Notes under the pieces: generated by a model
Seen by the model: the letters and a program-made list of their open reading frames with translations, nothing else
Told to the model about the DNA's origin: nothing
Databases searched by the model: none
Translations under genes and position numbers: made by a program
Source: Tridacna crocea
Taxonomy: Eukaryota > Mollusca > Bivalvia > Cardiida > Cardiidae
DNA: 64,000 nt
Assembly: GCA_943736015.1 (NCBI GenBank)
Contig: OX031071.1
Coordinates: 15,224,119 to 15,288,118 of the forward strand
Direction: 5' to 3'
Part shown: piece by piece, positions 1-64,000 of the stretch
How positions within the stretch are numbered: the stretch's first letter is position 1
Layout of the letters: every line of letters starts with the position of its first letter

Positions 1-546
1 TCACATCTATACCCAAATGCCTAAAGTACATCAGTCAGCTACAGACAATAAATCCTGATCACCCGGATGTAGACATGTTTGTCATCCGGGTCAGTAAGGT
101 GTGATAAACGCATGATTGCCACCTGGAAGACAAATCAATGGTTTGAAAATCCATTCACATGTCATTTGCTTATGTTACGTAACATCCTGATTAATTAACA
201 CAACCATGTTACAATCAACAGTCAGTGGACAAACAACAGACCGACAATTGATTGTCAATTCCATTGGACCCAAGAATATTCGTACATGTGGCACAGTCTA
301 TGGTTCGCGATTACGGAAGCGTGAAAATTAGCTGGTTGTAAAGAATACATTGTATTACGGAAATCGAGGTAAATTCAAATTGGTACTGAAAATGGTGGTC
401 GTAATTTCGGAATAGCGGGGTTCTCGTAATTCCGGGTTTATTATCATTGATCTTTAAGAAGGGAAAAATCCGTTCCGGCAAAAATCATTCTTAATAGCGG
501 GTTGCTCATACTGCCGGGGTGGTCGGAAGGAGAGGTTTTACTGTAT
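1..546. other. No recognisable gene
   Basis: AT-rich sequence without a convincing open frame, splice-site pair or repeat boundary. Short degenerate phrases containing TTCCGG and TTACGG recur between about 320 and 535, which could be the eroded edge of an older repeat. Nothing else is supported here. Confidence 0.5.
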
Positions 547-716
547 GTCACTTAAAAAACAGGTGTCGTCTGCAATGAAACGTTCCATGAGTCAATTTTT
601 CATGTTTTCGCGGATACGTAAGTGGCACCTATGAGACTGTAGTCAACGTAAATGGGTTTGTCGTCACGGTATTAAGAGATCGGAGGAAAACAAAGATTAG
701 AAATTTAGTTCCCTTT
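547..716 (+). repeat. Direct repeat, copy 1 (partner 1209-1376)
   Basis: The two copies share a core that includes CATGTTTTCGCGGATACGTA and a following GGCACCTATGAGAC block, with scattered substitutions and small gaps. They lie about 660 bp apart in the same orientation. No inverted ends or target duplication were seen, so this may be a local duplication or two pieces of one old dispersed element. Confidence 0.7.
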
Positions 717-779
717 GTTTGACTTATGCAGTAGGAAGCAGGAGGTACTGAAAGAATCTTCAGTCTTTTTTTAGTCACT

Positions 780-862
780 TGTCACATTAGGTTACATGCA
801 GGTTACCAGCATTTTCTCCTTTTCCCACAATGTTTTCTACCCTATCAAAGAAGAATTTGATT
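780..862. repeat. MITE-1 fragment
   Basis: It retains the right half of the MITE-1 central palindrome (ACCAGCATTTTCTCC, then CCCACAATGTTTTCTACCC). Both ends of the element are missing. Confidence 0.7.
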
Positions 863-901
863 GATTACTAGTTATTCTTACATCATATTGTATCTTTAAT
901 G

Positions 902-989
902 GCCTATTTCTAAATTCTTTAAACTGGAACAAGATTTTCTTTTTCATGGAAAAAGTTTCTGCAACAGCCCCCGGTTGCTTCTGAATTTA
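902..989 (+). repeat. Direct repeat (partner 1810-1908)
   Basis: A block reading from TATTTCTAAATTCTT to GGTTGCTTCTGAATTT recurs at 1810-1908. The second copy has an expanded T/G tract. Together with the 547/1209 pair it suggests that roughly 0.55-0.9 kb was duplicated in tandem with later rearrangement. Confidence 0.6.
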
Positions 990-1208
990 CTTTTGACTCG
1001 CGCGGTCACCAAAACTGGTTCAATATTTTCATGACCCTGGTAAGAAAACAGGGAAAAATTCGCTTTACCTTTCTTAGGTATCAGTTGCCTCGGAAAGCGT
1101 CTAAGTTGATTTCACGATTTTGTGCACAGCAGGTACCAGTCACGTATGGGTGAGATAGTCATCGTAACCAAATCAATGGCCCTAGTGAGAAAAAATGATA
1201 AAGAAAAT

Positions 1209-1376
1209 TCCTTACAATTTGACCTAAAAAAGGGTGTCGTGTGCTAGGACATGTGCCGTAAGTCGATTTTCTCATGTTTTCGCGGATACGTAACTGGCAC
1301 CTATGAGACGGTAGTCAACGGAAGTGGGTTTGCAGATTGGAGAAAAAAAAATATACATATTAGATATTCAGTTCCA
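1209..1376 (+). repeat. Direct repeat, copy 2 (partner 547-716)
   Basis: This is the second copy of the 547-716 block, with the same TTTTCGCGGATACGTAA core. It contains a short open frame that I consider chance. Confidence 0.7.
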
Positions 1377-1406
1377 CGCAAAAAATCTCAGTATTTCGTA
1401 GTTAGC

Positions 1407-1423
1407 CCCCCCCCCCCCCCCCC
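1407..1423. repeat. Poly-C tract
   Basis: An uninterrupted run of about 17 C residues, prone to slippage and G-quadruplex formation on the minus strand. Length may be unreliable in assembly. Confidence 0.9.
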
Positions 1424-1523
1424 AATCTTGAAATGCTTCCTACGTCGCTGTTCTATGGTATCTCTAATTGACTCTAAATAACAGCAAGGATGAAGCCGTT
1501 TCTGATGTGTATATGACACCTTT

Positions 1524-1610
1524 TGATAGCATAGAAAACATTGTGACAAAAGGTGAAATTGCTCGTCACGAGTAATTTCACCTTTTGTCACAATCTTTTC
1601 AAAAGGCTCC
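1524..1610. repeat. MITE-1 palindrome, variant centre
   Basis: A near-perfect inverted repeat runs from AAAACATTGTGACAAAAGG through a GCTCGTCACGAG centre to its complement. It is the MITE-1 layout with a different loop (GCTCG/CGAGC in place of GCTGGT/ACCAGC), like the copies at 3072 and 13341. Confidence 0.75.
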
Positions 1611-1735
1611 TACAAGCAATGGTAGAAACGAGTATCTTTTGAGTTAAGAGTAAAACCTTCTCTGATTGGATAATTTCACAGAGGGATGAGATTTGATTGG
1701 CTGATTGGAAGGGGGAGTGTTTCTGTTTATCCTTA

Positions 1736-1830
1736 TTAACCCTTTACCACATAATGACGCCTTTTAACACCCCTGAAAGAGAATGCTTTTGAAAATAATT
1801 TGTGAAAAGGCTTATTTCTAAATTCTTCAA
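1736..1830 (+). repeat. MITE-1 5' fragment
   Basis: It begins with TTAACCCTTTACCACATAAT and runs into the GAAAGAGAATGCTTTTGAAAA segment, then loses similarity before the palindrome is complete. It adjoins the 1810-1908 direct repeat. Confidence 0.65.
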
Positions 1831-1908
1831 ACTAGAACAAGATCTTTTTTTTTGGGGGGGGGGGGAGGAGTTTCTGCAACAGCAACCGGTCGCTTCTGAA
1901 TTTTATAT
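1810..1908 (+). repeat. Direct repeat (partner 902-989)
   Basis: Second copy of the 902-989 block, with a T9/G12-type homopolymer tract inserted in the middle. Confidence 0.6.
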
Positions 1909-2129
1909 TTGGTGTCAATTCACTCAAATAGACTCCTATATAATTCAATGTAAATTCCGCTAATTCCATACATTGTCACATGTTCCACGACATTCGTTCA
2001 TGAATAATATGCTCCAAATGTTTCAGAAACTTCACTAATCCCTTGATTTTCTAACAAATACATCCATCATGACCGATTGGATATTTCACAAAATTAGGTC
2101 AAACATGCGTACCATGTCTTTTTCCTAAC

Positions 2130-2192
2130 CACCACAGGTCCGGTACCCACATCTACTTCACAATTTCCAGCATCCCTACACAAGAAATAGTC
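2130..2192 (-). CDS. Candidate exon, cysteine-containing peptide
   Basis: On the minus strand a strong acceptor (TCTTTCTTTTCAG) precedes an open 63-base segment reading DYFLCRDAGNCEVDVGTG, ending at a possible GT donor (GTTAGG). The C-x5-C spacing with GNCEVD recalls the second zinc finger of nuclear-receptor DNA-binding domains, but the next expected cysteine is absent in this frame. I therefore do not assign a family. The frame stays open beyond the proposed donor to a TAA near 2097. It could be chance. Confidence 0.25.
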
Positions 2193-2199
2193 CTGAAAA

Positions 2200-2847
2200 G
2201 AAAGATGGATTTTAGCTCATTCAGCACAAAATACCCTTTTTCAAAACATCAGGTGAAAATAATGTGAGAAAAGCAATCATGCAATGAAGCATGCAATATC
2301 AAAAAAAGGTTTCATTTTTTTTCAAGAACTACTTTAGCACCATACGACCCGGAAGTACTTCTTTAGGTGATTTGACACCATTTGCGCGCAGCGGTTAAAC
2401 ATAAGCCTTCACCCCCGTTTCGTATTTTGGTTCAAACTTCTTGGTGGAAGAAGGAACTGTAGAGATCACATCTTGCACAATTTGTATTGTGTGTTAAGTT
2501 CTCTTCTTATCATAATTGGATTTAAAACTTATCTTTTTCTATTATTTAGCTCGGTAGTTTTACAGTAGAAAGTTGTAGATCTTTGCGTTTTTTGAGAAAG
2601 AACATTACAGTGTATTTAGGTATAAGAAAAATGAAGTCAATTTCTTTTAGATAAAACAATTAATTGACTCATAGGATACACTGGTCCATTAACATAGAAG
2701 ATTGGCAAATAAATGAAATGCTTCAGACCAGGTCAGCCTGCACAGAAATAATAGTATTTGTCTGTGAAAGGTCAAAAAATTGTGGGGGAAAAGGAGCGTA
2801 TTCTGCTTTTCTGCAATATTGTCAATGATATAACTTCTGTGGGTCTT
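2200..2847. other. No recognisable gene
   Basis: AT-rich DNA. On the minus strand near 2405-2495 a short open run reads like coding sequence (QDVISTVPSS) but has no clear acceptor. Nothing else is supported. Confidence 0.4.
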
Positions 2848-3075
2848 TAAACCTCTACCACACAATCCCGACTATGGACAACCCTGAGAAAATAGCCCTT
2901 TTATTAAAAAAAAAACATACAAGAAAAGGAGAAAATGTTGGTAAGCAGCATTTCTCCTTTTTCCACAATGTTTTCAGCCCTATCATAGATAAATTTCAGC
3001 ATTGAGCCATATTAAATTGTTTGCAAATGCTTTCAAGTTGGAAAAAGCCCAGGGATTTGTATAGCAATGGGTTAA
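2848..3075 (+). mobile_element. MITE-1, diverged full-length copy
   Basis: The left end has ACCACACAATCCCGAC and the right end AGCAATGGGTTAA. The palindrome centre is worn (GGTAAGCAGC). The terminal TTAA at 3072-3075 is also the first TTAA of the next copy. Confidence 0.75.
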
Positions 3076-3270
3076 CCCTTTCCCAAACAAGCCCTGGTTT
3101 CTATGTGTCTGCAGTAAAAGTCTGTTGAAAATAGATCTACTGTGGGAAAAGGAGAAATTGCTCGTAACGAGCAATGTTTCCATTGCCCACAGTGTTTTCT
3201 ACCCTTTTTGAGAACTTTCTGCCATTTTCTCCAAATCTAAAATCGTCATCTTCAAACTCCTTTACATGTA
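3072..3270 (+). mobile_element. MITE-1, GCTCG-centre subfamily
   Basis: It starts TTAACCCTTTCCCAAACAAG and contains GAGAAATTGCTCGTAACGAG in the centre. The right terminus is eroded. It shares the TTAA at 3072 with its left neighbour, as expected if one element inserted at the TTAA end of another. Confidence 0.75.
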
Positions 3271-4059
3271 TTTGTCTGGTATTTAGCTGAAATCTAAGAG
3301 CAATAAAACGTTCGAATATTGGTAAGTATTACCAGCCGAAATACCATATGACGTAATCAAAATTTGTGCTTTATGATATGTGAACAAAAATCACTGGTTC
3401 AAGGACAGTCACGGAATTAGGGCAGAAGTTTGACAATAAATGAATGATGTTTAAGACGGCCTTTAACACCATACAATTAATCTCTCATATTAGAATCATA
3501 CATCCACCCATCCATCCATTTACCCAATGAACGGCCTTACCAACCCATAAAATGCCACAAGCAATCTTCCTATCTCAAATCTCCTAAAATATCTTTAAAT
3601 ATCCAATCCCCTACATCTCTGTTGTACCCAAATCTGTGGTCTTGTCATCTTTCTCAAAATTAACACCATTTAAAGCACTCTTTTTCTTCATTAAAGAACG
3701 ATTTGAGAGGTATTTTTTAATTAGTCTCATGAACAAAGTGTTAAAAAAGACTAGAGGTAGGTAAAGGTGTTTTAGAAACCAAAATGAACACGAAATAGGG
3801 CGAACTGCAAGAGGACGAAAGGAATCAAGGCCGACACCAGAAGATGACGTCATAAGACAGTGGACGAAAAAATCAACAAAAATTCAAAATGGCCGAAAAA
3901 AGTCTTATGGGGTTTGTAATTTGAATTATGAAATTTGACGATTTTAAGTTTTTTTCGTACGTGTAACCTATAGGCGGTCTTCAGACCGCGCCTTCGGCGC
4001 CGTCTTTCGCCCGTATGAAAAAGATCATATAAAAATAACAAATTAGATTTGGGAAAGTT
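3271..4059. other. No recognisable gene
   Basis: AT-rich DNA with a short degenerate ATCC run near 3508-3530. Open frames on the minus strand at 3611-4068 are basic or low-complexity with no splice support. I regard them as chance. Confidence 0.45.
3973..4001. other. Double hairpin
   Basis: Two adjacent GC-rich stem-loops: GCGGTCTTCAGACCGC followed immediately by GGCGCCTTCGGCGCC-like sequence. They stand out from AT-rich surroundings and may be the end of an unrecognised repeat. Confidence 0.6.
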
Positions 4060-4124
4060 AGACAGCACTGTGGGAAGAGGAGAAGATCCTGCTTACCAGC
4101 ATTTTCTCCTATACTAACTATGAT
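4060..4124 (+). repeat. MITE-1 core fragment
   Basis: Half-palindrome pieces (GCACTGTGGGAAGAGGAGAA, ACCAGCATTTTCTCC) without either terminus. Confidence 0.6.
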
Positions 4125-4262
4125 TTAACCCATTACCACACAATCCCTACTTTTGACGACCCTGAGAAAGAAGCTTTTACAAAACATTGTGGGAAAAAGG
4201 AGAAAATGCTGGTAATCAGCCTCTTCTCCTTTTCCTACAATGTTTTCTACCCTTCACAAAAT
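4125..4262 (+). mobile_element. MITE-1, 3'-truncated
   Basis: It starts at TTAACCCATTACCACACAAT and is well preserved through the central palindrome. It loses similarity after CTACCCTTCACAAAA. Confidence 0.85.
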
Positions 4263-4349
4263 TTAACTTAAGAATCTAAAAATTGAAAACTGTTATACAA
4301 TATTAAAATCTTTTCTTTTTGTTTCATGCCTGAGAAGTTCTCCTTGTAC

Positions 4350-4571
4350 ACTTTAAAAACATAATCCTGACTCCAAAAGATCCTGAGGGTGAGGGCTTTT
4401 GAAAACATGAAAAAAGGAGAAAATGCTTGCAGCCAGCATTGTCTCCTTTTCCCACAATGTTTTCAACCCTTTTAGAGGCATTTTGTATCATTTTAACCAC
4501 ATTTGACTTATTGTCTGCAAATGCTTTCAATGTGGACAATTCCAAAATTTTATGGTGATGTAAAAGATTAA
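4350..4571 (+). mobile_element. MITE-1, diverged
   Basis: Central palindrome GAAAATGCTTGCAGCCAGCA, followed by the TTGTCTGCAAATGCTTTCAA segment typical of the right half. Its right end runs into the TTAATGTAA that flanks the 4577-8013 element. Confidence 0.75.
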
Positions 4572-4576
4572 TGTAA

Positions 4577-4890
4577 GAAAGTGACTATTTACCCGACCGT
4601 CGTGTACGCACTGAAGAAAATTCATATTGCGAGCACGACTGTCGTGTACTCAATGAAGGAAAACTTCTTGGGTGCCCGACTGTCGTGTACTCAATGAAGG
4701 AAAACTCGTTGGGTGCCCGACGGTCGTGCACAGACTGATGAAATTTCGTCTTGGGGGCACGATTACGTGCCCGCTATTTCCAATTTCTTCATTCCGTACA
4801 CGATGCGGTCGTGTACGCACTGAAGAAATGGGATCTTACGTACACGTGTAAATGGGTTGGACCAAAACGCAGACTGGTATGTGAACCGGC
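4577..4890 (+). repeat. Left arm of 4577-8013 element
   Basis: Four 43-bp subrepeats lie at about 4595-4765, followed by a non-repeated section ending near GGTTGGACCAAAACGCAGAC. It is inverted relative to 7700-8013. Confidence 0.8.
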
Positions 4891-4924
4891 ACGGCATAAA
4901 CCGTCTCAGTGGAGCAATAGTCAT

Positions 4925-5050
4925 CTATACAGGGCGCCATGCCCGAAGGGTCGTATTATGTTATACACCCGGTCATCCGTCCCTCAGCAATTATTTGTGT
5001 GAGCAACTCCTCCTACAATTTCCATCGGAATTAGATCTACTTCAAACCTG
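4925..5050 (+). repeat. Pearl-like head fragment
   Basis: Contains GGTCATCCGTCC and GCAACTCCTCCTACAATTTC. The same phrase recurs at 5880-5995 and resembles the heads of the tandem-core elements elsewhere in the window. Confidence 0.55.
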
Positions 5051-5605
5051 CCACAATGAATGCCCATGATGTCCATTTGTGCATGTGACTCTCAAAATTC
5101 GGATCACTGTTTGTATTATGAAATTATCTACCCTTTACTTCTGAAATGGCCAACTTTTTACTTGAATTTCTGTTCAGGCCATAACTTCCAAGCTATCAAA
5201 ATCAAAGGACTGATAGTCCTGAGAGTGGCGTGGTGGGTGATGTGTTAGGAATTTTCACCATTACTTAGCTTTCAAAGGTAATCTATTAATAGTTAATAGG
5301 TTTTTTTTAGTTAGTAAGTTATGGCCTGGGCATTCAAACATAAAATTAACAAAGGGCAATAACTCAGACAAGAGTAGTAGAGTTATGGTTCATATGCATC
5401 GCACTTTTCCATAATTTTTTCTATCAGTGTATATAGTTTCTAGTTGATACCTTTAACTGCTTGGAAGTTACGGCTTGAACAAAAATTCAAAGTGAAAAGT
5501 TGGCTATTTCAGAAATCAAGTGCAGGTAATTTTAGAACGCAAACAGTGACCCAAATTTTGAGAGTCACATGCACAACTAGACATCATAAAGATTCACTGT
5601 GGTGA
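5035..5605. repeat. Large degenerate palindrome
   Basis: The sequence CATGTGACTCTCAAAATT near 5081 reappears inverted as TTTTGAGAGTCACATGCAC near 5555. The GGCCAACTTTTTACTTGAAT block at 5148 reappears inverted near 5500. The two arms of about 260 bp meet around 5310. Confidence 0.7.
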
Positions 5606-5608
5606 ATG

Positions 5609-5715
5609 AGTCATTTCGACTACCGGTCATTTCGACACCCGGTAATTTTGACACTTTTAGGTCGTTTCGACCGCCGGTGAATTTTTCTTTTGCAAAATTT
5701 GGTCATTTCGACAAC
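5609..5715 (+). repeat. Subrepeat array, GGTCATTTCGAC unit
   Basis: Several copies of a short unit (GGTCATTTCGACACCCGG and variants such as GGTCGTTTCGACCGCCGG) in tandem. Another block with the same unit lies at 6001-6056 in the same orientation, separated by unrelated sequence. Probably the subterminal array of a larger element. Confidence 0.65.
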
Positions 5716-5759
5716 CGATCAGTGCTTTCCTAGACAGTTTAACTGCTGTGTTTATCAAT

Positions 5760-6000
5760 GTTCTACTTTCTGTATCCATATTTGCTGCACCAGTGCACCT
5801 GTCCATGCCTTTCTAGTCATCCTTTTACCAGTGCTCCGCCAAGCGTAGCTGGCATCCTTTTTATATGCCCAAAAGCTCGTGTTACCTTATACTGTACATC
5901 CGGTCGTCCGTCCGTCCGTCCGTTTGCAATTTCTTATGTGCGCAACTCCTCCTACAGTTTCCATCGGAATTAGATCTATTTGAAATTTGTCACAAAGGTA
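5760..6000 (+). repeat. Composite repeat: CAGTGCACCTATCC block plus pearl-like head
   Basis: 5785-5835 matches a phrase found at 56592, 61043 and (inverted) 63860. 5895-5995 contains CCGTCCGTCCGTCCG followed by CAACTCCTCCTACAGTTTCC, like 4960-5050. It interrupts the GGTCATTTCGAC array. Confidence 0.5.
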
Positions 6001-6056
6001 TCCAGTCGTTTCGGCACTCGGTCATTTCTACACCCAGTCAGTTCGACACTTTTTCA
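6001..6056 (+). repeat. Subrepeat array, GGTCATTTCGAC unit, second part
   Basis: Three degenerate units (CAGTCGTTTCGGCACTCGG, GGTCATTTCTACACCCAG, CAGTTCGACACTTT) continue the array interrupted after 5715. Confidence 0.55.
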
Positions 6057-6317
6057 TGTAAATGAAGGTCGGACTGCACAAACGTGAGGTCTGATATTGG
6101 ATCCACTTTTACCGATAGAGAAATATCTTTTTCCCAAAAATACCTTTGAAATATCAAACGTTAGGATTTTACCTTTGGCTTTGAATTTACATATCAATTA
6201 TTTAGCGGGATACGGGGTAAACTCGATAAGTACAATTAATGGTAAGCCAAGCTTTTCCACTGAAACTATGAAGGCGGTTGATTGTCTAAGAGTACACAAC
6301 AAAGGACAAGAATTCTG

Positions 6318-6537
6318 ACTCGATCACAACATTTGACGACGTGTGCGTGTACTTCTTAAAATCATTTGCAGACAACAAATTCAATGTGACTCAATGTGAT
6401 GGAATTTTTCTTTGATCATATGGTTAAAAACATTGTATGAAAAGGATAAAATGTGTGTGTGTGTTTTTTTTTTTACAATATGTCCAAAAGGCTTGTAACT
6501 GAAGGTCATTACAACTTGGGATTGTGTGGTAAAGGGT
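6318..6537 (-). mobile_element. MITE-1, strongly diverged
   Basis: Retains AATCATTTGCAGACAACAAA on the left and GGATTGTGTGGTAAAGGGT on the right. The palindrome is replaced by a GT/T-rich tract. Confidence 0.6.
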
Positions 6538-7302
6538 ACGGGAGATAATTTGTGCAGTAGATGAAAGATCGGACGGTATGGTTTGTGTAGTCAGATATTG
6601 ATTTCTGTAGTTTATTTCAGTGGAGGGGAAAAATAAAAATTTCTACAAAGTAATTTTTTATCGCCCTGTGTCACATGTTGGATGCTGCCATCTCATACAT
6701 GTATCGCACGAAAGCGCCTGTTTTCTCCTCCCGACCACACCCCTACTTCCTTTAAAAATTCCAAATTATTCATTAAACTCCAAAAACAAACACACCAAAC
6801 AACTATTAACATATTCTTGTCACTGCAAATTTAAGTAGTCTATATTGTTATTTCCAACAGCACATATAGTATACGAGGGTTTTTTTTTTATATTCGTAGA
6901 CTTTTTCTCCTGTATTTTTATTTCTCACTTAATCCAATATCAAATGTGGAAAAAATTAAACGGTCATGTCTTCTTGTTTTAACAATGGTCCATTTTTAAT
7001 GATTTTTATCAAAACGTGCATAAAAATGGTCTCCTATGTTGCGCTACCCGGGGCGCGCCATATTTTGAAATATCGCGAAGTCACAAGGGTTTGCAAAACC
7101 AGCTTACAGTTATCGTAATACAGATCAGAATTGGCGCGAAATCACACAACGTCGTTGTAATGTAATAATGTCATCTCCATTAAAATTTTAGAACGTTACT
7201 TTGAAAACTTTCCAAGTTACATAGAAACTAGTACTGTGCATCGCGTTTCGTTTTAAGGAAAAATGGTGTAGACTGACGACGTCGGAACCAGGGCGGTGAT
7301 AA
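6538..7302. other. No recognisable gene
   Basis: AT-rich interior of the 4577-8013 element. It becomes more GC-rich from about 7035 (GGGCGCGCC), leading into the mariner remnant; that part may be the mariner 5' flank. No terminal repeat was found. Confidence 0.4.
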
Positions 7303-7606
7303 AATTGTGTCGGACTCGGGAAAACGCCAACAGAAACGTTCAATTTAATAAGAAGCTTAAGTACAAGGTCAAAATGCAGTCGTGCCCTAGTGTTCAGCTG
7401 GCACGGCCGGTTTAGAGAAGGACGGGTGTCAGCTGAGGACGATGAAAGGTGCGGACGAAGACCATCTGTAGGGCAGACAAACGGAGTAAAGTGAAACCCA
7501 TGCTTGATAGAGACAGACGCTTAACGGTCAGAGCTATTTCCGAGGATTTAGATATTTCCGCTTCCACAGTGTACAAAATAATAACAGATGATTTGAACAT
7601 GGTATG
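7303..7606 (+). pseudogene. Mariner transposase N-terminal fossil
   Basis: Conceptual translation from 7303 gives GLGKTPTETFNLIRSLS then SWHGRFREGRVSAEDDERCG, a close match to the first helix-turn-helix of mariner transposases (family pattern FxWxxRFxEGRxxxxDDxRxGRPS). It hits TGA at 7492. After a frame change it continues LDRDRRLTVRAISEDLDIS and STVYKIITDDL, the second helix-turn-helix. The catalytic DDD half is missing; sequence after 7612 belongs to the arm of the enclosing element. A dead N-terminal remnant. Confidence 0.85.
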
Positions 7607-7699
7607 TTAAAAAGAATAAAACGTGCCGTGCAGGTGAGTCAAAGTTAGTTGTGACATGGTTTCTGTGATGCCGTTTTGATGTCGCGTTGACGTCGTTTT

Positions 7700-8013
7700 A
7701 TGAATACTGCCGTGTGCTCCAATGAGACTGTCTACGCCGTGCCGATTCACGTAAGAGTCTGCGTTTTGGCCCAACCCATTTACACGTGTACGTAAGATCC
7801 CATTTCTTCAGTGCGTACACGACCGCATCGTGTACGGAATGAAGAAATTGGAAATAGCAGGCACGTAATCGTGCCCCCAAGACGAAATTTCATCAGTCTG
7901 TGCACGACCGTCGGGCACCCAACGAGTTTTCCTTCATTGAGTACACGACAGTCGGACTCGCAGTATGAAATTTCTTCAGTGTGTACACGACTGTCGGGTA
8001 AATATCATCGGCC
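7700..8013 (-). repeat. Right arm of 4577-8013 element
   Basis: Inverted copy of 4577-4890, including the GTACACGACCGCATCGTGTA segment and 43-bp subrepeats. It ends at GTCGGGTAAATA followed by the target duplication. Confidence 0.8.
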
Positions 8014-8022
8014 TTAATGTAA

Positions 8023-8536
8023 ATTGACTGATTTATTAATGATGACTGAAGGATTGAAAAGAGATATAGATAAAAGAAAGAAGGGTGGATAGATAAATAC
8101 TAAGGGCATGAATTCAAATGATGAAAAAAGGGATATCCCTTGTATTAATTTATTGTCCTTATCTTATCTATCCCTAGTCAAAAGTGTTAACTGGATCATG
8201 AAACATCCTTTCAGAGATCCCATAACTCTTTACCAGACATTAAAACTTTTGACTTTGTTAAATCCAAAGAATTAGCACACAATAAATAAAGTATGGCTTA
8301 TATTTGTTGGTTCTGTCTTTTGAAGACTGAAAACACAGTGGGAAAGGAGGAATTTTATTGATTTATGGTGGTCACTGGTCGTGTTGAACAGTTTGAGTCT
8401 GTCAATTATTAATTGAAGCTTTATAAAATTTCTCATACCCCTTTGCAATGAAACTACATATTGTAAATTTTGTAAATATCCATTCTTGACCACTTTCTGC
8501 CTCAACCTTTATTATTATTACTGTTATGGCTCATTA
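8023..8536. other. AT-rich, no gene
   Basis: No supported gene. A weak MITE-1 trace (CTCTTTACCAGACATTAAAA near 8228, AACACAGTGGGAAAGGAGGA near 8329) suggests an eroded copy. Confidence 0.45.
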
Positions 8537-8775
8537 ACTCTATAGTAAACGACAAAATTTTAGACTCAGTTGTCCAAATATATTGAAAGCATTATATTTT
8601 GCAGAGGTCAAAATAAAAGTGACTAAAATTCAAAATTTATATGGAAGAGGATGGAAAACATAGTTGGAAAAGGAGAAATTGCTGGTTACCAGCATTTTCT
8701 CCTTTTCCCACAATGTTTTCAAAAGGCTTCTTTCTCAGGGTCATCAAAAGTCGGCACTGTGTGGTAAAGGGTTCA
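8537..8775 (-). mobile_element. MITE-1, reverse orientation
   Basis: Central palindrome GAGAAATTGCTGGTTACCAG with well-kept flanks. The right end reads GTGTGGTAAAGGGTT but the terminal AA is lost. The left end is eroded. Confidence 0.8.
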
Positions 8776-9125
8776 TAAAAATTCATAAAGGTAATTAATC
8801 TATGTACTAAAGTCGTACATTTACTTTAACTTACCAGACAAAAGTTTGATACCCATATTCTACTAAAAATACCAAACATTACGTGGAATTTTGAAAAACA
8901 AATGCATTTAGCATACCAAGGAAATGAACTAAAAATAGAGATGCCTGTTTAAATCTTCCGTTGACTGTTAGCAATTCAAAATCATTTCATCAGCTACTTT
9001 ATTTCTGTATCAATATTATATGATCTCAAAAGTCAAAATACTTATTTTATGTTTCAAGACAAGATTTACAAGTAATACAATCCATAAACATAGTCAATTA
9101 ATATGTGAATTTTCTTTTTGAAAAT
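8776..9125. other. No recognisable gene
   Basis: AT-rich with no open frame, splice pair or repeat boundary that I can support. Confidence 0.5.
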
Positions 9126-9336
9126 AGGGGTCTAAGTGTCTCACTAAAATAGGGGTCTATGTGTCTCAGGGGTCTAATTGTCACCCAAATTTTAAGGGGT
9201 CTAAATGGTCAGGGGTCTAAGTGTCTGACATCCATTTGAGACACTTAGACCCCTGCCCATTTACATTATGATTTAGACCCCTTAAAATTTTAGAATTTGG
9301 GTGATATCTAGACCCCTTTGAGACACTTAGACCCCT
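9126..9336. mobile_element. Fold-back element, AGGGGTCTAAGTGTCTCA subrepeats
   Basis: Two inverted arms are each made of repeated AGGGGTCTAAGTGTCTCA-like units, with an internal pair GTCACCCAAATTTTAAGGGG and its complement. The arms meet near 9228. About 210 bp in all, and no clear target duplication. Confidence 0.75.
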
Positions 9337-9604
9337 TTTTATATTTAGGAACCAATTTTTTCCTGTTCGTTTGCATCGTAATATTTGGTGTTATCACTTT
9401 AGAATGTTTTTCCATATAGAGTAAATTCACCTAACACCGACGGGCCGACAACCCCCCCTCATGTCAACACCCCTAATGTTTTAGCCTTATGCATACTTGC
9501 CTTAGGCCAAAGATATGAAAATATCTTTGTTTGTTATGAAATTAACATGTCTGTAACCTTTGGTGCCAAACTGAGCACCCATTTTAAAATTTGACTGAAT
9601 TGAT

Positions 9605-9700
9605 GGAAACGTCCCTGGTTACTTTTAGTTAAAACATCCCCATTTCCATTCCAAATTGGTTAAAACGTCCCCTTAAAACGTCCCCTGTAGACGACCCCTG
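9605..9700 (-). repeat. GGGACGTTTTAACC subrepeats, left block
   Basis: Degenerate copies of GGTTAAAACGTCCCC. The same unit in inverted orientation occupies 12052-12160. The two blocks may be the arms of one 2.5-kb element, but no target duplication was found. Confidence 0.6.
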
Positions 9701-9860
9701 TATATCTTTTAAACTTATAAAAGTTATTACTTTAATCTTGTTTGATCATTTCAGAAAACTTTCATATTTGATGTGTAACATTATGATGTCATTTATTGTT
9801 ACAGGCCTTAGAATTTTAGCCCATATCCTGCCGAACTTATAGTTTGAAGAGGCACAACAT

Positions 9861-10173
9861 GGGCGGATCCAGAGGGGGGGGGGGGGACCCGGGGTCTGGA
9901 CTCCCCCCCCCCCCGGAATTTTGGCAAAATTGTGGTTATCGGATTCGTGAAATGGTACTGATTTGATATTGCACAGCCTTTATGTAAAATACAGTCTTAA
10001 ATTAAAAAAAAAAGGTTCTAAATGTGGAGACCTCCTCATGGTTAAAACTGGAAACGTTGACTTTTCTTATAAACGGCTTACATCCACTGAAATCCGGAAA
10101 CCAAAGTATCATATAATAAGACGAGTGTGTTTTCGGTGGGACCCCCCTGAGAAAGATATCTAGATCCGCGCAT
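9861..10173. mobile_element. MITE with GCGGATCC ends and 9-bp TSD
   Basis: About 313 bp between copies of GCACAACAT (9852-9860 and 10174-10182). The ends are imperfect inverted repeats: GGGCGGATCCAG on the left, CTAGATCCGCGCAT on the right. Long G and C runs near the left end (9876-9916) can form a hairpin. A 66-residue open frame inside has no recognisable similarity. Confidence 0.75.
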
Positions 10174-10182
10174 GCACAACAT

Positions 10183-12050
10183 TAATTTTCGACAAAGCTT
10201 ACGACATTCAGCTTAATTAATATGACGTAAATCAGTATTCAATACCGTAGCGGTGTACTTCAATACCAGACTACCCGTATGTCAATTGATCCCTTTTTTA
10301 AGCTAATTAGAATCATGATTGTTTAATGTAGGCTGTAGCCTATATATATAGAATCAATATTTTTTATATACGTGGGCTAAGGGTTAAGGCCCACATTGTC
10401 TCTATACACGAATGTTTATTCGACACGCTCAATTGCCTCGCTGTCTGAAGTGTTTTGAGATAACTGATTTATTTTCTATTTTTAAGTTTTCATTTATCCC
10501 TTATCCAAACAATCCGAAATTTTATCTAACAAGAGAATGAAACATTCTCACCATATCATAAGGAAAGAACAAATGCCAGTAATCAGCATTTTATTCTTTT
10601 TCAATATTGTTTCTCGACAAAGTATGTTTTTCTGTTGGGAGCAAAGAAGGAAAAGAGCAGTAACTGTTTGCACAATGATTTGACCATCTATAGGAACATT
10701 AATTAATTGACCATGTACATACTAAATTAGTAAATCGGACATTCAATAAAAAGCAGCTGCAAACGATAAATTTATTACAGCTTTGCCGTTATGGTGATTG
10801 CAGTCTCAGAAATTTTAACAGGAACGGGAAATCGTGTATTAACGGCTTTTCCTAATTTTCACTCACTGGTCGAGTCCAATATTCTTCAGTATGGTCGATT
10901 ATTTTCCTCTTTTATATTCTGCCATTACTTTGTCAAAAAAAATGAGTCATGTTTATAAAAAAAATACATAAATGTCCGAATATAAAAGGGGGATGTGGGA
11001 ATGATCGAACTGTAAACCAGGCTGTGTAAAGGGTTAAGTGTTAAAACCAAATTTAAATGTCACACTTAATAGTGATATGGCTTCTGAAAAAATTAATTGA
11101 CCCCTCGATCAATACTGCAGCAAATCTAACTAATGCCAATTGCAAGAATGTCATATATATGATAGTTACTGCAACTAAAAACTTGAGTTGTCTTTGCTTT
11201 CTTTCCATCTTTCATATTTTCTTTTTTCTTTCTCATGATATAGCATTTGATAATTACATCTAACTCTTTACAAAAAGATCAAATTTTGGACAGGACCAAA
11301 ACCAAAGCATTTTACAAGTATTTCTACATACACGAACAAATTACTGTATTTGCTGAAATGACCCAATTTTTGTTGTCTTTGATATGATAGAATTAATGAT
11401 GGAAAAAGAAGCAAAGGCTGTTACCAGTGTTTTGTCATTGTCCAACGATGTTTACAAAAGCATTCTCTTTCATATTTATTGGATCTAGGGGTCATGAGGT
11501 TAAGGGTCAGTACATGATTATCTGTGATTACCTATTAATGTTTTAACATGAATCTGCGTGATGCAAAATGTATATGCATACTTAATGAATAAAATATTAA
11601 TGAATAAAATCTATCTTAAATTTTCTACTGTAAGCAATAATATTAATGTAATAATATTGCATAAACACTCGATTGCAAGAGCACTGCGGAGCACAAAACA
11701 CACAGAGATATATTCGAAAAGGAAATAAATGTTCCAGATTCCGCTTATCTGCACAATGGAACAATGTCAAAAAAAGTTGATTCCCATTTATTTGTCTTTA
11801 TTTTGCATGACTATGTAAGAATAGTATGTATTTAAAATTTGTGTTCTGTTCTGTTCATTAGTCATTGTATGCCGACCAATTAACCAGTTTTCTTTTTCAC
11901 CTATACCCGATTCATCACACTTGCCAATTAACATCAACAAAATCTGCAAAGAAACAATTTCATTGTTATAATTCATTAAAAAAAAAAATGATTAAAATTA
12001 TCAACCACTTACACTTTTGTCACTAGTTGATACGAATGAAATAATTCAAA
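10183..12050. other. Long AT-rich stretch, no gene
   Basis: No convincing exon. Two eroded MITE-1 cores are visible: 10560-10620 (ATGCCAGTAATCAGCATTTT) and 11400-11505 (GGCTGTTACCAGTGTTTTGT, ending AGGTTAA). The open frame at 11057-11263 is hydrophobic, low-complexity and unsupported. This is the putative interior of the 9605/12052 inverted blocks. Confidence 0.5.
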
Positions 12051-12051
12051 G

Positions 12052-12160
12052 TGGGACGTTTTGACCAATTTTTTGGAATAGTGAGACGTTTTAACCAAAT
12101 TGGGGGGACGTTTTAACAAAAAGTGGGACGTTTTGACTGTGGGACGTTTTGACTGTAAAC
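12052..12160 (+). repeat. GGGACGTTTTGACC subrepeats, right block
   Basis: Five tandem units such as GTGGGACGTTTTGACCAA, GGGGACGTTTTAACA and GTGGGACGTTTTGACTG. They are the inverted partner of 9605-9700. Confidence 0.7.
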
Positions 12161-12219
12161 CGATGGTTATAGCCTCTAGGGCTATGTATAAACCTTAGTA
12201 CAGATAACTGTCCCCAAAA

Positions 12220-12520
12220 CCAGCCGATATAGCTCAGTAAGTAGAGCGTAGGACTTGTGAACACAATGTCCTACAGGTTGTGGGTTCGAATCCCCGGTTG
12301 GCCGACTAAAAATTATTAATAGTCTTTCGGATGAGACGTTAAACCGAGGTCCCGTGTGACGGTGCTACACACCGAGCACGTTAAAGAACCAGGCGGAATT
12401 CTTAGTAGTTTCGTCCTGTATCCTTGCACTATCCCCCGTAACAACTAACTGTCTTCTGGGGGCGTCGCTCAGATGGGCAACCCGTAGCGACGATAAATAA
12501 ACAAAAATAATCAATCAAAA
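12220..12520 (+). mobile_element. tRNA-derived SINE, full length
   Basis: The tRNA-like head contains an A box (TAGCTCAGTAAGTAGAGCGT) and B box (GGTTCGAATCCCC). A body block GGATGAGACGTTAAACCGAG resembles, from memory, the central domain of Deu-type SINE superfamilies. It ends in an AATAAATAAACAAAAATAAT-like tail. The target duplication AACTGTCCCCAAA/AACTGTCCCAAA flanks it (12206-12218 and 12521-12532). Transcribed by RNA polymerase III if active. Confidence 0.85.
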
Positions 12521-12665
12521 AACTGTCCCAAAGGCGATGTTACTTTTTGACTGGTCGCCTCTGGGTACAGAGACAATCCGGACTAAATCAGTTGAAAGTT
12601 CCGCACAGATTTTGTGCGAAAGTTTGAACTCTTATAATTTTGCAAATAGAGCACAAAACTAGGAT

Positions 12666-12881
12666 TTAACTCATTACCAATCGACAATATTTTAGGCTTG
12701 TCCAAATTGAAAGCATTTGCAGACGACAAAATAAAAGTGACTGAAAATTTGAAATTTGTTTTGTGAAGGGCAGAAAACATTGTGGGAAAAGGAGAAAATG
12801 CTGACCAGCATTTTCTCCTTTTCCCACAATGTTTTCCAAAGGTTTCTTTCTCAGGGGCATCAAAAGAAGGGATTGTGTATT
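12666..12881 (-). mobile_element. MITE-1 nested in 12195-13255
   Basis: Left end TTAACTCATTACCAATCGAC, then CATTTGCAGACGACAAAATA. The palindrome has lost a few central bases (GAAAATGCTGACCAGCATTT). The right ter­minus has lost its GGTAATGGGTTAA. Confidence 0.8.
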
Positions 12882-13340
12882 CAATATTCCTTCGTTTGAA
12901 ATACAAATACTTTCAATTCAAACGCAGAGCGTGAGAAAAAAACATGGATTTCATCAGTTACTCGAGTTGTCACGCACTACAAATTTTGTCAGTGACTTTT
13001 CAGCGATAAACATGTTATAAATGACTTCTACAAGCTCTTTGCGTAATGAATGGTTTATCAATTTATTTTTGGTCATTTTTATTACTAAAAGTTAATTGCA
13101 TTTCGCTGCAATACGAATAAAACTGATGAAACAGAAAGTCAGTATAGAGCTCTATATTTGCTACTGGAAAATTTACGATAGACTTGAGACAGTATGGTGT
13201 ACAGTAAATGTCCAAATATGAAAAAGATCACCGGAGCGTCTCATTATTGAGACTATGTATAAACCCGTGAGTTAAGGATGGTGGAAGATATACAACTAAA
13301 TTTTTTTTTGCGGTAGGAATATTTGTTAAAATCATGGATT

Positions 13341-13562
13341 TTAACCCTTTTCCAAACAAGTCCTGGTTTTTACATATCTGCAGTAAAAGTCTTTTGAAAA
13401 CACTGTGGGAAAAGGAGGAATTGCTCGAAACAAGCAATTTATCCTTTTCCCACAGTGTTTTCTACCCTTTTTGAGATGCCATTTTCTCCAAATCTAAAAT
13501 TGTGTTCTGCAAACTCTTTTGGTTTGGAAGAGTCCAAAGTTTGTCGTTTGGGAAAGGGTTAA
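13341..13562 (+). mobile_element. MITE-1, complete, GCTCG-centre subfamily
   Basis: 222 bp from TTAACCCTTTTCCAAACAAG to GTTTGGGAAAGGGTTAA. The palindrome centre is GGAATTGCTCGAAACAAGCA. The closing TTAA (13559-13562) is simultaneously the opening TTAA of the MITE-2 copy that follows. Confidence 0.9.
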
Positions 13563-14104
13563 AGGTGGCCCTTCAGATTTTAGGACGAAAATTTTACAAA
13601 AATGCAAAAAAATCATGCTTATACTCCCATAGCCTTTCAATTTGCTTTCATAAAACCCTGGTAGTGGAAAACCATCCGATAACACGAGAAATTAGAGATT
13701 TATTAGGGACCAGGTTGACACCAACGGGAGACACATTCTATTTTTAGATTATCAATTCTCTCATTTAAATACAGGAAAACACAGACAAAGTTTCAATCAT
13801 CCGTCCGAAGAAGACATTATGGAAAATAATTATTACATGTATGTTATGTAATTGAATTTAAGCGTTATCAGTCACATGCCAGTCACTTGACATTCCCACA
13901 ATGCTTTATTGATTTTTGGCGCAAAATCTAAAAATAGCTTAAAAGGCTATGTAGCCTTTTAAGGGAATACCACGAAAAAAATTTTTTTTGTTATTTTTAT
14001 GATTCTTAATTATTGATGATTTGTTTTGTTTTTCATATAAATTTCAATGATATATATATTTTTTAATTTGGTGTGATGTGAAAATTCTAAATACCCACCT
14101 TTAA
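13559..14104 (+). mobile_element. MITE-2, complete (TTAA element)
   Basis: 546 bp bounded by TTAAAGGTGGCCCTTC on the left and TACCCACCTTTAA on the right, an inverted TTAAAGGTGG terminus. The interior includes GCATTCCCACAATGC-like sequence and a TAGCCTTTTAAGGGAATACC block. A second copy is at 17563-19882. TTAA-target insertion is the habit of piggyBac-type transposases (and some Kolobok); assignment is inference. Confidence 0.8.
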
Positions 14105-14576
14105 AGGTTGATTTTTAGTGAAAATAATGTTTTAACAAAAGACTATGATCTATAAGCATAGAAATGCAGTCTCTAAAATGCGCATGGGTGAATGAAAAAG
14201 GTTCCCTATCACCAACATGTCCCTTTTGTTGCAATTTTTCCCAACATTCGCAAGGGAGAATGCATGGTCATATTTGGTTGTATCAGGCATTTTTATAGCA
14301 CTAAAAATATAAAGACATACATGTAACAAACACCATCTCAAGTAAAATGAGGATATTTTTTTCAAAATAAAAAATCGGCGTAAAGTGCAGTGTCAGAATA
14401 TCGTCAAAGAAAAGTGAAACATGCAGCAGATCAAATAACATGTCGGTCAAATCCGGATTCAGTCCTCAGTATTCCGTGGCATTGAGTCATGTATGATCAG
14501 TACATAGCTAGATCTATAGGTTTATGGCACTGGTATTGATCTAATTTGTAAACGGTCTTAGATTTTTTTTTTTTAG
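14105..14576. other. No recognisable gene
   Basis: AT-rich sequence leading to the polypyrimidine tract of the candidate exon at 14577. No repeat was identified. Confidence 0.4.
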
Positions 14577-14656
14577 ATCTATTTCTGATGGTCCCATTAC
14601 ATACAAATGAGAGCCAAGTATCAAAACGACAGAAGTCGGCTACAATTCTTGTGCTG
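14577..14656 (+). CDS. Candidate host exon
   Basis: A long T tract ending TTTTTTTTTAG is followed by 80 bases open in one frame, then the strong donor CTG|GTAAGC. The translation is LFLMVPLHTNESQVSKRQKS followed by ATILVL. The exon starts with two bases of a split codon and ends in phase 0. The family is unknown. It could be an N-terminal exon starting at the internal Met. It lies on the same strand as the exons at 20644 and 39418, but its exit phase does not match the entry phase of 20644, so at least one exon would be missing between them. Confidence 0.4.
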
Positions 14657-14726
14657 GTAAGCTGATGAATAATTTAAAGTTCCATGAATTCATTAATATT
14701 TGTATTTTAATCAGGCTTTAGCTTTG

Positions 14727-14945
14727 ACCATACAATGCCCAGTTTGAGCGACCCTTAGAAGGAAGGCTTTTGTAAATACTAGGAAAAGGTGAAAATTATG
14801 GCAATCAGCATTTTGTCCTTTTCCCATGATCCATGTATTTTCTACCTTTTCAAAAGGCAAAATTAAAATACCTTGTTAGGACGTTTTGAATTGTCAACTT
14901 TTCTGCAATTTCTTTCAATCCGGTTGATTCTAATATTTTGTCACC
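14727..14945 (+). mobile_element. MITE-1, diverged
   Basis: Starts near ACCATACAATGCCCAG. The core is GGCAATCAGCATTTTGTCC and the right half is much eroded. Confidence 0.65.
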
Positions 14946-15604
14946 TGCTAAACACCAAATTCAGTGTTCCGAGTACCTTTTTATTTCAAGGATACGCTTA
15001 CCCTGGTTAAGTAGCTGAAAAGTCAGCCTGAAGTGACTGATTGTGCCTTATAATTCACAGCTGCTGTTTATTGAATGATAAACCATGATTATTTCTAGGA
15101 CTAAATTTCTAATGCTGACAAATAAACATTACTTGGTTGTGAAGACCATACCTGTATATGGCCTGCAACAGACAGAAATGGGCTTTCAGTGATATGTGTA
15201 AAGTATTGTCAATGACCAGCCTTGCAATCCACACAGGTTGATCCAAGACAACACTTTATGACTATGTTCAATTGTGTGTTGCACAAAACAGAAAATTGTA
15301 TAAGAATAGAAAGAGTCATCCCGTATTAGCCTGAACAGACTGGACAGGTTTGAATGCCCTTTTTTACATGTTGCAGGCTAAATAAGGTCAGATAAGACTA
15401 TCAATCCAGTCAACCTCTTCAGCTGACCAGCTATAAGGTCTTCTGGAAAATTATAAACAAAAAAAAGTGAACAACCCAATCAACCACTTCAATGAACAAC
15501 TTGTGATTAGCATGACCAGTTATAACCACTGGATATTGACCAATTTTTTGCCAACTTTGCCTATCTATAGATAATTACAAACAGAATTTGTAATTTGAAT
15601 TTAT
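14946..15604. other. No recognisable gene
   Basis: No exon was seen. 15310-15440 contains the phrases TTAGCCTGAACAGACTGG and GTTGCAGGCTAAATAAGG, similar to 48300-48385, so part is an old dispersed repeat. Confidence 0.4.
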
Positions 15605-15795
15605 GTTTATTTATCGTAGCCACCGGTTTCCCATATGGGCAACGCCCCCTGAAGGATGTTAGTATTGTTACGGGGGATAGTGCAGATACAGGACGTAATT
15701 CATCTTAACTTTCACCTGGTTTTTTAAAATGCTCTCTGTTTAGCACCGTCACACAGGACCTCGGTTTAACATCTCATCCGAAAGACTATTGGTAA
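15605..15795 (-). mobile_element. SINE, 5'-truncated
   Basis: Reverse-complement copy of the 12220 SINE: CCTCGGTTTAACATCTCATC is the body block, and a TTTATTTATCG tail is on the left. The tRNA head is absent. Such 5' truncation is typical of LINE-driven retroposition. Confidence 0.8.
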
Positions 15796-16137
15796 TTTTA
15801 GATAGGCAACACTATTTTAGGTTATGACCAAGGGTAAATCTTATAATTCAAGGTAAAAATAATTACAGCATAAAAACCTGTCTGTTGCCAAGGGTTTATT
15901 TGTTGCATTGTTTGCTACATGTAATTGAAAAGTAATTTAATTTTGTCCATTTTTTACCTGTTGTATTCTTTTAATAATTATTTCTTATTAAAGTAATTCT
16001 TTTTTTACATCAACTAGCACTTACTTAGAAATAACAGAAAGGCTATTATTTATTACAATTAATTAAATCATAATTGTAATTTGACCAAGGTCTGGATGTG
16101 ACAGTGGTTATAAGTGCAATGACTGCAGCCTACCCGA
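15796..16137. other. No recognisable gene
   Basis: AT-rich, with no supported feature. Confidence 0.45.
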
Positions 16138-16440
16138 ACATGGCCAACACAACTACAATGTATTAGTTACCGTAGCTTTACGCAGTTGACCTTAATTTAC
16201 CATAGTTGTGCGTACTTAGGACATAGTTTGACATAGTTACGGTAATTGTAGTTGGATGTAAAATACCCTAGTTTACCCTTGCCAATTTGCACGTAGTTGA
16301 ATGTAGATAACTGTACTTACACATAGTTCAACCTACTTAAACTTTCTGTATTGCCAAGTTTGAACCTGCTTTGAACATACTTTTACATAGCTGACCATAG
16401 TAGCACTATGGCAGGCTATGTTTGAAATTAACAACGGATA
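16138..16440 (+). repeat. Degenerate short-motif array (ACATAGTT/ACGTAGTT)
   Basis: Roughly fifteen loose copies of a motif of about 20 bp built on (A/C)(A/G)TAGTTGA and CTTACTT are spread over 300 bp (e.g. TTACCATAGTTGTGCGTACT, GCACGTAGTTGAATGTAG). Spacing is irregular. It looks like an old minisatellite. Confidence 0.5.
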
Positions 16441-17150
16441 ACTATGAGCATGACCACAAATGTGACCATGGCTTAAATATAAACATGAAATACACTAATT
16501 TTACTGCCAGTAGTGCTATCCTCTACAATATTTTTTTCTAAGCACAGTAGGTGAGAAGAAACCCCGAGTAATAAATACATAAGTACATTAGTACAACTCT
16601 CCTTACTTTTTTTTATGAAACTGTAAGTGTTCACACTCTCATTCAAATCACGATGTATCTGCCAATTTCTTTAACCTTTTGTCACAATGTTTCTTTTGAT
16701 TTACTAATAAACACTATATACCAAGCCATAGTACCACAACACAATTATAACTCAATACAGTGTTTAAATATTTCAACAACATGCTTCTACTCCCCATGAT
16801 TGCACTGCAAGAAAAACAGCACTGCTCCTACTCCAGCACTGTCAAACTACTAAAATACAGGACAACCTTTCAACAATCAATGGTTTCAAAGTCTACCCTC
16901 AAAAAAATATGCTCTAAAACTGGAAATTTCTATGATAAAGCTTACCCCAGGACTCTTTCCAGCACTGACCTTATTGGCTTTGCAAAAATACATGTCCAAA
17001 GATGATTGCTGTCCCTTCAGTTTACAGCTAAACATGACTTGCTATTTCATGATTCACAGAATCTATGTGCTGATGCAACAAGCACAAACCTCCAAATAGG
17101 TAACATAAACACAGAGGACTCTTCACTCCAATTGGACATTTTTTAAACGT
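16441..17150. other. No recognisable gene
   Basis: AT-rich. An 81-codon frame at 16760-17005 has no splice or family support. A scrap of MITE-1 (TTTTGTCACAATGTTTCTTT) lies at 16675. Confidence 0.4.
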
Positions 17151-17377
17151 TTAACCCTTAACCACACTTTGATGACATTTGACGATCTTTGGAAAGAAGC
17201 CTTTTGAAAACATTGTGGGTAAAGGAGAAAATGGTGGTAACCAGCTTTTTCTCCTTTTCCCACAATGTTTTCTACCCATCACTTAACACTTGCACTGTTT
17301 GAGCCGCATTGAATTGTCATCTGCGAATGCTCTCAATTTGGATTGGCCTAAAATTTTGTCCGCTGGTAAAGGGTTAA
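17151..17377 (+). mobile_element. MITE-1, complete
   Basis: 227 bp, TTAACCCTTAACCACACTTT to CGCTGGTAAAGGGTTAA. The core is GAAAATGGTGGTAACCAGCT, so the palindrome has a few mismatches. A further eroded copy follows at 17378-17510. Confidence 0.9.
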
Positions 17378-17510
17378 ACTTTCAAAACCTATGTACAACC
17401 TATGCTGGTCACAAGCATTTTCTTCACTTTTCACAATGTTTTCTACCATTTCAAAATAAATAATAAATAATATAAGTAAATAATCTTTTGAGCTGCAATG
17501 GTCTAGTTTT
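17378..17510 (+). repeat. MITE-1 remnant
   Basis: Core ATGCTGGTCACAAGCATTTT and TTCACAATGTTTTCTACCAT. Termini are unrecognisable. Confidence 0.6.
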
Positions 17511-18520
17511 ACAATAAAAGCAAAATAAATTATTAAGTTTATGAAGCTCAGAGAATTTCAGTTTAAAAGGTGGCCCTTCAGAATTTGGGACGAAAATTTT
17601 ACAAAAATACAAAAATATAATCTTTATACTCCCAAAGCCTTATAATTGTCATTTATAAAACCCCAGTAGTCGAAAACCATCCGACAATACGAGAAATTAG
17701 AGATTTACTACGGCCAAGGTCGACATCGACGGGAAACATGTTCTATTTTTACATGAACAACTCGCTCATTTACATACTTGAAATACACCTGTAGACGAAG
17801 CTTCAGACATGGAGTCCGAAGAAGGTGTTATGAAAAATAATTACATGTTTGTTATGTAATGGAATTTAAGCGTCATTAGTCACGTGCCAGTCACTTAACA
17901 TTCCCACAATGCATTTTTTTTATTTTTGTGCGAAATCTGAAAATAGCTTATGAGGCTACGTAGCCTTTTAAGGGAATACCATCAAAATTTTTTTTTCTAA
18001 TAATTTTATGATTCTTAATAATTGACGATTTGTATTGTTTTTCTCTCCACTGGCCGAAGGCCACCGAGCTATTGTCATGGCGTTGTGTCTGTCGTCCGTC
18101 CGTCCGTCCTTCCGTTCGTCCGTGCGTGCATCCGTAAACTTTTTCTTTAAAAAACTTCTCCTCAGAAACTATTGACTGGATTTTTACCAAATTTCACAGG
18201 AATGTTCCTTAGGTGGTCCTCTTTCAGATTCCTTCAAATAATTGTGTTCCATGAATAATTCTGGTCGCCATGGCAACCAAAGTAAAAAACCTTTAAAAAT
18301 CTTCTCCCAAACCGCTAATTGGATAGCATTATTTTTTTGCAGGAATGTTCCTTAGAGGTCTACAGAATTCCTTAAAAAAAAAAAAAGATCCATAAAAAAA
18401 CATGGCTTTTATGGGAGACTCATTTTCCTTTTATGGTATAAAGTAAAATCTTTGAAAAATTTCATCTCTCAAACTATTTGTTTTGATTTCATTGTTGTAT
18501 TGCAGGTTAGTTCCTATGGT

Positions 18521-18750
18521 GGTAAGTCTTTACCATACAATCCTGACTTTTAACGAACTTAAAGAAGAAGTCTTTGGAAAACACTCTTGGAAAAGGAGAA
18601 AATGCTGGTAATCAGCATTTTCTCCTTTTCCCTCAGTGTTTTCTACTCTATCAAAGACAGAAATCATCATTTCATCAATGTTTAATTTGTTGTCTGCAAA
18701 TGCTTGCAGTTTGGTCACATCCCAAATTTTGTCCTTTGGTAAAGAGTTAA
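18521..18750 (+). mobile_element. MITE-1
   Basis: Left end TAAGTCTTTACCATACAATC is worn. The core GAAAATGCTGGTAATCAGCA is nearly perfect and the right end is TTGGTAAAGAGTTAA. It belongs to a subfamily with GTCTTTGGAAAACACT and CCTCAGTGTTTTCTACTC, shared with 55372-55605. Confidence 0.85.
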
Positions 18751-18820
18751 AGATGGTTGCTTTACATAATCTATAATCCTTTTCATATGAAACAAGAGAA
18801 CCTCTGCACTTTGATTAGTA

Positions 18821-19097
18821 CCAGCCGATATAGCTCAGTAGGTAGAGCGTAGGACTTGTGAACACAATACCTACAGGTTGTGGGTTCGAATCCCCGGCTG
18901 ACCAACTAATATTACTAATAGTCTTTCGGATGAGACATTAAACCAAGGTCCCGTGTGACGGTGCCGAGCACGTTAAAGAACCAGGCGAAGCTGTCAGTAG
19001 TTTCGACCTGTATCCTTGCACTTTCCCCCCGTAACAACTAACTGTCTTCTGGGGGCGACCGGTAGTGACGATAAATAAAGGGAAATAATCAATCAAA
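18821..19097 (+). mobile_element. tRNA-derived SINE, full length
   Basis: Same family and orientation as 12220-12520 (A box TAGCTCAGTAGGTAGAGCGT, B box GGTTCGAATCCCC). The target duplication CTTTGATT flanks it (18809 and 19098). It has a short internal deletion near the tail compared with the 12220 copy. Confidence 0.85.
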
Positions 19098-19293
19098 CTT
19101 TGATTTGTTCTGTGAAAGGTTGGTTGACCTACTGGTGACCTAGTACAAAAAGGGACAAGGTTTTACTGTTGTGATAAGGCATTTTGTTATCCAATCAAAC
19201 TGAACCTGCAACTCCAATAAAACAATTGCCACAGTACATATTTTCTATATTTTGATGTTTCCCCACCCAAAATGGTTTGTAACAAGACCCTTT

Positions 19294-19519
19294 TTAACCC
19301 ATTACCACACAGTCCCTACTTTTGACATCCCTGACAAAGAAGACTTTAGAAAACATTGTGGGAAAAGGAGAAAATGCTGGAAACCAGCATTTTCTCCTTT
19401 TCCCACAATGTTATCTACCCTTCACAAAACTTTCAAATTTTCAGTCACTTTTATTTTTTCATCTGCAAATGCTTTCCATTTGGACAACCCTAAAATGTTG
19501 TCATTTGGTAATGAGTTAA
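19294..19519 (+). mobile_element. MITE-1, complete
   Basis: 226 bp, TTAACCCATTACCACACAGT to TCATTTGGTAATGAGTTAA. The core GAAAATGCTGGAAACCAGCA has one break in the palindrome. Confidence 0.9.
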
Positions 19520-19559
19520 CTATAACCAGAAGACAAAATTTTTATAACTGGTCATAATT

Positions 19560-19740
19560 GAAAGATGTTGCAGACAACATGATAAATCTTCAAATTAGTA
19601 AAACTTGTATCAAAAAGGGTAGAAATTATTGTGTAAAACTAAGAAAATGCAGGTTACTATTATTTTCTTCTTTTCTCACAATGTTTTTCATAGCTTTTTT
19701 TCTTTTGTGACCTAAAATGCAAGAATGAATGGTAATTGTT
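19560..19740 (-). repeat. MITE-1 remnant
   Basis: Traces of GTTGCAGACAACATGATAAA, AGGGTAGAAATTATTGTG and TCACAATGTTTTTCAT. Heavily diverged. Confidence 0.55.
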
Positions 19741-19878
19741 AAAAACTTCTCTTCACCATTACAGAAAAGTCAGGCCTGTGGAGCAATACAGGTGCTCAAG
19801 CGCCTCTAGTTTCATATAAATTTCAGTGATATATATTTTTTTGATTTGGTATGATGTGAAAATTCTAAGTACCCACCT

Positions 19879-20013
19879 TTAACCCTTTCCCACACAACAA
19901 AATTTTAAGTTTAGGTTTATTTTAAACCCATTACCACACAATCCCGACTTGAAACGACCCTAACAGAAGAAACCTTTTGAAAACATTGTGGGAAAAGGAG
20001 AAAATGCTGGTAA
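19879..20013 (+). repeat. Two abutting MITE-1 fragments
   Basis: 19879-19923 starts TTAACCCTTTCCCACACAAC. 19924-20013 starts AACCCATTACCACACAAT and stops at the palindrome centre (ATGCTGGTAAC). There it joins a foreign 70-bp piece with the hairpin CCTTCCGCTTCGGCGGAGG (20065-20083). Confidence 0.75.
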
Positions 20014-20126
20014 CTGACGGACAAACGAACGGAAAGACGGATGGACAACACTGAAACTATATCCTTCCGCTTCGGCGGAGGATAAAACTGACTTGTGGAT
20101 ATGTTGATACCGTATGGTCAGAAAGT

Positions 20127-20357
20127 TTAACTCATTACCAAACGACAATATTTTAGATTGGTCCAAATTGAAGGCATTTGCAGACGACAAAATAAAAGTG
20201 ACTGCAAATTTGAAAAAATTGTTTTGTGAAGCGTAGAAAACATCGTGGGAAAAGGAGAAAATGCTGGTTACCAGCATTTTCTCCTTTTCCCACAATGTTT
20301 TCTAAAGCCTTCTTTCTCAGGGGCGTCAAAAGTAGGGATTGTGTGGTAATGGGTTAA
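20127..20357 (-). mobile_element. MITE-1, complete, reverse
   Basis: 231 bp, TTAACTCATTACCAAACGAC to GTGTGGTAATGGGTTAA. The core GAAAATGCTGGTTACCAGCA is a perfect palindrome. Confidence 0.92.
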
Positions 20358-20404
20358 GCGCAATTTAAAATGTAATGATTCAGTTTGATTGATTTTTATA
20401 CCAA

Positions 20405-20530
20405 ATAATAATAGTGAGCATTGTAGGGAAAGGAGTAAACGCTGATTACCAGCATTTTTTTCTTTTCCTACAATATTTTCATAAGCCTTCTATCACAGGA
20501 TCATTAAAAAACAGGTTGTTTTGTTAGGTA
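20405..20530 (-). repeat. MITE-1 remnant
   Basis: Core GTAAACGCTGATTACCAGCA, with CCTACAATATTTTCATAAGC on the right. Ends eroded. Confidence 0.65.
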
Positions 20531-20643
20531 TAGCAGCAGTTTTGAAGAGATGGTTCATAACTTGTTTATAGAATAATCGAGATTTCATAATTTTTTTCTA
20601 TATTATGCTATTTATTTTTTCCACCTTACACACTGTTTTACAG

Positions 20644-20771
20644 ATGATGACAGACTGTTGGTTTGGTACTGGAATGGAAGAATCCCTAAGAGCCCAGAGC
20701 TTTTAAAATGCAACACTACCTGTATATTTTCAAATGTTAACCAAGATATGACTACATATCAACTTGGAGAA
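20644..20771 (+). CDS. Host exon, possibly GT10 fucosyltransferase N-terminal domain
   Basis: Acceptor CACACTGTTTTACAG and donor GAA|GTAAGA bound 128 bases that are open in only one frame. The translation runs DDRLLVWYWNGRIPKSPELL and then KCNTTCIFSNVNQDMTTYQL. A hydrophobic strand ending in VWYW, followed by two closely spaced cysteines and a Phe-Ser/Thr segment, is the layout of the N-terminal domain of alpha-1,3-fucosyltransferases (Glyco_tran_10_N). Those are Golgi type II enzymes that transfer fucose from GDP-fucose. The exon enters one base into a codon and ends in phase 0. The catalytic C-terminal domain was not found in the window, so the family call is tentative; that it is a real exon is more secure. 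Confidence 0.45.
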
Positions 20772-20878
20772 GTAAGATCAACCTATGTAATACTGTAGAT
20801 CAAGGTTAGACCATATAGAACCTGGATCCATAATGTCCACTATTTCATGTAAATGAGGCGTGCTCTGGCAAAAGGAGG

Positions 20879-20970
20879 CAAACCCTTTACCAATCGACAA
20901 AATTTTAGGGTGGTCCAAACTGAAAGCATTTGCAGATGACAAAAACATAACTCAATCAAAGTAATGAAAG
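20879..20970 (-). repeat. MITE-1, left third only
   Basis: AACCCTTTACCAATCGACAA to CATTTGCAGATGACAAAAA; truncated before the palindrome. Confidence 0.75.
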
Positions 20971-21276
20971 TACTGACAGACTAACAAAATTGAAACTAGT
21001 AAGTGGCTGTGCGTCTTCGCAAGCCAAGACTGACGATTCACTACCGTTACTCTACCCTTGGTGGATCAAGCTTGATTTTTACATTCACCCGATACGCTTT
21101 TTCATTGGAAGCAGCCAGCTCGAACTGCAACGAATGAAATTGCTGGTAGCATTTCATCCTTGATAAAAATAGAACAGTGTTGCTACCTTTTGAATAGAAG
21201 GTAAACATGGAAACCGACATGGATGTCTGCTTATCGCTTCATGTGTATTCATAAGCCGTTTGTAAAACGATATTAC

Positions 21277-22164
21277 TAGTGTTGGGCAATCAGTTTAAAA
21301 TCTCAATCGATTATCGCTTTGTAATCGGAAGAGCAAACCAACTAGCTATCAATAGTACAATCAGTTTAGACTCCATTTAACTGAGAATGTCTTTTTGCTT
21401 AAATACTGTGACAATATTGTAAATATGATAGTCTTCATGTATTAAGTTTATAAAGATGTTGTATTCTGTACTTTAATCAGTTGAAATACATTACAATTAA
21501 CTTTTCCAAAAGAGTTAATGAAAAAATCAAACATATATCTAATAGTTCAAACATTTGCAGACGACCCTTCTTTCCCCCCCCCCCCCGACCCCACACACTT
21601 TGACATCATTTAGCCATTTAAATAGCAAGTAACTTAAAAAGCTGTCACTTTACACTAGATAAGAGGAATAACACCTTCATTACTCTGTCATAAATGACTC
21701 GCCAGCTTCATTATCATCCGGGTGTCCTTCGCATTTTATTCCGATTATGTTTAACCCATATATTTATATGCCAGATGCATGCAAGCTAGGTTATATGAAG
21801 TTCTAGACAATAATTTCATTCCTCAGATTGACATTTAGGCAGATATCTTTCACCGTCAAAGACAGGTCATTTCAAATTTCCAAATGTCAAAACCCGGGCT
21901 CAGGGAAGCTTGCCGAGTTGTCAACTTTTGTCAAGACATTCATGGACAAAGATTTGTTTCTCATTTTTCAGCCAATTTTCGTGTTTGTTATCCACTATGT
22001 TTAATCCAAGATTGTGATTAATAATAGTCACGAAACCAAGCGCTAAAAACCAGAATTCAAGTTTTGGCACCAAGCCAGCTTAGCAACCGACTACAATCGA
22101 TTATGGGAATCGGAAGCCAAAACCAACTGACTTTCGACTATAGTCAATCATCGGCCCACCACTA
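21277..22164. mobile_element. hAT-type non-autonomous element, perfect 8-bp TSD
   Basis: 888 bp flanked by GATATTAC on both sides (21269-21276 and 22165-22172). Ends: TAGTGTTGGGC on the left, GCCCACCACTA on the right, near-inverted and of the hAT form. Subterminal parts contain ATCGATT phrases in both orientations (TCTCAATCGATTATCG, CTACAATCGATTATGG). No transposase remains. A diverged, truncated relative lies at 52488-53372. Confidence 0.88.
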
Positions 22165-22172
22165 GATATTAC

Positions 22173-22769
22173 ATTGGCTTTTAGAAATATGATGTAAAGG
22201 GGGGTAATAACCAGCATCCAATAGAGGGCGCATGGCAGGAATCTCGAAATCGGGCTCAATCTGCCAAGGTAAGATCCATAGATGGTGGCTATGGTAAATG
22301 TAAATCTTTGTTGATTTATACCAGACAGAAAAAATATCGTCAAATTTGGTTTCTGAGTCCATTCCAGGTCCAGGTAATTGAATCCAATCCGGTTCAATTC
22401 AAATGCAGTTCAGTCCATGACTTTACCCAACGGTCTTGATTATAAATTTTCTTCTCTATTCCTAAACAAGAAATATTACAAAAAACTTCAGTTTGATGAC
22501 TTTCAATTTAAAACAGGTTATTTTGTTGAAATGAAACCTTGTGCCTAAAAAGACATCTTGTGCCTAAAAAGACACCTGGCCTTTTAGTTATTGGTCCATA
22601 ATGAAATTATCCATTAAGTCCCCTTTTCCATAGCATAGCATTTGAAAAAATAAAACAAGTATGACTGTCCATGGCCTATGACAAGCAAAATGAATATGAA
22701 GTTTCATAAAATTTTGTCCAATAGTTAAAAAATTTTGGCCCAGCTCAGTCTTTACTTTTCGGTGATGAA
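22173..22769. other. No recognisable gene
   Basis: No supported exon. TTGTGCCTAAAAAGACA is directly duplicated at about 22538 and 22558. The overlapping open frames on the minus strand at 22101-22397 have no splice or family support. Confidence 0.4.
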
Positions 22770-22998
22770 TTAACCCGTTACCACACAATCCCCACTTTTG
22801 ACGCCTTTGACAAAGAAGCCTTTTGAAAACACTGTGGGAAAAGGAGAAAATGCTGGTAACCAGAATTTTCTCCTTGTCCCACAGTGTTTTCTACCCTTCC
22901 CAGAACAAACTTCAATTTTTCAGTCACCTTTATTTTGTCCTCTGCAAATGCTTTCAATTTGGACCAGTCTGAATTTTTCTTGTGTGGTAATGGGTTAA
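22770..22998 (+). mobile_element. MITE-1, complete
   Basis: 229 bp, TTAACCCGTTACCACACAAT to TGTGTGGTAATGGGTTAA. The palindrome arms use CACTGTGGG/CCCACAGTG, a subfamily shared with 27108 and 51216. Confidence 0.92.
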
Positions 22999-23461
22999 GT
23001 CCCTTTTCACAGGGCATGGGTCATATTTAAGAAGACATATATGTTGTGTGATGAAATAGTGTGTGACTATAAATTTAGATAGATCTACATCAATTTCGAG
23101 ACGTAGGATCAATGCAGATTGCTTTTGCACATAGGTTAGGGCAAGATCAGATTGCTTAGAACTTTTAGTCTGCTATTAAGTTTGAACATGAGCCATGATC
23201 TGAAAAAACAGAGCTTAGTACATCTTGGTGATCCATAGAACCAAGCAAGACATCACATACCCACTTTTTTACAACCAACTTAATCATGAGATAGACTGAG
23301 CCTTTGACAGACAGAAAATTAACTAATAGGGAAAAGAATCAACCTAGGTCAGCCTGTGTGGATAGCCCAGTCTGATCTGGATCAAAACTTAGTAAGCTGT
23401 AAGGTCAATTCTCTGCGTCTAAACCACATTTGTTATTGAAAGAAATATGTTGTAATTGCAG

Positions 23462-23585
23462 CAAACACCTGAGGTCCCAGACCCAGACCAGGCACAATAC
23501 CAAGTTAATGCATATGTCCAGAAATTGACAGAGATGAAGACACGCTGTAATGTGGAATGGCACCTAATTTCTGTGTTTGCATGAG
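23462..23585 (+). CDS. Weak candidate exon
   Basis: After TTGTAATTGCAG one frame reads QTPEVPDPDQAQYQVNAYVQ and on to VEWHLISVFA before a TGA. A strong GTAAGTAAAG donor lies a few bases beyond the stop, so the segment is either a terminal exon with an intron in its 3' UTR or a non-coding or pseudo-exon. Entry phase would fit the 20644 exon, but the sequence is not what follows in fucosyltransferases. Confidence 0.25.
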
Positions 23586-23699
23586 ACCAGTAAGTAAAGA
23601 AGAAAAAAAAATGAAACTTATCAAAAGTGCTTTCTTGAAATTTGCTCTTCCCAAGCATTGTTTAAGGTCATATAAACACAGTCTAAGTGTTTTTGTTTA

Positions 23700-23800
23700 T
23701 CTTTTTAGCACACAATTCCAACTTTTGAACGACCCTGAGAAAGAAAGCCTTTTGAAAAAATTGTGGGAAAACACTGGTAACCAACATTTTTGACCAATGC
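23700..23800 (+). repeat. MITE-1 fragment
   Basis: AGCACACAATTCCAACTTTT to GCCTTTTGAAAAAATTGTGG, with a collapsed palindrome (CACTGGTAACCAACAT). Confidence 0.7.
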
Positions 23801-23812
23801 TGGTAAAAAACA

Positions 23813-23890
23813 ACTGTATCAGACCGTGTAGATCCAAGATCAGACAGCATTCTCAATGCCTTCTTATGTTGATCCTCACTGTCTGCAAAA
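23813..23890 (+). repeat. MITE-3 fragment (TAGATC palindrome family)
   Basis: Contains GTGTAGATCCAAGATCAGAC, part of a palindromic family also seen at 29638, 50391 and 56254. Confidence 0.6.
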
Positions 23891-24512
23891 GAGCATTTTC
23901 ACCTGGGGTTACCCGATATAGGACACTCGGAGGATACAGGAACTCAGAGGTAAACAAAGATAGTCAAGGTAGACCAGCGTTTGAATTATATCATTTATAA
24001 TATGATGTTAAAGTAGCATCTGATAGTATTGGTGTAGTAGGTTATTGGCCAACATAATAATGAAACAGTTTATGAACATCGTTTCTTATTATGTGGTCAC
24101 TTAAAGATAATATACTATTTTAAACTCGGAATTATGTTAATGCTGCGAGATTATTCATATTCAATGGTTAATATTGAACGAATATACCATTTTAGCAACA
24201 AAATGCCATCTTTGAATCAAAATTCAGTCTTTTTACTACAGATCCTATGTGTCATCGCGCACTCATGTATAAGGATAAACTCTATATGCATAAAAACATT
24301 TACGATATATCACAAAATTTGATACGGGAATTCTCGGAGTAATTTCTTAATGTAATTTTGTGAACTCGGAGGTGTGGGTTTGGGAACTCGGGGGTTTTTA
24401 ACTTTTCAAGGAGCAGATTGTTTTTGAAAATGTTAATGTGAGATTATATGAATGTGTCGGTAGGTAGGTAGGCAGAGGTTGTAGTTAGGGGATGGTAAGT
24501 TTTGAATGTATG

Positions 24513-24731
24513 TGTGCTGTGGTGTCCGTGGTCGTGAGGTAGAGCGTCGGCCTCATAACCTAAAGGTCCTGAGTTCGATACCCGGGAGCGGGTGTCAACT
24601 TTGGGATTTTTCATTGGCCCACACATTCGGTGTGAGCACTGGTGTAGTTCCTAGGAAGCAGAATCGAGAGAGATTAGTATAAGTTGTAAGAACTTTTTTC
24701 TCAATCGATGTAAAATAAATATGTTTAAACT
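24513..24731 (+). mobile_element. tRNA-derived SINE, second family
   Basis: A-box-like GTGAGGTAGAGCGTCGG and B box GAGTTCGATACCC. The tail is TGTAAAATAAATATG. AATGTATG flanks both sides (24505-24512 and 24732-24739). The body is unlike the 12220 family. Confidence 0.72.
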
Positions 24732-24955
24732 AATGTATGCAATGAAAGTAGATGAGTAACCGACATGATAATTCGTCTTTTTTATGTAGACAGCCTCGCA
24801 TCCCACCTTTATCAAACTGGAATGTACATTACTATTTCATATTTTTGTTCATGTTTATGGCTTTGCGTACCTGTTAGAACCGCTTGTAGAGGCTGTTCTA
24901 GTCTACATGCTAAAACTTTATTTGTGGATAAAAATCAACTGAAAATTTGTCACTT

Positions 24956-25195
24956 TTAGAGCTGTGAAATCGTTGTATATTGCATAGGCGTCTTTTTGTA
25001 ATGTATATTTGTACAAGTTTGCCCTAGTAAGAGGTTCAAATCTGGTTTCCATTGATAAAATTTTACACGAGATTCAACCAAATCCTGTGTATTGGTACCT
25101 GTGAAAATCATCTTGACGAGACGATTATAGTGAGTACCAAAGCGTAGGTTGAAGCTTCTTATAAAATAATTTTTCAGCGACAACAATTTTAGTTG
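24956..25195 (-). pseudogene. Coding remnant of the 23900-26618 element, C-terminal part
   Basis: An open frame reading LKNYFIRSFNLRFGTHYNRL then VKMIFTGTNTQDLVESRVKF ends at TAA (24956). Its composition looks like a genuine globular protein. It is cut at its upstream side by the repeat at 25199-25580. Family unknown. Confidence 0.45.
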
Positions 25196-25198
25196 AGC

Positions 25199-25580
25199 CC
25201 GCCTGCGGTGAGCGAGACAGTTGTCACAATGACAGCTCGGTGTATACACGTATGTGCGTCCGTCCGCCCGTCCATCCGAGCCATAACGTCTACAATTGTG
25301 GATGGATTTCAACAGAATTTGATACAATTGTTCTCCATCACATGTCAATGTGCCATTTGAAACATTCCTTCAGGTAGGCCCAAGGTCAAGGTCACACTTG
25401 AAGGTCAAATTTTTGTCTGGACCATAACTCCTACAATTTTAGATGGATTTCAATATAAATTTCCACAATTGTTCTCCATCATGAGCAGATGTGTACTTTG
25501 CAACATTTTTTTTCACGTAGGCCCAAGGCCAAGGTCAAGGTTACGCGTGCTCGACATGTTTTTCCTGGACAACCTTCTAG
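25199..25580 (+). mobile_element. Short repeat with 9-bp TSD and GTCCGTCCG tract
   Basis: Flanked by TTAGTTGAG on both sides (25190-25198 and 25581-25589). Begins CCCGCCTGCGGTGAGCGAGA, followed by GCGTCCGTCCGCCCGTCC. It contains two copies of a unit of about 150 bp (GATGGATTTCAA, TTGTTCTCCATCA, GGCCCAAGG-CAAGGTCA) and ends ACAACCTTCTAG. The head resembles the pearl-like elements, but the 9-bp duplication is clearer here. It inserted into the coding region of the surrounding element. Confidence 0.75.
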
Positions 25581-25582
25581 TT

Positions 25583-26047
25583 AGTTGAGAGTTTTATGCC
25601 TTTGAATGGCAAAATTTAGTGCTGGTCGCTTAATAAAGGTGGTGTAGCTCGGGAAGAAAGCTTCACTGTGAATTAAACATCCAATAAAGAATTTTCATTG
25701 CGAACGTTTGTCCGTTGAAAGGGAGAAAATATTTTATTGACAGTATCTTCATTTATATCTGTCTTGAAAAGACTTTTAAAACTCTTATGCAAACATTCTT
25801 TCATGAACATGTATTTTGATGTGTTTTCTGTTGAAAACCATTCAACAACATCAAGGTAGAGTAAATAGCAATTATTATTAAAGGGCAATCTTCCAGAGGC
25901 TAGGAGTTCATTGTACTTAAGATGAGAATCCACGTGACCTGACTTATCAAGACTTTCTATTTCTTTTGAAAGTAAAATTGAAATTTCGTCAATAACGTGA
26001 CGAGATATTTGCTTAAAGGTTGTATTACAAGGTATATTTTCAGAGGC
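25583..26047 (-). pseudogene. Coding remnant of the 23900-26618 element, N-terminal part
   Basis: The minus frame from 26047 reads HVIDEISILLSKEIESLD, then LPFNNNCYLLYLDVVEWFS and KYMFMKECLHKSFKSLFK, and stops at 25673. A frame change continues as FFPSYTTFIKRPALNFAIQR to 25583. The LPFN...YLLYLDVVEWF motif recalls, from memory and unverified, a motif in uncharacterised bivalve proteins that may be transposon-borne. At least one frameshift and the 25199 insertion make it non-functional. Confidence 0.5.
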
Positions 26048-26757
26048 TTATAATAAACAGGACACTATTTCGTAGAATTAAAGATTGGTAAGGTTCAGAG
26101 ACAAACGAGAACCTTCTTCAGTATATGGCTCCTGTTAGTTCACCCACATCATGAATATGATGATACTCCAAGTTAACCATATCATACTTCCGAGAATTAC
26201 CATACCCCAAAATTCGATACCTTCCACTTTCATCTGGTTTAAAATAAGTGATTTTTTACATATTGGAGACTGAAAATGTGTTAGATCCTTAAAAAAGACC
26301 CTATAATTTAAGACACTAAAAGAAGTATTGCGACAAATCACCCCTTGAGACGGTTAGAGCTGAAACTGATTTTCATAATAGTAAAATTTCCAGTTTAAAT
26401 GAATTTTTTCATTGTAACACAGCCTGTAAGCTTACACCAATAATGGTTATAGATCATTTGGCTTCTAAATTCAACATATACGATTATTTAATATTCAAAA
26501 GGGTTTGTCTTTTAAAAATAAACCAGGATAAACATCGAGCCTAGTCTACCGTGAATATCTTTGTTTACCTCCGAGTTCCTGTACCCTCTGAGTGTCCTAT
26601 ATCGGGTAACCACGGGTGATTTTAGTCATGCTAAGTAGCCCAAGGGTTAATATTTTACCAAACAAAACTTGATGTTTGTAAGCAACTGCACAGAACAATC
26701 TACAACTCCTGAACTTGTCTCAAGCTTTAGCCAAACATTCCTGACTTTTAACAACCC

Positions 26758-26987
26758 TTAACCCTTTACCAGATGGCAAATTAATAGACCTATCCAAGTT
26801 GAAAGCATTTGCAGATGGCAATTTCAGACTGGTTCACATGATGCAAAATTTTTTTTTGATAGGGTATCAAACTTTTTAGGAAAAGGACAAATGCTGGTTA
26901 CCAGCATTTTCTCATTTTCCCACAATATTTTCAAAAGGCCTCTTCCTCAGGGTCATTAAAAGTCATCATTGTATGGTAAAGGGTTAA
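26758..26987 (-). mobile_element. MITE-1, complete, reverse
   Basis: 230 bp, TTAACCCTTTACCAGATGGC to TGTATGGTAAAGGGTTAA. The core CAAATGCTGGTTACCAGCAT has one arm mutation. Confidence 0.9.
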
Positions 26988-26989
26988 TT

Positions 26990-27107
26990 TGATGGCTTTT
27001 AAAAACATTATTTGAAAACAGAATCATCCTAGCTACCAGCATTTTCTCCTTTTTCCCACAATTTTGACTATCATAGACAAATGATGCACTGAGCTACATT
27101 ATTTTTT
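26990..27107 (+). repeat. MITE-1 remnant
   Basis: TTTTAAAAACATTATTTG and CTACCAGCATTTTCTCC; termini lost. Confidence 0.6.
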
Positions 27108-27336
27108 TTAACCCATTACCACACAATTCCTACTTTTGACGCCCCTGAGAAAGAAGCCTTCTGAAAACCCTGTGGGAAAAGGAGAAAATGCTGGTAACCA
27201 GCATTTTCTCCTTTTCCCACAGTGTTTTCTACCCTTGCCAGAACAAATTGCAATTTTTCAGTCACCTTTATTTTGTCATCTGCAAATGCTTTCAATTTGG
27301 ACCAGTCTAAATTTTTCTTGTGTGGTAATGGGTTAA
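27108..27336 (+). mobile_element. MITE-1, complete
   Basis: 229 bp, TTAACCCATTACCACACAAT to TGTGTGGTAATGGGTTAA. Very close to the copy at 22770, suggesting recent common origin. Confidence 0.93.
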
Positions 27337-27441
27337 CTGAACACCATGTAAAGTTGATGATGGCCAGAGTTTTATCATATGGTAAAGAGTTGATAGGAAG
27401 GAGGAAACAATGTGGAAAAACAAGATAATAATGAGAGTGTA

Positions 27442-28250
27442 GGACAAAACCCCCCTAGGACAAAACCCCCCTAGGATAAAACCCCCATGGACAAAACCCC
27501 CCTAGGACAAAACCCCCATAGGACAAAACCCCCATCATATATAAAAAGCATATAAATTTGAGAAAACACACAGAATTTGCAAACAGTTTTAAAGTATTCA
27601 AAACAAGTCTCTTTGATTTAAGGAAAAAAATCAAACATGAAAGGCAAAAAATGATTTAGATACTATCTTATTTTAATTTGTACCTCAAGTTTGTTGATAA
27701 TTTCTATTGATATATCAACACCTATGCAGACTTGGGCAAGACAGGTGTTGAGAAGGGATTAAGACACCTGATTTGCAAGTTTACACCTGTCATATTCACT
27801 AATATTTAGTAGAAGATTTGAACATATAAAAGCACCAAATAAGAAAAAAAAATCCTTTGATTAATATCTAAATGATTTTTTTTCCATTGTATGAATGCAT
27901 TTATAATTTATTATCAATTCATTATGAATGTATTAAGAAAAAAAGCACATTTTTGGTCATAAAGCAAAATTTTAAGGAAAAAACACATTTTTTATCATAA
28001 AGCACAATTTAAAGAAAAAAATCATATCAAATCAATTTAACTTATACAAAAACATTATTTTTTACAACCCCCACAAGTATTTAAAGCAGTAAATTTTATT
28101 CAACTTTAAAATGATTGTACAAAAAGAATCATTTTAAAACCATGGGGGTTTTGTCCACTTTTCAGTTAAGGGTATGGGGGTTTTGTCCAGGGGGGTTTTG
28201 TCCAGGGGGGTTTTGTCCTAGGGGGGTTTTGTCCTAGGGGGTTTTTGTCC
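27442..28250. mobile_element. Fold-back element, GGACAAAACCCCCCTA subrepeats
   Basis: Left arm of six tandem units GGACAAAACCCCCCTA (27442-27537). The right arm has the complementary GGGGGGTTTTGTCCTA units (28142-28250). The AT-rich middle of about 600 bp has no gene; it contains a direct repeat GAAAAAAGCACATTTTTGGT/GAAAAAACACATTTTTTATC (27938/27975). No target duplication is clear. Confidence 0.82.
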
Positions 28251-28257
28251 GTTTTTG

Positions 28258-28710
28258 TTTTTTTACCAGTATTTTTGCCTTTTCCCACAATGCTTTTGTT
28301 CATAGACAGGAAAAAACAAACATTTGAGGTACATTTTATTTTGTCATCTAAAAAATGCTTTCCATCTTGTCCAAACTTTGTCATTTGGTATAAGTTAATA
28401 TTGGGTAGAAAAACAATATAACTCAGGTTACCAGCATTTTCTCCTTTTCTAACAATATTTTGGATACTATCATTGACAGATATAATTATTTTTGTTACAT
28501 ATCTTTTGTCATCTGGAAAAATGTTCAATTTGATCTTGTTCAAGAGTTGGCAATGGGTATTAAACATATTTTGTGTGTAAAAGGAGAAAATGCTGGTTAC
28601 CAGCATTTTCTATTTTTCTCACAATGTTTTGACCTTATCATTTACAGAAATAACTATTTCAGCTACCCTTTTTTTTGTCATCTTAAAACACTTTTAATCT
28701 GCTCTTGATT
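28258..28710 (+). repeat. Three consecutive MITE-1 partial copies
   Basis: 28258-28398, 28396-28563 and 28564-28710 each retain the right palindrome arm, a TTTTGTCATCT segment and (first two) a TTAA-like end, placed head to tail. The cores are TTACCAGCATTTTCTCC and GAAAATGCTGGTTACCAGCA. Left ends are degraded. Confidence 0.7.
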
Positions 28711-28744
28711 AACCCTTTACTCCACAGATACTACCATGCTTAAG

Positions 28745-28973
28745 TTAACCCATTACCACACAATCCCTACTTTTGATGCCCCTGAGAAAGACGCCTTTAG
28801 AAAACATTGTGGGAAAAGGAGAAAATGCTGGTAACCAGCATTTTCTCCTTTTTCCACAATGTTTTCTACCCTTCACAAAACAAATTCCAAATTTTCAGTC
28901 ACCTTTATTTTGTCGTCTGCAAATGCTCTCAATTTGGACCAGTCTAAAATATTGTCGTTTGGGAATGGGTTAA
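28745..28973 (+). mobile_element. MITE-1, complete
   Basis: 229 bp, TTAACCCATTACCACACAAT to GTTTGGGAATGGGTTAA. Core GAAAATGCTGGTAACCAGCA. Confidence 0.93.
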
Positions 28974-29637
28974 ACGATTTTACATTAGGAATCATGGTTT
29001 AGTGTCTATTGGTGCAGCTCATTATAGTCCGGTCTGTTAACTCGATTTTTTAGCAAAATGTTTACACTCCGGACGAAAGCAACAAATTTTGCATACAGTT
29101 AATAAACATCATTCCGAACCATTTGCGCCTGGTGTGCCCGATTTTAGTGGCCTAGTTCATTAATTACTGCCTATTATATATTCGGATAGATGTAGTGTCC
29201 GAATACTCTTCCTTTGTATTTTATCAGAACACATATATTAGTATCTCACAATGATTTGATCACTGAGGGTCGATCAAAACGCTTTCAAATTTAAGAGAAC
29301 TTCATTTTTTTATCAAAAATTTGTTTTATTATTTACTTTGTAGGTGGATTTTTGTTTATTTTCAGTAATAGAGATATGAATAAATCCGAAATGGTACCCA
29401 GAATGGGCATTTTTAGTAATTTTTTCACTTTCATATGAAGTTCCGAAACTTTTGAAAGGTCCAAAAAACCTAAAACGGCTGTACCGGTAGTTTTATTAAT
29501 CATCTTTTTCGAAGATACACACAAAAAAAGAAATGTCGTTTTATCAATCTTTAGGTAGACTTCAGAGAGTAAAGCAGTACCATAAGCGCTATTTTCTGTC
29601 GGGCGTATTGATAGAACTTTTAGTATGCAGACTGCAT

Positions 29638-29800
29638 TAACCCTTAGGCTGCCAAGCGCGACTTAATGATCTCTTGCAGACAACATAAGCTAAGATCAGA
29701 CTACGAAGAACGTGCAGTCTGATCCTAGATCATCTACACTATCCGATACGGAGATATTTTTCCTCGAGATATTCCTCTGAAATAACATTTGGGATTTCAC
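29638..29800 (+). repeat. MITE-3 copy (TAGATC palindrome family)
   Basis: Starts TTAACCCTTAGGCTGCC. The centre is AAGATCAGACTACGAAGAAC opposed by GTGCAGTCTGATCCTAGATC. TTAA plus CCC start, like MITE-1 and MITE-2. Confidence 0.6.
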
Positions 29801-30559
29801 GATTGGCTTTAAAGTGTCATTTAATTAGTAGGATAAGGTTTAATAATTTGAAAAACAAATCCCCCAGCCCATTCCGAAAGAAATAAGTGCAAATATACAG
29901 ATAAACTGGGACCGATTAAATCAGGTTACATAATAATGCATTTGAAAACCAAAAAGAAAAAAGATGTTCGGGCAGAAAAATGCATCTTTTAGGTCCAGTA
30001 ATTAGAACAGACTTATCCCCTGTAACAGATTTTAATAATTCCAAACCTTTACAAGTGATATCAACGTAAGGCTGAACGGGATAAACACTTAATTATGACA
30101 CGTGTGTGTTAGTCTGTGCTCTGCTCGAACTTCTGTTTTTTCTAGAAGAAATGGGAGGTTTGAGATTTGAATTGAATTTTGTTATTACGATAGTTAATTT
30201 ATAAGGTAGTTCAAACAGGAACATGACAAAAATGCAACTATAGAGACCTTAAATATTATTTCAAAGTCAGGATTTTCGCTGTAAATTGAAAATGTATAAT
30301 ATCCCAGTTTTTGGTAAATAAACTGTCTCTGTCTATTTGCAGAATACTGGAACGTTTTTTTTTTTTTTTAAACAAAAAAATATTACTTTAATAGTTTAAA
30401 TAAATCAAACTACCGATTCCTGGATTTCGAGCCAGTACGTTAAAAAACTTAGCCACGGAATTCGGCAAACATTAGTTGATCAATCAGACATAAAAATAGG
30501 AAAGGTCTATTGCAGTTATATTAATGTTATTTTTCTCCCTTTTCCCCAATTTCTTACAA

Positions 30560-30768
30560 TACTGAAAATTTGAGACTTGCCATAATTGCAAGCCTTTGCA
30601 GATAATTTGAATGTGACCTAAAAAAATGAAATTGTTTGTAAGAAGGATAGCAAATGGAAAAGGAGAAAAAGGTGGTTACCAGAACTTTATCACTTTTCTA
30701 CAACATTTTTAAAAATTATATTTCTCAGGGTCGTGAAAAGCTTGTGTTATGCGGGATAGGGTTTTAAA
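30560..30768 (-). repeat. MITE-1 remnant
   Basis: Segments AAGCCTTTGCAGATAATTTG, AAAGGTGGTTACCAGAAC and CTCAGGGTCGTGAAAAG remain; the ends are eroded. Confidence 0.6.
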
Positions 30769-30837
30769 TAGTTACGGCGAATGTTTTCACCCGACGACGT
30801 CCATATCGTACTTAGTATATGGGCGACGGACAAAAGT

Positions 30838-31264
30838 CCACTGGACAAAAGCCCACTGGGCAAAAGCTCACCTCTAATTTTGACAGGGAGGACAAATGCC
30901 CACTGCTTATAAAAAGAAGTGTATAAAAAATAATTTTTTAATCATTTTTGTAGAAAAAAACACAGAGATTTAATGATCAGAATGATCAAATTGCTTTTTT
31001 TTTCTTCTCAATGTTTAATTCTCTGCAACATTTCTCACTCTTACAACAACCATGTGAAAGAAGAAGAAAATGCTGCTTATCAGCATGTTCTGCTTTTCAC
31101 ATAACGTTTTCTGCTTTTTGTAGAGACAAGTCACATAATATATACGAAACTTATTAATTCCATACATGATTAGAACTAAAAGTTCTATTGGGCTATTGTC
31201 CCAGTGGGTTTTTGTCCTGGTGGGCTTTTGTCCAGTGGGCTTTTGTTCCAATGGATTTTTGTCC
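30838..31264. mobile_element. Fold-back element, GGACAAAAGCCCACTG subrepeats
   Basis: Left arm units GGACAAAAGTCCACT, GGACAAAAGCCCACT and GGGCAAAAGCTCACC; right arm units CAGTGGGTTTTTGTCC, GGTGGGCTTTTGTCC and so on. 427 bp. The flanks ATATGGGCGA and ATATGGAGAC are similar and could be an imperfect 10-bp duplication set slightly outside the arms. A worn MITE-1 core lies inside (31050-31130). Confidence 0.78.
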
Positions 31265-31451
31265 TATACCCAGCATATGGAGACGATAGAGTAAAGGTAG
31301 TTCAAATGGTTGTAATTGTCCTTGAAAAAGTAAAACATATTGTTGAAGCTGGAGAAAGATTGCTTCTTTTTCTCAAGATTTTCTCTCACACCTTGAAAAT
31401 TCATTTTTCGCAGATGTTTTTGAACTACTAGTATATACATGTATTGATTAC

Positions 31452-31475
31452 TTTTTTTTTGGGGGGGGGGGGGGG
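31452..31475. repeat. T/G homopolymer junction
   Basis: A T run followed directly by a run of about 14 G residues; likely slippage-prone. Confidence 0.8.
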
Positions 31476-32879
31476 TTGGGGGCGGTGTTGAGGTTGGGGA
31501 TGTGAGACAAAAAATAGAAAGTGGGACAAATCAGCACGTCTGTCCCCATTATTGTTCCGGGTCGCCAAAACACGAAATACTTTGGTAAAAGGTTAAATAG
31601 CTGTCCAGTGTCTTCAGAGAGACAGGGACAGTCCATTTACTGATATTACAGCACTATTATCAAACCGTCTTTGTTGCGTTTACAGGCATGTTCCTATTGA
31701 CGAATAACTTCATGCTATAGATCATGAGCAAAAGAAACGTGGCTTCAGATCAAATTTCAAACCTTCCATACCGTCTTCACAAAATATTTATTCAAACTTC
31801 ATTTTGAGCATTTCAAGATGTGAAAAAAAAGGTAAAGAGTTAACTCGGTGTTCCTTTGATCTCGGTATCGCACTGCAGGGTGGGTGACCTTTAGAAGAGT
31901 TGTAATGTACTGTCTTCTTACAGATTTCCAAACATGTGTCACATTAAACTGACTCTTTGTATCTTTTTGTTTCATGTTAATTTACCCATGTGGTAATCAT
32001 TAATGGACGGGATTTTGAATTACACACAGGTTACAGAGGTTTCATTCTTAGTCTCTATATGCTCTTTATTTCAAAACGATCTCATAAAATGCATATTTTG
32101 TCTGTTTATGATTATTTTTTTTCAAAAGCAATACCACGAAATATTACTAAATTGTGTTAGAATTGGTTTCCTCTAGATTTTTTGCTATGTCATTTTCTTT
32201 TCAGTTTTGAATTTGTCCAAATTTAAAGGGTTTGCGAACGGGACATACAGCATTTGTCACTGAAAAAAAAATGCTTTGGATTAAAAGAAAATATGCGTTA
32301 TATCAAATGTAATCGGCAAATCGTCTATTGCATTGTATGCGGAAATCTGAAGGCAATTTGATTTGTCCTGCCGATCGACCAAATTCAAAGGAATCCTATA
32401 CGCGAAATTCAAAGTCAGTTCTTTTTAAGTAGGCTATGTAAAGTGCAAGCAAATGACAGGCAAATGGACGGACAGATAAACACACAGATACGAAAGACTT
32501 ATAGAATATTCATAAAATCAATCCCTAAATACAGCTATGCCTTCAAAATGGCAAAATACTTCTGAAACACCATTTTTTGTCGATTATACATTGTGACTAA
32601 ACGGGAAATAACCAAATTACTGTTCTACAAAGGAAGAGTATTCGGACAGTACAGTTATCCGAATTTCAAATCGCAATAAAAATTGATCTGGGGCCTTAAA
32701 ATCGGGCACACCCCTTTTTTTCGTTTTAGAAAAGTATTGTTTACATCATATAAAATTTTCAGACTTTCGTCCGGCGAGTAAACATTTTTGAGCTAACAGA
32801 CCGGACTATTAGTAGAACATGTTTGGAAAAAAGAGCAATGTTGCAAACTGTATTTTTTAAGATCACAATTCATAGAAGG

Positions 32880-33022
32880 AAATTGAACGTATTGCTGATG
32901 ACAAATATTACCTTAAACATGGAATTTGTCAAAAGAAGGTTCTCCTTTTCCCACAATCTTTTCAAAAGCTTTCTGTGTCAGTGGTCCTTGAAACTTTTGA
33001 TTGTTTGGTAATGGGTTAATTC
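32880..33022 (-). repeat. MITE-1, right half
   Basis: GGTTCTCCTTTTCCCACAAT to GTTTGGTAATGGGTTAA (TTAA at 33016-33019). Left half lost near the edge of the 29025-32808 element. Confidence 0.75.
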
Positions 33023-33611
33023 TCTAAACTTCACTTGAATTAGATAATGTGTTGAGATAAATTTTGTAAAGAATTTACTTGTTTCTCTGGAGTGGTTAAA
33101 ATTTGGATTTTTTTTTTTTTGTATTAACTTTAATTATCAATAGGTTGTACAAACACAACTTGAAAATATTGATATTGGCTGTTATGGACCAGGCTGTTTT
33201 GAAAGTGGGTCATTTTGATCCCCCTCCAAGCTAGAACTGGTCATTAGCCTACAGTTACTCACCAAATGACAAATTTACTCCTGGTGCAATGCTTAATTTG
33301 TATGAATTTGAATATTTGAAAATAATAAAACTCTGTTATAGAATTCTGAATCTGTCTAAAAAATGAAAATAGATATTTAAGTTGTATGCTCAAAACCCTT
33401 GTATTTTAAAAGTAAAATACCTGGGAAACCAGGAGATCTGAGTTCAAATCTCAGAGGGGGTCTGAGCTATTTTTGCTGCTGGAGTATCAGTTTTCTGATG
33501 CATCTTGATTCAGGTAATAATGTGAAAGGGAGAGTAAAACTAGTTACATGTAATTGCTAATTGAAATCAATAGGTAAAAGTACAGACCTAACAAATACAA
33601 CTTTTTCACAG
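33023..33611. other. No clear gene; possible SINE scrap
   Basis: AT-rich. 33420-33480 contains ATCTGAGTTCAAATCTCAGA, which resembles a tRNA B box, but no A box or tail is convincing. Confidence 0.35.
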
Positions 33612-33643
33612 GATTTACAACATGTATGGCTCGGAGAACTGGT
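33612..33643 (+). CDS. Candidate 32-bp micro-exon
   Basis: Acceptor ACAACTTTTTCACAG and donor GGT|GTAAGC bound a 32-base segment that can read DLQHVWLGELV. Its exit phase (two bases, GT) would complete a codon with the T that opens the exon at 39418. Very short, so weak on its own. Confidence 0.22.
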
Positions 33644-33716
33644 GTAAGCCTACCATAATTTCTTATATTCATTTTGACTATTCAATTTTTTAAGTGTAAC
33701 CTTTGAAAAACATTCC

Positions 33717-33918
33717 TTAACCCTTTACCAAACAACAAAATTTTAGACTGGTCCAAATTGAAAGCACTTGCAGATGACAAAAAAAAAATGTAACTCAAAA
33801 TTTGAAATTTGTTTCAAGCAGGTGGAAAACATTGTGGGAGAAGGAGAAAATGCTGGGTTACCAGCATTTTCTCCTCTCCCCACAATGTTTTCAAAAGGGA
33901 CTATTTGGTAAAGGTTAA
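33717..33918 (-). mobile_element. MITE-1, reverse, 3' internal deletion
   Basis: 202 bp, TTAACCCTTTACCAAACAAC to ATTTGGTAAAGGTTAA. The palindrome carries one inserted G at the centre (ATGCTGGGTTACCAGCAT). The segment normally between TTTTCAAAAGG and the right terminus is mostly gone. Confidence 0.87.
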
Positions 33919-34174
33919 GTCATACCAAACATAGGGCAATTGTTGAACCATAAAAAAAATATATAAACAAGCTTCTCATAACATGGCTTCTTTAGACACT
34001 CTTTTCATACAATTGGATGATCTCATCATTTGTAAGATGCTTTGTTGGGTATGTATTTTTCTTTCCCTTTTTTTTTTCAGAGATTTTAGGTTGGCTAACA
34101 AGATATCCTTGCTTATTTTGAATTCTTGTACATGTATATTCATTACTGGATGAGGGTATTTTTTGCTTTTTGAT

Positions 34175-35665
34175 CCTTTACCACACATTCCCGAATTTTA
34201 ACAACCCCAAGAACAAAGCTGTCTGAAAATACATGTACTGCGGAAAAAGAAGAAAATGCTGAATAACAGCATTGCTCTTTTTAGCTCACCTGAGCACAAC
34301 ATGCTCAAGGGGAGTTTTTAGGATCACCCGGTGTCCGTCGTCAACAATTCTTTAAACATCAACTCCTCCTAAACCGCTGGGCCAATTTGGACCAAACTTG
34401 GCTGGATTGTTCCTTGGGAGGTCCTCTTTAAATAGTGTTCACAGAATTTGATTACGTCAAAAACTTTGGTTGCCATGGCAACCATATGGAATTTTCAAAG
34501 AAATTCTTTAGAAATCTTCTTCTCTGAAACCGCTGGCCAGATTTTAAAATGATTTCAAAGGGATGTTCCTTGGGTAACCTTTTTCAAAAATTGTTCGCGA
34601 AATTTTGATCCGTCAAGAAATATGGGTCTGGTGAACGGGGGCTACTTGCACTGTACAGAAATGAAGAAATTCTTAAAAATTCTTCTTCTCTGAAACAGCT
34701 GGTCAGATTTTGAAATAATTTCTCAGGGATGTTCTTTGGGTGACCCTTTTCAAAAACTGTTCGCGAAATTTTGTTACATCGAGAAACATGGCTCTGGTGA
34801 ATGGGGGCTACTTGCACTATACAGAAATGAAGAAATTCTTGAAAATTCTTCTTCTCTAAAACCGCTGGTCAGATTTTAAAATAATTTCAGAGAGATGTTC
34901 CTTGAGTGACCCTTTTCAAAAACTCTATGTGAAATCTTGACCCATTAAGAAACATGGCTCTGGTAAATGGGGGCTACTCGCACTATATGGAAATGAAGAA
35001 ATTCTTGAAACCCTTCTTCTCTGAAACCGCTGGTCAGATTTTAGAATAATTTCACCGCAATGTTCCTTGAGTGACCCTTTTCAAAGATTGTTCGCAAAAT
35101 TTTGATCCCTCAAGAAACATGGCTCTGGTGAATGGGGGTTACTTGCATTATATAGACATGAAGAAATTATTGAAAATTCTTCTTCTCTGAAACCGCTGGC
35201 CACATTTTTAGATAGTTTCACAGGGATGTTACTTGAATGACCCTTTTCAAAAATTGTTTGTTGAATTGTGATTTATCAAGAAACATGGCTCTGGCGAATG
35301 GGGGCTACTTGCACTATACAGAAAAGAGGAAATTCTTAAAAATTCTTCTTTTCTGAAACTGATGGTCAGATTTTGAAATGAATTTTACTGGTGACCTTTT
35401 GAAAATTGCTTGGCAAAATAATAATTTTGTTTCCAATATTTCAATACCTTTAAAAAAAAAAAAAAAAAAAAATAGGCTATGGTCCTCTCAAAAATTCAGG
35501 TGAGCAATCCAGGGCCATCTTGAACCTCTTGTTTCCTCATTGTCATCTACCATTTTAAAAGCAAATCTTATCACTTGAGCCATGTGTTTAGTTTTTCCTC
35601 TATAAATGCTCTGATTAACGACAAGTACCGGTAAACAAAATGTATCATGTCATAGAGGCCAAAGG
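34175..35665 (+). mobile_element. MITE-1 split by a tandem-core element
   Basis: The left part 34175-34282 ends at AACAGCATTGCTCTTTTT. The right part 35532-35665 resumes with TTTCCTCATTGTCATCTACC and the TTATCACTTGAGCCATGTG segment of the right half. The element between (34283-35531) inserted in the T run of the right palindrome arm. Confidence 0.75.
34283..35531 (+). mobile_element. Pearl/DINE-like element, tandem core of ~170 bp
   Basis: Head AGCTCACCTGAGCACAACAT, then GTGTCCGTCGT, TCCTCCTAAACCGCTGGGCC and GGTTGCCATGGCAACC. The core has about five units of roughly 170 bp (TCTTCTTCTCTGAAACCGCT, ATGGCTCTGGTGAATGGGGG). The tail is TTCAGGTGAGCAATCCAGGG ending CTCTTG. The 10-bp sequence GCTCACCTGA recurs inverted near the tail. 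A non-coding element with a subterminal inverted repeat, minisatellite core and T-run target matches the pearl/DINE-1 (Helentron-associated) type; that assignment is inference. Confidence 0.82.
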
Positions 35666-36208
35666 ATAAGCTTAACCCTTTCCCAAACGACAGATTTTGG
35701 ACCAGACAAAATTGAAAGCAGATTTTGCAGATGACATTAACAGTTGCTAAAAAGATGATTTTTCTATATGATAGGGTATAGTCCGGCATGGAAACGTGGA
35801 ATATCACCCAAAGCATGCAATAGCGTCTATAGAAGATGTTTTTGCATTTTTTGAAAGAGGATACATAGTACATTACAAAACCAAGTGATGCCAGTCTGGC
35901 ATCCTTGGGCAACTTGCTAGAAACAAGATGGCGTCCAAGATGGCGGCTAAAATGATTTTCACATAAAATGGACACATATTACACACTATATCGTTTCTAA
36001 ATTTCTCTCAGATGGTCTTGAAAAAAGTGAAATTAAAGTATATACATCCTTGAACATGATATTACAACATCATCTATTCGATGTATCCCAAAGGGACATA
36101 ATCATATTGAAAAAGAGCACTTTTAGTACACCTTAAATTTCTCAACTGAACATCTGCATCCAAAGAGCAAAATGTATCTTACAGTTGTTATGGGAGGGAG
36201 TATATGTA

Positions 36209-36256
36209 GCCGGGTACAGGTATTTAGTGATACATCACCAAGTATCTGTACCCGGC
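36209..36256. repeat. Small palindrome in left arm
   Basis: AGCCGGGTACAGGTATTTAG opposed by CAAGTATCTGTACCCGGCC around a short loop. It is not obvious in the right arm, so it is probably a later insertion. Confidence 0.6.
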
Positions 36257-36272
36257 CACGGCGGGGAATCAC

Positions 36273-36443
36273 ATGACACAACAACAACAACGACGGACAT
36301 TTAATGAAATTCCCCCGCTTGAGATAAGAAAATCTTCAATAATTCCGTTAATACGTGAACGATTGGAATTTGGTTTGAAGCAGAGAAGGCAGAAAAACGC
36401 CAGGGGTTTGATGGATGTGGAAGATCTTTTAAACAACACCTGA
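36273..36443 (+). CDS. 56-residue poly-Q peptide in left arm of TAGTCCGG element
   Basis: ATG to TGA, reading MTQQQQRRTFNEIPPLEIRK, then SSIIPLIRERLEFGLKQRRQ and KNARGLMDVEDLLNNT. It is basic with a likely amphipathic helix (IIPLIRERLEFGL) and starts inside a CAA run. A diverged version is encoded, also reading inward, in the right arm (38815-38629), so the peptide pattern predates divergence of the arms. No family was recognised. It may be the first exon of a lost autonomous protein. Confidence 0.5.
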   Translation: MTQQQQRRTFNEIPPLEIRKSSIIPLIRERLEFGLKQRRQKNARGLMDVEDLLNNT

Positions 36444-37609
36444 TAAATAAGTTCTTGACGAGCAAACTGATTTTTAGCCTGGATAACGTTCACGTCAAAA
36501 ATAAATAAAACACGCAAACAGGCCACATTTCTTCTTTCAGTGCTTATTGTGTTCCCATATGCATAAAATTTGAAGAGCATGAATAAAAAGTCTCGTCACT
36601 ATCAATAATTTTTTCATTTGAATACGATTTTCTAGGTAAACATTGTTATTTTCTAAAATGATATAGTTCACGTCAGGAAATTTTTATGGTAACGTTCACG
36701 TCATAAGTAGAATACAGAATATACATATTTCATCATCTTAGTTTCGTCATGTTGTCTTGAATATCATGTTAATGCATACTTAGAATTATGAAATTATCTT
36801 GATTTTAGCCATATTTAAATGTGTTATGTGTCGTATGTAGCTGTTGAAAGCATGTACAAAATGTATTCTTATTTACTACTGATTACACGTTGGGGTCCTA
36901 CTAAAATACGCCATGGAGAATTTATACGCCATGGATACTCCATGAAAGTTTTTGCACGCCACAGCTGTTCCATAGAAGTGAAATAATATATTTACTAGTA
37001 AAATACATTGATATATGCATTTTACATAACATATTAATGTTTCATCAATACAAAAATCGTACTTTGCAAGATATTTGCCTTTGAAATTGTGATAAATAAC
37101 AAAGGGGGAAAACTGTTATGACATAAGTATGAGATATGAAACTTTGCTCGCCAGAGCAATAATATATCGATTGAAAAGGACAAAAAATTATCATGATTGT
37201 GTAAATATGCTATATTTCTAGTGTGGTTCAATCTCAATGCGTAATATATCATAATTACTGTGAAATTTCTCTTTCTTTACACAAGAAGATCGGGAGATTA
37301 CGTAGTTTCGGCACGCCATCGGAGAATTTCCTCGCCAGAGAGTTTCAGCAAAAATACGAGTAAATTACTATAAATATTTGTTTTATTGGTTATTTATTAC
37401 TCTATGTTTAAATTTCAATAAGATTTATTTTGTATATTTCAGGAAATTCTAAATTACAAATTAACCTGTTCAACGAGTGAAACAAGGGAAGTAATACCGT
37501 ATTTATTAACAGGGGAAACAATCCATACGTTTTCGAACACACAAGATATTCATAATGTGTACTCAATATATGATTATAACTCACACTTTCTGAAACAAAA
37601 CCTGAAATC

Positions 37610-37770
37610 ATCTGACAATGAGAAAGAAAGCCTGTGAAAGAATCGTGGGGAAATGCCTTTTAAAAAATCATGCAAAAGTGAAAAAAAAAACTGGTAACCA
37701 GTAGTAACCAGTATTTTCTCCTTTTTCCGCAATGTTTTTCCTATATTCTCAAAACAAATTTCGATAGATA
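37610..37770 (+). repeat. MITE-1 remnant inside TAGTCCGG element
   Basis: GACAATGAGAAAGAAAGCCT, AACTGGTAACCAGTAGTAAC and TTTCCGCAATGTTTTTCC; the palindrome centre is duplicated (TAACCAGTAGTAACCAG). Confidence 0.65.
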
Positions 37771-38628
37771 TGCTTTTAGTTTTTGTATAAAGAACAAGAC
37801 GAAATATTAGTTCTTTTCTCTATTAGTATTACAGATATCCATACTGTTGATAAAGAATTATTGCAAACAATACACAAATCTAGCATATAGTCTAGTTAAA
37901 TTTTGTACACAGTACATGATTTTGGAAATTTTACGAAAGGGAGGCAAAGTTCAAATACATTAACTTGACTGTTACAACTCACAGCTGCTCCACAACAACA
38001 AATTTTAAATCCTAGGATGAAGACTTGACTAAAATACATGGCATTATCTGGAAGCATATATATTTGGAAAAAGCTGTGCATGATAAAAAAAAAATCACTA
38101 TGTATATACTCATTAATCAATTTCTTAACTGTTTGGTTAAGGTCAGGGGATTTTCCATAGTGACTAATCAAAATAAAAGCATGTTGGCTTTATTTCTATA
38201 TATAATAGTTAATAAATGCATACATGTATTAATTTTTATCTGGTTATCTAAATCAATTCTGCATGTTATATGACTGCAAGTTATATGCATATTTGATTTA
38301 CTCTCTCTCTCCTTTTAAATCACACCAGTATTCATGATAGAACTATTTTATTATGAAATGCTACTTATGACGTGAACGCTATTATAAAAAAAAAATTCTT
38401 GACGTGAACTACATCATTTTTTAAAATAACGTTGTTTACTTAGAAAATCGTATTCTAATAAAGAATATTGATAGTGACAATACTTTTCATACATGCTCTC
38501 CATATTTTATGCATACGGGAACACAATAAATGCACTAAAACGAGAACAGTGGCCTGTTTGTGCGTTTTATTTAATTTCGACGTAAACGTTATCCAGGGTA
38601 AAAATTTGTTTGCTCATCAATAACTTTT

Positions 38629-38815
38629 TTATCGGGTGTTGTTTAAAAGATCTACCAAATCCAGCAAGTCCCTAGCGTTTTTCCATCTTACCTGGTTCAA
38701 AATAAATTCCAATCGGTCACGTATTGACAGAATTATTGAAGATTTTTTTACCTTAAGCGAGGGAATATCTTCAAACGTCCGCCATTGTTGTTGTTGTTGT
38801 TGTCATCACTTGTCA
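38629..38815 (-). pseudogene. Right-arm version of the poly-Q peptide
   Basis: The minus frame reads QQQQQQWRTFEDIPSLKVKK, then SSIILSIRDRLEFILNQ and WKNARDLLDLVDLLNNT, and ends TAA at 38629. An ATG is present, but a shift in the CAA run puts it out of frame. Conserved positions with the left arm include RTF, IP-L, KSSII, IR-RLEF, KNAR-L and DLLNNT. Confidence 0.55.
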
Positions 38816-39417
38816 GTTTATTTGTTTATGCATAGTTTTCCACTGTAGCAATGGATCTACTGAAATCAATGGTAAAGTTAACTGCAATTTTCATTTCATT
38901 TTTGCTTTTACTCCAACACATTTTACCTGCTTTTGGCGGCTATCTTGGATTTTTGGCGGCCATTTTGATTTCTTTTTTTAATTTGCTTTTATTGCATATT
39001 GATGAAAAATCTTAGCTAAGATTTTTCTCAAGTTTAAATGCCATCTTTTAAACAATTTATAAATATATATTAGAAGATATATGACAAAAACCCTTATTTT
39101 GTCGGCCATCTTGGATTTTGGTGGCCATCTTGAATTGCCCAATGATGCCAATCTGGCATCATCCAGATTTCAAATCAGGATACCAATACCTACTTATTTC
39201 TGCAAAAATATTTTCTATAGACGCTATTGCACGGTCATCTTAGATTCATGCCGGACTAGTAGAAAACATTGTGGGAAAAGGAGAAAATGCTGGTTACCAG
39301 CATTTTCTCCTTTTCCCACAATGTTTTCAAAAGGCTTCTATTTCTGACCCGTAAAAACCAGAGATTGTTTGGGAAAAGGTTAAGCTTTCTTCATAAACTT
39401 GACACAATAATTTCAGT

Positions 39418-39543
39418 ACCTATGGTTCATACTCATGCCTGACAGTTTACGAAGTCTGCTACATATTGATCTTGGCTTTTCCAGTGTTAGTTTTAACATT
39501 TCAGGTTGTTCATCGATGGATTTGGATTTTCAGGATGTTCTAA
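39418..39543 (+). CDS. Candidate terminal host exon, C-terminal membrane segment
   Basis: Follows acceptor CACAATAATTTCAG. In the frame entered by a single base it reads TYGSYSCLTVYEVCYILILA, then FPVLVLTFQVVHRWIWIFRM-F and TAA (39541). This gives a 20-residue hydrophobic helix followed by a basic tail, as in a membrane protein's C-terminus. Another frame is also open (RSLLHIDLGFSSVSFNISG to a TAA at 39579), so the choice is uncertain. The first reading is phase-compatible with the micro-exon at 33612. Confidence 0.38.
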   Translation, partial: TYGSYSCLTVYEVCYILILAFPVLVLTFQVVHRWIWIFRMF

Positions 39544-39804
39544 AGATTGTAAAACTGACATCGAGTCAGAAAAAAATATAAATTTTTAATATTTTTTTGT
39601 ATTGAACAGAGAGCAATGTTTAAAGCTACAGCTTCTGCTGAAGAAATAGAGCTATAATCTGTTAGTCTTCTTTTGGCAGTTTCTTCTTTGTGTACCAAAG
39701 CACAACCAACTTGGTCAGTATAACTTGAAATGTAATCTTTATACTGTGATTGATTTCTAAAACTTTATTTTGATAAAATAAGGATTTGTAACCGATTTTT
39801 TATT

Positions 39805-41079
39805 AGCTCACCAGAGCACAACGTGCTCAAGGGGAGCTTTTAGGATCACCCGGTGTCCGTCGTGCGTCAGTGCGTCGTCAACAATTCTTTAAACACCAAC
39901 TCCTCCTAAACCGCTGGGCCAATTTGGACCAAACTTAGCTGGAATGTTCCTTGGGAAGTCCTCTTTAAAAATTGTTCACAGAATTTGATTCAATTAAAAA
40001 CTCTGGTTGCCATGGCAACCAAATGGAATTTTTAAGCAAATTCTTTAAAAATCTTCTCCTCTGAAACCGCAGGGCAGATTTTGAAATGATTTGACAGAGA
40101 TGTTCCTTGGGTAACCCTTTTCAAAAATTGTTCGTGAAATTTTGATCCGTCAAAAAATGTGGCTCTGGTGAATGGGGGCTACTTGCACTATACAGAAATG
40201 AAGTAATTCTTAAAAATTCTTCTTCTCTGAAACTGCTGATCAGATTTTGAAATAATTTCACAGAGATGTTCTTTGGGTGACCCTTTTCAAAAATTGTTCG
40301 CGAAATTTTGATTCGTCAAGATACCCGGCTCTGGTGAATGGGGGCTTCTTGCACTATACGGAAATGAAGGAATTCTTAAAAATTCTTCTTCTCTGAAACC
40401 GCTGGTCAGATTTTGAAATAATTTCACAGAGATGTTCTTTGGGTGACCCTTTTCAAAATTTGTTCGCTAAATTTTGATCCGTCAAGATACACGGCTCTGG
40501 TGAATGGGGGCTACTTGCACTATATGGAAATGAAGACATTCTTAAAAATTCTTCTACTCTGAAACTGTTGGTCAGATTTCAAAATAATTTCACAGAGATG
40601 TTCCTTGGATGACCCTTTTCAAAAAGTGTTGCAAAATTTTGATCAATCAAGAAACATGGCTCTGGTGAATGGGGGCTTCTTGCACTGTATGGCCATGAAG
40701 AAATTCTTTAAAATTCTTCTTCTCTGAAACGGCTGATCAGATTTTGAAATAATCTCACAGAAACGTTCCTTTGGTAACCCTTTTCAAAAATTGTTCGCAA
40801 AATGCGAACTTGTCTAGAAACATGGATCTGGTGAATGGGGGCCACTTGCACTAGTTATTTGTTCTTTAAAATTCTTTTTCTCTAAACAAAAATTGCTCGA
40901 GAAATTTTGATCCATCAAGAAACATGGCTGTGATGGCTGTGGGCTATTTACACTATATTAACATGAAGAAATTCTTGAAAATTCTTCTTGTCTAAAATGG
41001 CTGATTAGATTTTGAAAAAAATGGCTATGGTTCTCTCAGAAATCCAGGGGAGCAATCCAGGGCCATCTTGGCCCTCTTG
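39805..41079 (+). mobile_element. Pearl/DINE-like element, same family as 34283
   Basis: Head AGCTCACCAGAGCACAACGT with CGTGCGTCAGTGCGTCGTC. The core has about six 170-bp units (GAAATGAAGAAATTCTT, TTCAAAAATTGTTCGCGAAA). The tail CCAGGGCCATCTTGGCCC forms a hairpin and ends CTCTTG before TTT. The last units are eroded (40860-41020). Confidence 0.85.
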
Positions 41080-41409
41080 TTTACATTTAAATCAAAAATA
41101 GTATTTGGTGGATCTATGTTCCACTGCTCTTTCACAGGAAGTTGAAAGGGCTTAATTCTTTACATTTATGTTTGATTCTTTAAGAAGAGGTTCAATTCGT
41201 AGACCAAGTGGTTTATTTTAGGAATCTTGTTTCTAAAACAAGCTTTATTTACATTTTTTTTCCTCAATAAGACAAAGATCTTTTTTTACATTTCTACAGT
41301 ATGTAGTTAGTTAGCATCCTTAGCACTCGTCACAACTGAGCCGATTTCGTATGTATCTAAACTCGTCCTTTCCATTTGAACTGAGAATCACGTGATTCTA
41401 TATACCAGT
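41080..41409. other. No recognisable gene
   Basis: AT-rich flank between the tandem-core element and the LINE fragment. Confidence 0.4.
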
Positions 41410-42480
41410 ATAGTGCTCCAAAGCACTTTTTGAAAGAGTATTTTGTTTGGTGGATTAAAAATGTCATTCTATATCGGATTCTTTGTATTTGAAGCTAGTA
41501 TAGTTATGTACTGTAAGGATAGTTTTTTCCTTCTATCATATAAGGATGGTTCCAGGGCCTCTGAGTACAAACTTGTGACAGGTGACGTTCAGAAAGCTCC
41601 GAAAGCTAACCGAAGACCCTGATGATAAACATTGTCCAATTTTTTTATGTACTTTCGTGCAGAGCAATATATAATACATCCATAATTCAGTTTTGAGGGT
41701 ATTAAAGATATGTATAGATTCAAAAGAGTTTTCTTATTTCCTCCCCAGTCAAAATGGGAAAGTACTTTTAAAACATTTAAAGTTTTTTGACATTTCGGTT
41801 TAAAGCGTTAATATGTAGAATGAAGGAAAGTTTTTTGTCAAAGATAACTCCTAAAAATTTTACTTGATCTACTATTGGAACTGGACTGAAATATATTTTC
41901 AATGATGGATCCAAGTGCAACCTGCAACCTTGGCAGAAGTCTACACAGTTTGTCTTTGTCTTTGAAAATTTTAAACCATTTTCTATGGTCCATTTTTCAG
42001 TTTTGTCTAAATTGTTTTGAAGCTTAGTTTCAATTGTTTTGGTATCTTTGACCTGTAACATATTAAAAAATCATCCACATATAAGGAACAGTTCACAACG
42101 TCATCTAAACATTTTACAATATTTTTAATCTTGATATTGAATATGGTAGGTGAGAGGATACTTCCTTGAGGAACTCCCTGTTCTTGGTCATAGTCCTCAG
42201 AAAAAGATGTGCCTACCTTAACTTTGAAACATGTATTTGATAAAAAGTTTGAAATGAACTTAGGTAGATTTCCCCTCAATCGAAATTTATGAATGTCTTT
42301 TAAGATACCATGTTTCCACGTGGTGTCATAAACTTTTTCTAGATGAAAAAAAATACGGCAACTACATGTACATCTTGTTTCTTATAAAAGATTCTAATCA
42401 TACCAATTGATCTGTCATGCTTCTGATTTTTATGTTTTTGTAAGACAGGATTGACATTGTGATAGGATCCATTCCTTTCT
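41410..42480 (-). pseudogene. Jockey-like LINE reverse transcriptase fragment
   Basis: Reading the minus strand from 42480: a degraded FFHLEKVYDTTWKHGILKD (palm motif A), then RGNLPKFISNFLSN, EQGVPQGSILSPTIFNIKIK and CSLYVDDFLICYRSK, the YVDD active site. After a frameshift near 42040 come ENGLKFSKTKTNCVDFCQ and VKFLGVIFDKKLSF. Further stops and shifts lead to TSPVTSLYSEALEPSL near 41560. The motif order is that of the RT domain of jockey-type non-LTR retrotransposons. The endonuclease and 3' end are missing and several stops are present, so it is dead. Confidence 0.9.
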
Positions 42481-42739
42481 CACAGCTGTCCCTGATCATT
42501 GTTTTGAAAATGGTTATGGTAAAGTAGCCAGTGACTTGGAAAGAAGATTATGCAAAGTAATGATAAAAAGAAACTCATGAATAGCATAGATAGGTAGTAG
42601 GTACAATGACTGCCATGACATCAATTAATCTATGTTGAAAACGGTATTAAACACCATAAGATTGATTAATCTTATCCAGATTATACATGTTCTCAAAATT
42701 GTTTTAACGTTGCTGAAGATATTAACTTATCCTGCCAAA

Positions 42740-42968
42740 TAAGTTAAATCTACCATACAATCCCGACTTTTAAGGACCCTAAGAAAGAAGCCTATAGAAA
42801 AGATTGTGGATAAAGGAGAAAATATAGGTAACCAGCATTTTCTTCTTTACTCACAATATTTTCTACTCTATCAAAGTCATAAATAATCATATTATCAAGA
42901 TTGAATTTGTTGTCTTCAGATGCTTTGAATTTGGTCCAGTCCAAAATATTGTTTAGTAGAGAGTTAAA
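42740..42968 (+). mobile_element. MITE-1, diverged full-length
   Basis: ACCATACAATCCCGACTTTT to TTTAGTAGAGAGTTAA. Core GAAAATATAGGTAACCAGCA. Confidence 0.75.
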
Positions 42969-43042
42969 TGGAAATTTCAAGCCAATTGTAAACACATTAA
43001 TATTTTTATTTCAAAATTACTTTTTGGTAAAATTGTGCTATA

Positions 43043-43130
43043 GTGCTTACCACACAATGCCGATTTTTGACGCTCTTTGAAAAGAAGGCTTTTGAAAACA
43101 TTGGGGGAAAGAGAAAAATGCTGGCAACCA
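43043..43130 (+). repeat. MITE-1, left half
   Basis: GCTTACCACACAATGCCGAT to ATGCTGGCAACCATG; truncated at the centre. Confidence 0.7.
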
Positions 43131-43489
43131 TGTTTATGTTTATACACAGAGATATTATGTAACACCCACTTTCTTTCTGACACAAACTGAAACTTCCAAT
43201 GACCGAGTCGTGCTAACACGAGGTACTTGCAGGACTTTTACTCGGTTGTTTCGGATATTATACAAAAAAAAAATCTAAACAATCAAATGCTACTTAGAGA
43301 TCTGATAAACGTCATTAAAAGAAGAAATGACAGTCTTCCTATAGAAAAAATTTAAGTGTCCGGAAATTGACGATCTTTTCGATAAGTCGTTAAAACTCAG
43401 ACAGGGGAAAAAAGTGCATCTAATAGAAAACCGATACCTTTGCAATAATTTTATCAATTTAAAAAGGAAAATGTATCTTAATATTTTTG
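43131..43489. other. No recognisable gene
   Basis: AT-rich, no supported feature. Confidence 0.4.
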
Positions 43490-43907
43490 AGAAGAATTTT
43501 AAAGTTTTCCTTCTTTGTTCCTATGTATCAAACTTGTAACCCCTGGAGCAGGGCCAGGTTCGACCCCAAGGGCATTATATGAACAGTCTTGGTAGAGGTC
43601 CACTACGACATGCTACATACCAATTATCAAAGCTCTGCACCTTCTAGTTTCAGAGAAGAAGATTTTCAAAGATTGTGCTATTTTTCCCTTTTGGTTGCCA
43701 TGGCAACCAAAGTTATGGCTGGAATTCAATCTCTTGAACAACTTTAGTAGAGTTTCACCCAAGGATATCCCTGCCAAGTTTCATCAAGATTGCCTCAGTG
43801 GTTTAGGAGGAGAAGATGTTTAAAGAAATTGTGGACGACGCACGACCCAAGACGGACATTGGGCGATCACAAAAGCTCACCATGAGCACTTCGTGCTCCG
43901 GTGAGCT
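43490..43907 (-). mobile_element. Pearl/DINE-like element, 3'-truncated
   Basis: In its own orientation (minus) the head is AGCTCACCGGAGCACGAAGT, then the GGTTGCCATGGCAACC block (43688-43712 on plus) and about one core unit. Same family as 45556-48277. Confidence 0.78.
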
Positions 43908-43990
43908 AAAAATGCTGACCATGTTTTCAAAAGTCATTTACCTTCAGGGTAATACCGGTAAATTCCAAGAACCTGCTTATTTAATAAGGC
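43908..43990 (-). repeat. MITE-1 fragment
   Basis: AAAATGCTGACCATGTTTTC and CTTCAGGGTAATACCGGTAA; abuts the preceding element head. Confidence 0.45.
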
Positions 43991-44494
43991 CAAAGTAAAA
44001 AACAATGACCTCATAGAAAGTTTCAAAGTGTTGTCTTCCATAACTCCATTTAGTCAGTGACCATGACTAAGCAGGGAATAATGTTACGTTTTAGACCGAT
44101 AAATGTGTTAAGTATACAAATAATTTTGTGATAGAGAGTGAATTCAACATGATTCTGCAGTTATAAATTTTACAATTTGTAGAACGTATTGGTTAAATCA
44201 TTCTTTCATGGTACTTTTTAGTTCTATTTTATGTTGCATCAAGAAAGATGCAATATATTATATAATTTTGTGTGCCAACCTTTCAAATATACAGAAATGC
44301 AGAGTTTCTGCATCGCTGCTAATCCTGAGCTACAATGATAATTCTAAAGTCTACAGAGAACTTATAACTAAATGGACGTTCACTTTCAAAAACTAATGAA
44401 AGTAGTTAAAAGCATCTTTTAGAAATTATTGACTGAATGAAGGAACTTATATATGGAATTAAAGGCTAACCTATGATGTAAACCCTGTTATTGT
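43991..44494. other. No recognisable gene
   Basis: AT-rich, no supported feature. Confidence 0.4.
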
Positions 44495-44721
44495 TTAACT
44501 CTTTACAAAAAAACAATTTTAGACTAGTCCAAATTGGAAGCATTTTACAGAAAACAAAATTAAGGTGAATCAAATAATGAAATTTGTATTGGGAAGGGTA
44601 GAAAACATTGTGGGAAAGGAGAAAATGCTGGTAACTAGCATTTTCTCCTTTTCCTACAATGTTTTCAGAAGGCTTCTCTGTCGGGGTTGTGAAAACCTGG
44701 CATTGTTTGGTAAAAGGATAA
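44495..44721 (-). mobile_element. MITE-1, reverse
   Basis: TTAACTCTTTACAAAAAAAC to TTTGGTAAAAGGATAA (right TTAA mutated to ATAA). Core GAAAATGCTGGTAACTAGCA. Confidence 0.87.
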
Positions 44722-44959
44722 ATACACAAGGTAGTGGGATGGTCATAAACTGCTAAAATTCATGAATATAAACTGGAAATCTTTTTAATTGTAAAACAAA
44801 TTATAAAGTAAAATTTTGAAAGAAAACAAAAAACAAAATCATGACTTTTTTTCCCCCTGTGGGTGGCGAAAGATGGCTAGACATGCAATATCAAGTTTAA
44901 CTGTTTTGCTTGAATATCTAGAGAAGTAGTTTTATGTTTAATGTTTGACACCTATTTTG

Positions 44960-45171
44960 TTAACTCTTTACCAAACAACAAATTTTGGACTGGAACAAAT
45001 TCAAAGCATCTGCAGACAACAAATTAAATCTTGGTAGTGTGATGATTTCTGACTTTGATAGGGTAGAAAATATTGTGGGAAAAGAAGAAAATGCTGGTTA
45101 CCAGCATTTTCTCCTTTCCTCACGATGTTTTCTACAGGCTTCTTTCTCATGACTGTAAGGTGAAAAGTTAA
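44960..45171 (-). mobile_element. MITE-1, reverse
   Basis: TTAACTCTTTACCAAACAAC to GGTGAAAAGTTAA. Core GAAAATGCTGGTTACCAGCA is perfect; short deletion near the right end. Confidence 0.88.
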
Positions 45172-45208
45172 ATTCTGTTTCTGGGAAAACCTTGCCAGAA
45201 TCAATGAT

Positions 45209-45388
45209 TTAACCCTTTAGCACACAATCCAGAGTTTAACCGACCCTGGCAAATGTCTTTTTAAAAATACATGTAATGGAAAAAGAGAAAATGCTCATTA
45301 GCAAATTTCACATTTTAGTAGCATCTGTCATCTGCAAATGCTTTCCATTTGGACCAGCTTATTGTTTTGTTGTCTAGTATAGAGTTAA
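45209..45388 (+). mobile_element. MITE-1 with palindrome deletion
   Basis: TTAACCCTTTAGCACACAAT to TCTAGTATAGAGTTAA, 180 bp. Most of the right palindrome arm and the following 40 bp are missing (GAAAATGCTCATTAGCAAAT). Confidence 0.8.
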
Positions 45389-45555
45389 ATTAGATGAAAA
45401 TGGTAAGCTCTGAAAACTTGTTATGATTATACATATTATATAGGTGATGTCAATACATTTGCAGCAGGTAAACTTCATGCAAAATTGGAATTGCAATTGC
45501 ATTTTTTCCTTTCTAAACACAACTAATATGTAACCTAGAAAATCACAATTAAAAA

Positions 45556-46816
45556 ACAATAGGACCATTATGGTCCTATATCGCTGACCTGAGTACTAAG
45601 CAGTAAAGGTCTACAATGAAAATTCTTCTTTTCCGAAAAGACCATCGTATCGTATTTGGTAGAGGTCCACTAGGAGATGCTACATAATGAAATATAAAAG
45701 CTCTACAATTTCCAGTTTCAGAGAAAAATATTTTAAAAGTTTTCCTTCTTTGTTCCTATGTTTCGAACTTGTGACCCCCAAGGCTGGACCAGTTTGGACC
45801 CCAGGGACATCATGTGAACAAACTTGGTAGAGGTCAACTAGCAGATGCTTCATACCAAATATCAAAGCTCTACTCCTTCTTGTTTCAGAGAAGAAGATTT
45901 TTTAAAGTTTTCCTTCTCTGTTCCTATGTTTCAAACTTGTGACCCCCGGGGCAGGGCCAGTTTTGACCCCAGGGGCATCATACGAACAATCTTGGTAGAG
46001 GTCCACTAGGAGATGCTACATACCAAATATCAAAGCTCTGCCCCTTCTAGTTTCATCGAAGAAGAATTTTAATTCTAGTTTCATCGAAGAAGAAATTTTA
46101 AAGTTTTCCTTATTTGTTCCTATGTTTCAAACTTGCGACCCCTGGGGCGGGGCCAGTTTTGACCCCAGGTGCATCATATGAACAATCTTGGTAGAGGTCA
46201 ACTAGGAGATACTACATACCAAATATCAAAGCTCTGCACCTTCTAGTTTCAGAGAAGAAGATTTTTACAGTTTTCTTTCTTCGCTCCTCTGTTTCAAACT
46301 TGTGACCCTCGGGGCCGGGCCAGTTTTGACCCCCAGGGGCATCATACAAACAATCTTGGTAGAGGTCAACTAGGAGATGCTACATACCAAATATCAAAGC
46401 TCTGCCCCTTCTAGTTTTGAAGAAGAATATTTCTAAAGTTTTCCTTCTTTGTACCTATGTTTCAAACTTGTGACCCCGGGGGCATCATATGAACAATCTT
46501 GGTAGAGGTCCACTAGGAGATGCTGCATACCAAATATCAAAGCTCTACGCCCACTAGTTTCAGAGAAGATTTTCAAAGATTTTGCTATTTTTTTCCTTTT
46601 GGTTACCATGGCAACCAAAGTTATGGCTGGAATTCAATCTCTTGAACAACTTTAGTAGAGCTTCATCCAAAAAACGTCCCTGCCAAGTTTCATCAAGATT
46701 GGCCCAGTGGTTTGGGAGGAGAAGATGTTTAAAGAAATTGTGGACAACAGACGACGGACGACGAACATTGGGCGATCACAAAAGCTCAGCATGAGCACGA
46801 AGTGCTCAGGCAAGCT
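45556..46816 (-). mobile_element. Pearl/DINE-like element, ~167-bp tandem core
   Basis: Read on plus it opens with the tail hairpin (AGGACCATTATGGTCCTATA), then five to six units (CAAACTTGTGACCCC, CCAGTTTTGACCCCAGGGGC, TACCAAATATCAAAGCTCTG). It then has GGTTACCATGGCAACC and closes with the head complement GAAGTGCTCAGGCAAGCT. The head shares its plan with the 34283 family but the core is unrelated. Short open frames are by-products of the repeats. Confidence 0.85.
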
Positions 46817-46842
46817 AAAAAAAAACCCCATAAAAATCACAT

Positions 46843-48277
46843 AACAAGAGGACCATGATGGTCCTATATCGCTCACCTGAGTACCAAGCTGTAAAATCAA
46901 ACTTGTGACCCCTGGGCAGGGCCAGTTTTGACCCCAGGGGCATCCTAAGAAAAAACTTGGTAGAGGTCCACTAGGAGATGCTACATACCATATATCAAAA
47001 CTCTGCACCACTTAGTTTCAGAGAAGAAGAATTTTAAAGTTTTCTTCCTTTGTTTCTATGATTCAAACTTGTGACCCCCGGGATGGGACCAGTTTTGACC
47101 CCAGGGGCATCATATGAACAATCTTGGCAGAGGTCCACTAGGAGATGCTACATACCAAATATCAAAGCTGTATGCCTTCTACTCAGAGAAGAAGAATTTT
47201 GAAGTTTTCCACCTTTGTTCCTATGTTTCAAACTTGTGACCCCCGGGGCGGGGCCAGTTTTGACCCCAGGGGCATCATATGAACAATCTTAGTAGACGTT
47301 CACTAGGAGATGCTACATACCAAATATCAAAGCTCTGCGCCTTCTAGTTTCAGAGAAGAAGAATTTTAAAGTTTTCCTTCTTTGTTACTATCATACAAAC
47401 TTGTCACCCCCAATGGTGGAGCCAGTTTTGACCCCAGGGGCATCATATGAACAATCTTAGTAAAGGTCTACTAGGAGATGCTACATACCAAATATCGAAG
47501 CTCTGCGCCTTCTAGTTTCAGAGAATAAAAATTTTAAAGTTTTCCTTCTTTGTTCCTATCATACAAACTTGTGACCTCCGGGGCGGGGCTAGTTTTGACC
47601 CGAGGGACATCATATAAAGAATCTTGGTAGAAATCCACTAGGAGATGCTACATACCAAATATCAAAGCTGTACGCCTTCTACTTTCAGAGAAGAAGAATT
47701 TTGAAGTTTTCCTCCTTTGTTCCTATGTTTCAAACTTATGACCCCCGGGCCGGGCTAGTTTTGACCCCAGGGGCATCATATGTACAATCTTGGTAGAGGT
47801 CCACTAGGAGATGCTACATACCAAATATCAAAGCTCTTCGCCTTCTAGTTTCAGAGAAGAAGAATTTTAAAGTTTTCCTTCTTTGTTCCTATGTTTCAAA
47901 CTTGTGACCCCTGGGACGGGGCCAGTTTTGACCCCAGGGGCATCATATGAACAATCTTGGTAGAGGTCTACTAGGAGATGCTACATACCAAATATCAAAG
48001 CTCTACGCATTCTAGTTTCGGAGAAGAAGATTTTCAAAGATTTTTCAAATTTTTTCCTTTTGGTTGCCATGGCAACCAGAATTATGGCTGGAATTCAATC
48101 TCTTGAACAACTTTGGTAGAGCTTCACCCAAGGAACATCCCTGCCAAGTTTCATCCAGATTGACCCTGTGGTTTAGGAGGAGAAGATGTTTAAAGAAATT
48201 GTGGACGATGGACGACGCACGACGGACATTGGGCGATAACAAAAGCTCACCATGAGCACTTCATGCTCAGGTGAGCT
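46843..48277 (-). mobile_element. Pearl/DINE-like element, second copy in tandem
   Basis: Opens ACAAGAGGACCATGATGGTC, about seven core units, GGTTGCCATGGCAACC at 48061, and closes CATGCTCAGGTGAGCT. It lies 26 bp from the previous copy in the same orientation. The T-run targets (AAAAA on plus) flank both. Confidence 0.87.
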
Positions 48278-48924
48278 AAAAACGGGAACTGTGGTTTTGG
48301 ATTAGCCTGCTCAGATTGGGCAGGCTGATCCGAGATGAGACTTTACACAAATGTCTGAATGCCCCTTTTTGTGTGTTGCAAGCCATATTCATAAAGAGTA
48401 TATTTGTTTTTTTCTGCAAAAGATCGAAATTTATTTCATCGAGTGGAAACATCGGTAATACTTTCACGAATAGCTCAGCCACGCTTGAAAAAAGTACAGC
48501 TTGTGTTCACAAGATCTTTCACAGAAAAAAACAAATATTCTATTTATTTCATGCTTTTAACTCTTTCTGGGAGGAGCTTTATCAAAATCCAGTAGTTCTT
48601 TCTGTTATTTCCCCTCCTGCTTAGCAATGCATTACACAATATTACGTCAAGCGCAAGAAATGTAGAGTAAATGACATCATATTTCCGTCTGGTTGTGAGG
48701 CATGTGCAATTAACCTTGGCAACAAGAACATGAAAATCCGTATTTTCACTGGTGGTACCAGTGTAAGATCGAAAAATATTTTCACTGCTATTTATCGATA
48801 TCCTACCGGAAAGCTTGAAATAATATATTAGAACTGTACATGAATGCTCATGACTGCTCATACATATTATTACTCATTTTCATCACAACCTAATAAAATG
48901 ATGTGATGCAACCCTTTTTTCAGA
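48278..48924. other. Old repeat and unassigned sequence
   Basis: 48300-48385 has TTAGCCTGCTCAGATTGGGC and GTGTTGCAAGCC, similar to 15325-15375. A 105-codon minus frame at 48544-48861 has no splice or family support. No gene is claimed. Confidence 0.4.
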
Positions 48925-49715
48925 CTTGAAAAATGAAGAATGCCATAATGGCCCCTGCATTTTGTACCCGAGTCTGTTGACCAAATGTGATCAATTTCCA
49001 ATCTCTCACAAGAAATTAAGACAAACAATTTCACAACCTTTTATATGTATCTCTACTGAAAACTTGGTGTTTTGAGTGTAAACAAGTTTTTTCTAAGTGA
49101 ACATGGCTCAATTTCAAATGCCTTATCGACATCATAAATATAAGCTTTTTCACCAACTTCCAAGAGTTTTGAACTGAAAAAGGCCTCAAGAGTGTACACA
49201 AGATTTTCCTAAGACTTGTTCCAAACTGTTTTTCAAATGATGTGACACATTTTCAAAGATGTATCAGATAATACCTAGACAAGCATACAGTTAGGTCCGA
49301 AAATGTGGCCTCTAAAGTCTATACAAGGATTAATAAAGATTTGACCCAGTGACTCAGCTTGTGACCTGATGTGATCAATTTTCAGATATATCCAAGATAA
49401 AATCAAAACAAATATTCTGACCAATTTTCATAAGAATAGGATGAAAAATATGGCCTCCAAATTGCATACAATGTTTTTCTATGATTTGACATGGTGACCA
49501 AATTTTTGACCCAACATGACCTACATGACTATTAAAAGTTGTCTGAATGTTAATAAGACAAAAAATATGACAAATTTTCATGAATATTTAACAGGAAATA
49601 AAGCGTCTAAGTAGTACATGAGTTAAAGTTGATGACACATGATAAATGATGAACGATGGACACAGCACAATAATGGAACCTCACCTTGAACACTTCATGC
49701 TAAGCTGAGGTAAAA
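48925..49715 (-). repeat. Old tandem-core element, degraded
   Basis: Opens with a worn tail hairpin (TGCCATAATGGCCCC), has several diverged units (GTGACC...TGTGATCAATTTTCA, AAATATGGCCTCCAAA) and closes ACTTCATGCTAAGCTGAGGT, recognisably the head complement of the pearl-like elements. A different core from the other two families. Confidence 0.6.
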
Positions 49716-49752
49716 ATGATAATACATTACCACAAACATGAGATTCTTTCCA

Positions 49753-49990
49753 TTAACCCTTTCCCAAACGACAAACTTTTGGACTAGACCAAATTGAAAG
49801 CATTTGCAGACGACAATTCAACTCTTACTGAAAGATGATTTCTGTCTATGATAGCCTTGATAGGGTAGAAAACATTGTGGGAAAAGGAGAAAATGCTGGT
49901 TACCAGCATTTTCTCCTTTTCCCACAATGTTTTCAAAAGGCTACTATGCCAGACCCGTAAAAAACAGGGATTATTTGGGAAAGGGTTTAA
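49753..49990 (-). mobile_element. MITE-1, complete, reverse
   Basis: 238 bp, TTAACCCTTTCCCAAACGAC to TTATTTGGGAAAGGGTTTAA. The core is perfect and ATGATAG is locally duplicated. Closest match to the split copy at 35672/39384. Confidence 0.9.
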
Positions 49991-50582
49991 ATAAATGAAA
50001 CAAATGACAGACATGCAATGCATCCTGTATTATAACCTTTAGCCACTATACGGCCTATGGGGCTATGTTTACAGGCGTACCTTGGTTTGAAATGTATACA
50101 TCGCAAGAATATAGTTCAATCACATTTATATTGAATGTACGATAAAAATGTTTCTTTGGAGATTCAATAACTACTGGAACCTTCCATGTTGTTAATGAAC
50201 ATGCAAACAATTAAATCTTACCACAGGTATAAAAATTATGTTTTATCTAAAATAGCATCACTTTGGCTAAAAACTGACACATGCTGTTCTTGGTTCCTCC
50301 AGAATCACATATCTATTTTGACAAAAACACCTGAACCAGAATCTAATTAGTGATAACATCAGTACACTACTGTATTATCAAATAAAAAATCTAACTCTTT
50401 TGGTGCCATATGCAAAAACAGTGACTTTTGCAGACAGCATAGATCAAGATCAGACTGCACAAAATGTGCACTCTAATCTTTGATCTATACTGTCTACTAG
50501 TGTAGTCAAGCATATACAATCAAAGTTTGTGTAAGCTTCCATGAATCATATTTGGCCCTGAAAGAATTTAATCATAGGTGTT
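49991..50582. other. Mostly unassigned; MITE-3 near the end
   Basis: No exon was found between 49991 and 50390. 50391-50515 is a MITE-3 copy. Confidence 0.45.
50391..50515 (+). repeat. MITE-3 copy (TAGATC palindrome)
   Basis: CATAGATCAAGATCAGACTG opposed by CACTCTAATCTTTGATCTAT; the left end is TAACTCTTTTGGTGCC. Confidence 0.65.
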
Positions 50583-50796
50583 TCAAGTTTCACTGCTTTG
50601 GTCTGGTGTTTCAAAAACAGCTCTCCTCAGTCTTCTGTACTCTCTGTCTCTTTGCCGCTCTATATTTCGAATTCCAAAGTTTCTTCTAGCTTGTGCCCGC
50701 CTGTGTTTGTCTCGTTGTCTCTCTATCTCTCGAAAGTCTGGATTATTCTTTCTTTTGTTGGCTATTCTCAACTTTGCCTTTTCTGCTTCTTTCTTT
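50583..50796 (-). CDS. Terminal exon of Arg/Glu-rich repeat protein
   Basis: Minus-strand acceptor TGTTCTGGTTTCAG, then 214 bases to TGA at 50583. The translation (after a split Arg codon) is KKEAEKAKLRIANKRKNNPD, then FREIERQRDKHRRAQARR, NFGIRNIERQRDREYRRLRR and AVFETPDQSSET. The repeat pattern (N-P-D-F-R-x-x-E-R-Q-R-D, about 22 residues) is highly charged and probably helical. It resembles R/E/D-rich repeat regions of uncharacterised invertebrate nuclear proteins; function unknown. The repeat begins in the preceding exon (SNEEYR), so splicing keeps its register. Upstream of the acceptor the open frame is a MITE-1-like intron reading. Confidence 0.7.
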
Positions 50797-50849
50797 CTGA
50801 AACCAGAACAACATAAAAACTTTATTCTCGAGCGATAAAATACACATGA

Positions 50850-50998
50850 CCCCAACGATAAAATTGTGTCTGTATAGGAAGAAAAAAATGTTGGCAAAAG
50901 AACACAATGCTGCTTTCCAATATTTCCTCCTGTCCTTGCAATGTTTTCAAAAGCTTTCCTTTTCAGGATCTTTAAAATTCTGGGTTGTTTTGCAAAAA
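50850..50998 (-). repeat. MITE-1 remnant in intron
   Basis: AACACAATGCTGCTTTCCAA and GCAATGTTTTCAAAAGCTTT; ends eroded. Confidence 0.6.
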
Positions 50999-51099
50999 AG
51001 GAAACATGATGGAGTGCTCTTTGCCACTGCCATGATAACAATATTTCTACAGTGATGATCATCATGAAGCACACGCTATGAAACAAGGACTTCATACAT

Positions 51100-51545
51100 T
51101 TACGAAAAAATATTGACCAAGGTCGGGCTTAGGCCGACCTGGGCTAAAACTTTTCAATTTTAGTCAATTTTCTGTGTGTACAATGATCAGTCTACTTCAT
51201 GATTGAGTTTGTAGTTTAACCCTTTATCACACGAGAAAATTTTAGGCTGGTCTAAATTGAAAGCATTTGCAGACGACAAAATAATGGTGACTGAAAAATT
51301 GAAATTTGTTCTGGGAAGGGTAGAAAACACTGTGGGAAAAAGAGAAAATGCTGGTTACCAGCATTTTCTCCTTTTCCCACAGTATTTTCAAACGGCTTCT
51401 TTCTCCGGGGCGTCAAAAGTAGGGATTGTGTGGTAATGGGTTAAAAACAGTGGCAATCATGGATTCATTACTATGTGATGGCTTGATCAGTACAATGAAT
51501 CATGGAGATACATAAGACCCCCTTTTGTCAGATCCTGGCTCATAC
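51100..51545 (+). repeat. Dispersed repeat carrying a MITE-1 (copy 1)
   Basis: Left flank CCGACCTGGGCTAAAAC ... GATCAGTCTACTTCATG and right flank GGATTCATTACTATGTGATG ... GAATCATGGAGATACATAAG match 55258-55690 on either side of a MITE-1. In this copy the MITE-1 is in reverse orientation. Confidence 0.7.
51216..51444 (-). mobile_element. MITE-1, complete, reverse
   Basis: 229 bp, TTAACCCTTTATCACACGAG to GTGTGGTAATGGGTTAA. Core GAAAATGCTGGTTACCAGCA; CACTGTGGG subfamily. Confidence 0.92.
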
Positions 51546-51689
51546 ATAAAGAAAAAAAGGATATAGTATGCAGGCAGCAAAGTTTGAATGCAGCTGACAT
51601 CTGAGAAAAACTCCTCTATTGCCTGGTGCCTGATGTTCTGGTCCAAGCTGTTGAAACTGCATTAAACTCTCATATAAAGAAACAAATAC

Positions 51690-51809
51690 CTATATTCTTC
51701 ATTAGATCTGAGCATTCTCTTTTTTAAGCTGTCCCTCTGTCTCTTCAAAGCTTCCTTGGAATCTCTTTTCACTGTCTCCAGTGTCACTGATCTTGATTCA
51801 TCTTTATTA
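51690..51809 (-). CDS. Internal exon of Arg/Glu-rich repeat protein
   Basis: Acceptor CCTCTATTGCTTAG and donor TATAG|GTATTT bound 120 bases. They read NKDESRSVTLETVKRDSKEA, then LKRQRDSLKKRMLRSNEEY plus two thirds of an Arg codon. Entry (one base) and exit (two bases) phases match 56062-56162 and 50583-50796 exactly. The end of the exon already shows the repeat motif of the last exon. Confidence 0.68.
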
Positions 51810-51941
51810 CTAAGCAATAGAGGATGGTTTATGAAACATGTTCCTGTTCGCAACTGACAGAAGACAAGTAAAAGGTACTATAATGTGACATGGTGGATGG
51901 TGTAGATCAAAATCAGCAAGTGTACTTAAATTATATGACCA

Positions 51942-52020
51942 CTTAACTCTTTATCAAACAATCCCTGTGACAGAAGCCTTTTGAAAATATGGTGGAAAAG
52001 GGAGAAAACTGAAAATTGTG
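51942..52020 (+). repeat. MITE-1 fragment in intron
   Basis: TTAACTCTTTATCAAACAAT, then AGCCTTTTGAAAATATGG; collapsed centre. Confidence 0.6.
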
Positions 52021-52487
52021 GGAATAGAGCATCATTATTTGTTATATAAAGCAAAACTAACTTTATTTTTCCTAAATAAAAATGTTATAAAGCTGTTGTC
52101 TTGCAATGCAAGTGTGTGACAAAGTATGATTTGATTATTATATGGCCCGCCCGGGTGGCTCAGTGGTGAGCTTGTCGGACTCATAACCTGGTGCTTGTGA
52201 GTTCTATACCCAGTTAAACCAGGCAAACTTTCTTTCCAGCGTATTTTCACCTTTCACCTCTGCTGAAGCATGTGAGAAAAGTAGTTGGTGGCTTTGGAAA
52301 GAAAGTAGTGTAAGTACCAATGTGAGAAAGCCAGGAAACACATAAGCGTCACCCACCGCCATGAAATGACCTTAGCTGTTAAAGTGGCTTTAAACCCCAA
52401 TACAACCAACCAGGGCTCCGGAAATCTTTCGATCTGAATCGGTCCAGGCTCCCCCGGTCTATGTCTACGTCTCTGACCTATCCCAAC

Positions 52488-53372
52488 CTGATCTAATAGT
52501 TCCAACATTTGCAGACGACCCCTCTTCCCCCCCCCCCCCCACTGTATTTTCATTTCATAAAACAACATTATTTCCACTCATGAACAGAATTTTAGCTTCC
52601 ACTTATTGCTCTATTAAGAAATTTGTCTAAATTCACTTTTAAAATTCATTATTAAAGATAAGAAGATAGTTTGAAGTCCCTCTGATCGGACGACGCCATG
52701 CTGCTCATTGTAGTGTCATGGGTTTTCGCGCTTTTTTGGCGATCTATTTTTTCTTGACAGTTAGTTTCTGGAGAAGAATTACTACATGATTTGACATCAT
52801 TTAGTCGGTTTAAATTGCAAGTAACTTAAAAAGCTGTCACTTTACACTACGTAAGAGGTATAAAACCATTGTTACTCTGTCATAAATGACTCGCCAGCTT
52901 CATTATCATCCGGGTGTCCTTCGCATTTTATACTGATTGTGTTTAACCCATATTTATGCCAGATGCACGTAAGCTAGTTTATATGAAGTTCTAGACGATA
53001 ATTTCATGCCTCAGATTGATATTTAGGCAGATATCTTTCACCGTCAAAGACAGGTCATTTCAAATTTCCAAATGTCAAAATCCGGGCTCTGGGAAGCCTG
53101 CCGAAATGTCAACTTTTGTCAAGACAATCATGGACAAAGATTTGCTTCTCATTTTTCAGCCAACTTTAGTGTTTGTTATCCACTATGTTTAATCCAAGAC
53201 TGTGATTAATAATAGTCACAAAACCAAGCGCTAAAAAGCAGAATTCAAGTTTTGGCACCAAGCCAACTTAGCAACCGACTACAATCGATTCCGGGATTTC
53301 TCAATCGATTATCGGAATCGGAAGCCAAATCCAACTGACTTTCGCCTACAGTCGATCATCGGCCCACCACTA
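52488..53372. mobile_element. Relic of the 21277-22164 hAT family
   Basis: 52488-52540 and 52789-53372 match the first copy (TCTAATAGTT, CATTTGCAGACGACCC, CTTAAAAAGCTGTCACTTTA, TCGGCCCACCACTA). An extra 250 bp (52541-52788) is absent from the other copy. The 5' 210 bp is missing, so no matching target duplication is found. Confidence 0.78.
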
Positions 53373-53740
53373 ACAGCAATACTCGTCTCGTTTTATAAAT
53401 ATGCTTCTTTTTTTTTTGAGTGATACAAATTTGTTTCACGAGTATCAGCAATTAAAATTGACGCAATGTTTGATGACCTTTATTTTAAAGACACGGCCTC
53501 AAACTTCAAACATGTTTAAAGTTATTGTCGGTTCTAAACCCCATTCACAAGCAAAAATTATACATTATGCCAACTCGCTATCATTTGCTTGATCAAGCAT
53601 GAAACTGAAACAAAAATATTGACCAACAGCGAACACAATTATAGGCCTATGACGTAAGAACCAGCAGTCCACGTGCGGGTAAACCTAATCTGTGCCTTGC
53701 GGGTAAACTCGTTATGGGATATTCTCCACGCTTGTATAGT

Positions 53741-54973
53741 GGTAAACGGTCAAAAGCCCCTCCGGTCATTATCCCCTACCCCCAAAACAGGTAAGGCGGT
53801 CAAAAGCCCCTTCGCAAATTTGCAAGGGCGGTCATTATCCCCTTCATCAATTTTTAAAGGCGGACAAAAGCCCCTTCGCGATTTCGCAAGGGTGGTCATT
53901 ATCCCCTTCATCAAATTTTGATGGCGGTCAAAGGCCCCTTTATCAGTAGCAGACAAAAGTCCCTATGAATGGTAACCATACCAACATTATCCCCTCCGTA
54001 GACATGAAGTCTGATAATCGCTTTGAAATAGAACACTTGTAAAATATACACTAATGTGTGAAATGTGTGAAATTATCGGATGTGGATCTATAATTGATGA
54101 TTGTTGATTGATTGTAATGTTCAACCCCGTTTTAAACATTGTTTGATTTATATCGTGGCTGCCAATGTATCTATCACCGCTTTTCCATGGTGCTTTTTTT
54201 CAATTAGTCGGCTATTTTTTCCCAGGCCACTGTCTACTTACTTACTCACATAACCATTTAAATGCTAATGGTCAACGGGTAGCTCAGTGGTGAGCGTGTC
54301 GGACTCATGACCTAGTGGTTATGAGTTCGATACTGGTTGAGGCAAACTTTCTTTCCGGCGTAATTTCGCCTCTCATCTCTGCTGAAGCATTTGAGAAAAG
54401 TAGTTGGTGGCTTTGGAAAGAAAGTTGTGTAAGTACCGGTGTGAGAAAGCCAGGAAACACATGTGCATCAGCAACTGCCATGATATGACCTTAGCTGTTA
54501 AAGTGGCGTAAACCCCCAATACAACCAACCAACATCTATTGAAATGAATCAGATAAACTGAGGACGGATTAAGATAATTATCTGTTATGGTACAAAGTGA
54601 TCACTCGTTTACATGTTGAATGTATAAGACCGACAGGAAACAATTTTAATGAGTAAATCAACATCAAGCAAAAAAAGGGGGGGGGCAGGAGATAGGGATG
54701 CACGGCACAGGTACGACACTGAAATTATTTTATTTCTTCGTTAGAAATCACAAAGAGAAACGCTAGCCCATGTAAAGGGGCTTTTGTACGCCCAAAAGAT
54801 TGGATCAAGGGGATAATGACCACCCTTACTAAATCGCAAAGGGGCTTTTGACCGCCTTTAAAATTTGATGAAGGGGATAATGACCGCCCTTGTAAAATTA
54901 TGAAGGGGCTTTTGACCGCCATACCTGTTTTGGGGGAAGGGGATTATGACCGGAGGGGCTTTTGACCGCCATT
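53741..54973. mobile_element. Fold-back element with GGTCAAAAGCCCC / GGTCATTATCCCC subrepeats
   Basis: Arms of about 220 bp in inverted orientation alternate GGTCAAAAGCCCCTTCGC and GGTCATTATCCCCTTCATCA units. The same order of units is kept in both arms, including the outermost CCCAAAACAGGT-type spacer. CTTGTATAGT flanks both sides (53731-53740, 54974-54983), so a 9-10-bp duplication. The centre holds a SINE (54272-54535). No coding sequence. The length of the duplication favours a Mutator-like origin. Confidence 0.88.
54272..54535 (+). mobile_element. tRNA-derived SINE nested inside fold-back element
   Basis: A box GGTAGCTCAGTGGTGAGC, B box GAGTTCGATACTG, body AAAAGTAGTTGGTGGCTTTG, tail CAATACAACCAACCAAC. 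Same family as 52144. Confidence 0.85.
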
Positions 54974-55257
54974 CTTGTATAGTCACATGGATGTAATGTG
55001 TGAAAACCCTGGATCATAGCTGTGTTTTGTGGATTTTATTGGCAGTTGGTGTTATACACGAATATGAATTGCTTTGAAAAACTCGGACCGATTTATAGGT
55101 ATATTATCGGAATTCTAATCGGTCCGGCTACTCAAAAGTCGGTCTGGACCGGCATTTGGTCGGTTTTCCGGAGCCCTGCAACCAACCAATTGATTATTAT
55201 ATATTATTAAATCATAGAGCTCTATTAAACGAGGGCTTAATGCAACTGATAAAAACT

Positions 55258-55690
55258 ATTGATCCAGGTCACCCTGCCCACTCCATGCAGACTGACCTGG
55301 GCCAAATTTTATGCTATTGGTCAGTTATCTGTATGTCCAAGGACCAGTCTACCTCATGGTCAAGTTGTTTTTTAACTCTTTACCACGCAATCCTGACTTT
55401 TCAATACCCTAAAGAAGAAGTCTTTGGAAAACACTGTGGGAACAGGAGAAAATGCTGGTAATCAGCATTTTCTCCTTTTCCCTCAGTGTTTTCTACTCTA
55501 TCAAAGAGAGAAATCATCATTTCATCAATGTTTAATTTGTTGTCTGCAAAACTAATGCTTTCAATTTGGTCACATCCCAAATTTTGTCATTTGGTAAAGG
55601 GTTAAAAAGCATGGTTATGCTGGGTCCACAATTATGTGATGCTTTCTAAACATCATGGATCATGGAAATGATTAAGCCCCTTTTTGCCAG
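55258..55690 (+). repeat. Dispersed repeat carrying a MITE-1 (copy 2)
   Basis: Flanks GACCTGGGCCAAATTTTATG and ATTATGTGATGCTTTCTAAA match 51100-51545. The MITE-1 sits at the equivalent TTAA but in forward orientation. Confidence 0.7.
55372..55605 (+). mobile_element. MITE-1, complete
   Basis: 234 bp, TTAACTCTTTACCACGCAAT to TCATTTGGTAAAGGGTTAA. Core GAAAATGCTGGTAATCAGCA. Same subfamily as 18521-18750. Confidence 0.9.
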
Positions 55691-55849
55691 AGATTGGATC
55701 ACACATGTATAAGGTAACAGACCGAACAAACTTATCAATTCATCTGACAATCTCATATTTTGATGACCCTAAAACAATAATAGTTTTTTTTTTAACTATG
55801 TGCGAAAAACACTGGTTTAACATTTTTGCCAAACCATTCCATAACAACT

Positions 55850-56055
55850 TGGAGATAAAAAAACCTTTGGAAAACTTTATGGGAAAAAGAGAAAATGCAA
55901 ACAATGAGCATTTGCCTGTAATCTATTCATCTATCTGCCATCACCTGAGCTGCATTACAACAATTGTAATCACCTGAGCTGCATTAAAATTTTGTTGTCT
56001 TCAAATGGTTTCCTATTCAAACAAGTACAGAAAGCTGATGTTTGGTAAAGGGCAA
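55850..56055 (+). repeat. MITE-1 remnant with internal duplication
   Basis: ACCTTTGGAAAACTTTATGG, TGAGCATTTGCC, TCACCTGAGCTGCATTA (twice) and TGTTTGGTAAAGGGC remain. Confidence 0.6.
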
Positions 56056-56061
56056 ACTAAC

Positions 56062-56162
56062 CTTTCTGTAGTTTCAAGTTGCTTGTTTCCAAGTCCTTGT
56101 TTACCAGAGTCCATTTTGTAAGCATTTACTTCTCTCATTTCTTCCCATAGGTTTACCTGTCC
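56062..56162 (-). CDS. Upstream exon of Arg/Glu-rich repeat protein
   Basis: Acceptor GAGTCCTTCCTGTAG (in-frame stop just upstream) and donor GAAAG|GTTAGT bound 101 bases. They read GQVNLWEEMREVNAYKMDSG, then KQGLGNKQLETTE plus two thirds of a codon. Phase 2 exit fits 51690-51809, giving ...ETTESNKDES... The large intron between them is where the SINE/hAT/fold-back nest lies. The 5' exons were not found. Confidence 0.55.
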
Positions 56163-56253
56163 CTACAGGAAGGACTCTTGCAGCACAGTGAAACCTTTGT
56201 TAATGGTTGCCTGTCTTGAGAAGCCACCTAAATGTATATAATCAGTCCTCATT

Positions 56254-56423
56254 TTAACCCTTATCCTGCTAAATAAGTGAAATAAAAAAACTTTTGAGGA
56301 AAAAAAATCTCCATATCAGACAGTGTAGATCCAAAATCACACTGCACATTCTGTGCAGTTTGATCTTGATCTACACCGTCCCCCAAAAGGTCAGTAAGAT
56401 TCAATTATTAGCCAAAGGGTCAA
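56254..56423 (+). repeat. MITE-3 copy, best preserved
   Basis: TTAACCCTTATCCTGCTAAA on the left. Palindrome GTGTAGATCCAAAATCACAC / GTTTGATCTTGATCTACAC around TGCACATTCTGTGCA. The right end GCCAAAGGGTCAA is a mutated GGGTTAA. Confidence 0.72.
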
Positions 56424-56591
56424 GATATCCCCATCAGCTTTTGGGTACAAGGAGCAACCTCACATTTTACCTTTATTAAACCCACAGGCACTTGCCTTTA
56501 GACATGGTCTCTCTCTATAGTCAAATGAATTTATAAAAGATATTATTGTATGGTGTTTAACACAGTTTTCAACATTATTTCAGTTATATCA

Positions 56592-56663
56592 CAGCAGCCA
56601 GTGCACCTATCCATGCTTTCCTGGAGTTTATTTTACCACTACTCCATACAGTACACTGGCTGC
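56592..56663. repeat. Small TIR repeat, GCAGCCAGTG ends
   Basis: GCAGCCAGTGCACCTATCC opposed by GTACACTGGCTGC. The internal TCCATGCTTTCCTGGAGT recurs at 5800, 61057 and (inverted) 63867. Confidence 0.55.
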
Positions 56664-56774
56664 ATAACCATTGTCAGAACAACAATTGGCGATGAGAGAT
56701 GAAGTAATCCTAAATCAAGAGGGTTGAAGCTATTGATCTGATAAATAAACTGTAGAATTATAGTAAGCTAGCCT

Positions 56775-57022
56775 TAGACGCTATCAAGAAATCAAACCGA
56801 GACAAGTTTTTGTACCGTGTATTTGCTGATGTGCAGCATCTTCCAGTAGAAAAGACTAGCAGTTTTCATCACCCTCGAAGTTACAAATATGCAAGTCTGA
56901 TTACAACAGTGTCAGTGGCACTGCGAACAATTCAGATCTCAATCGTGGAGAACTGTTCGCTTTTTTTTTCTTTTGCTGTATTGAGGCACAAGAATTTTAC
57001 ATTCTATGATGTAAAAAATTGA
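56775..57022 (+). CDS. Weak coding-like stretch
   Basis: One frame reads DAIKKSNRDKFLYRVFADVQ, HLPVEKTSSFHHPRS and YKYASLITTVSVALRTIQIS before low-complexity FFSF. Composition looks protein-like but no splice sites are convincing, and the best-supported neighbouring genes are on the other strand. Confidence 0.22.
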
Positions 57023-57436
57023 TAAAATATGAAAAAAACAGCCCCTGTATATAAAGTGTTTCTTTATATATTGGGAAGATTTATTTTTCATATTTTATCA
57101 TTTATTTTGGTTACAGAATGTCAAATTCCTTTGATTGAGGCTATTACATACATACCCTTTGCACTTTGATTCTTATCAATTTTTACATTCCTAATCTTTG
57201 GTAAAAATATATTCACTTGCAACAGAAATATAAATTATTTTACCAGTAATTCAATGGTTATTCTTCTTCAACACCCGCTGCTAAGTGCGGTAGCGGGTGC
57301 TCCTAGCAATATTCGTTCATTCTTTATACGCTCTTCTCCTGGTGATTCGTGTGGCTTAATTTTTCGAACAGGCGCATGCGCATTACTTGAACAGAAATGT
57401 TTTGTCTAAATTGAAAAATAAAATCATGATAACTTC
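57023..57436. other. No gene; GC hairpin at 57270-57302
   Basis: ACACCCGCTGCTAAGTGCGG and TAGCGGGTGC form a stem of about 9 bp. The rest is AT-rich. Confidence 0.45.
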
Positions 57437-57907
57437 TTAAAGATAAATAAAACTCGAAAAACTGCATAAATTGCACAACATTGTAACCATTACCGCTTTG
57501 TAGGTCAGAGTCATGCTGATCCAGATCACTTGGAAGCTTCTTTTCGGATTCGTGGTATTTATTTGGGCTATAAATAGTAGGGGCACCTGAGGGGTTTTTT
57601 CATTGCTGGCATATTCAGGATTTCTTTCAATGTAAATTTGTACATCAAGTTTATCCCACTTGTCAATTTTTGTATAGTTAAATATGTTTTTTGTCGTTTG
57701 TAACAAGGAACCCTTCCATGAATTATGATGAATAATGGTGGAGCTACGTGCAGTGTTAAGCCATATATTCCATGACAGCAAATTATAATGTCTACAAGAG
57801 CACCGCATTACGGCAAAACATAAATCTTTATCAACTATAAACCTTCTTTCATAAAATAAGGTGATGCAATTAGAATAAATTATGTTTGAAAAATTCACAA
57901 ATATCAT
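57437..57907 (-). pseudogene. Unidentified frameshifted coding remnant
   Basis: The minus frame reads RFIVDKDLCFAVMRCSCRHY, NLLSWNIWLNTARSS, KIDKWDKLDVQIYIERNPEY and ASNEKTPQ. Shortly after, the coding character moves to another frame (GAPTIYSPNKYHESEKKLPS, DLDQHDSDLQSGNGYN), consistent with one frameshift near 57595. It is on the same strand as, and 115 bp downstream of, the transposase-derived gene. No family recognised. A short intron with donor CAG|GTGCCC is an alternative to the frameshift. Confidence 0.42.
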
Positions 57908-58022
57908 TGAATATCACAAATATCATTGAATAAGAACGAATTTATCTAAATGGGTTCAACTGATCAAAAACAATAAAACAAGAAAAGAACGGAAACAAAG
58001 AACTTGAAACAGTTGAACACAT

Positions 58023-59807
58023 TTAAAAGGTGCAGTGACAGCATAAAAACGTGTCTCCGCGTCTTACTACATTTTGGGTATGACAGAATGACAAATGTAC
58101 CCAATGGTCACATTTGGAACACTGTGCCCATGAGACAATTTTGAGATATGGCCTGTTATTAAGGTTGGGGGGCGAGAACTTGTTACAAACACAGCAAAGG
58201 TCACTGTCTGAAGGATCGTCTGTGTCCATGTCAGATTCACTGTCCATTTCAAATTCTGGTTGGGCATTGGTATTTTTGTTATTATTGACTCCACTAGTTG
58301 AAGGCTCTTCATTACTATTAATTTTTCTTTTCTGTCCCTGTTTTGGTTTTTTGTCATTTCTCTTGAATTGTTGCAATCTTTCGTTTTCATATTCTGTCAG
58401 TTCTTCCATATAAGGTCCTTCGGTTATGGCCGTGCCCCCTGCTCGTGGCTTAGTTGATCTATTGGCAGCTTTGCTGCAACATTGACAATGCTTAGATGAT
58501 TTTTCTGTATCGTCCTTGTCTCCTTTCTCGTACATTTTTGACAAATAACTTTCAACTGCATCTTTCCCACCTTTCATGGCTTGTATCTTTTGTATCGGGT
58601 TTCTGTCTCTGTATGATTCTGTGGGGTATAACTTTTCTGGCGATACAGCATATCTATCAAATGGGTATATACCACTCTTCCTGAAAGCTGACATGATGTT
58701 AATTGGTGACATAGCCTTTAGATACGCTTTACAGGATATGTCAACCATGTCATACTTTGTGACAACCCTACCCATATTCTCCCTCATGAAGGCAGCACAT
58801 TCCCCATAATAAAATCTTTTGAAGGGCCCAAATATCCCTACATCTAACGGCTGCAGAATATGGGATGTGTGAGCAGGTAGAACAAATAGAATAATATTTT
58901 TGGAAGCTGCCCACTCAATCAGCGATTTTGAAATATGGGATGAATGACCATCAAATATAAGTAGAACGTGTTGGTTCTCATCCCGTGCCAAGCTTGGGAG
59001 GAAATGACCCTCCAAGTATTGTTTGAATACTTGGTAATTTGACCATCCAGAATCAGACATGACCCCTTTACAACCAGGGCTTGCTCCTTTCATTAAGTCA
59101 GGATTAAACCGTTTTCCCTTAAAAACAAAGAAGGGAGGCAAGAAGTGTCCAGCAGCATTTGCACAAGCAATGATTGTTGTTGTTGTTGATCTTGGGGAAG
59201 TCACGGACTGTGTTTTGCCACTGACCGGAGCTATCACATTAGGGGGTCTATGTTCTGGGTGTATGCCCGTTTCGTCCAAATTATATATAAACTGGGGCTT
59301 GTCATGAAGATTATACTTGGTAATTATAGCTTGTAGGTTGGAGAAATATGTTTCAACATTTTCCGGTGAAGCAGATTTTGCTCGAGTTGCCTCCAGAGCC
59401 TGTGGCTTTATTGCTCTAATACGATCTCCCCATCTCTTCAAGAATGCATATAGCCAGCAATTACTCATTGGATTACAGCTCTGTCTTTTCCCCAAAGCAT
59501 GAGCCAGTTCACCAGCAAGGTGTTGCACTTTGCGACATGTCGCACCATAGCCAAGTTGGGCTAACGATTCCAGATGGTCAACCAAGCCTTCTTCCTCTTC
59601 CATGGTAAAAATCGTATCACCACCTTTTTTGAAGTTAATGGGGTCGATGTTCCCTTTTACTCGATCTCTTAGGGTCTGCTCCGGTACTCCATGTAGTTTT
59701 GCAGAGTGTCTTACAGAAAGTCCACCAGTCATGACATCTTCATATGCTTTCAAAAGGTTCTCCGGGTGGTAAGATCGGTATTTATTTATGTACTGTTTAG
59801 GCCTCAC
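58023..59807 (-). CDS. Pogo/Tigger-type DDE transposase-derived protein with PHD finger, main exon
   Basis: 594 codons. A psq-type helix-turn-helix (residues ~14-55, LLKAYEDVMTGGLSVRHSAK, GVPEQTLRDRV) precedes a DDE_1 domain (~170-385). Likely catalytic residues are D178 (YNLDETGIH), D286 (LIFDGHSSH) and D322 (ILQPLDVGIFGPFK), 35 residues between the last two. The linker is acidic/basic (SDMDTDDPSDSD), and a C-terminal PHD-type zinc finger has C538/C541, C563/C566, H571, C575 and C589/C592. Expected role: DNA binding, possibly with chromatin recognition. The first codon is GTG, preceded in frame by TAA and by AACAG, so it is a spliced exon. All catalytic Asp are intact and there is no frameshift, amid decayed repeats. 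No flanking inverted repeats were found. It is either a young transposon or a domesticated gene. Confidence 0.93.
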   Translation of the reverse strand: MRPKQYINKYRSYHPENLLKAYEDVMTGGLSVRHSAKLHGVPEQTLRDRVKGNIDPINFKKGGDTIFTMEEEEGLVDHLESLAQLGYGATCRKVQHLAGELAHALGKRQSCNPMSNCWLYAFLKRWGDRIRAIKPQALEATRAKSASPENVETYFSNLQAIITKYNLHDKPQFIYNLDETGIHPEHRPPNVIAPVSGKTQSVTSPRSTTTTIIACANAAGHFLPPFFVFKGKRFNPDLMKGASPGCKGVMSDSGWSNYQVFKQYLEGHFLPSLARDENQHVLLIFDGHSSHISKSLIEWAASKNIILFVLPAHTSHILQPLDVGIFGPFKRFYYGECAAFMRENMGRVVTKYDMVDISCKAYLKAMSPINIMSAFRKSGIYPFDRYAVSPEKLYPTESYRDRNPIQKIQAMKGGKDAVESYLSKMYEKGDKDDTEKSSKHCQCCSKAANRSTKPRAGGTAITEGPYMEELTEYENERLQQFKRNDKKPKQGQKRKINSNEEPSTSGVNNNKNTNAQPEFEMDSESDMDTDDPSDSDLCCVCNKFSPPNLNNRPYLKIVSWAQCSKCDHWVHLSFCHTQNVVRRGDTFLCCHCTF

Positions 59808-60512
59808 CTGTTAATTTAAAACGATAATCAAACAGCTGATAATGTTAATGAAAAATGCAGAATATACAGGCAAATCCAACTGCAAGTCGGGTCCTGTGTG
59901 GCTCAGTGGTAAAGTGTAGGACTGGCGTGACCCGGATGCCCCGGGTTCGAGCCTTACCGACTCCACTGGGTTTTTCACAGACTCTCTTCGAGTAGGACAC
60001 TTCAGAGCCTAACCTTGTACTGGTGAAACCTAGGAAAACGTGAATGTTAGCTGTCACTGTGATATGACTGAAATAAAGTTGAAAACACCGTAAAACACTT
60101 TGCAAACAAAGAAAAAAACAGCTGCTAGACACAACTATTGTTGTTTTGTTTAATAGAATGTGCAAAAATGCCATAAAATCGTGAAAGTACTGTCCCAGTT
60201 AATTAAAAGTACTGGTATAATTAATTGATTTTCAGAAAATTTAATTGCTTCATTTAGCGTGTCATTTACCGTGTTAGAAAAATCAGCGATTAAGATTCCC
60301 CTATTGCGCCCCAGGTTTTCCCCATTCTTGCATGCGCCTTGATGACTCTGATAATGTCACGTGACTTCATACGAAATACCTGGCGTCGGCTACATGAATG
60401 AAATTTGGGATTTTTATGCTTGAAATAAACAAATACAGCGCCACCTACAGGCTTAAAAGATGTAAGAAATTAAATTGTTGATTATTTTTCTATTAATAGA
60501 AGGAATAAATAC
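59808..60512. other. Intron of the transposase-derived gene
   Basis: 705 bp between donor (60512) and acceptor (59808) on the minus strand. Holds a SINE (59889-60103) and otherwise AT-rich DNA. CAGCGCCACCTACAGG at 60438 looks like a possible transposon terminus, but no partner was found. Confidence 0.6.
59889..60103 (+). mobile_element. tRNA-derived SINE in intron
   Basis: A box GTGGCTCAGTGGTAAAGTG and B box GGGTTCGAGCCTT. The body ends GTGATATGACTGAAATAAAG. A third SINE family in this window. Antisense to the host gene. Confidence 0.75.
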
Positions 60513-60602
60513 CTGCTTAGCTCGCATTTCGAAGTTTAATCGGCAGCTCGTCAACCTGTCTTCACTTGTACAGAATTCGGACACGCGAGATGCCATTCTC
60601 AT
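60513..60602 (-). CDS. First coding exon of the transposase-derived gene
   Basis: ATG (60602; a second ATG two codons on) starts MRMASRVSEFCTSEDRLTSC and RLNFEMRAKQ, ending at a good donor CAG|GTATTT in phase 0. That matches the phase-0 entry at 59807 (joining ...MRAKQ|VRPKQYINKY). A short, polar leader of about 30 residues that completes the helix-turn-helix start. Total protein about 624 residues. 5' UTR and promoter were not resolved. Confidence 0.65.
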
Positions 60603-60874
60603 TCGAAAAAATACGTCATTAAAAAATACACGAAATCGAAGGGTACCACGAACCGAGCAGAATCGAGTATATCACTAAAACAGCCCAGCACGAAATCACA
60701 TTACTTTCTGAATATAATCCCAGGTTTATGTCATCATCTCAGAAAGTTTTCAGACGTATCTGTTTCACAGTCAAAGAAAAATCGATAGTGCTTCATTAAC
60801 TCACAACAATATGTGCAATTACTAAAATCTGATTTGACAGCTGAGAGTAGCTTACAGTCGGGTTCGTCTAAAAT
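60603..60874. promoter_or_regulatory. Presumed 5' flank of the transposase-derived gene
   Basis: About 270 bp between the first exon and the next transposon. No TATA box or other motif can be called. Promoter location is inferred from position only. Confidence 0.25.
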
Positions 60875-61085
60875 ACGAAAAGGACTCCTTTTCGCGAAAA
60901 GGACTTTAGATTTTACGAAAAGGAGTCATAGGAGTTAGTCCTTTTCGTGAAAAGGATTTACAAGTTCAAGAAAAAGAACCCTTCTCAAATTAGGATTTTT
61001 CTTTTTGCACATCGTTTTCAACATCATTACTTTATAGATAAATGCACCTATCTATGCTTTCCCGGAGTTCTGAAAAGGGGTGTCT

Positions 61086-61155
61086 TAACCCTTTCCCAAA
61101 CGACAAAATTTAAGACTCGTACAGATGGAATGCAACTGCAAACAAGACACTTATT
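61086..61155 (-). repeat. MITE-1 left fragment
   Basis: TTAACCCTTTCCCAAACGAC to GCAACTGCAAACAAGACAC. Confidence 0.75.
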
Positions 61156-61205
61156 TAACTGAAACAAGAGGACCATGATGGTCCTATATCGCTCACCTGA
61201 GTACC

Positions 61206-61738
61206 TAGTCTCAATAATGAGACGCCCCGGTGATCTTTTCATATTTGGACATTTACTGTACACCGTACCGTTTCGAGTCCATCGTAAATTTTCCGGTAGC
61301 AAATATAGATCGCTATACTGACTTTCGGTTTAGTCGGTTTTATCTGTATTGTAGCGAAATGCAATTAAATTTTTGTACTAAACATGACCAAAAACAAATT
61401 GTTAAACCATTCAGTACATAAAAAGCCTGTAGAAATCGTTTACAACATGTTTATCTTGGAAAAATCATGGACGAGATTTATCGTGCGTGGCAGCCATTTT
61501 GTATGTTTTCGGGAATGTAAACATTCGAGTAGCTGATGAAATGCACGTTTTTTTCTCATGATGAGCGTTTAGATTGAAAATATTTGTATTTTAAACGAAG
61601 GAATATTGAATACGCAAGCCACATGTATGTTTAAATCCTTGTGCGGAACTTTCAACTGATTTTGTCCGGGTTGTCTCTGTACCCAGAGACGACCAGTCGA
61701 AAAGTAACATAGCCTTTGGGGACAGTTATCTGTACTAC
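61206..61738 (+). mobile_element. Hairpin-ended element (copy 1), 8-bp TSD
   Basis: 533 bp between copies of TGAGTACC (61198-61205, 61739-61746) in the head of a pearl-like core; the uninterrupted site is visible at 46876 (CCTGAGTACCAAGCTG). The left end carries GTCTCAATAATGAGAC, the right end ACAGTTATCTGT, each a self-contained hairpin; the two ends are not inverted repeats of each other apart from TAGT. No poly-A tail and no coding frame. Second copy at 12195-13255. Confidence 0.85.
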
Positions 61739-62479
61739 TGAGTACCAAGCTGTAAAATCAAACTTGTGACCCCTGGTCTGGGCCAGTTTTGACCCCAGGG
61801 GCATCCTAAGAAAAAACTTGGTAGAGGTCCACTAGGAGATGCTACTTACAAAATATCAAAGCTCTACGCCTTCTAGTTTCAGAGAAGTAGAATTTTAAAG
61901 TTTTCCTTCTTTGTTCCAATGTTTCGAACTTGTGACCCTTGGGGCATGGCAAGTTTTGATCCAGGGGCATAGTATGAAGAAAGTTTGTAGAAGTCTACTA
62001 AGAGATGCTACATACCAGATATCAAAGCTCTACGCCTTCTAGTTTCAGAGAAGAAGAATTTTAAAGTTTTCCTTCTTTGTTCCTATGTTTCAAACTTGTG
62101 ACCCCGTCATGGGACCAGTTTTGACCCCAAGGACATCATATGAACAATCTTGGTAGAGGTCCACTAGGAGATGTTACATACCAAATATCAAAGCTCTGCA
62201 CCACCTAGTTTCAGCGAAGAAGAATTTTAAAGTTTTCCTTCTTTGTTCCTAAGCTTCAAACTTGTGACCCCAGGGTGGGGCCAGTTTTGACCCAAGGGGT
62301 ATCATATGAACAATCTTGGTAGAGGTCCACTAGGAGATGCTACATACCAAATATCAAAGCTCTGCGCCTCCTAGTTTCAGAGAATCTTTTTTTTTAAGTT
62401 TTCCTTTTTTGTTCCTATGTTTCAAACTTGTGACCCCGAGGCGGGGCAAGTTTTGACCCCAGGGGCATCATATGAACAA

Positions 62480-63143
62480 TCTTGGTAGAGGTCAACTAGG
62501 AGATACTGCATACCAAATATCAAAGCTCTGCACTGTCTAGTTTCAGAGAAGAAGATTTTTAAAGTTTTCCTTCTTTGTTCCTAAGTTTCAAACTTGTGAC
62601 CCCGGGGTTGGGCCACTTTTGATCCAAGGGGTATCATATGAACAATCTTAGTAGAGGTCCACTAGGAGATGCTACATACCAAATATCAAAGCTCTGCGCC
62701 TTCTAGTTTCAGAGAATTTTTTTTTTAACTTTTCCTTCTTCGTTCCTATGTTTCAAACTTGTGACCCCCGGGGAGGGGCCAGTTTTGACCCCAGGGGCAT
62801 CATATGAACAATCTTGGTAGAGGTCAACTAGGAGATACTGCATACCAAATATCAAAGCTCTGCACTGTCTAGTTTCAGAGAAGAAGATTTTTAAAGTTTT
62901 CCTTCTTTGTTCCTAAGTTTCAAACTTGTGACCCCGGGGTTGGGCCACTTTTGATCCAAGGGGTATCATATGAACAATCTTAGTAGAGGTCCACTAGGAG
63001 ATGCTACATACCAAATATCAAAGCTCTGCGCCTTCTAGTTTCAGAGAATTTTTTTTTTAACTTTTCCTTCTTCGTTCCTATGTTTCAAACTTGTGACCCC
63101 CGGGGAGGGGCCAGTTTTGACCCCAGGGGCATCATATGAACAA
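62480..63143 (-). repeat. Exact 332-bp tandem duplication within core array
   Basis: 62480-62811 and 62812-63143 appear identical by eye, including a T9 run. Each contains two ordinary core units. Other units in the array differ at many positions, so this is a recent duplication or an assembly artefact. Confidence 0.75.
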
Positions 63144-63592
63144 TCTTGGTAGAGGTCCACTAGGAGATGCTACAAAGCAAATATCAAAGCTCTGTGCCTT
63201 CTAGTTTCAGAGAAGAAGAATTTTGAAATTTTCCTTCTTTGTTCCTATAATACAAACTTGTGACCCCCGGGGCGGGGCCAGTTTTGACCCCAGGGAGATC
63301 ATATGAACAATCTTGGTAGAGGTCTACTAGGAAATGCTTCATACCAAATATCAAAGCTCTTCGCCTTCTAGTTTCAGAGAAGAAGATTTTCAAAGATTTT
63401 GCTATTTTTTTTTTCCTTTTGGTTGCCATGGCAACCAGAATTATGGCTGGAATTCAAATTCTTCAACAACTGTGGTAGAGCTTCACCCAAGGAATATCTC
63501 TGCCAAGTTTCGTCAAGATTGGCCAAAGGGTTTAGGAGGAGATGTTTAAAGAAATTGTGGACGACGGACGACGAACATTGGGCGATCACAAA

Positions 63593-63645
63593 TGAAGTTT
63601 GTATCGGGAAGGGTAGGAAACATTGTGGGAAAAGGAGAAAAATAG
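63593..63645 (-). repeat. MITE-1 central fragment
   Basis: GAAGTTTGTATCGGGAAGGG and ACATTGTGGGAAAAGGAGAA; joins directly to the truncated head of the preceding element. Confidence 0.7.
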
Positions 63646-63736
63646 GTCACTGGTTCGAACTCTCATTTTGCAATTTTTCTCCAAGGATTTATGATCAGTA
63701 ATTGCAACAAAAATGATTCCTCTCCCACCGCTGATA

Positions 63737-63776
63737 TTTTATTTATTTATTTATTTATTTGTTTATTTATTTATTC
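63737..63776 (+). repeat. (TTTA)n microsatellite
   Basis: About nine TTTA/TTTG units. Confidence 0.9.
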
Positions 63777-64000
63777 TTTTTTTTATACTGGTTGTCTGGA
63801 AAAGCAGCCACTGCATTGGTAGGACTATTGTGCGAAAAACTAGTGAACAGAAACTCCGGGAAAGCATACCTAAGTGCACTGGTCTCTGCAATAGAACTGA
63901 AATGATGTTGAAAGCAACATACAAGGAAAAGAAATCCTAATTTGAACAGTGGAATTAAAAGTCCTTTTCGCGAAAAGGACCGACTCCGTTGACTCCTTAT

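Follow-up and report, generated by a model that had tools for sequence, protein, structure and literature searches.

Probable ends of several mostly non-autonomous MULE families, built from tandem words, in a 64,000-nt stretch of the Tridacna crocea genome

The DNA examined, referred to as the window, is a stretch of 64,000 nt from Tridacna crocea (GCA_943736015.1, contig OX031071.1, 15,224,119-15,288,118, forward strand); positions count from its first letter. It contains element A and blocks of short tandem units, which were grouped by their unit words into the families A' and B to G. The features are given below, with the strand where one is assigned.

4568..8022, element A, MULE-like, body 4577-8013, inverted arms made up of 41-bp tandem units
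5604..5712, + strand, relic of an A' end (GAATGA and GTCATTTCGAC units) inside element A
5997..6054, + strand, second A' terminus, a relic (GGTATCC-AGTCGTTTCG), inside element A
9126..9233, + strand, B arm ending in GACATCC (9227-9233), the reverse complement of terminus GGATGTC
9234..9340, - strand, second B arm, degenerate, head to head with the first
9605..9702, + strand, C left arm, built of TTAAAACGTCCCC units, having lost its outer terminus
12052..12161, - strand, C right arm, terminus GGTTTAC intact (12155-12161)
27435..27535, + strand, D left arm, terminus GAGTGTA (27435-27441), then GGACAAAACCCCC units
28141..28250, - strand, D right arm, without the GGGGTAC terminus in the window copy
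30821..31271, E element, termini GGGCGAC and GGGTATA, GGACAAAAGCCCA units, flanks AGTATATGG / AGCATATGG
53732..54983, F element, body 53741-54974, termini GGTAAAC and GAATGGC, words GGTCAAAAGCCCC and GGTCATTATCCCC
60850..64000, G element, TIR GGGTTCGTCTAAAAT and CGAAAAGGACTCC units, right arm passing the window end

Word matches with up to two mismatches were counted on both strands of the window and compared with their average over 20 shuffles that preserved dinucleotides. The words do exist and are commoner than chance: A' gave 4 matches, B 5, D 11 and G 3, each versus 0 in shuffles, and C gave 7 versus 0.9. The tallies for E (8 versus 0) and for the two F words (22 versus 1.15 and 7 versus 1.2) take in some cross-hits to D/E blocks. 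Genome-wide, 221 to 1884 matches were found per repeat family. The sequence CCTTTTCGCGAAAAGG is its own reverse complement.

All words named in the initial annotation were present within about 20 bases of the places given there, except that the exact C left word lies at 9658 in a block starting at about 9605. The inverted tandem arms described there were recovered for C (9605/12052), D (27442/28250), E (30828/31264), F (53741/54974) and G, but not for the blocks at 5609 and 9126, which are relics. The former carries both A' word clusters on one strand within element A. The latter is the head-to-head junction of two B arms, whereas B words elsewhere have the opposite pairing, 1-3.4 kb apart in most pairs among the matches listed. 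A 166-bp satellite array lies inside the G element (61758-63400). The window has 16 ORFs of 110 aa or longer; a Pfam scan of eight returned one reverse transcriptase fragment, and a ninth, of 595 aa, is pogo-like (HTH_psq, DDE_1).

Membership of the MULE superfamily (Phantom / FLYWCH type) was judged by a target duplication of 8-11 bp, usually 9 bp, and the duplications found agree with this length, the window C and D copies excepted. Element A is flanked by a perfect 9-bp duplication, TTAATGTAA (4568-4576 and 8014-8022); a second copy (L028), 96.5% identical over 3139 aligned columns, has its own, ATTTTATTA, read by eye, so that both copies show 9 bp. All 12 A' copies tested fit, with six perfect 9-bp duplications, four perfect 8-bp ones and two at 8/9. 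The window F element has TTGTATAGT (9 bp) on both sides. When the nearest right end was used, 13 of 21 F arm pairs gave perfect 9-bp duplications and one a perfect 8-bp duplication; two misses (L047 and L051) have a perfect 9-bp duplication with a farther right end, bringing the fit to 16/21, with none in 5/21. D duplications fit in 7/8 copies (three at 9 bp, four at 8 bp), the window copy of D having none. The two C elements matched at 9/9 and 7/8 positions, counted as a fit in 1/2; the window C copy has no target duplication. The G flank GCTTACAGTC at 60850-60859 is repeated at 64137-64146, beyond the window, as a duplication of 9-10 bp in the single copy examined. E showed an 8/9 match in one old insertion; its flanks are identical in 4/4 sampled copies, and E therefore spread here as the passenger of a bigger repeat. 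Duplications of 9 bp are thus present in A', C, D, F, element A and the transposase-bearing element L057 described below, and swapping the flanks of A', F and L057 yielded 0/1122 duplications.

An 8-bp duplication in all copies is a trait of hAT elements, and 8-bp duplications are usual for hAT and P elements; MULEs make them too. A hAT origin was considered and set aside, since 9 bp dominates in F and A'. It was also considered for B, in which all four copies have 8 bp only, and was disfavoured because the B end, GGATGTC-AGACACTTAGACCCC, can be aligned with that of A'.

An asymmetric 7-bp motif lies outside the inverted repeat in A', F, D, C, B and L057; E is ambiguous, and A and G differ. 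Each arm carries a variable number of short tandem units, a trait of Tm1-like composite TIRs, with units of 13-16 bp in the word families and 41 bp in element A. Of the turnover of termini by unit gain and loss proposed in the initial annotation, variation in unit number across copies and arms is borne out (2-7 per arm in A', 6-9 in F, 5-8 in D). Rapid turnover is not supported as worded there: families are fairly uniform, the D left arm having six units in 7/8 copies. For seven word families from this one genome, with the phase of B and E set by the analyst, the best 7-mer terminus match between families averaged 4.76 versus 3.23 when shuffled, and in-phase word identity was 8.33/16 versus 4.30, neither being reached in any of 5000 shuffles. 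A' and C have the terminus GGTATCC in common. An RGWC core occurs in the unit words of seven families, reading RGTC in A', F and C; at that place it is absent from the A and G words and, so far as its putative boundary allows, from the word of the transposase locus L059. Intermediate words, whose existence the initial annotation suggested testing, do occur: F arms contain GGACAAAAGCCCC units, a form midway from the F word to the E word.

MULE transposases of three lineages, with 27-30% identity to each other, pair with three words. L057 is a 3.13-kb element with GGACGTTTTGGCCAC arms, termini GAATGTA/GGAGGAC and duplication GCTTACACT, encoding a 515-aa protein with Pfam FLYWCH (4.6e-12) and MULE (1.4e-9) domains. 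Its residues D223, D283, H308, W406 and E424 are spaced much as those printed for Muta1, D214, D283, H307, W401 and E419 (PMC5225508). Among the matches listed, the exact double GGACGTTTTGGCCAC word adjoins 9/9 hits of the L057 lineage and 0/10 other MULE hits. The word CCATTTCGCCC adjoins 4/4 loci of the L059 lineage, whose open frame is a MULE-type transposase in which Pfam found no FLYWCH domain. L058 encodes a FLYWCH + MULE protein, with no tandem arms within its 5-kb piece. In L012, the longest A' copy, which has an 8-bp duplication, there are three exon-like pieces, in order, that resemble this protein: 60% over 25 aa, 43% over 86 aa (5e-19) and 34% over 53 aa. They span residues 339-497 of the L058 protein only, with no FLYWCH part seen, and no intact transposase was found for A'. 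The third piece is retained in L010, L015 and L016 and part of the second in L013; the interiors of these four match L012 at about 94-98% in gapped alignments. The shorter A' copies have the appearance of derivatives of the longest by internal deletion.

Long A' and F copies, inspected by eye for open frames of at least 100-120 aa, showed LINE-like frames only; Pfam confirmed a reverse transcriptase in L013 and, in L037, both an endonuclease and a reverse transcriptase. With the three transposases as tblastn queries, the window and all fetched loci gave nothing at E <0.05 outside L012 and L057-L060. MULE places were also compared by eye with word places (about the first 100 per word among the matches listed); in these searches, no transposase was found for the B, D, E, F and G words. 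Among the matches listed, the window words paired with a MULE are A' and, as a candidate, one C word at the C11 locus around 13189789-13197000. A MULE hit with 50% identity to the A' piece lies 4 kb from this C word. About 0.06 C-MULE pairs within 5 kb are expected by chance (by arithmetic, from 96 exact C places and 61 MULE hits).

Sea urchin TU elements are similar by description, with short tandem units in inverted outer domains and an 8-bp duplication. The design itself is already known, Tm1 and Muta1 having the same plan. Tm1, a Mutator/Foldback family of Meloidogyne, likewise has 7-bp asymmetric motifs, A1 and A2, located outside its inverted repeat, 9-bp duplications, a variable number of ~14-bp tandem units, many MITE-like copies and a FLYWCH + MULE (Phantom) transposase; it differs in its single unit word and its purine-rich inner motif (motif D), whereas the Tridacna crocea genome has several word families with different words and units of 13-16 bp, or 41 bp in A (PMC3169594). 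Muta1 and other Aedes MULEs are reported to have 8- or 9-bp duplications, a FLYWCH domain, similar DDE spacing, 9-15-bp subterminal tandem repeats in 10/12 long-TIR families and derivatives with unrelated insides, but the host is another and the termini of Muta1 are said to form an imperfect palindrome of 10 bp (PMC5225508). Tetris / DAIBAM of Drosophila virilis resemble the present elements in their foldback TIRs with internal tandem repeats, 8-10-bp duplications and link to satellite DNA; they differ in having ~220-bp repeats and no known transposase, and sea urchin foldbacks are named there too (PMC4079207).

The blocks are very probably the ends, complete or relic, of several mostly non-autonomous MULE families of the FLYWCH/Phantom 'composite TIR' type. 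This is supported by target duplications, by a 7-bp asymmetric terminus that lies outside the inverted repeat and by tandem units that read inward, as well as by sister words of the same plan that bound two MULE transposase lineages and by the exon-like MULE pieces in the longest A' copy. The one superfamily proposed in the initial annotation is upheld by the 8-9-bp duplications, the alike termini and MULE transposases bounded by such words, including the window word A'. The opposite outcome, in which word types would be tied to separate superfamilies that differ in duplication length, was not observed. B has 8 bp only (4/4), a length that MULEs also produce. The proposed single transposase fared otherwise: since three lineages go with three words, one superfamily is supported and one transposase is not.

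Convergence, in which unrelated DNA transposons (P/Galileo, hAT, Zisupton, others) each gained foldback-type arms and the words merely look alike, could draw on the 8-bp duplications of B, on the five window words without a transposase found, and on Galileo, a P transposase within foldback arms (PMC4079207, PMC3169594). It is improbable given the 9-bp duplications in six groups, the alike termini, such as GGTATCC in A' and C, and the MULE nature of all three word-linked lineages. That short tandem words grew locally as minisatellites or by recombination and were then copied around by other repeats seems most improbable: the shared E flanks and one-way runs of the L057 word (e.g. C4:62143948-62144195) would fit, but in A', F, D, B, C and L057 the words are followed at a set distance by element-specific duplications, and the swap control (A', F and L057 only) was empty. 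One transposase reading all words, with units turning over fast, would account for the alike termini and unit phase and the varying unit numbers; it is nevertheless unlikely beside three lineages at 27-30% identity with one word each, the missing exact L057 double word at the other ten MULE hits among the matches listed, and unit counts fairly stable within each family.

Under the preferred reading as FLYWCH-type MULE ends, reading of the repeats by a transposase is plausible, judging from the FLYWCH domain. The zinc finger would bind the tandem unit at its RGWC core, many unit sites at each end would strengthen binding, and the MULE core would cut at the terminus and insert with an 8-9-bp stagger. 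Each transposase lineage may have drifted jointly with its own word. The plant WRKY W-box core is TGACY. More tentatively, and with somewhat less than even confidence, the genome may hold a graded transposase-word series, in which each FLYWCH-MULE lineage reads its own unit on a shared RGWC core, RGTC before A matches the W-box core in reverse, and new families arise as finger and unit drift together; this possibility leans on the common terminus of A' and C and on the 50% identity of the C11 gene to the A' piece.

The analysis groups several repeat families under one transposase type, and the word-and-transposase pairs within one genome offer material for testing the co-evolution of a transposase and its DNA ends. 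The graded series, if true, would provide a readable recognition code for FLYWCH fingers.

The blocks of the window had been proposed in the initial annotation to be one transposon superfamily with termini built from short tandem words; the group is real, and its unity was judged rightly in the main. All the words named there were found in the window, at counts above those in 20 dinucleotide shuffles.

Word families of the element arms, and one additional element
A' family, word GGTCATTTCGACACCC
B family, word AGGGGTCTAAGTGTCTCA
C family, word GGTCAAAACGTCCC, previously listed as GGGACGTTTTAACC, here in inward reading
D family, word GGACAAAACCCCC
E family, word GGACAAAAGCCCA
F family, words GGTCAAAAGCCCC and GGTCATTATCCCC
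G family, word CCTTTTCGCGAAAAGG
A, an additional element with 41-bp units, absent from the initial annotation

The genome analysed comprises 1.05 Gb in 31 contigs (window, G000:C16:15224119-15288118). Genome-wide figures are word matches on both strands, not numbers of elements: 221 for the A' word and 692 for the B word (at most 1 mismatch), 496 for the F double word (exact), and 1884, 1441 and 486 for the D, E and C double words (at most 3 mismatches). Backward-control words gave 0 matches for each of these families.

The 7-bp termini outside the inverted arms are GGTATCC and GAATGAC in A', GGTAAAC and GAATGGC in F, GGGGTAC and GAGTGTA in D, GGGAGTG and GGATGTC in B, and GGTATCC and GGTTTAC in C. 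Target-site duplications of A' were read in 12 of 20 fetched loci, hand-chosen for plain outer ends in both arms, and were perfect over 9 bp in 6, perfect over 8 bp in 4 and matched at 8/9 positions in 2. The F sample consisted of 21 arm pairs, which came from the window and from 18 of the 20 fetched loci (L040 and L056, with one end missing, were left out). With each left end joined to the nearest right end, 13 pairs had a perfect 9-bp duplication, one a perfect 8-bp duplication and 7 none; two loci, L047 and L051, showed a perfect 9-bp duplication once paired with a farther right end, leaving 5/21 without. Eight D copies gave 9 bp in 3 and 8 bp in 4 (L067 is without one end), B had an 8-bp duplication in 4/4, and the two C elements carried CTTTTTCAC (9/9) and CTTCAGGC/CTTCAGGT. 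When right flanks were swapped among 34 elements (21 F, 12 A' and that of locus L057), 0/1122 pairs matched perfectly. The target duplications show that insertion occurs with an 8-9-bp stagger. An F element in L037 that retains an 8-bp duplication contains a LINE (L037:1021-5205) with frames for endonuclease and reverse transcriptase.

Within the window the elements F, A and G are whole. The F copy is flanked on both sides by TTGTATAGT and the G element by GCTTACAGTC, the right one beginning 137 bases beyond the window end, and the duplication of A is TTAATGTAA. The C copy has kept its right terminus and lost the left; the D copy has kept the left and lost the right. The 9126 block is a pair of B arms, head to head, and the 5609 block consists of two A' termini on the same strand within element A. 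A copy of A in locus L028 (duplication ATTTTATTA, by eye) encloses A' termini in an identical arrangement, so the A' relic predates the spread of A. The E element is entire but old (flanks AGTATATGG/AGCATATGG); since 4/4 sampled copies (L070-L073, near-exact matches on contig C1) have these flanks in common with the window copy (30780-31320), they mark a single old insertion carried as a passenger of a larger repeat.

The window also contains a 166-bp satellite array of about 10 copies (61758-63400), which lies entirely within the G element; two further arrays, 45656-46481 and 46897-48044, have a similar consensus, and the intervals 34498-35385 and 40038-40853 are made up of a second 166-bp satellite. 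One short repeat is very common (22770-22998, 27105-27336, 28745-28975, 51216-51447 and others), and by eye it recurs in many of the fetched loci in the form of frames like GRVENIVGKGENAGYQHFLLFPQ. A 595-aa open frame at 58023-59810 has HTH_psq and DDE_1 domains and encodes a pogo-type transposase; its tail is rich in cysteine and by eye resembles a PHD finger. The frame at L023:2506-3066 carries the DNA-binding domain of Tc5-type transposases (PF03221, 4e-9).

A Pfam search of the genome for the MULE (Mutator-like element) domain gave 61 hits. Locus L057 contains a 515-aa open frame with FLYWCH at residues 37-98 and MULE at 220-311 (Pfam), enclosed by GGACGTTTTGGCCAC arms and a 9-bp duplication. 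Exact places of its double word, listed from C1 to C6:6.55M, were compared with the MULE hits, lineage being assigned by score and frame length; over this range the word adjoins 9/9 hits of the L057 lineage, on both sides in 8 and on one side at C3:28649406, and 0/10 other MULE hits. One-orientation runs of the word at G000:C4:62143948-62144195 and C1:69988534-69988749 resemble a young minisatellite derived from a transposon arm. The protein of L059, a locus with a sister word, gave 74 hits genome-wide, among which the L059 lineage proper was represented by 4 loci (92-100% identity, one or two pieces each) and the L057 lineage by 21 rows at 30-31% identity. These 21 rows (e.g. G000:C9:7514315) have near-equal scores and many retain the 515-aa frame, which suggests that the L057 FLYWCH-MULE lineage spread recently. 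Pfam detected MULE and no FLYWCH in the L059 frame. With as many as 3 mismatches allowed, the L059 terminal word matched at 99 places, 5 of them with 0-1; four of these five (C1, C5, C9, C17) lie about 1.5-1.6 kb from the 4 L059-lineage loci, and the fifth, C13:48932371, has an opposite copy 1 kb off and no L059-lineage gene among the listed hits. The C9 and C17 loci have the word on both sides within 4 kb if 3-mismatch places count. A third locus, L058, has FLYWCH and MULE domains (Pfam) and no tandem arms in the fetched piece; L060 is a ZSWIM-like gene.

The L057, L058 and L059 proteins were compared with all fetched loci. Locus L012, a 6.2-kb A' copy (485-6715, duplication AAATTTTA), contains three ordered pieces similar to the L058 protein.

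Transposase-like pieces in L012
3935-3861, minus strand, L058 residues 339-363, 60%
3644-3390, minus strand, L058 residues 363-448, 43%, 5e-19
3078-2923, minus strand, L058 residues 445-497, 34%

The pieces join at adjacent L058 residues, exon-like, and the second terminates in NNDVEG, at the position of the catalytic glutamate; no first half of the transposase was seen in this comparison. Shorter A' copies align to L012 from arm to arm in gap-broken runs of about 94-98% identity, with the third piece retained in L010, L015 and L016 and the end of the second in L013, which suggests that they arose from an L012-like parent through internal deletion. Searching the genome with the second piece gave 34 hits; they include L012, the place of L013 (87% over 30 aa) and, at 50%, C11:13193742, a MULE hit situated 4 kb away from an exact match to the C word.

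Kinship extends to the ends. All 14 termini of A', B, C, D, E, F and L057 begin with G, and the units of all 14 ends start with RGWC, a pattern derived post hoc from the same data; the words of A and G depart from it at this position. The mean best between-family 7-mer match was 4.76/7 vs 3.23 in shuffled termini (0/5000 as high), and the in-phase identity of the seven unit words, with the phase of B and E chosen by the analyst, was 8.33/16 vs 4.30 (0/5000). In the same table G matched the others at 3-7 positions and the L059 word, whose end position is without a supporting duplication, at 1-5/16. C and A' share the terminus GGTATCC despite differing unit words, and an intermediate word exists: GGACAAAAGCCCC, in the window F arms (53862 region), stands between the F and E words.

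FLYWCH is placed in the WRKY-GCM1 group, and the W-box is the WRKY site. RGTCA, present in F, C and some A' words, is the W-box core in reverse, a match offered as a lead only. The FLYWCH finger may bind the tandem unit, as the domain itself, the pairing of word with lineage and the part that repeated sites play in Galileo (PMC4079207) would suggest.

The plan of these elements is that described for Tm1, which has two differing 7-bp motifs at its ends, beyond the inverted repeat, tandem units of about 14 bp in variable number, 9-bp duplications and a Phantom-type transposase with FLYWCH (PMC3169594). Of the 14 Aedes families reported to make 8-9-bp duplications, ten carry short tandem repeats in subterminal position (PMC5225508), so multiple such families per genome were already known. 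Nothing contradictory to this reading appears in the portions consulted of two MULE surveys and of a study of plant MULEs with tandem TIRs; a bivalve survey lists 39 MULE consensus elements, and the words foldback, subterminal and Phantom are absent from its main text. Among the open-licence papers listed, none was found to report multiple words paired with multiple FLYWCH-MULE lineages within a single genome. The element design is already known; the interest lies in the pairing of words with transposases.
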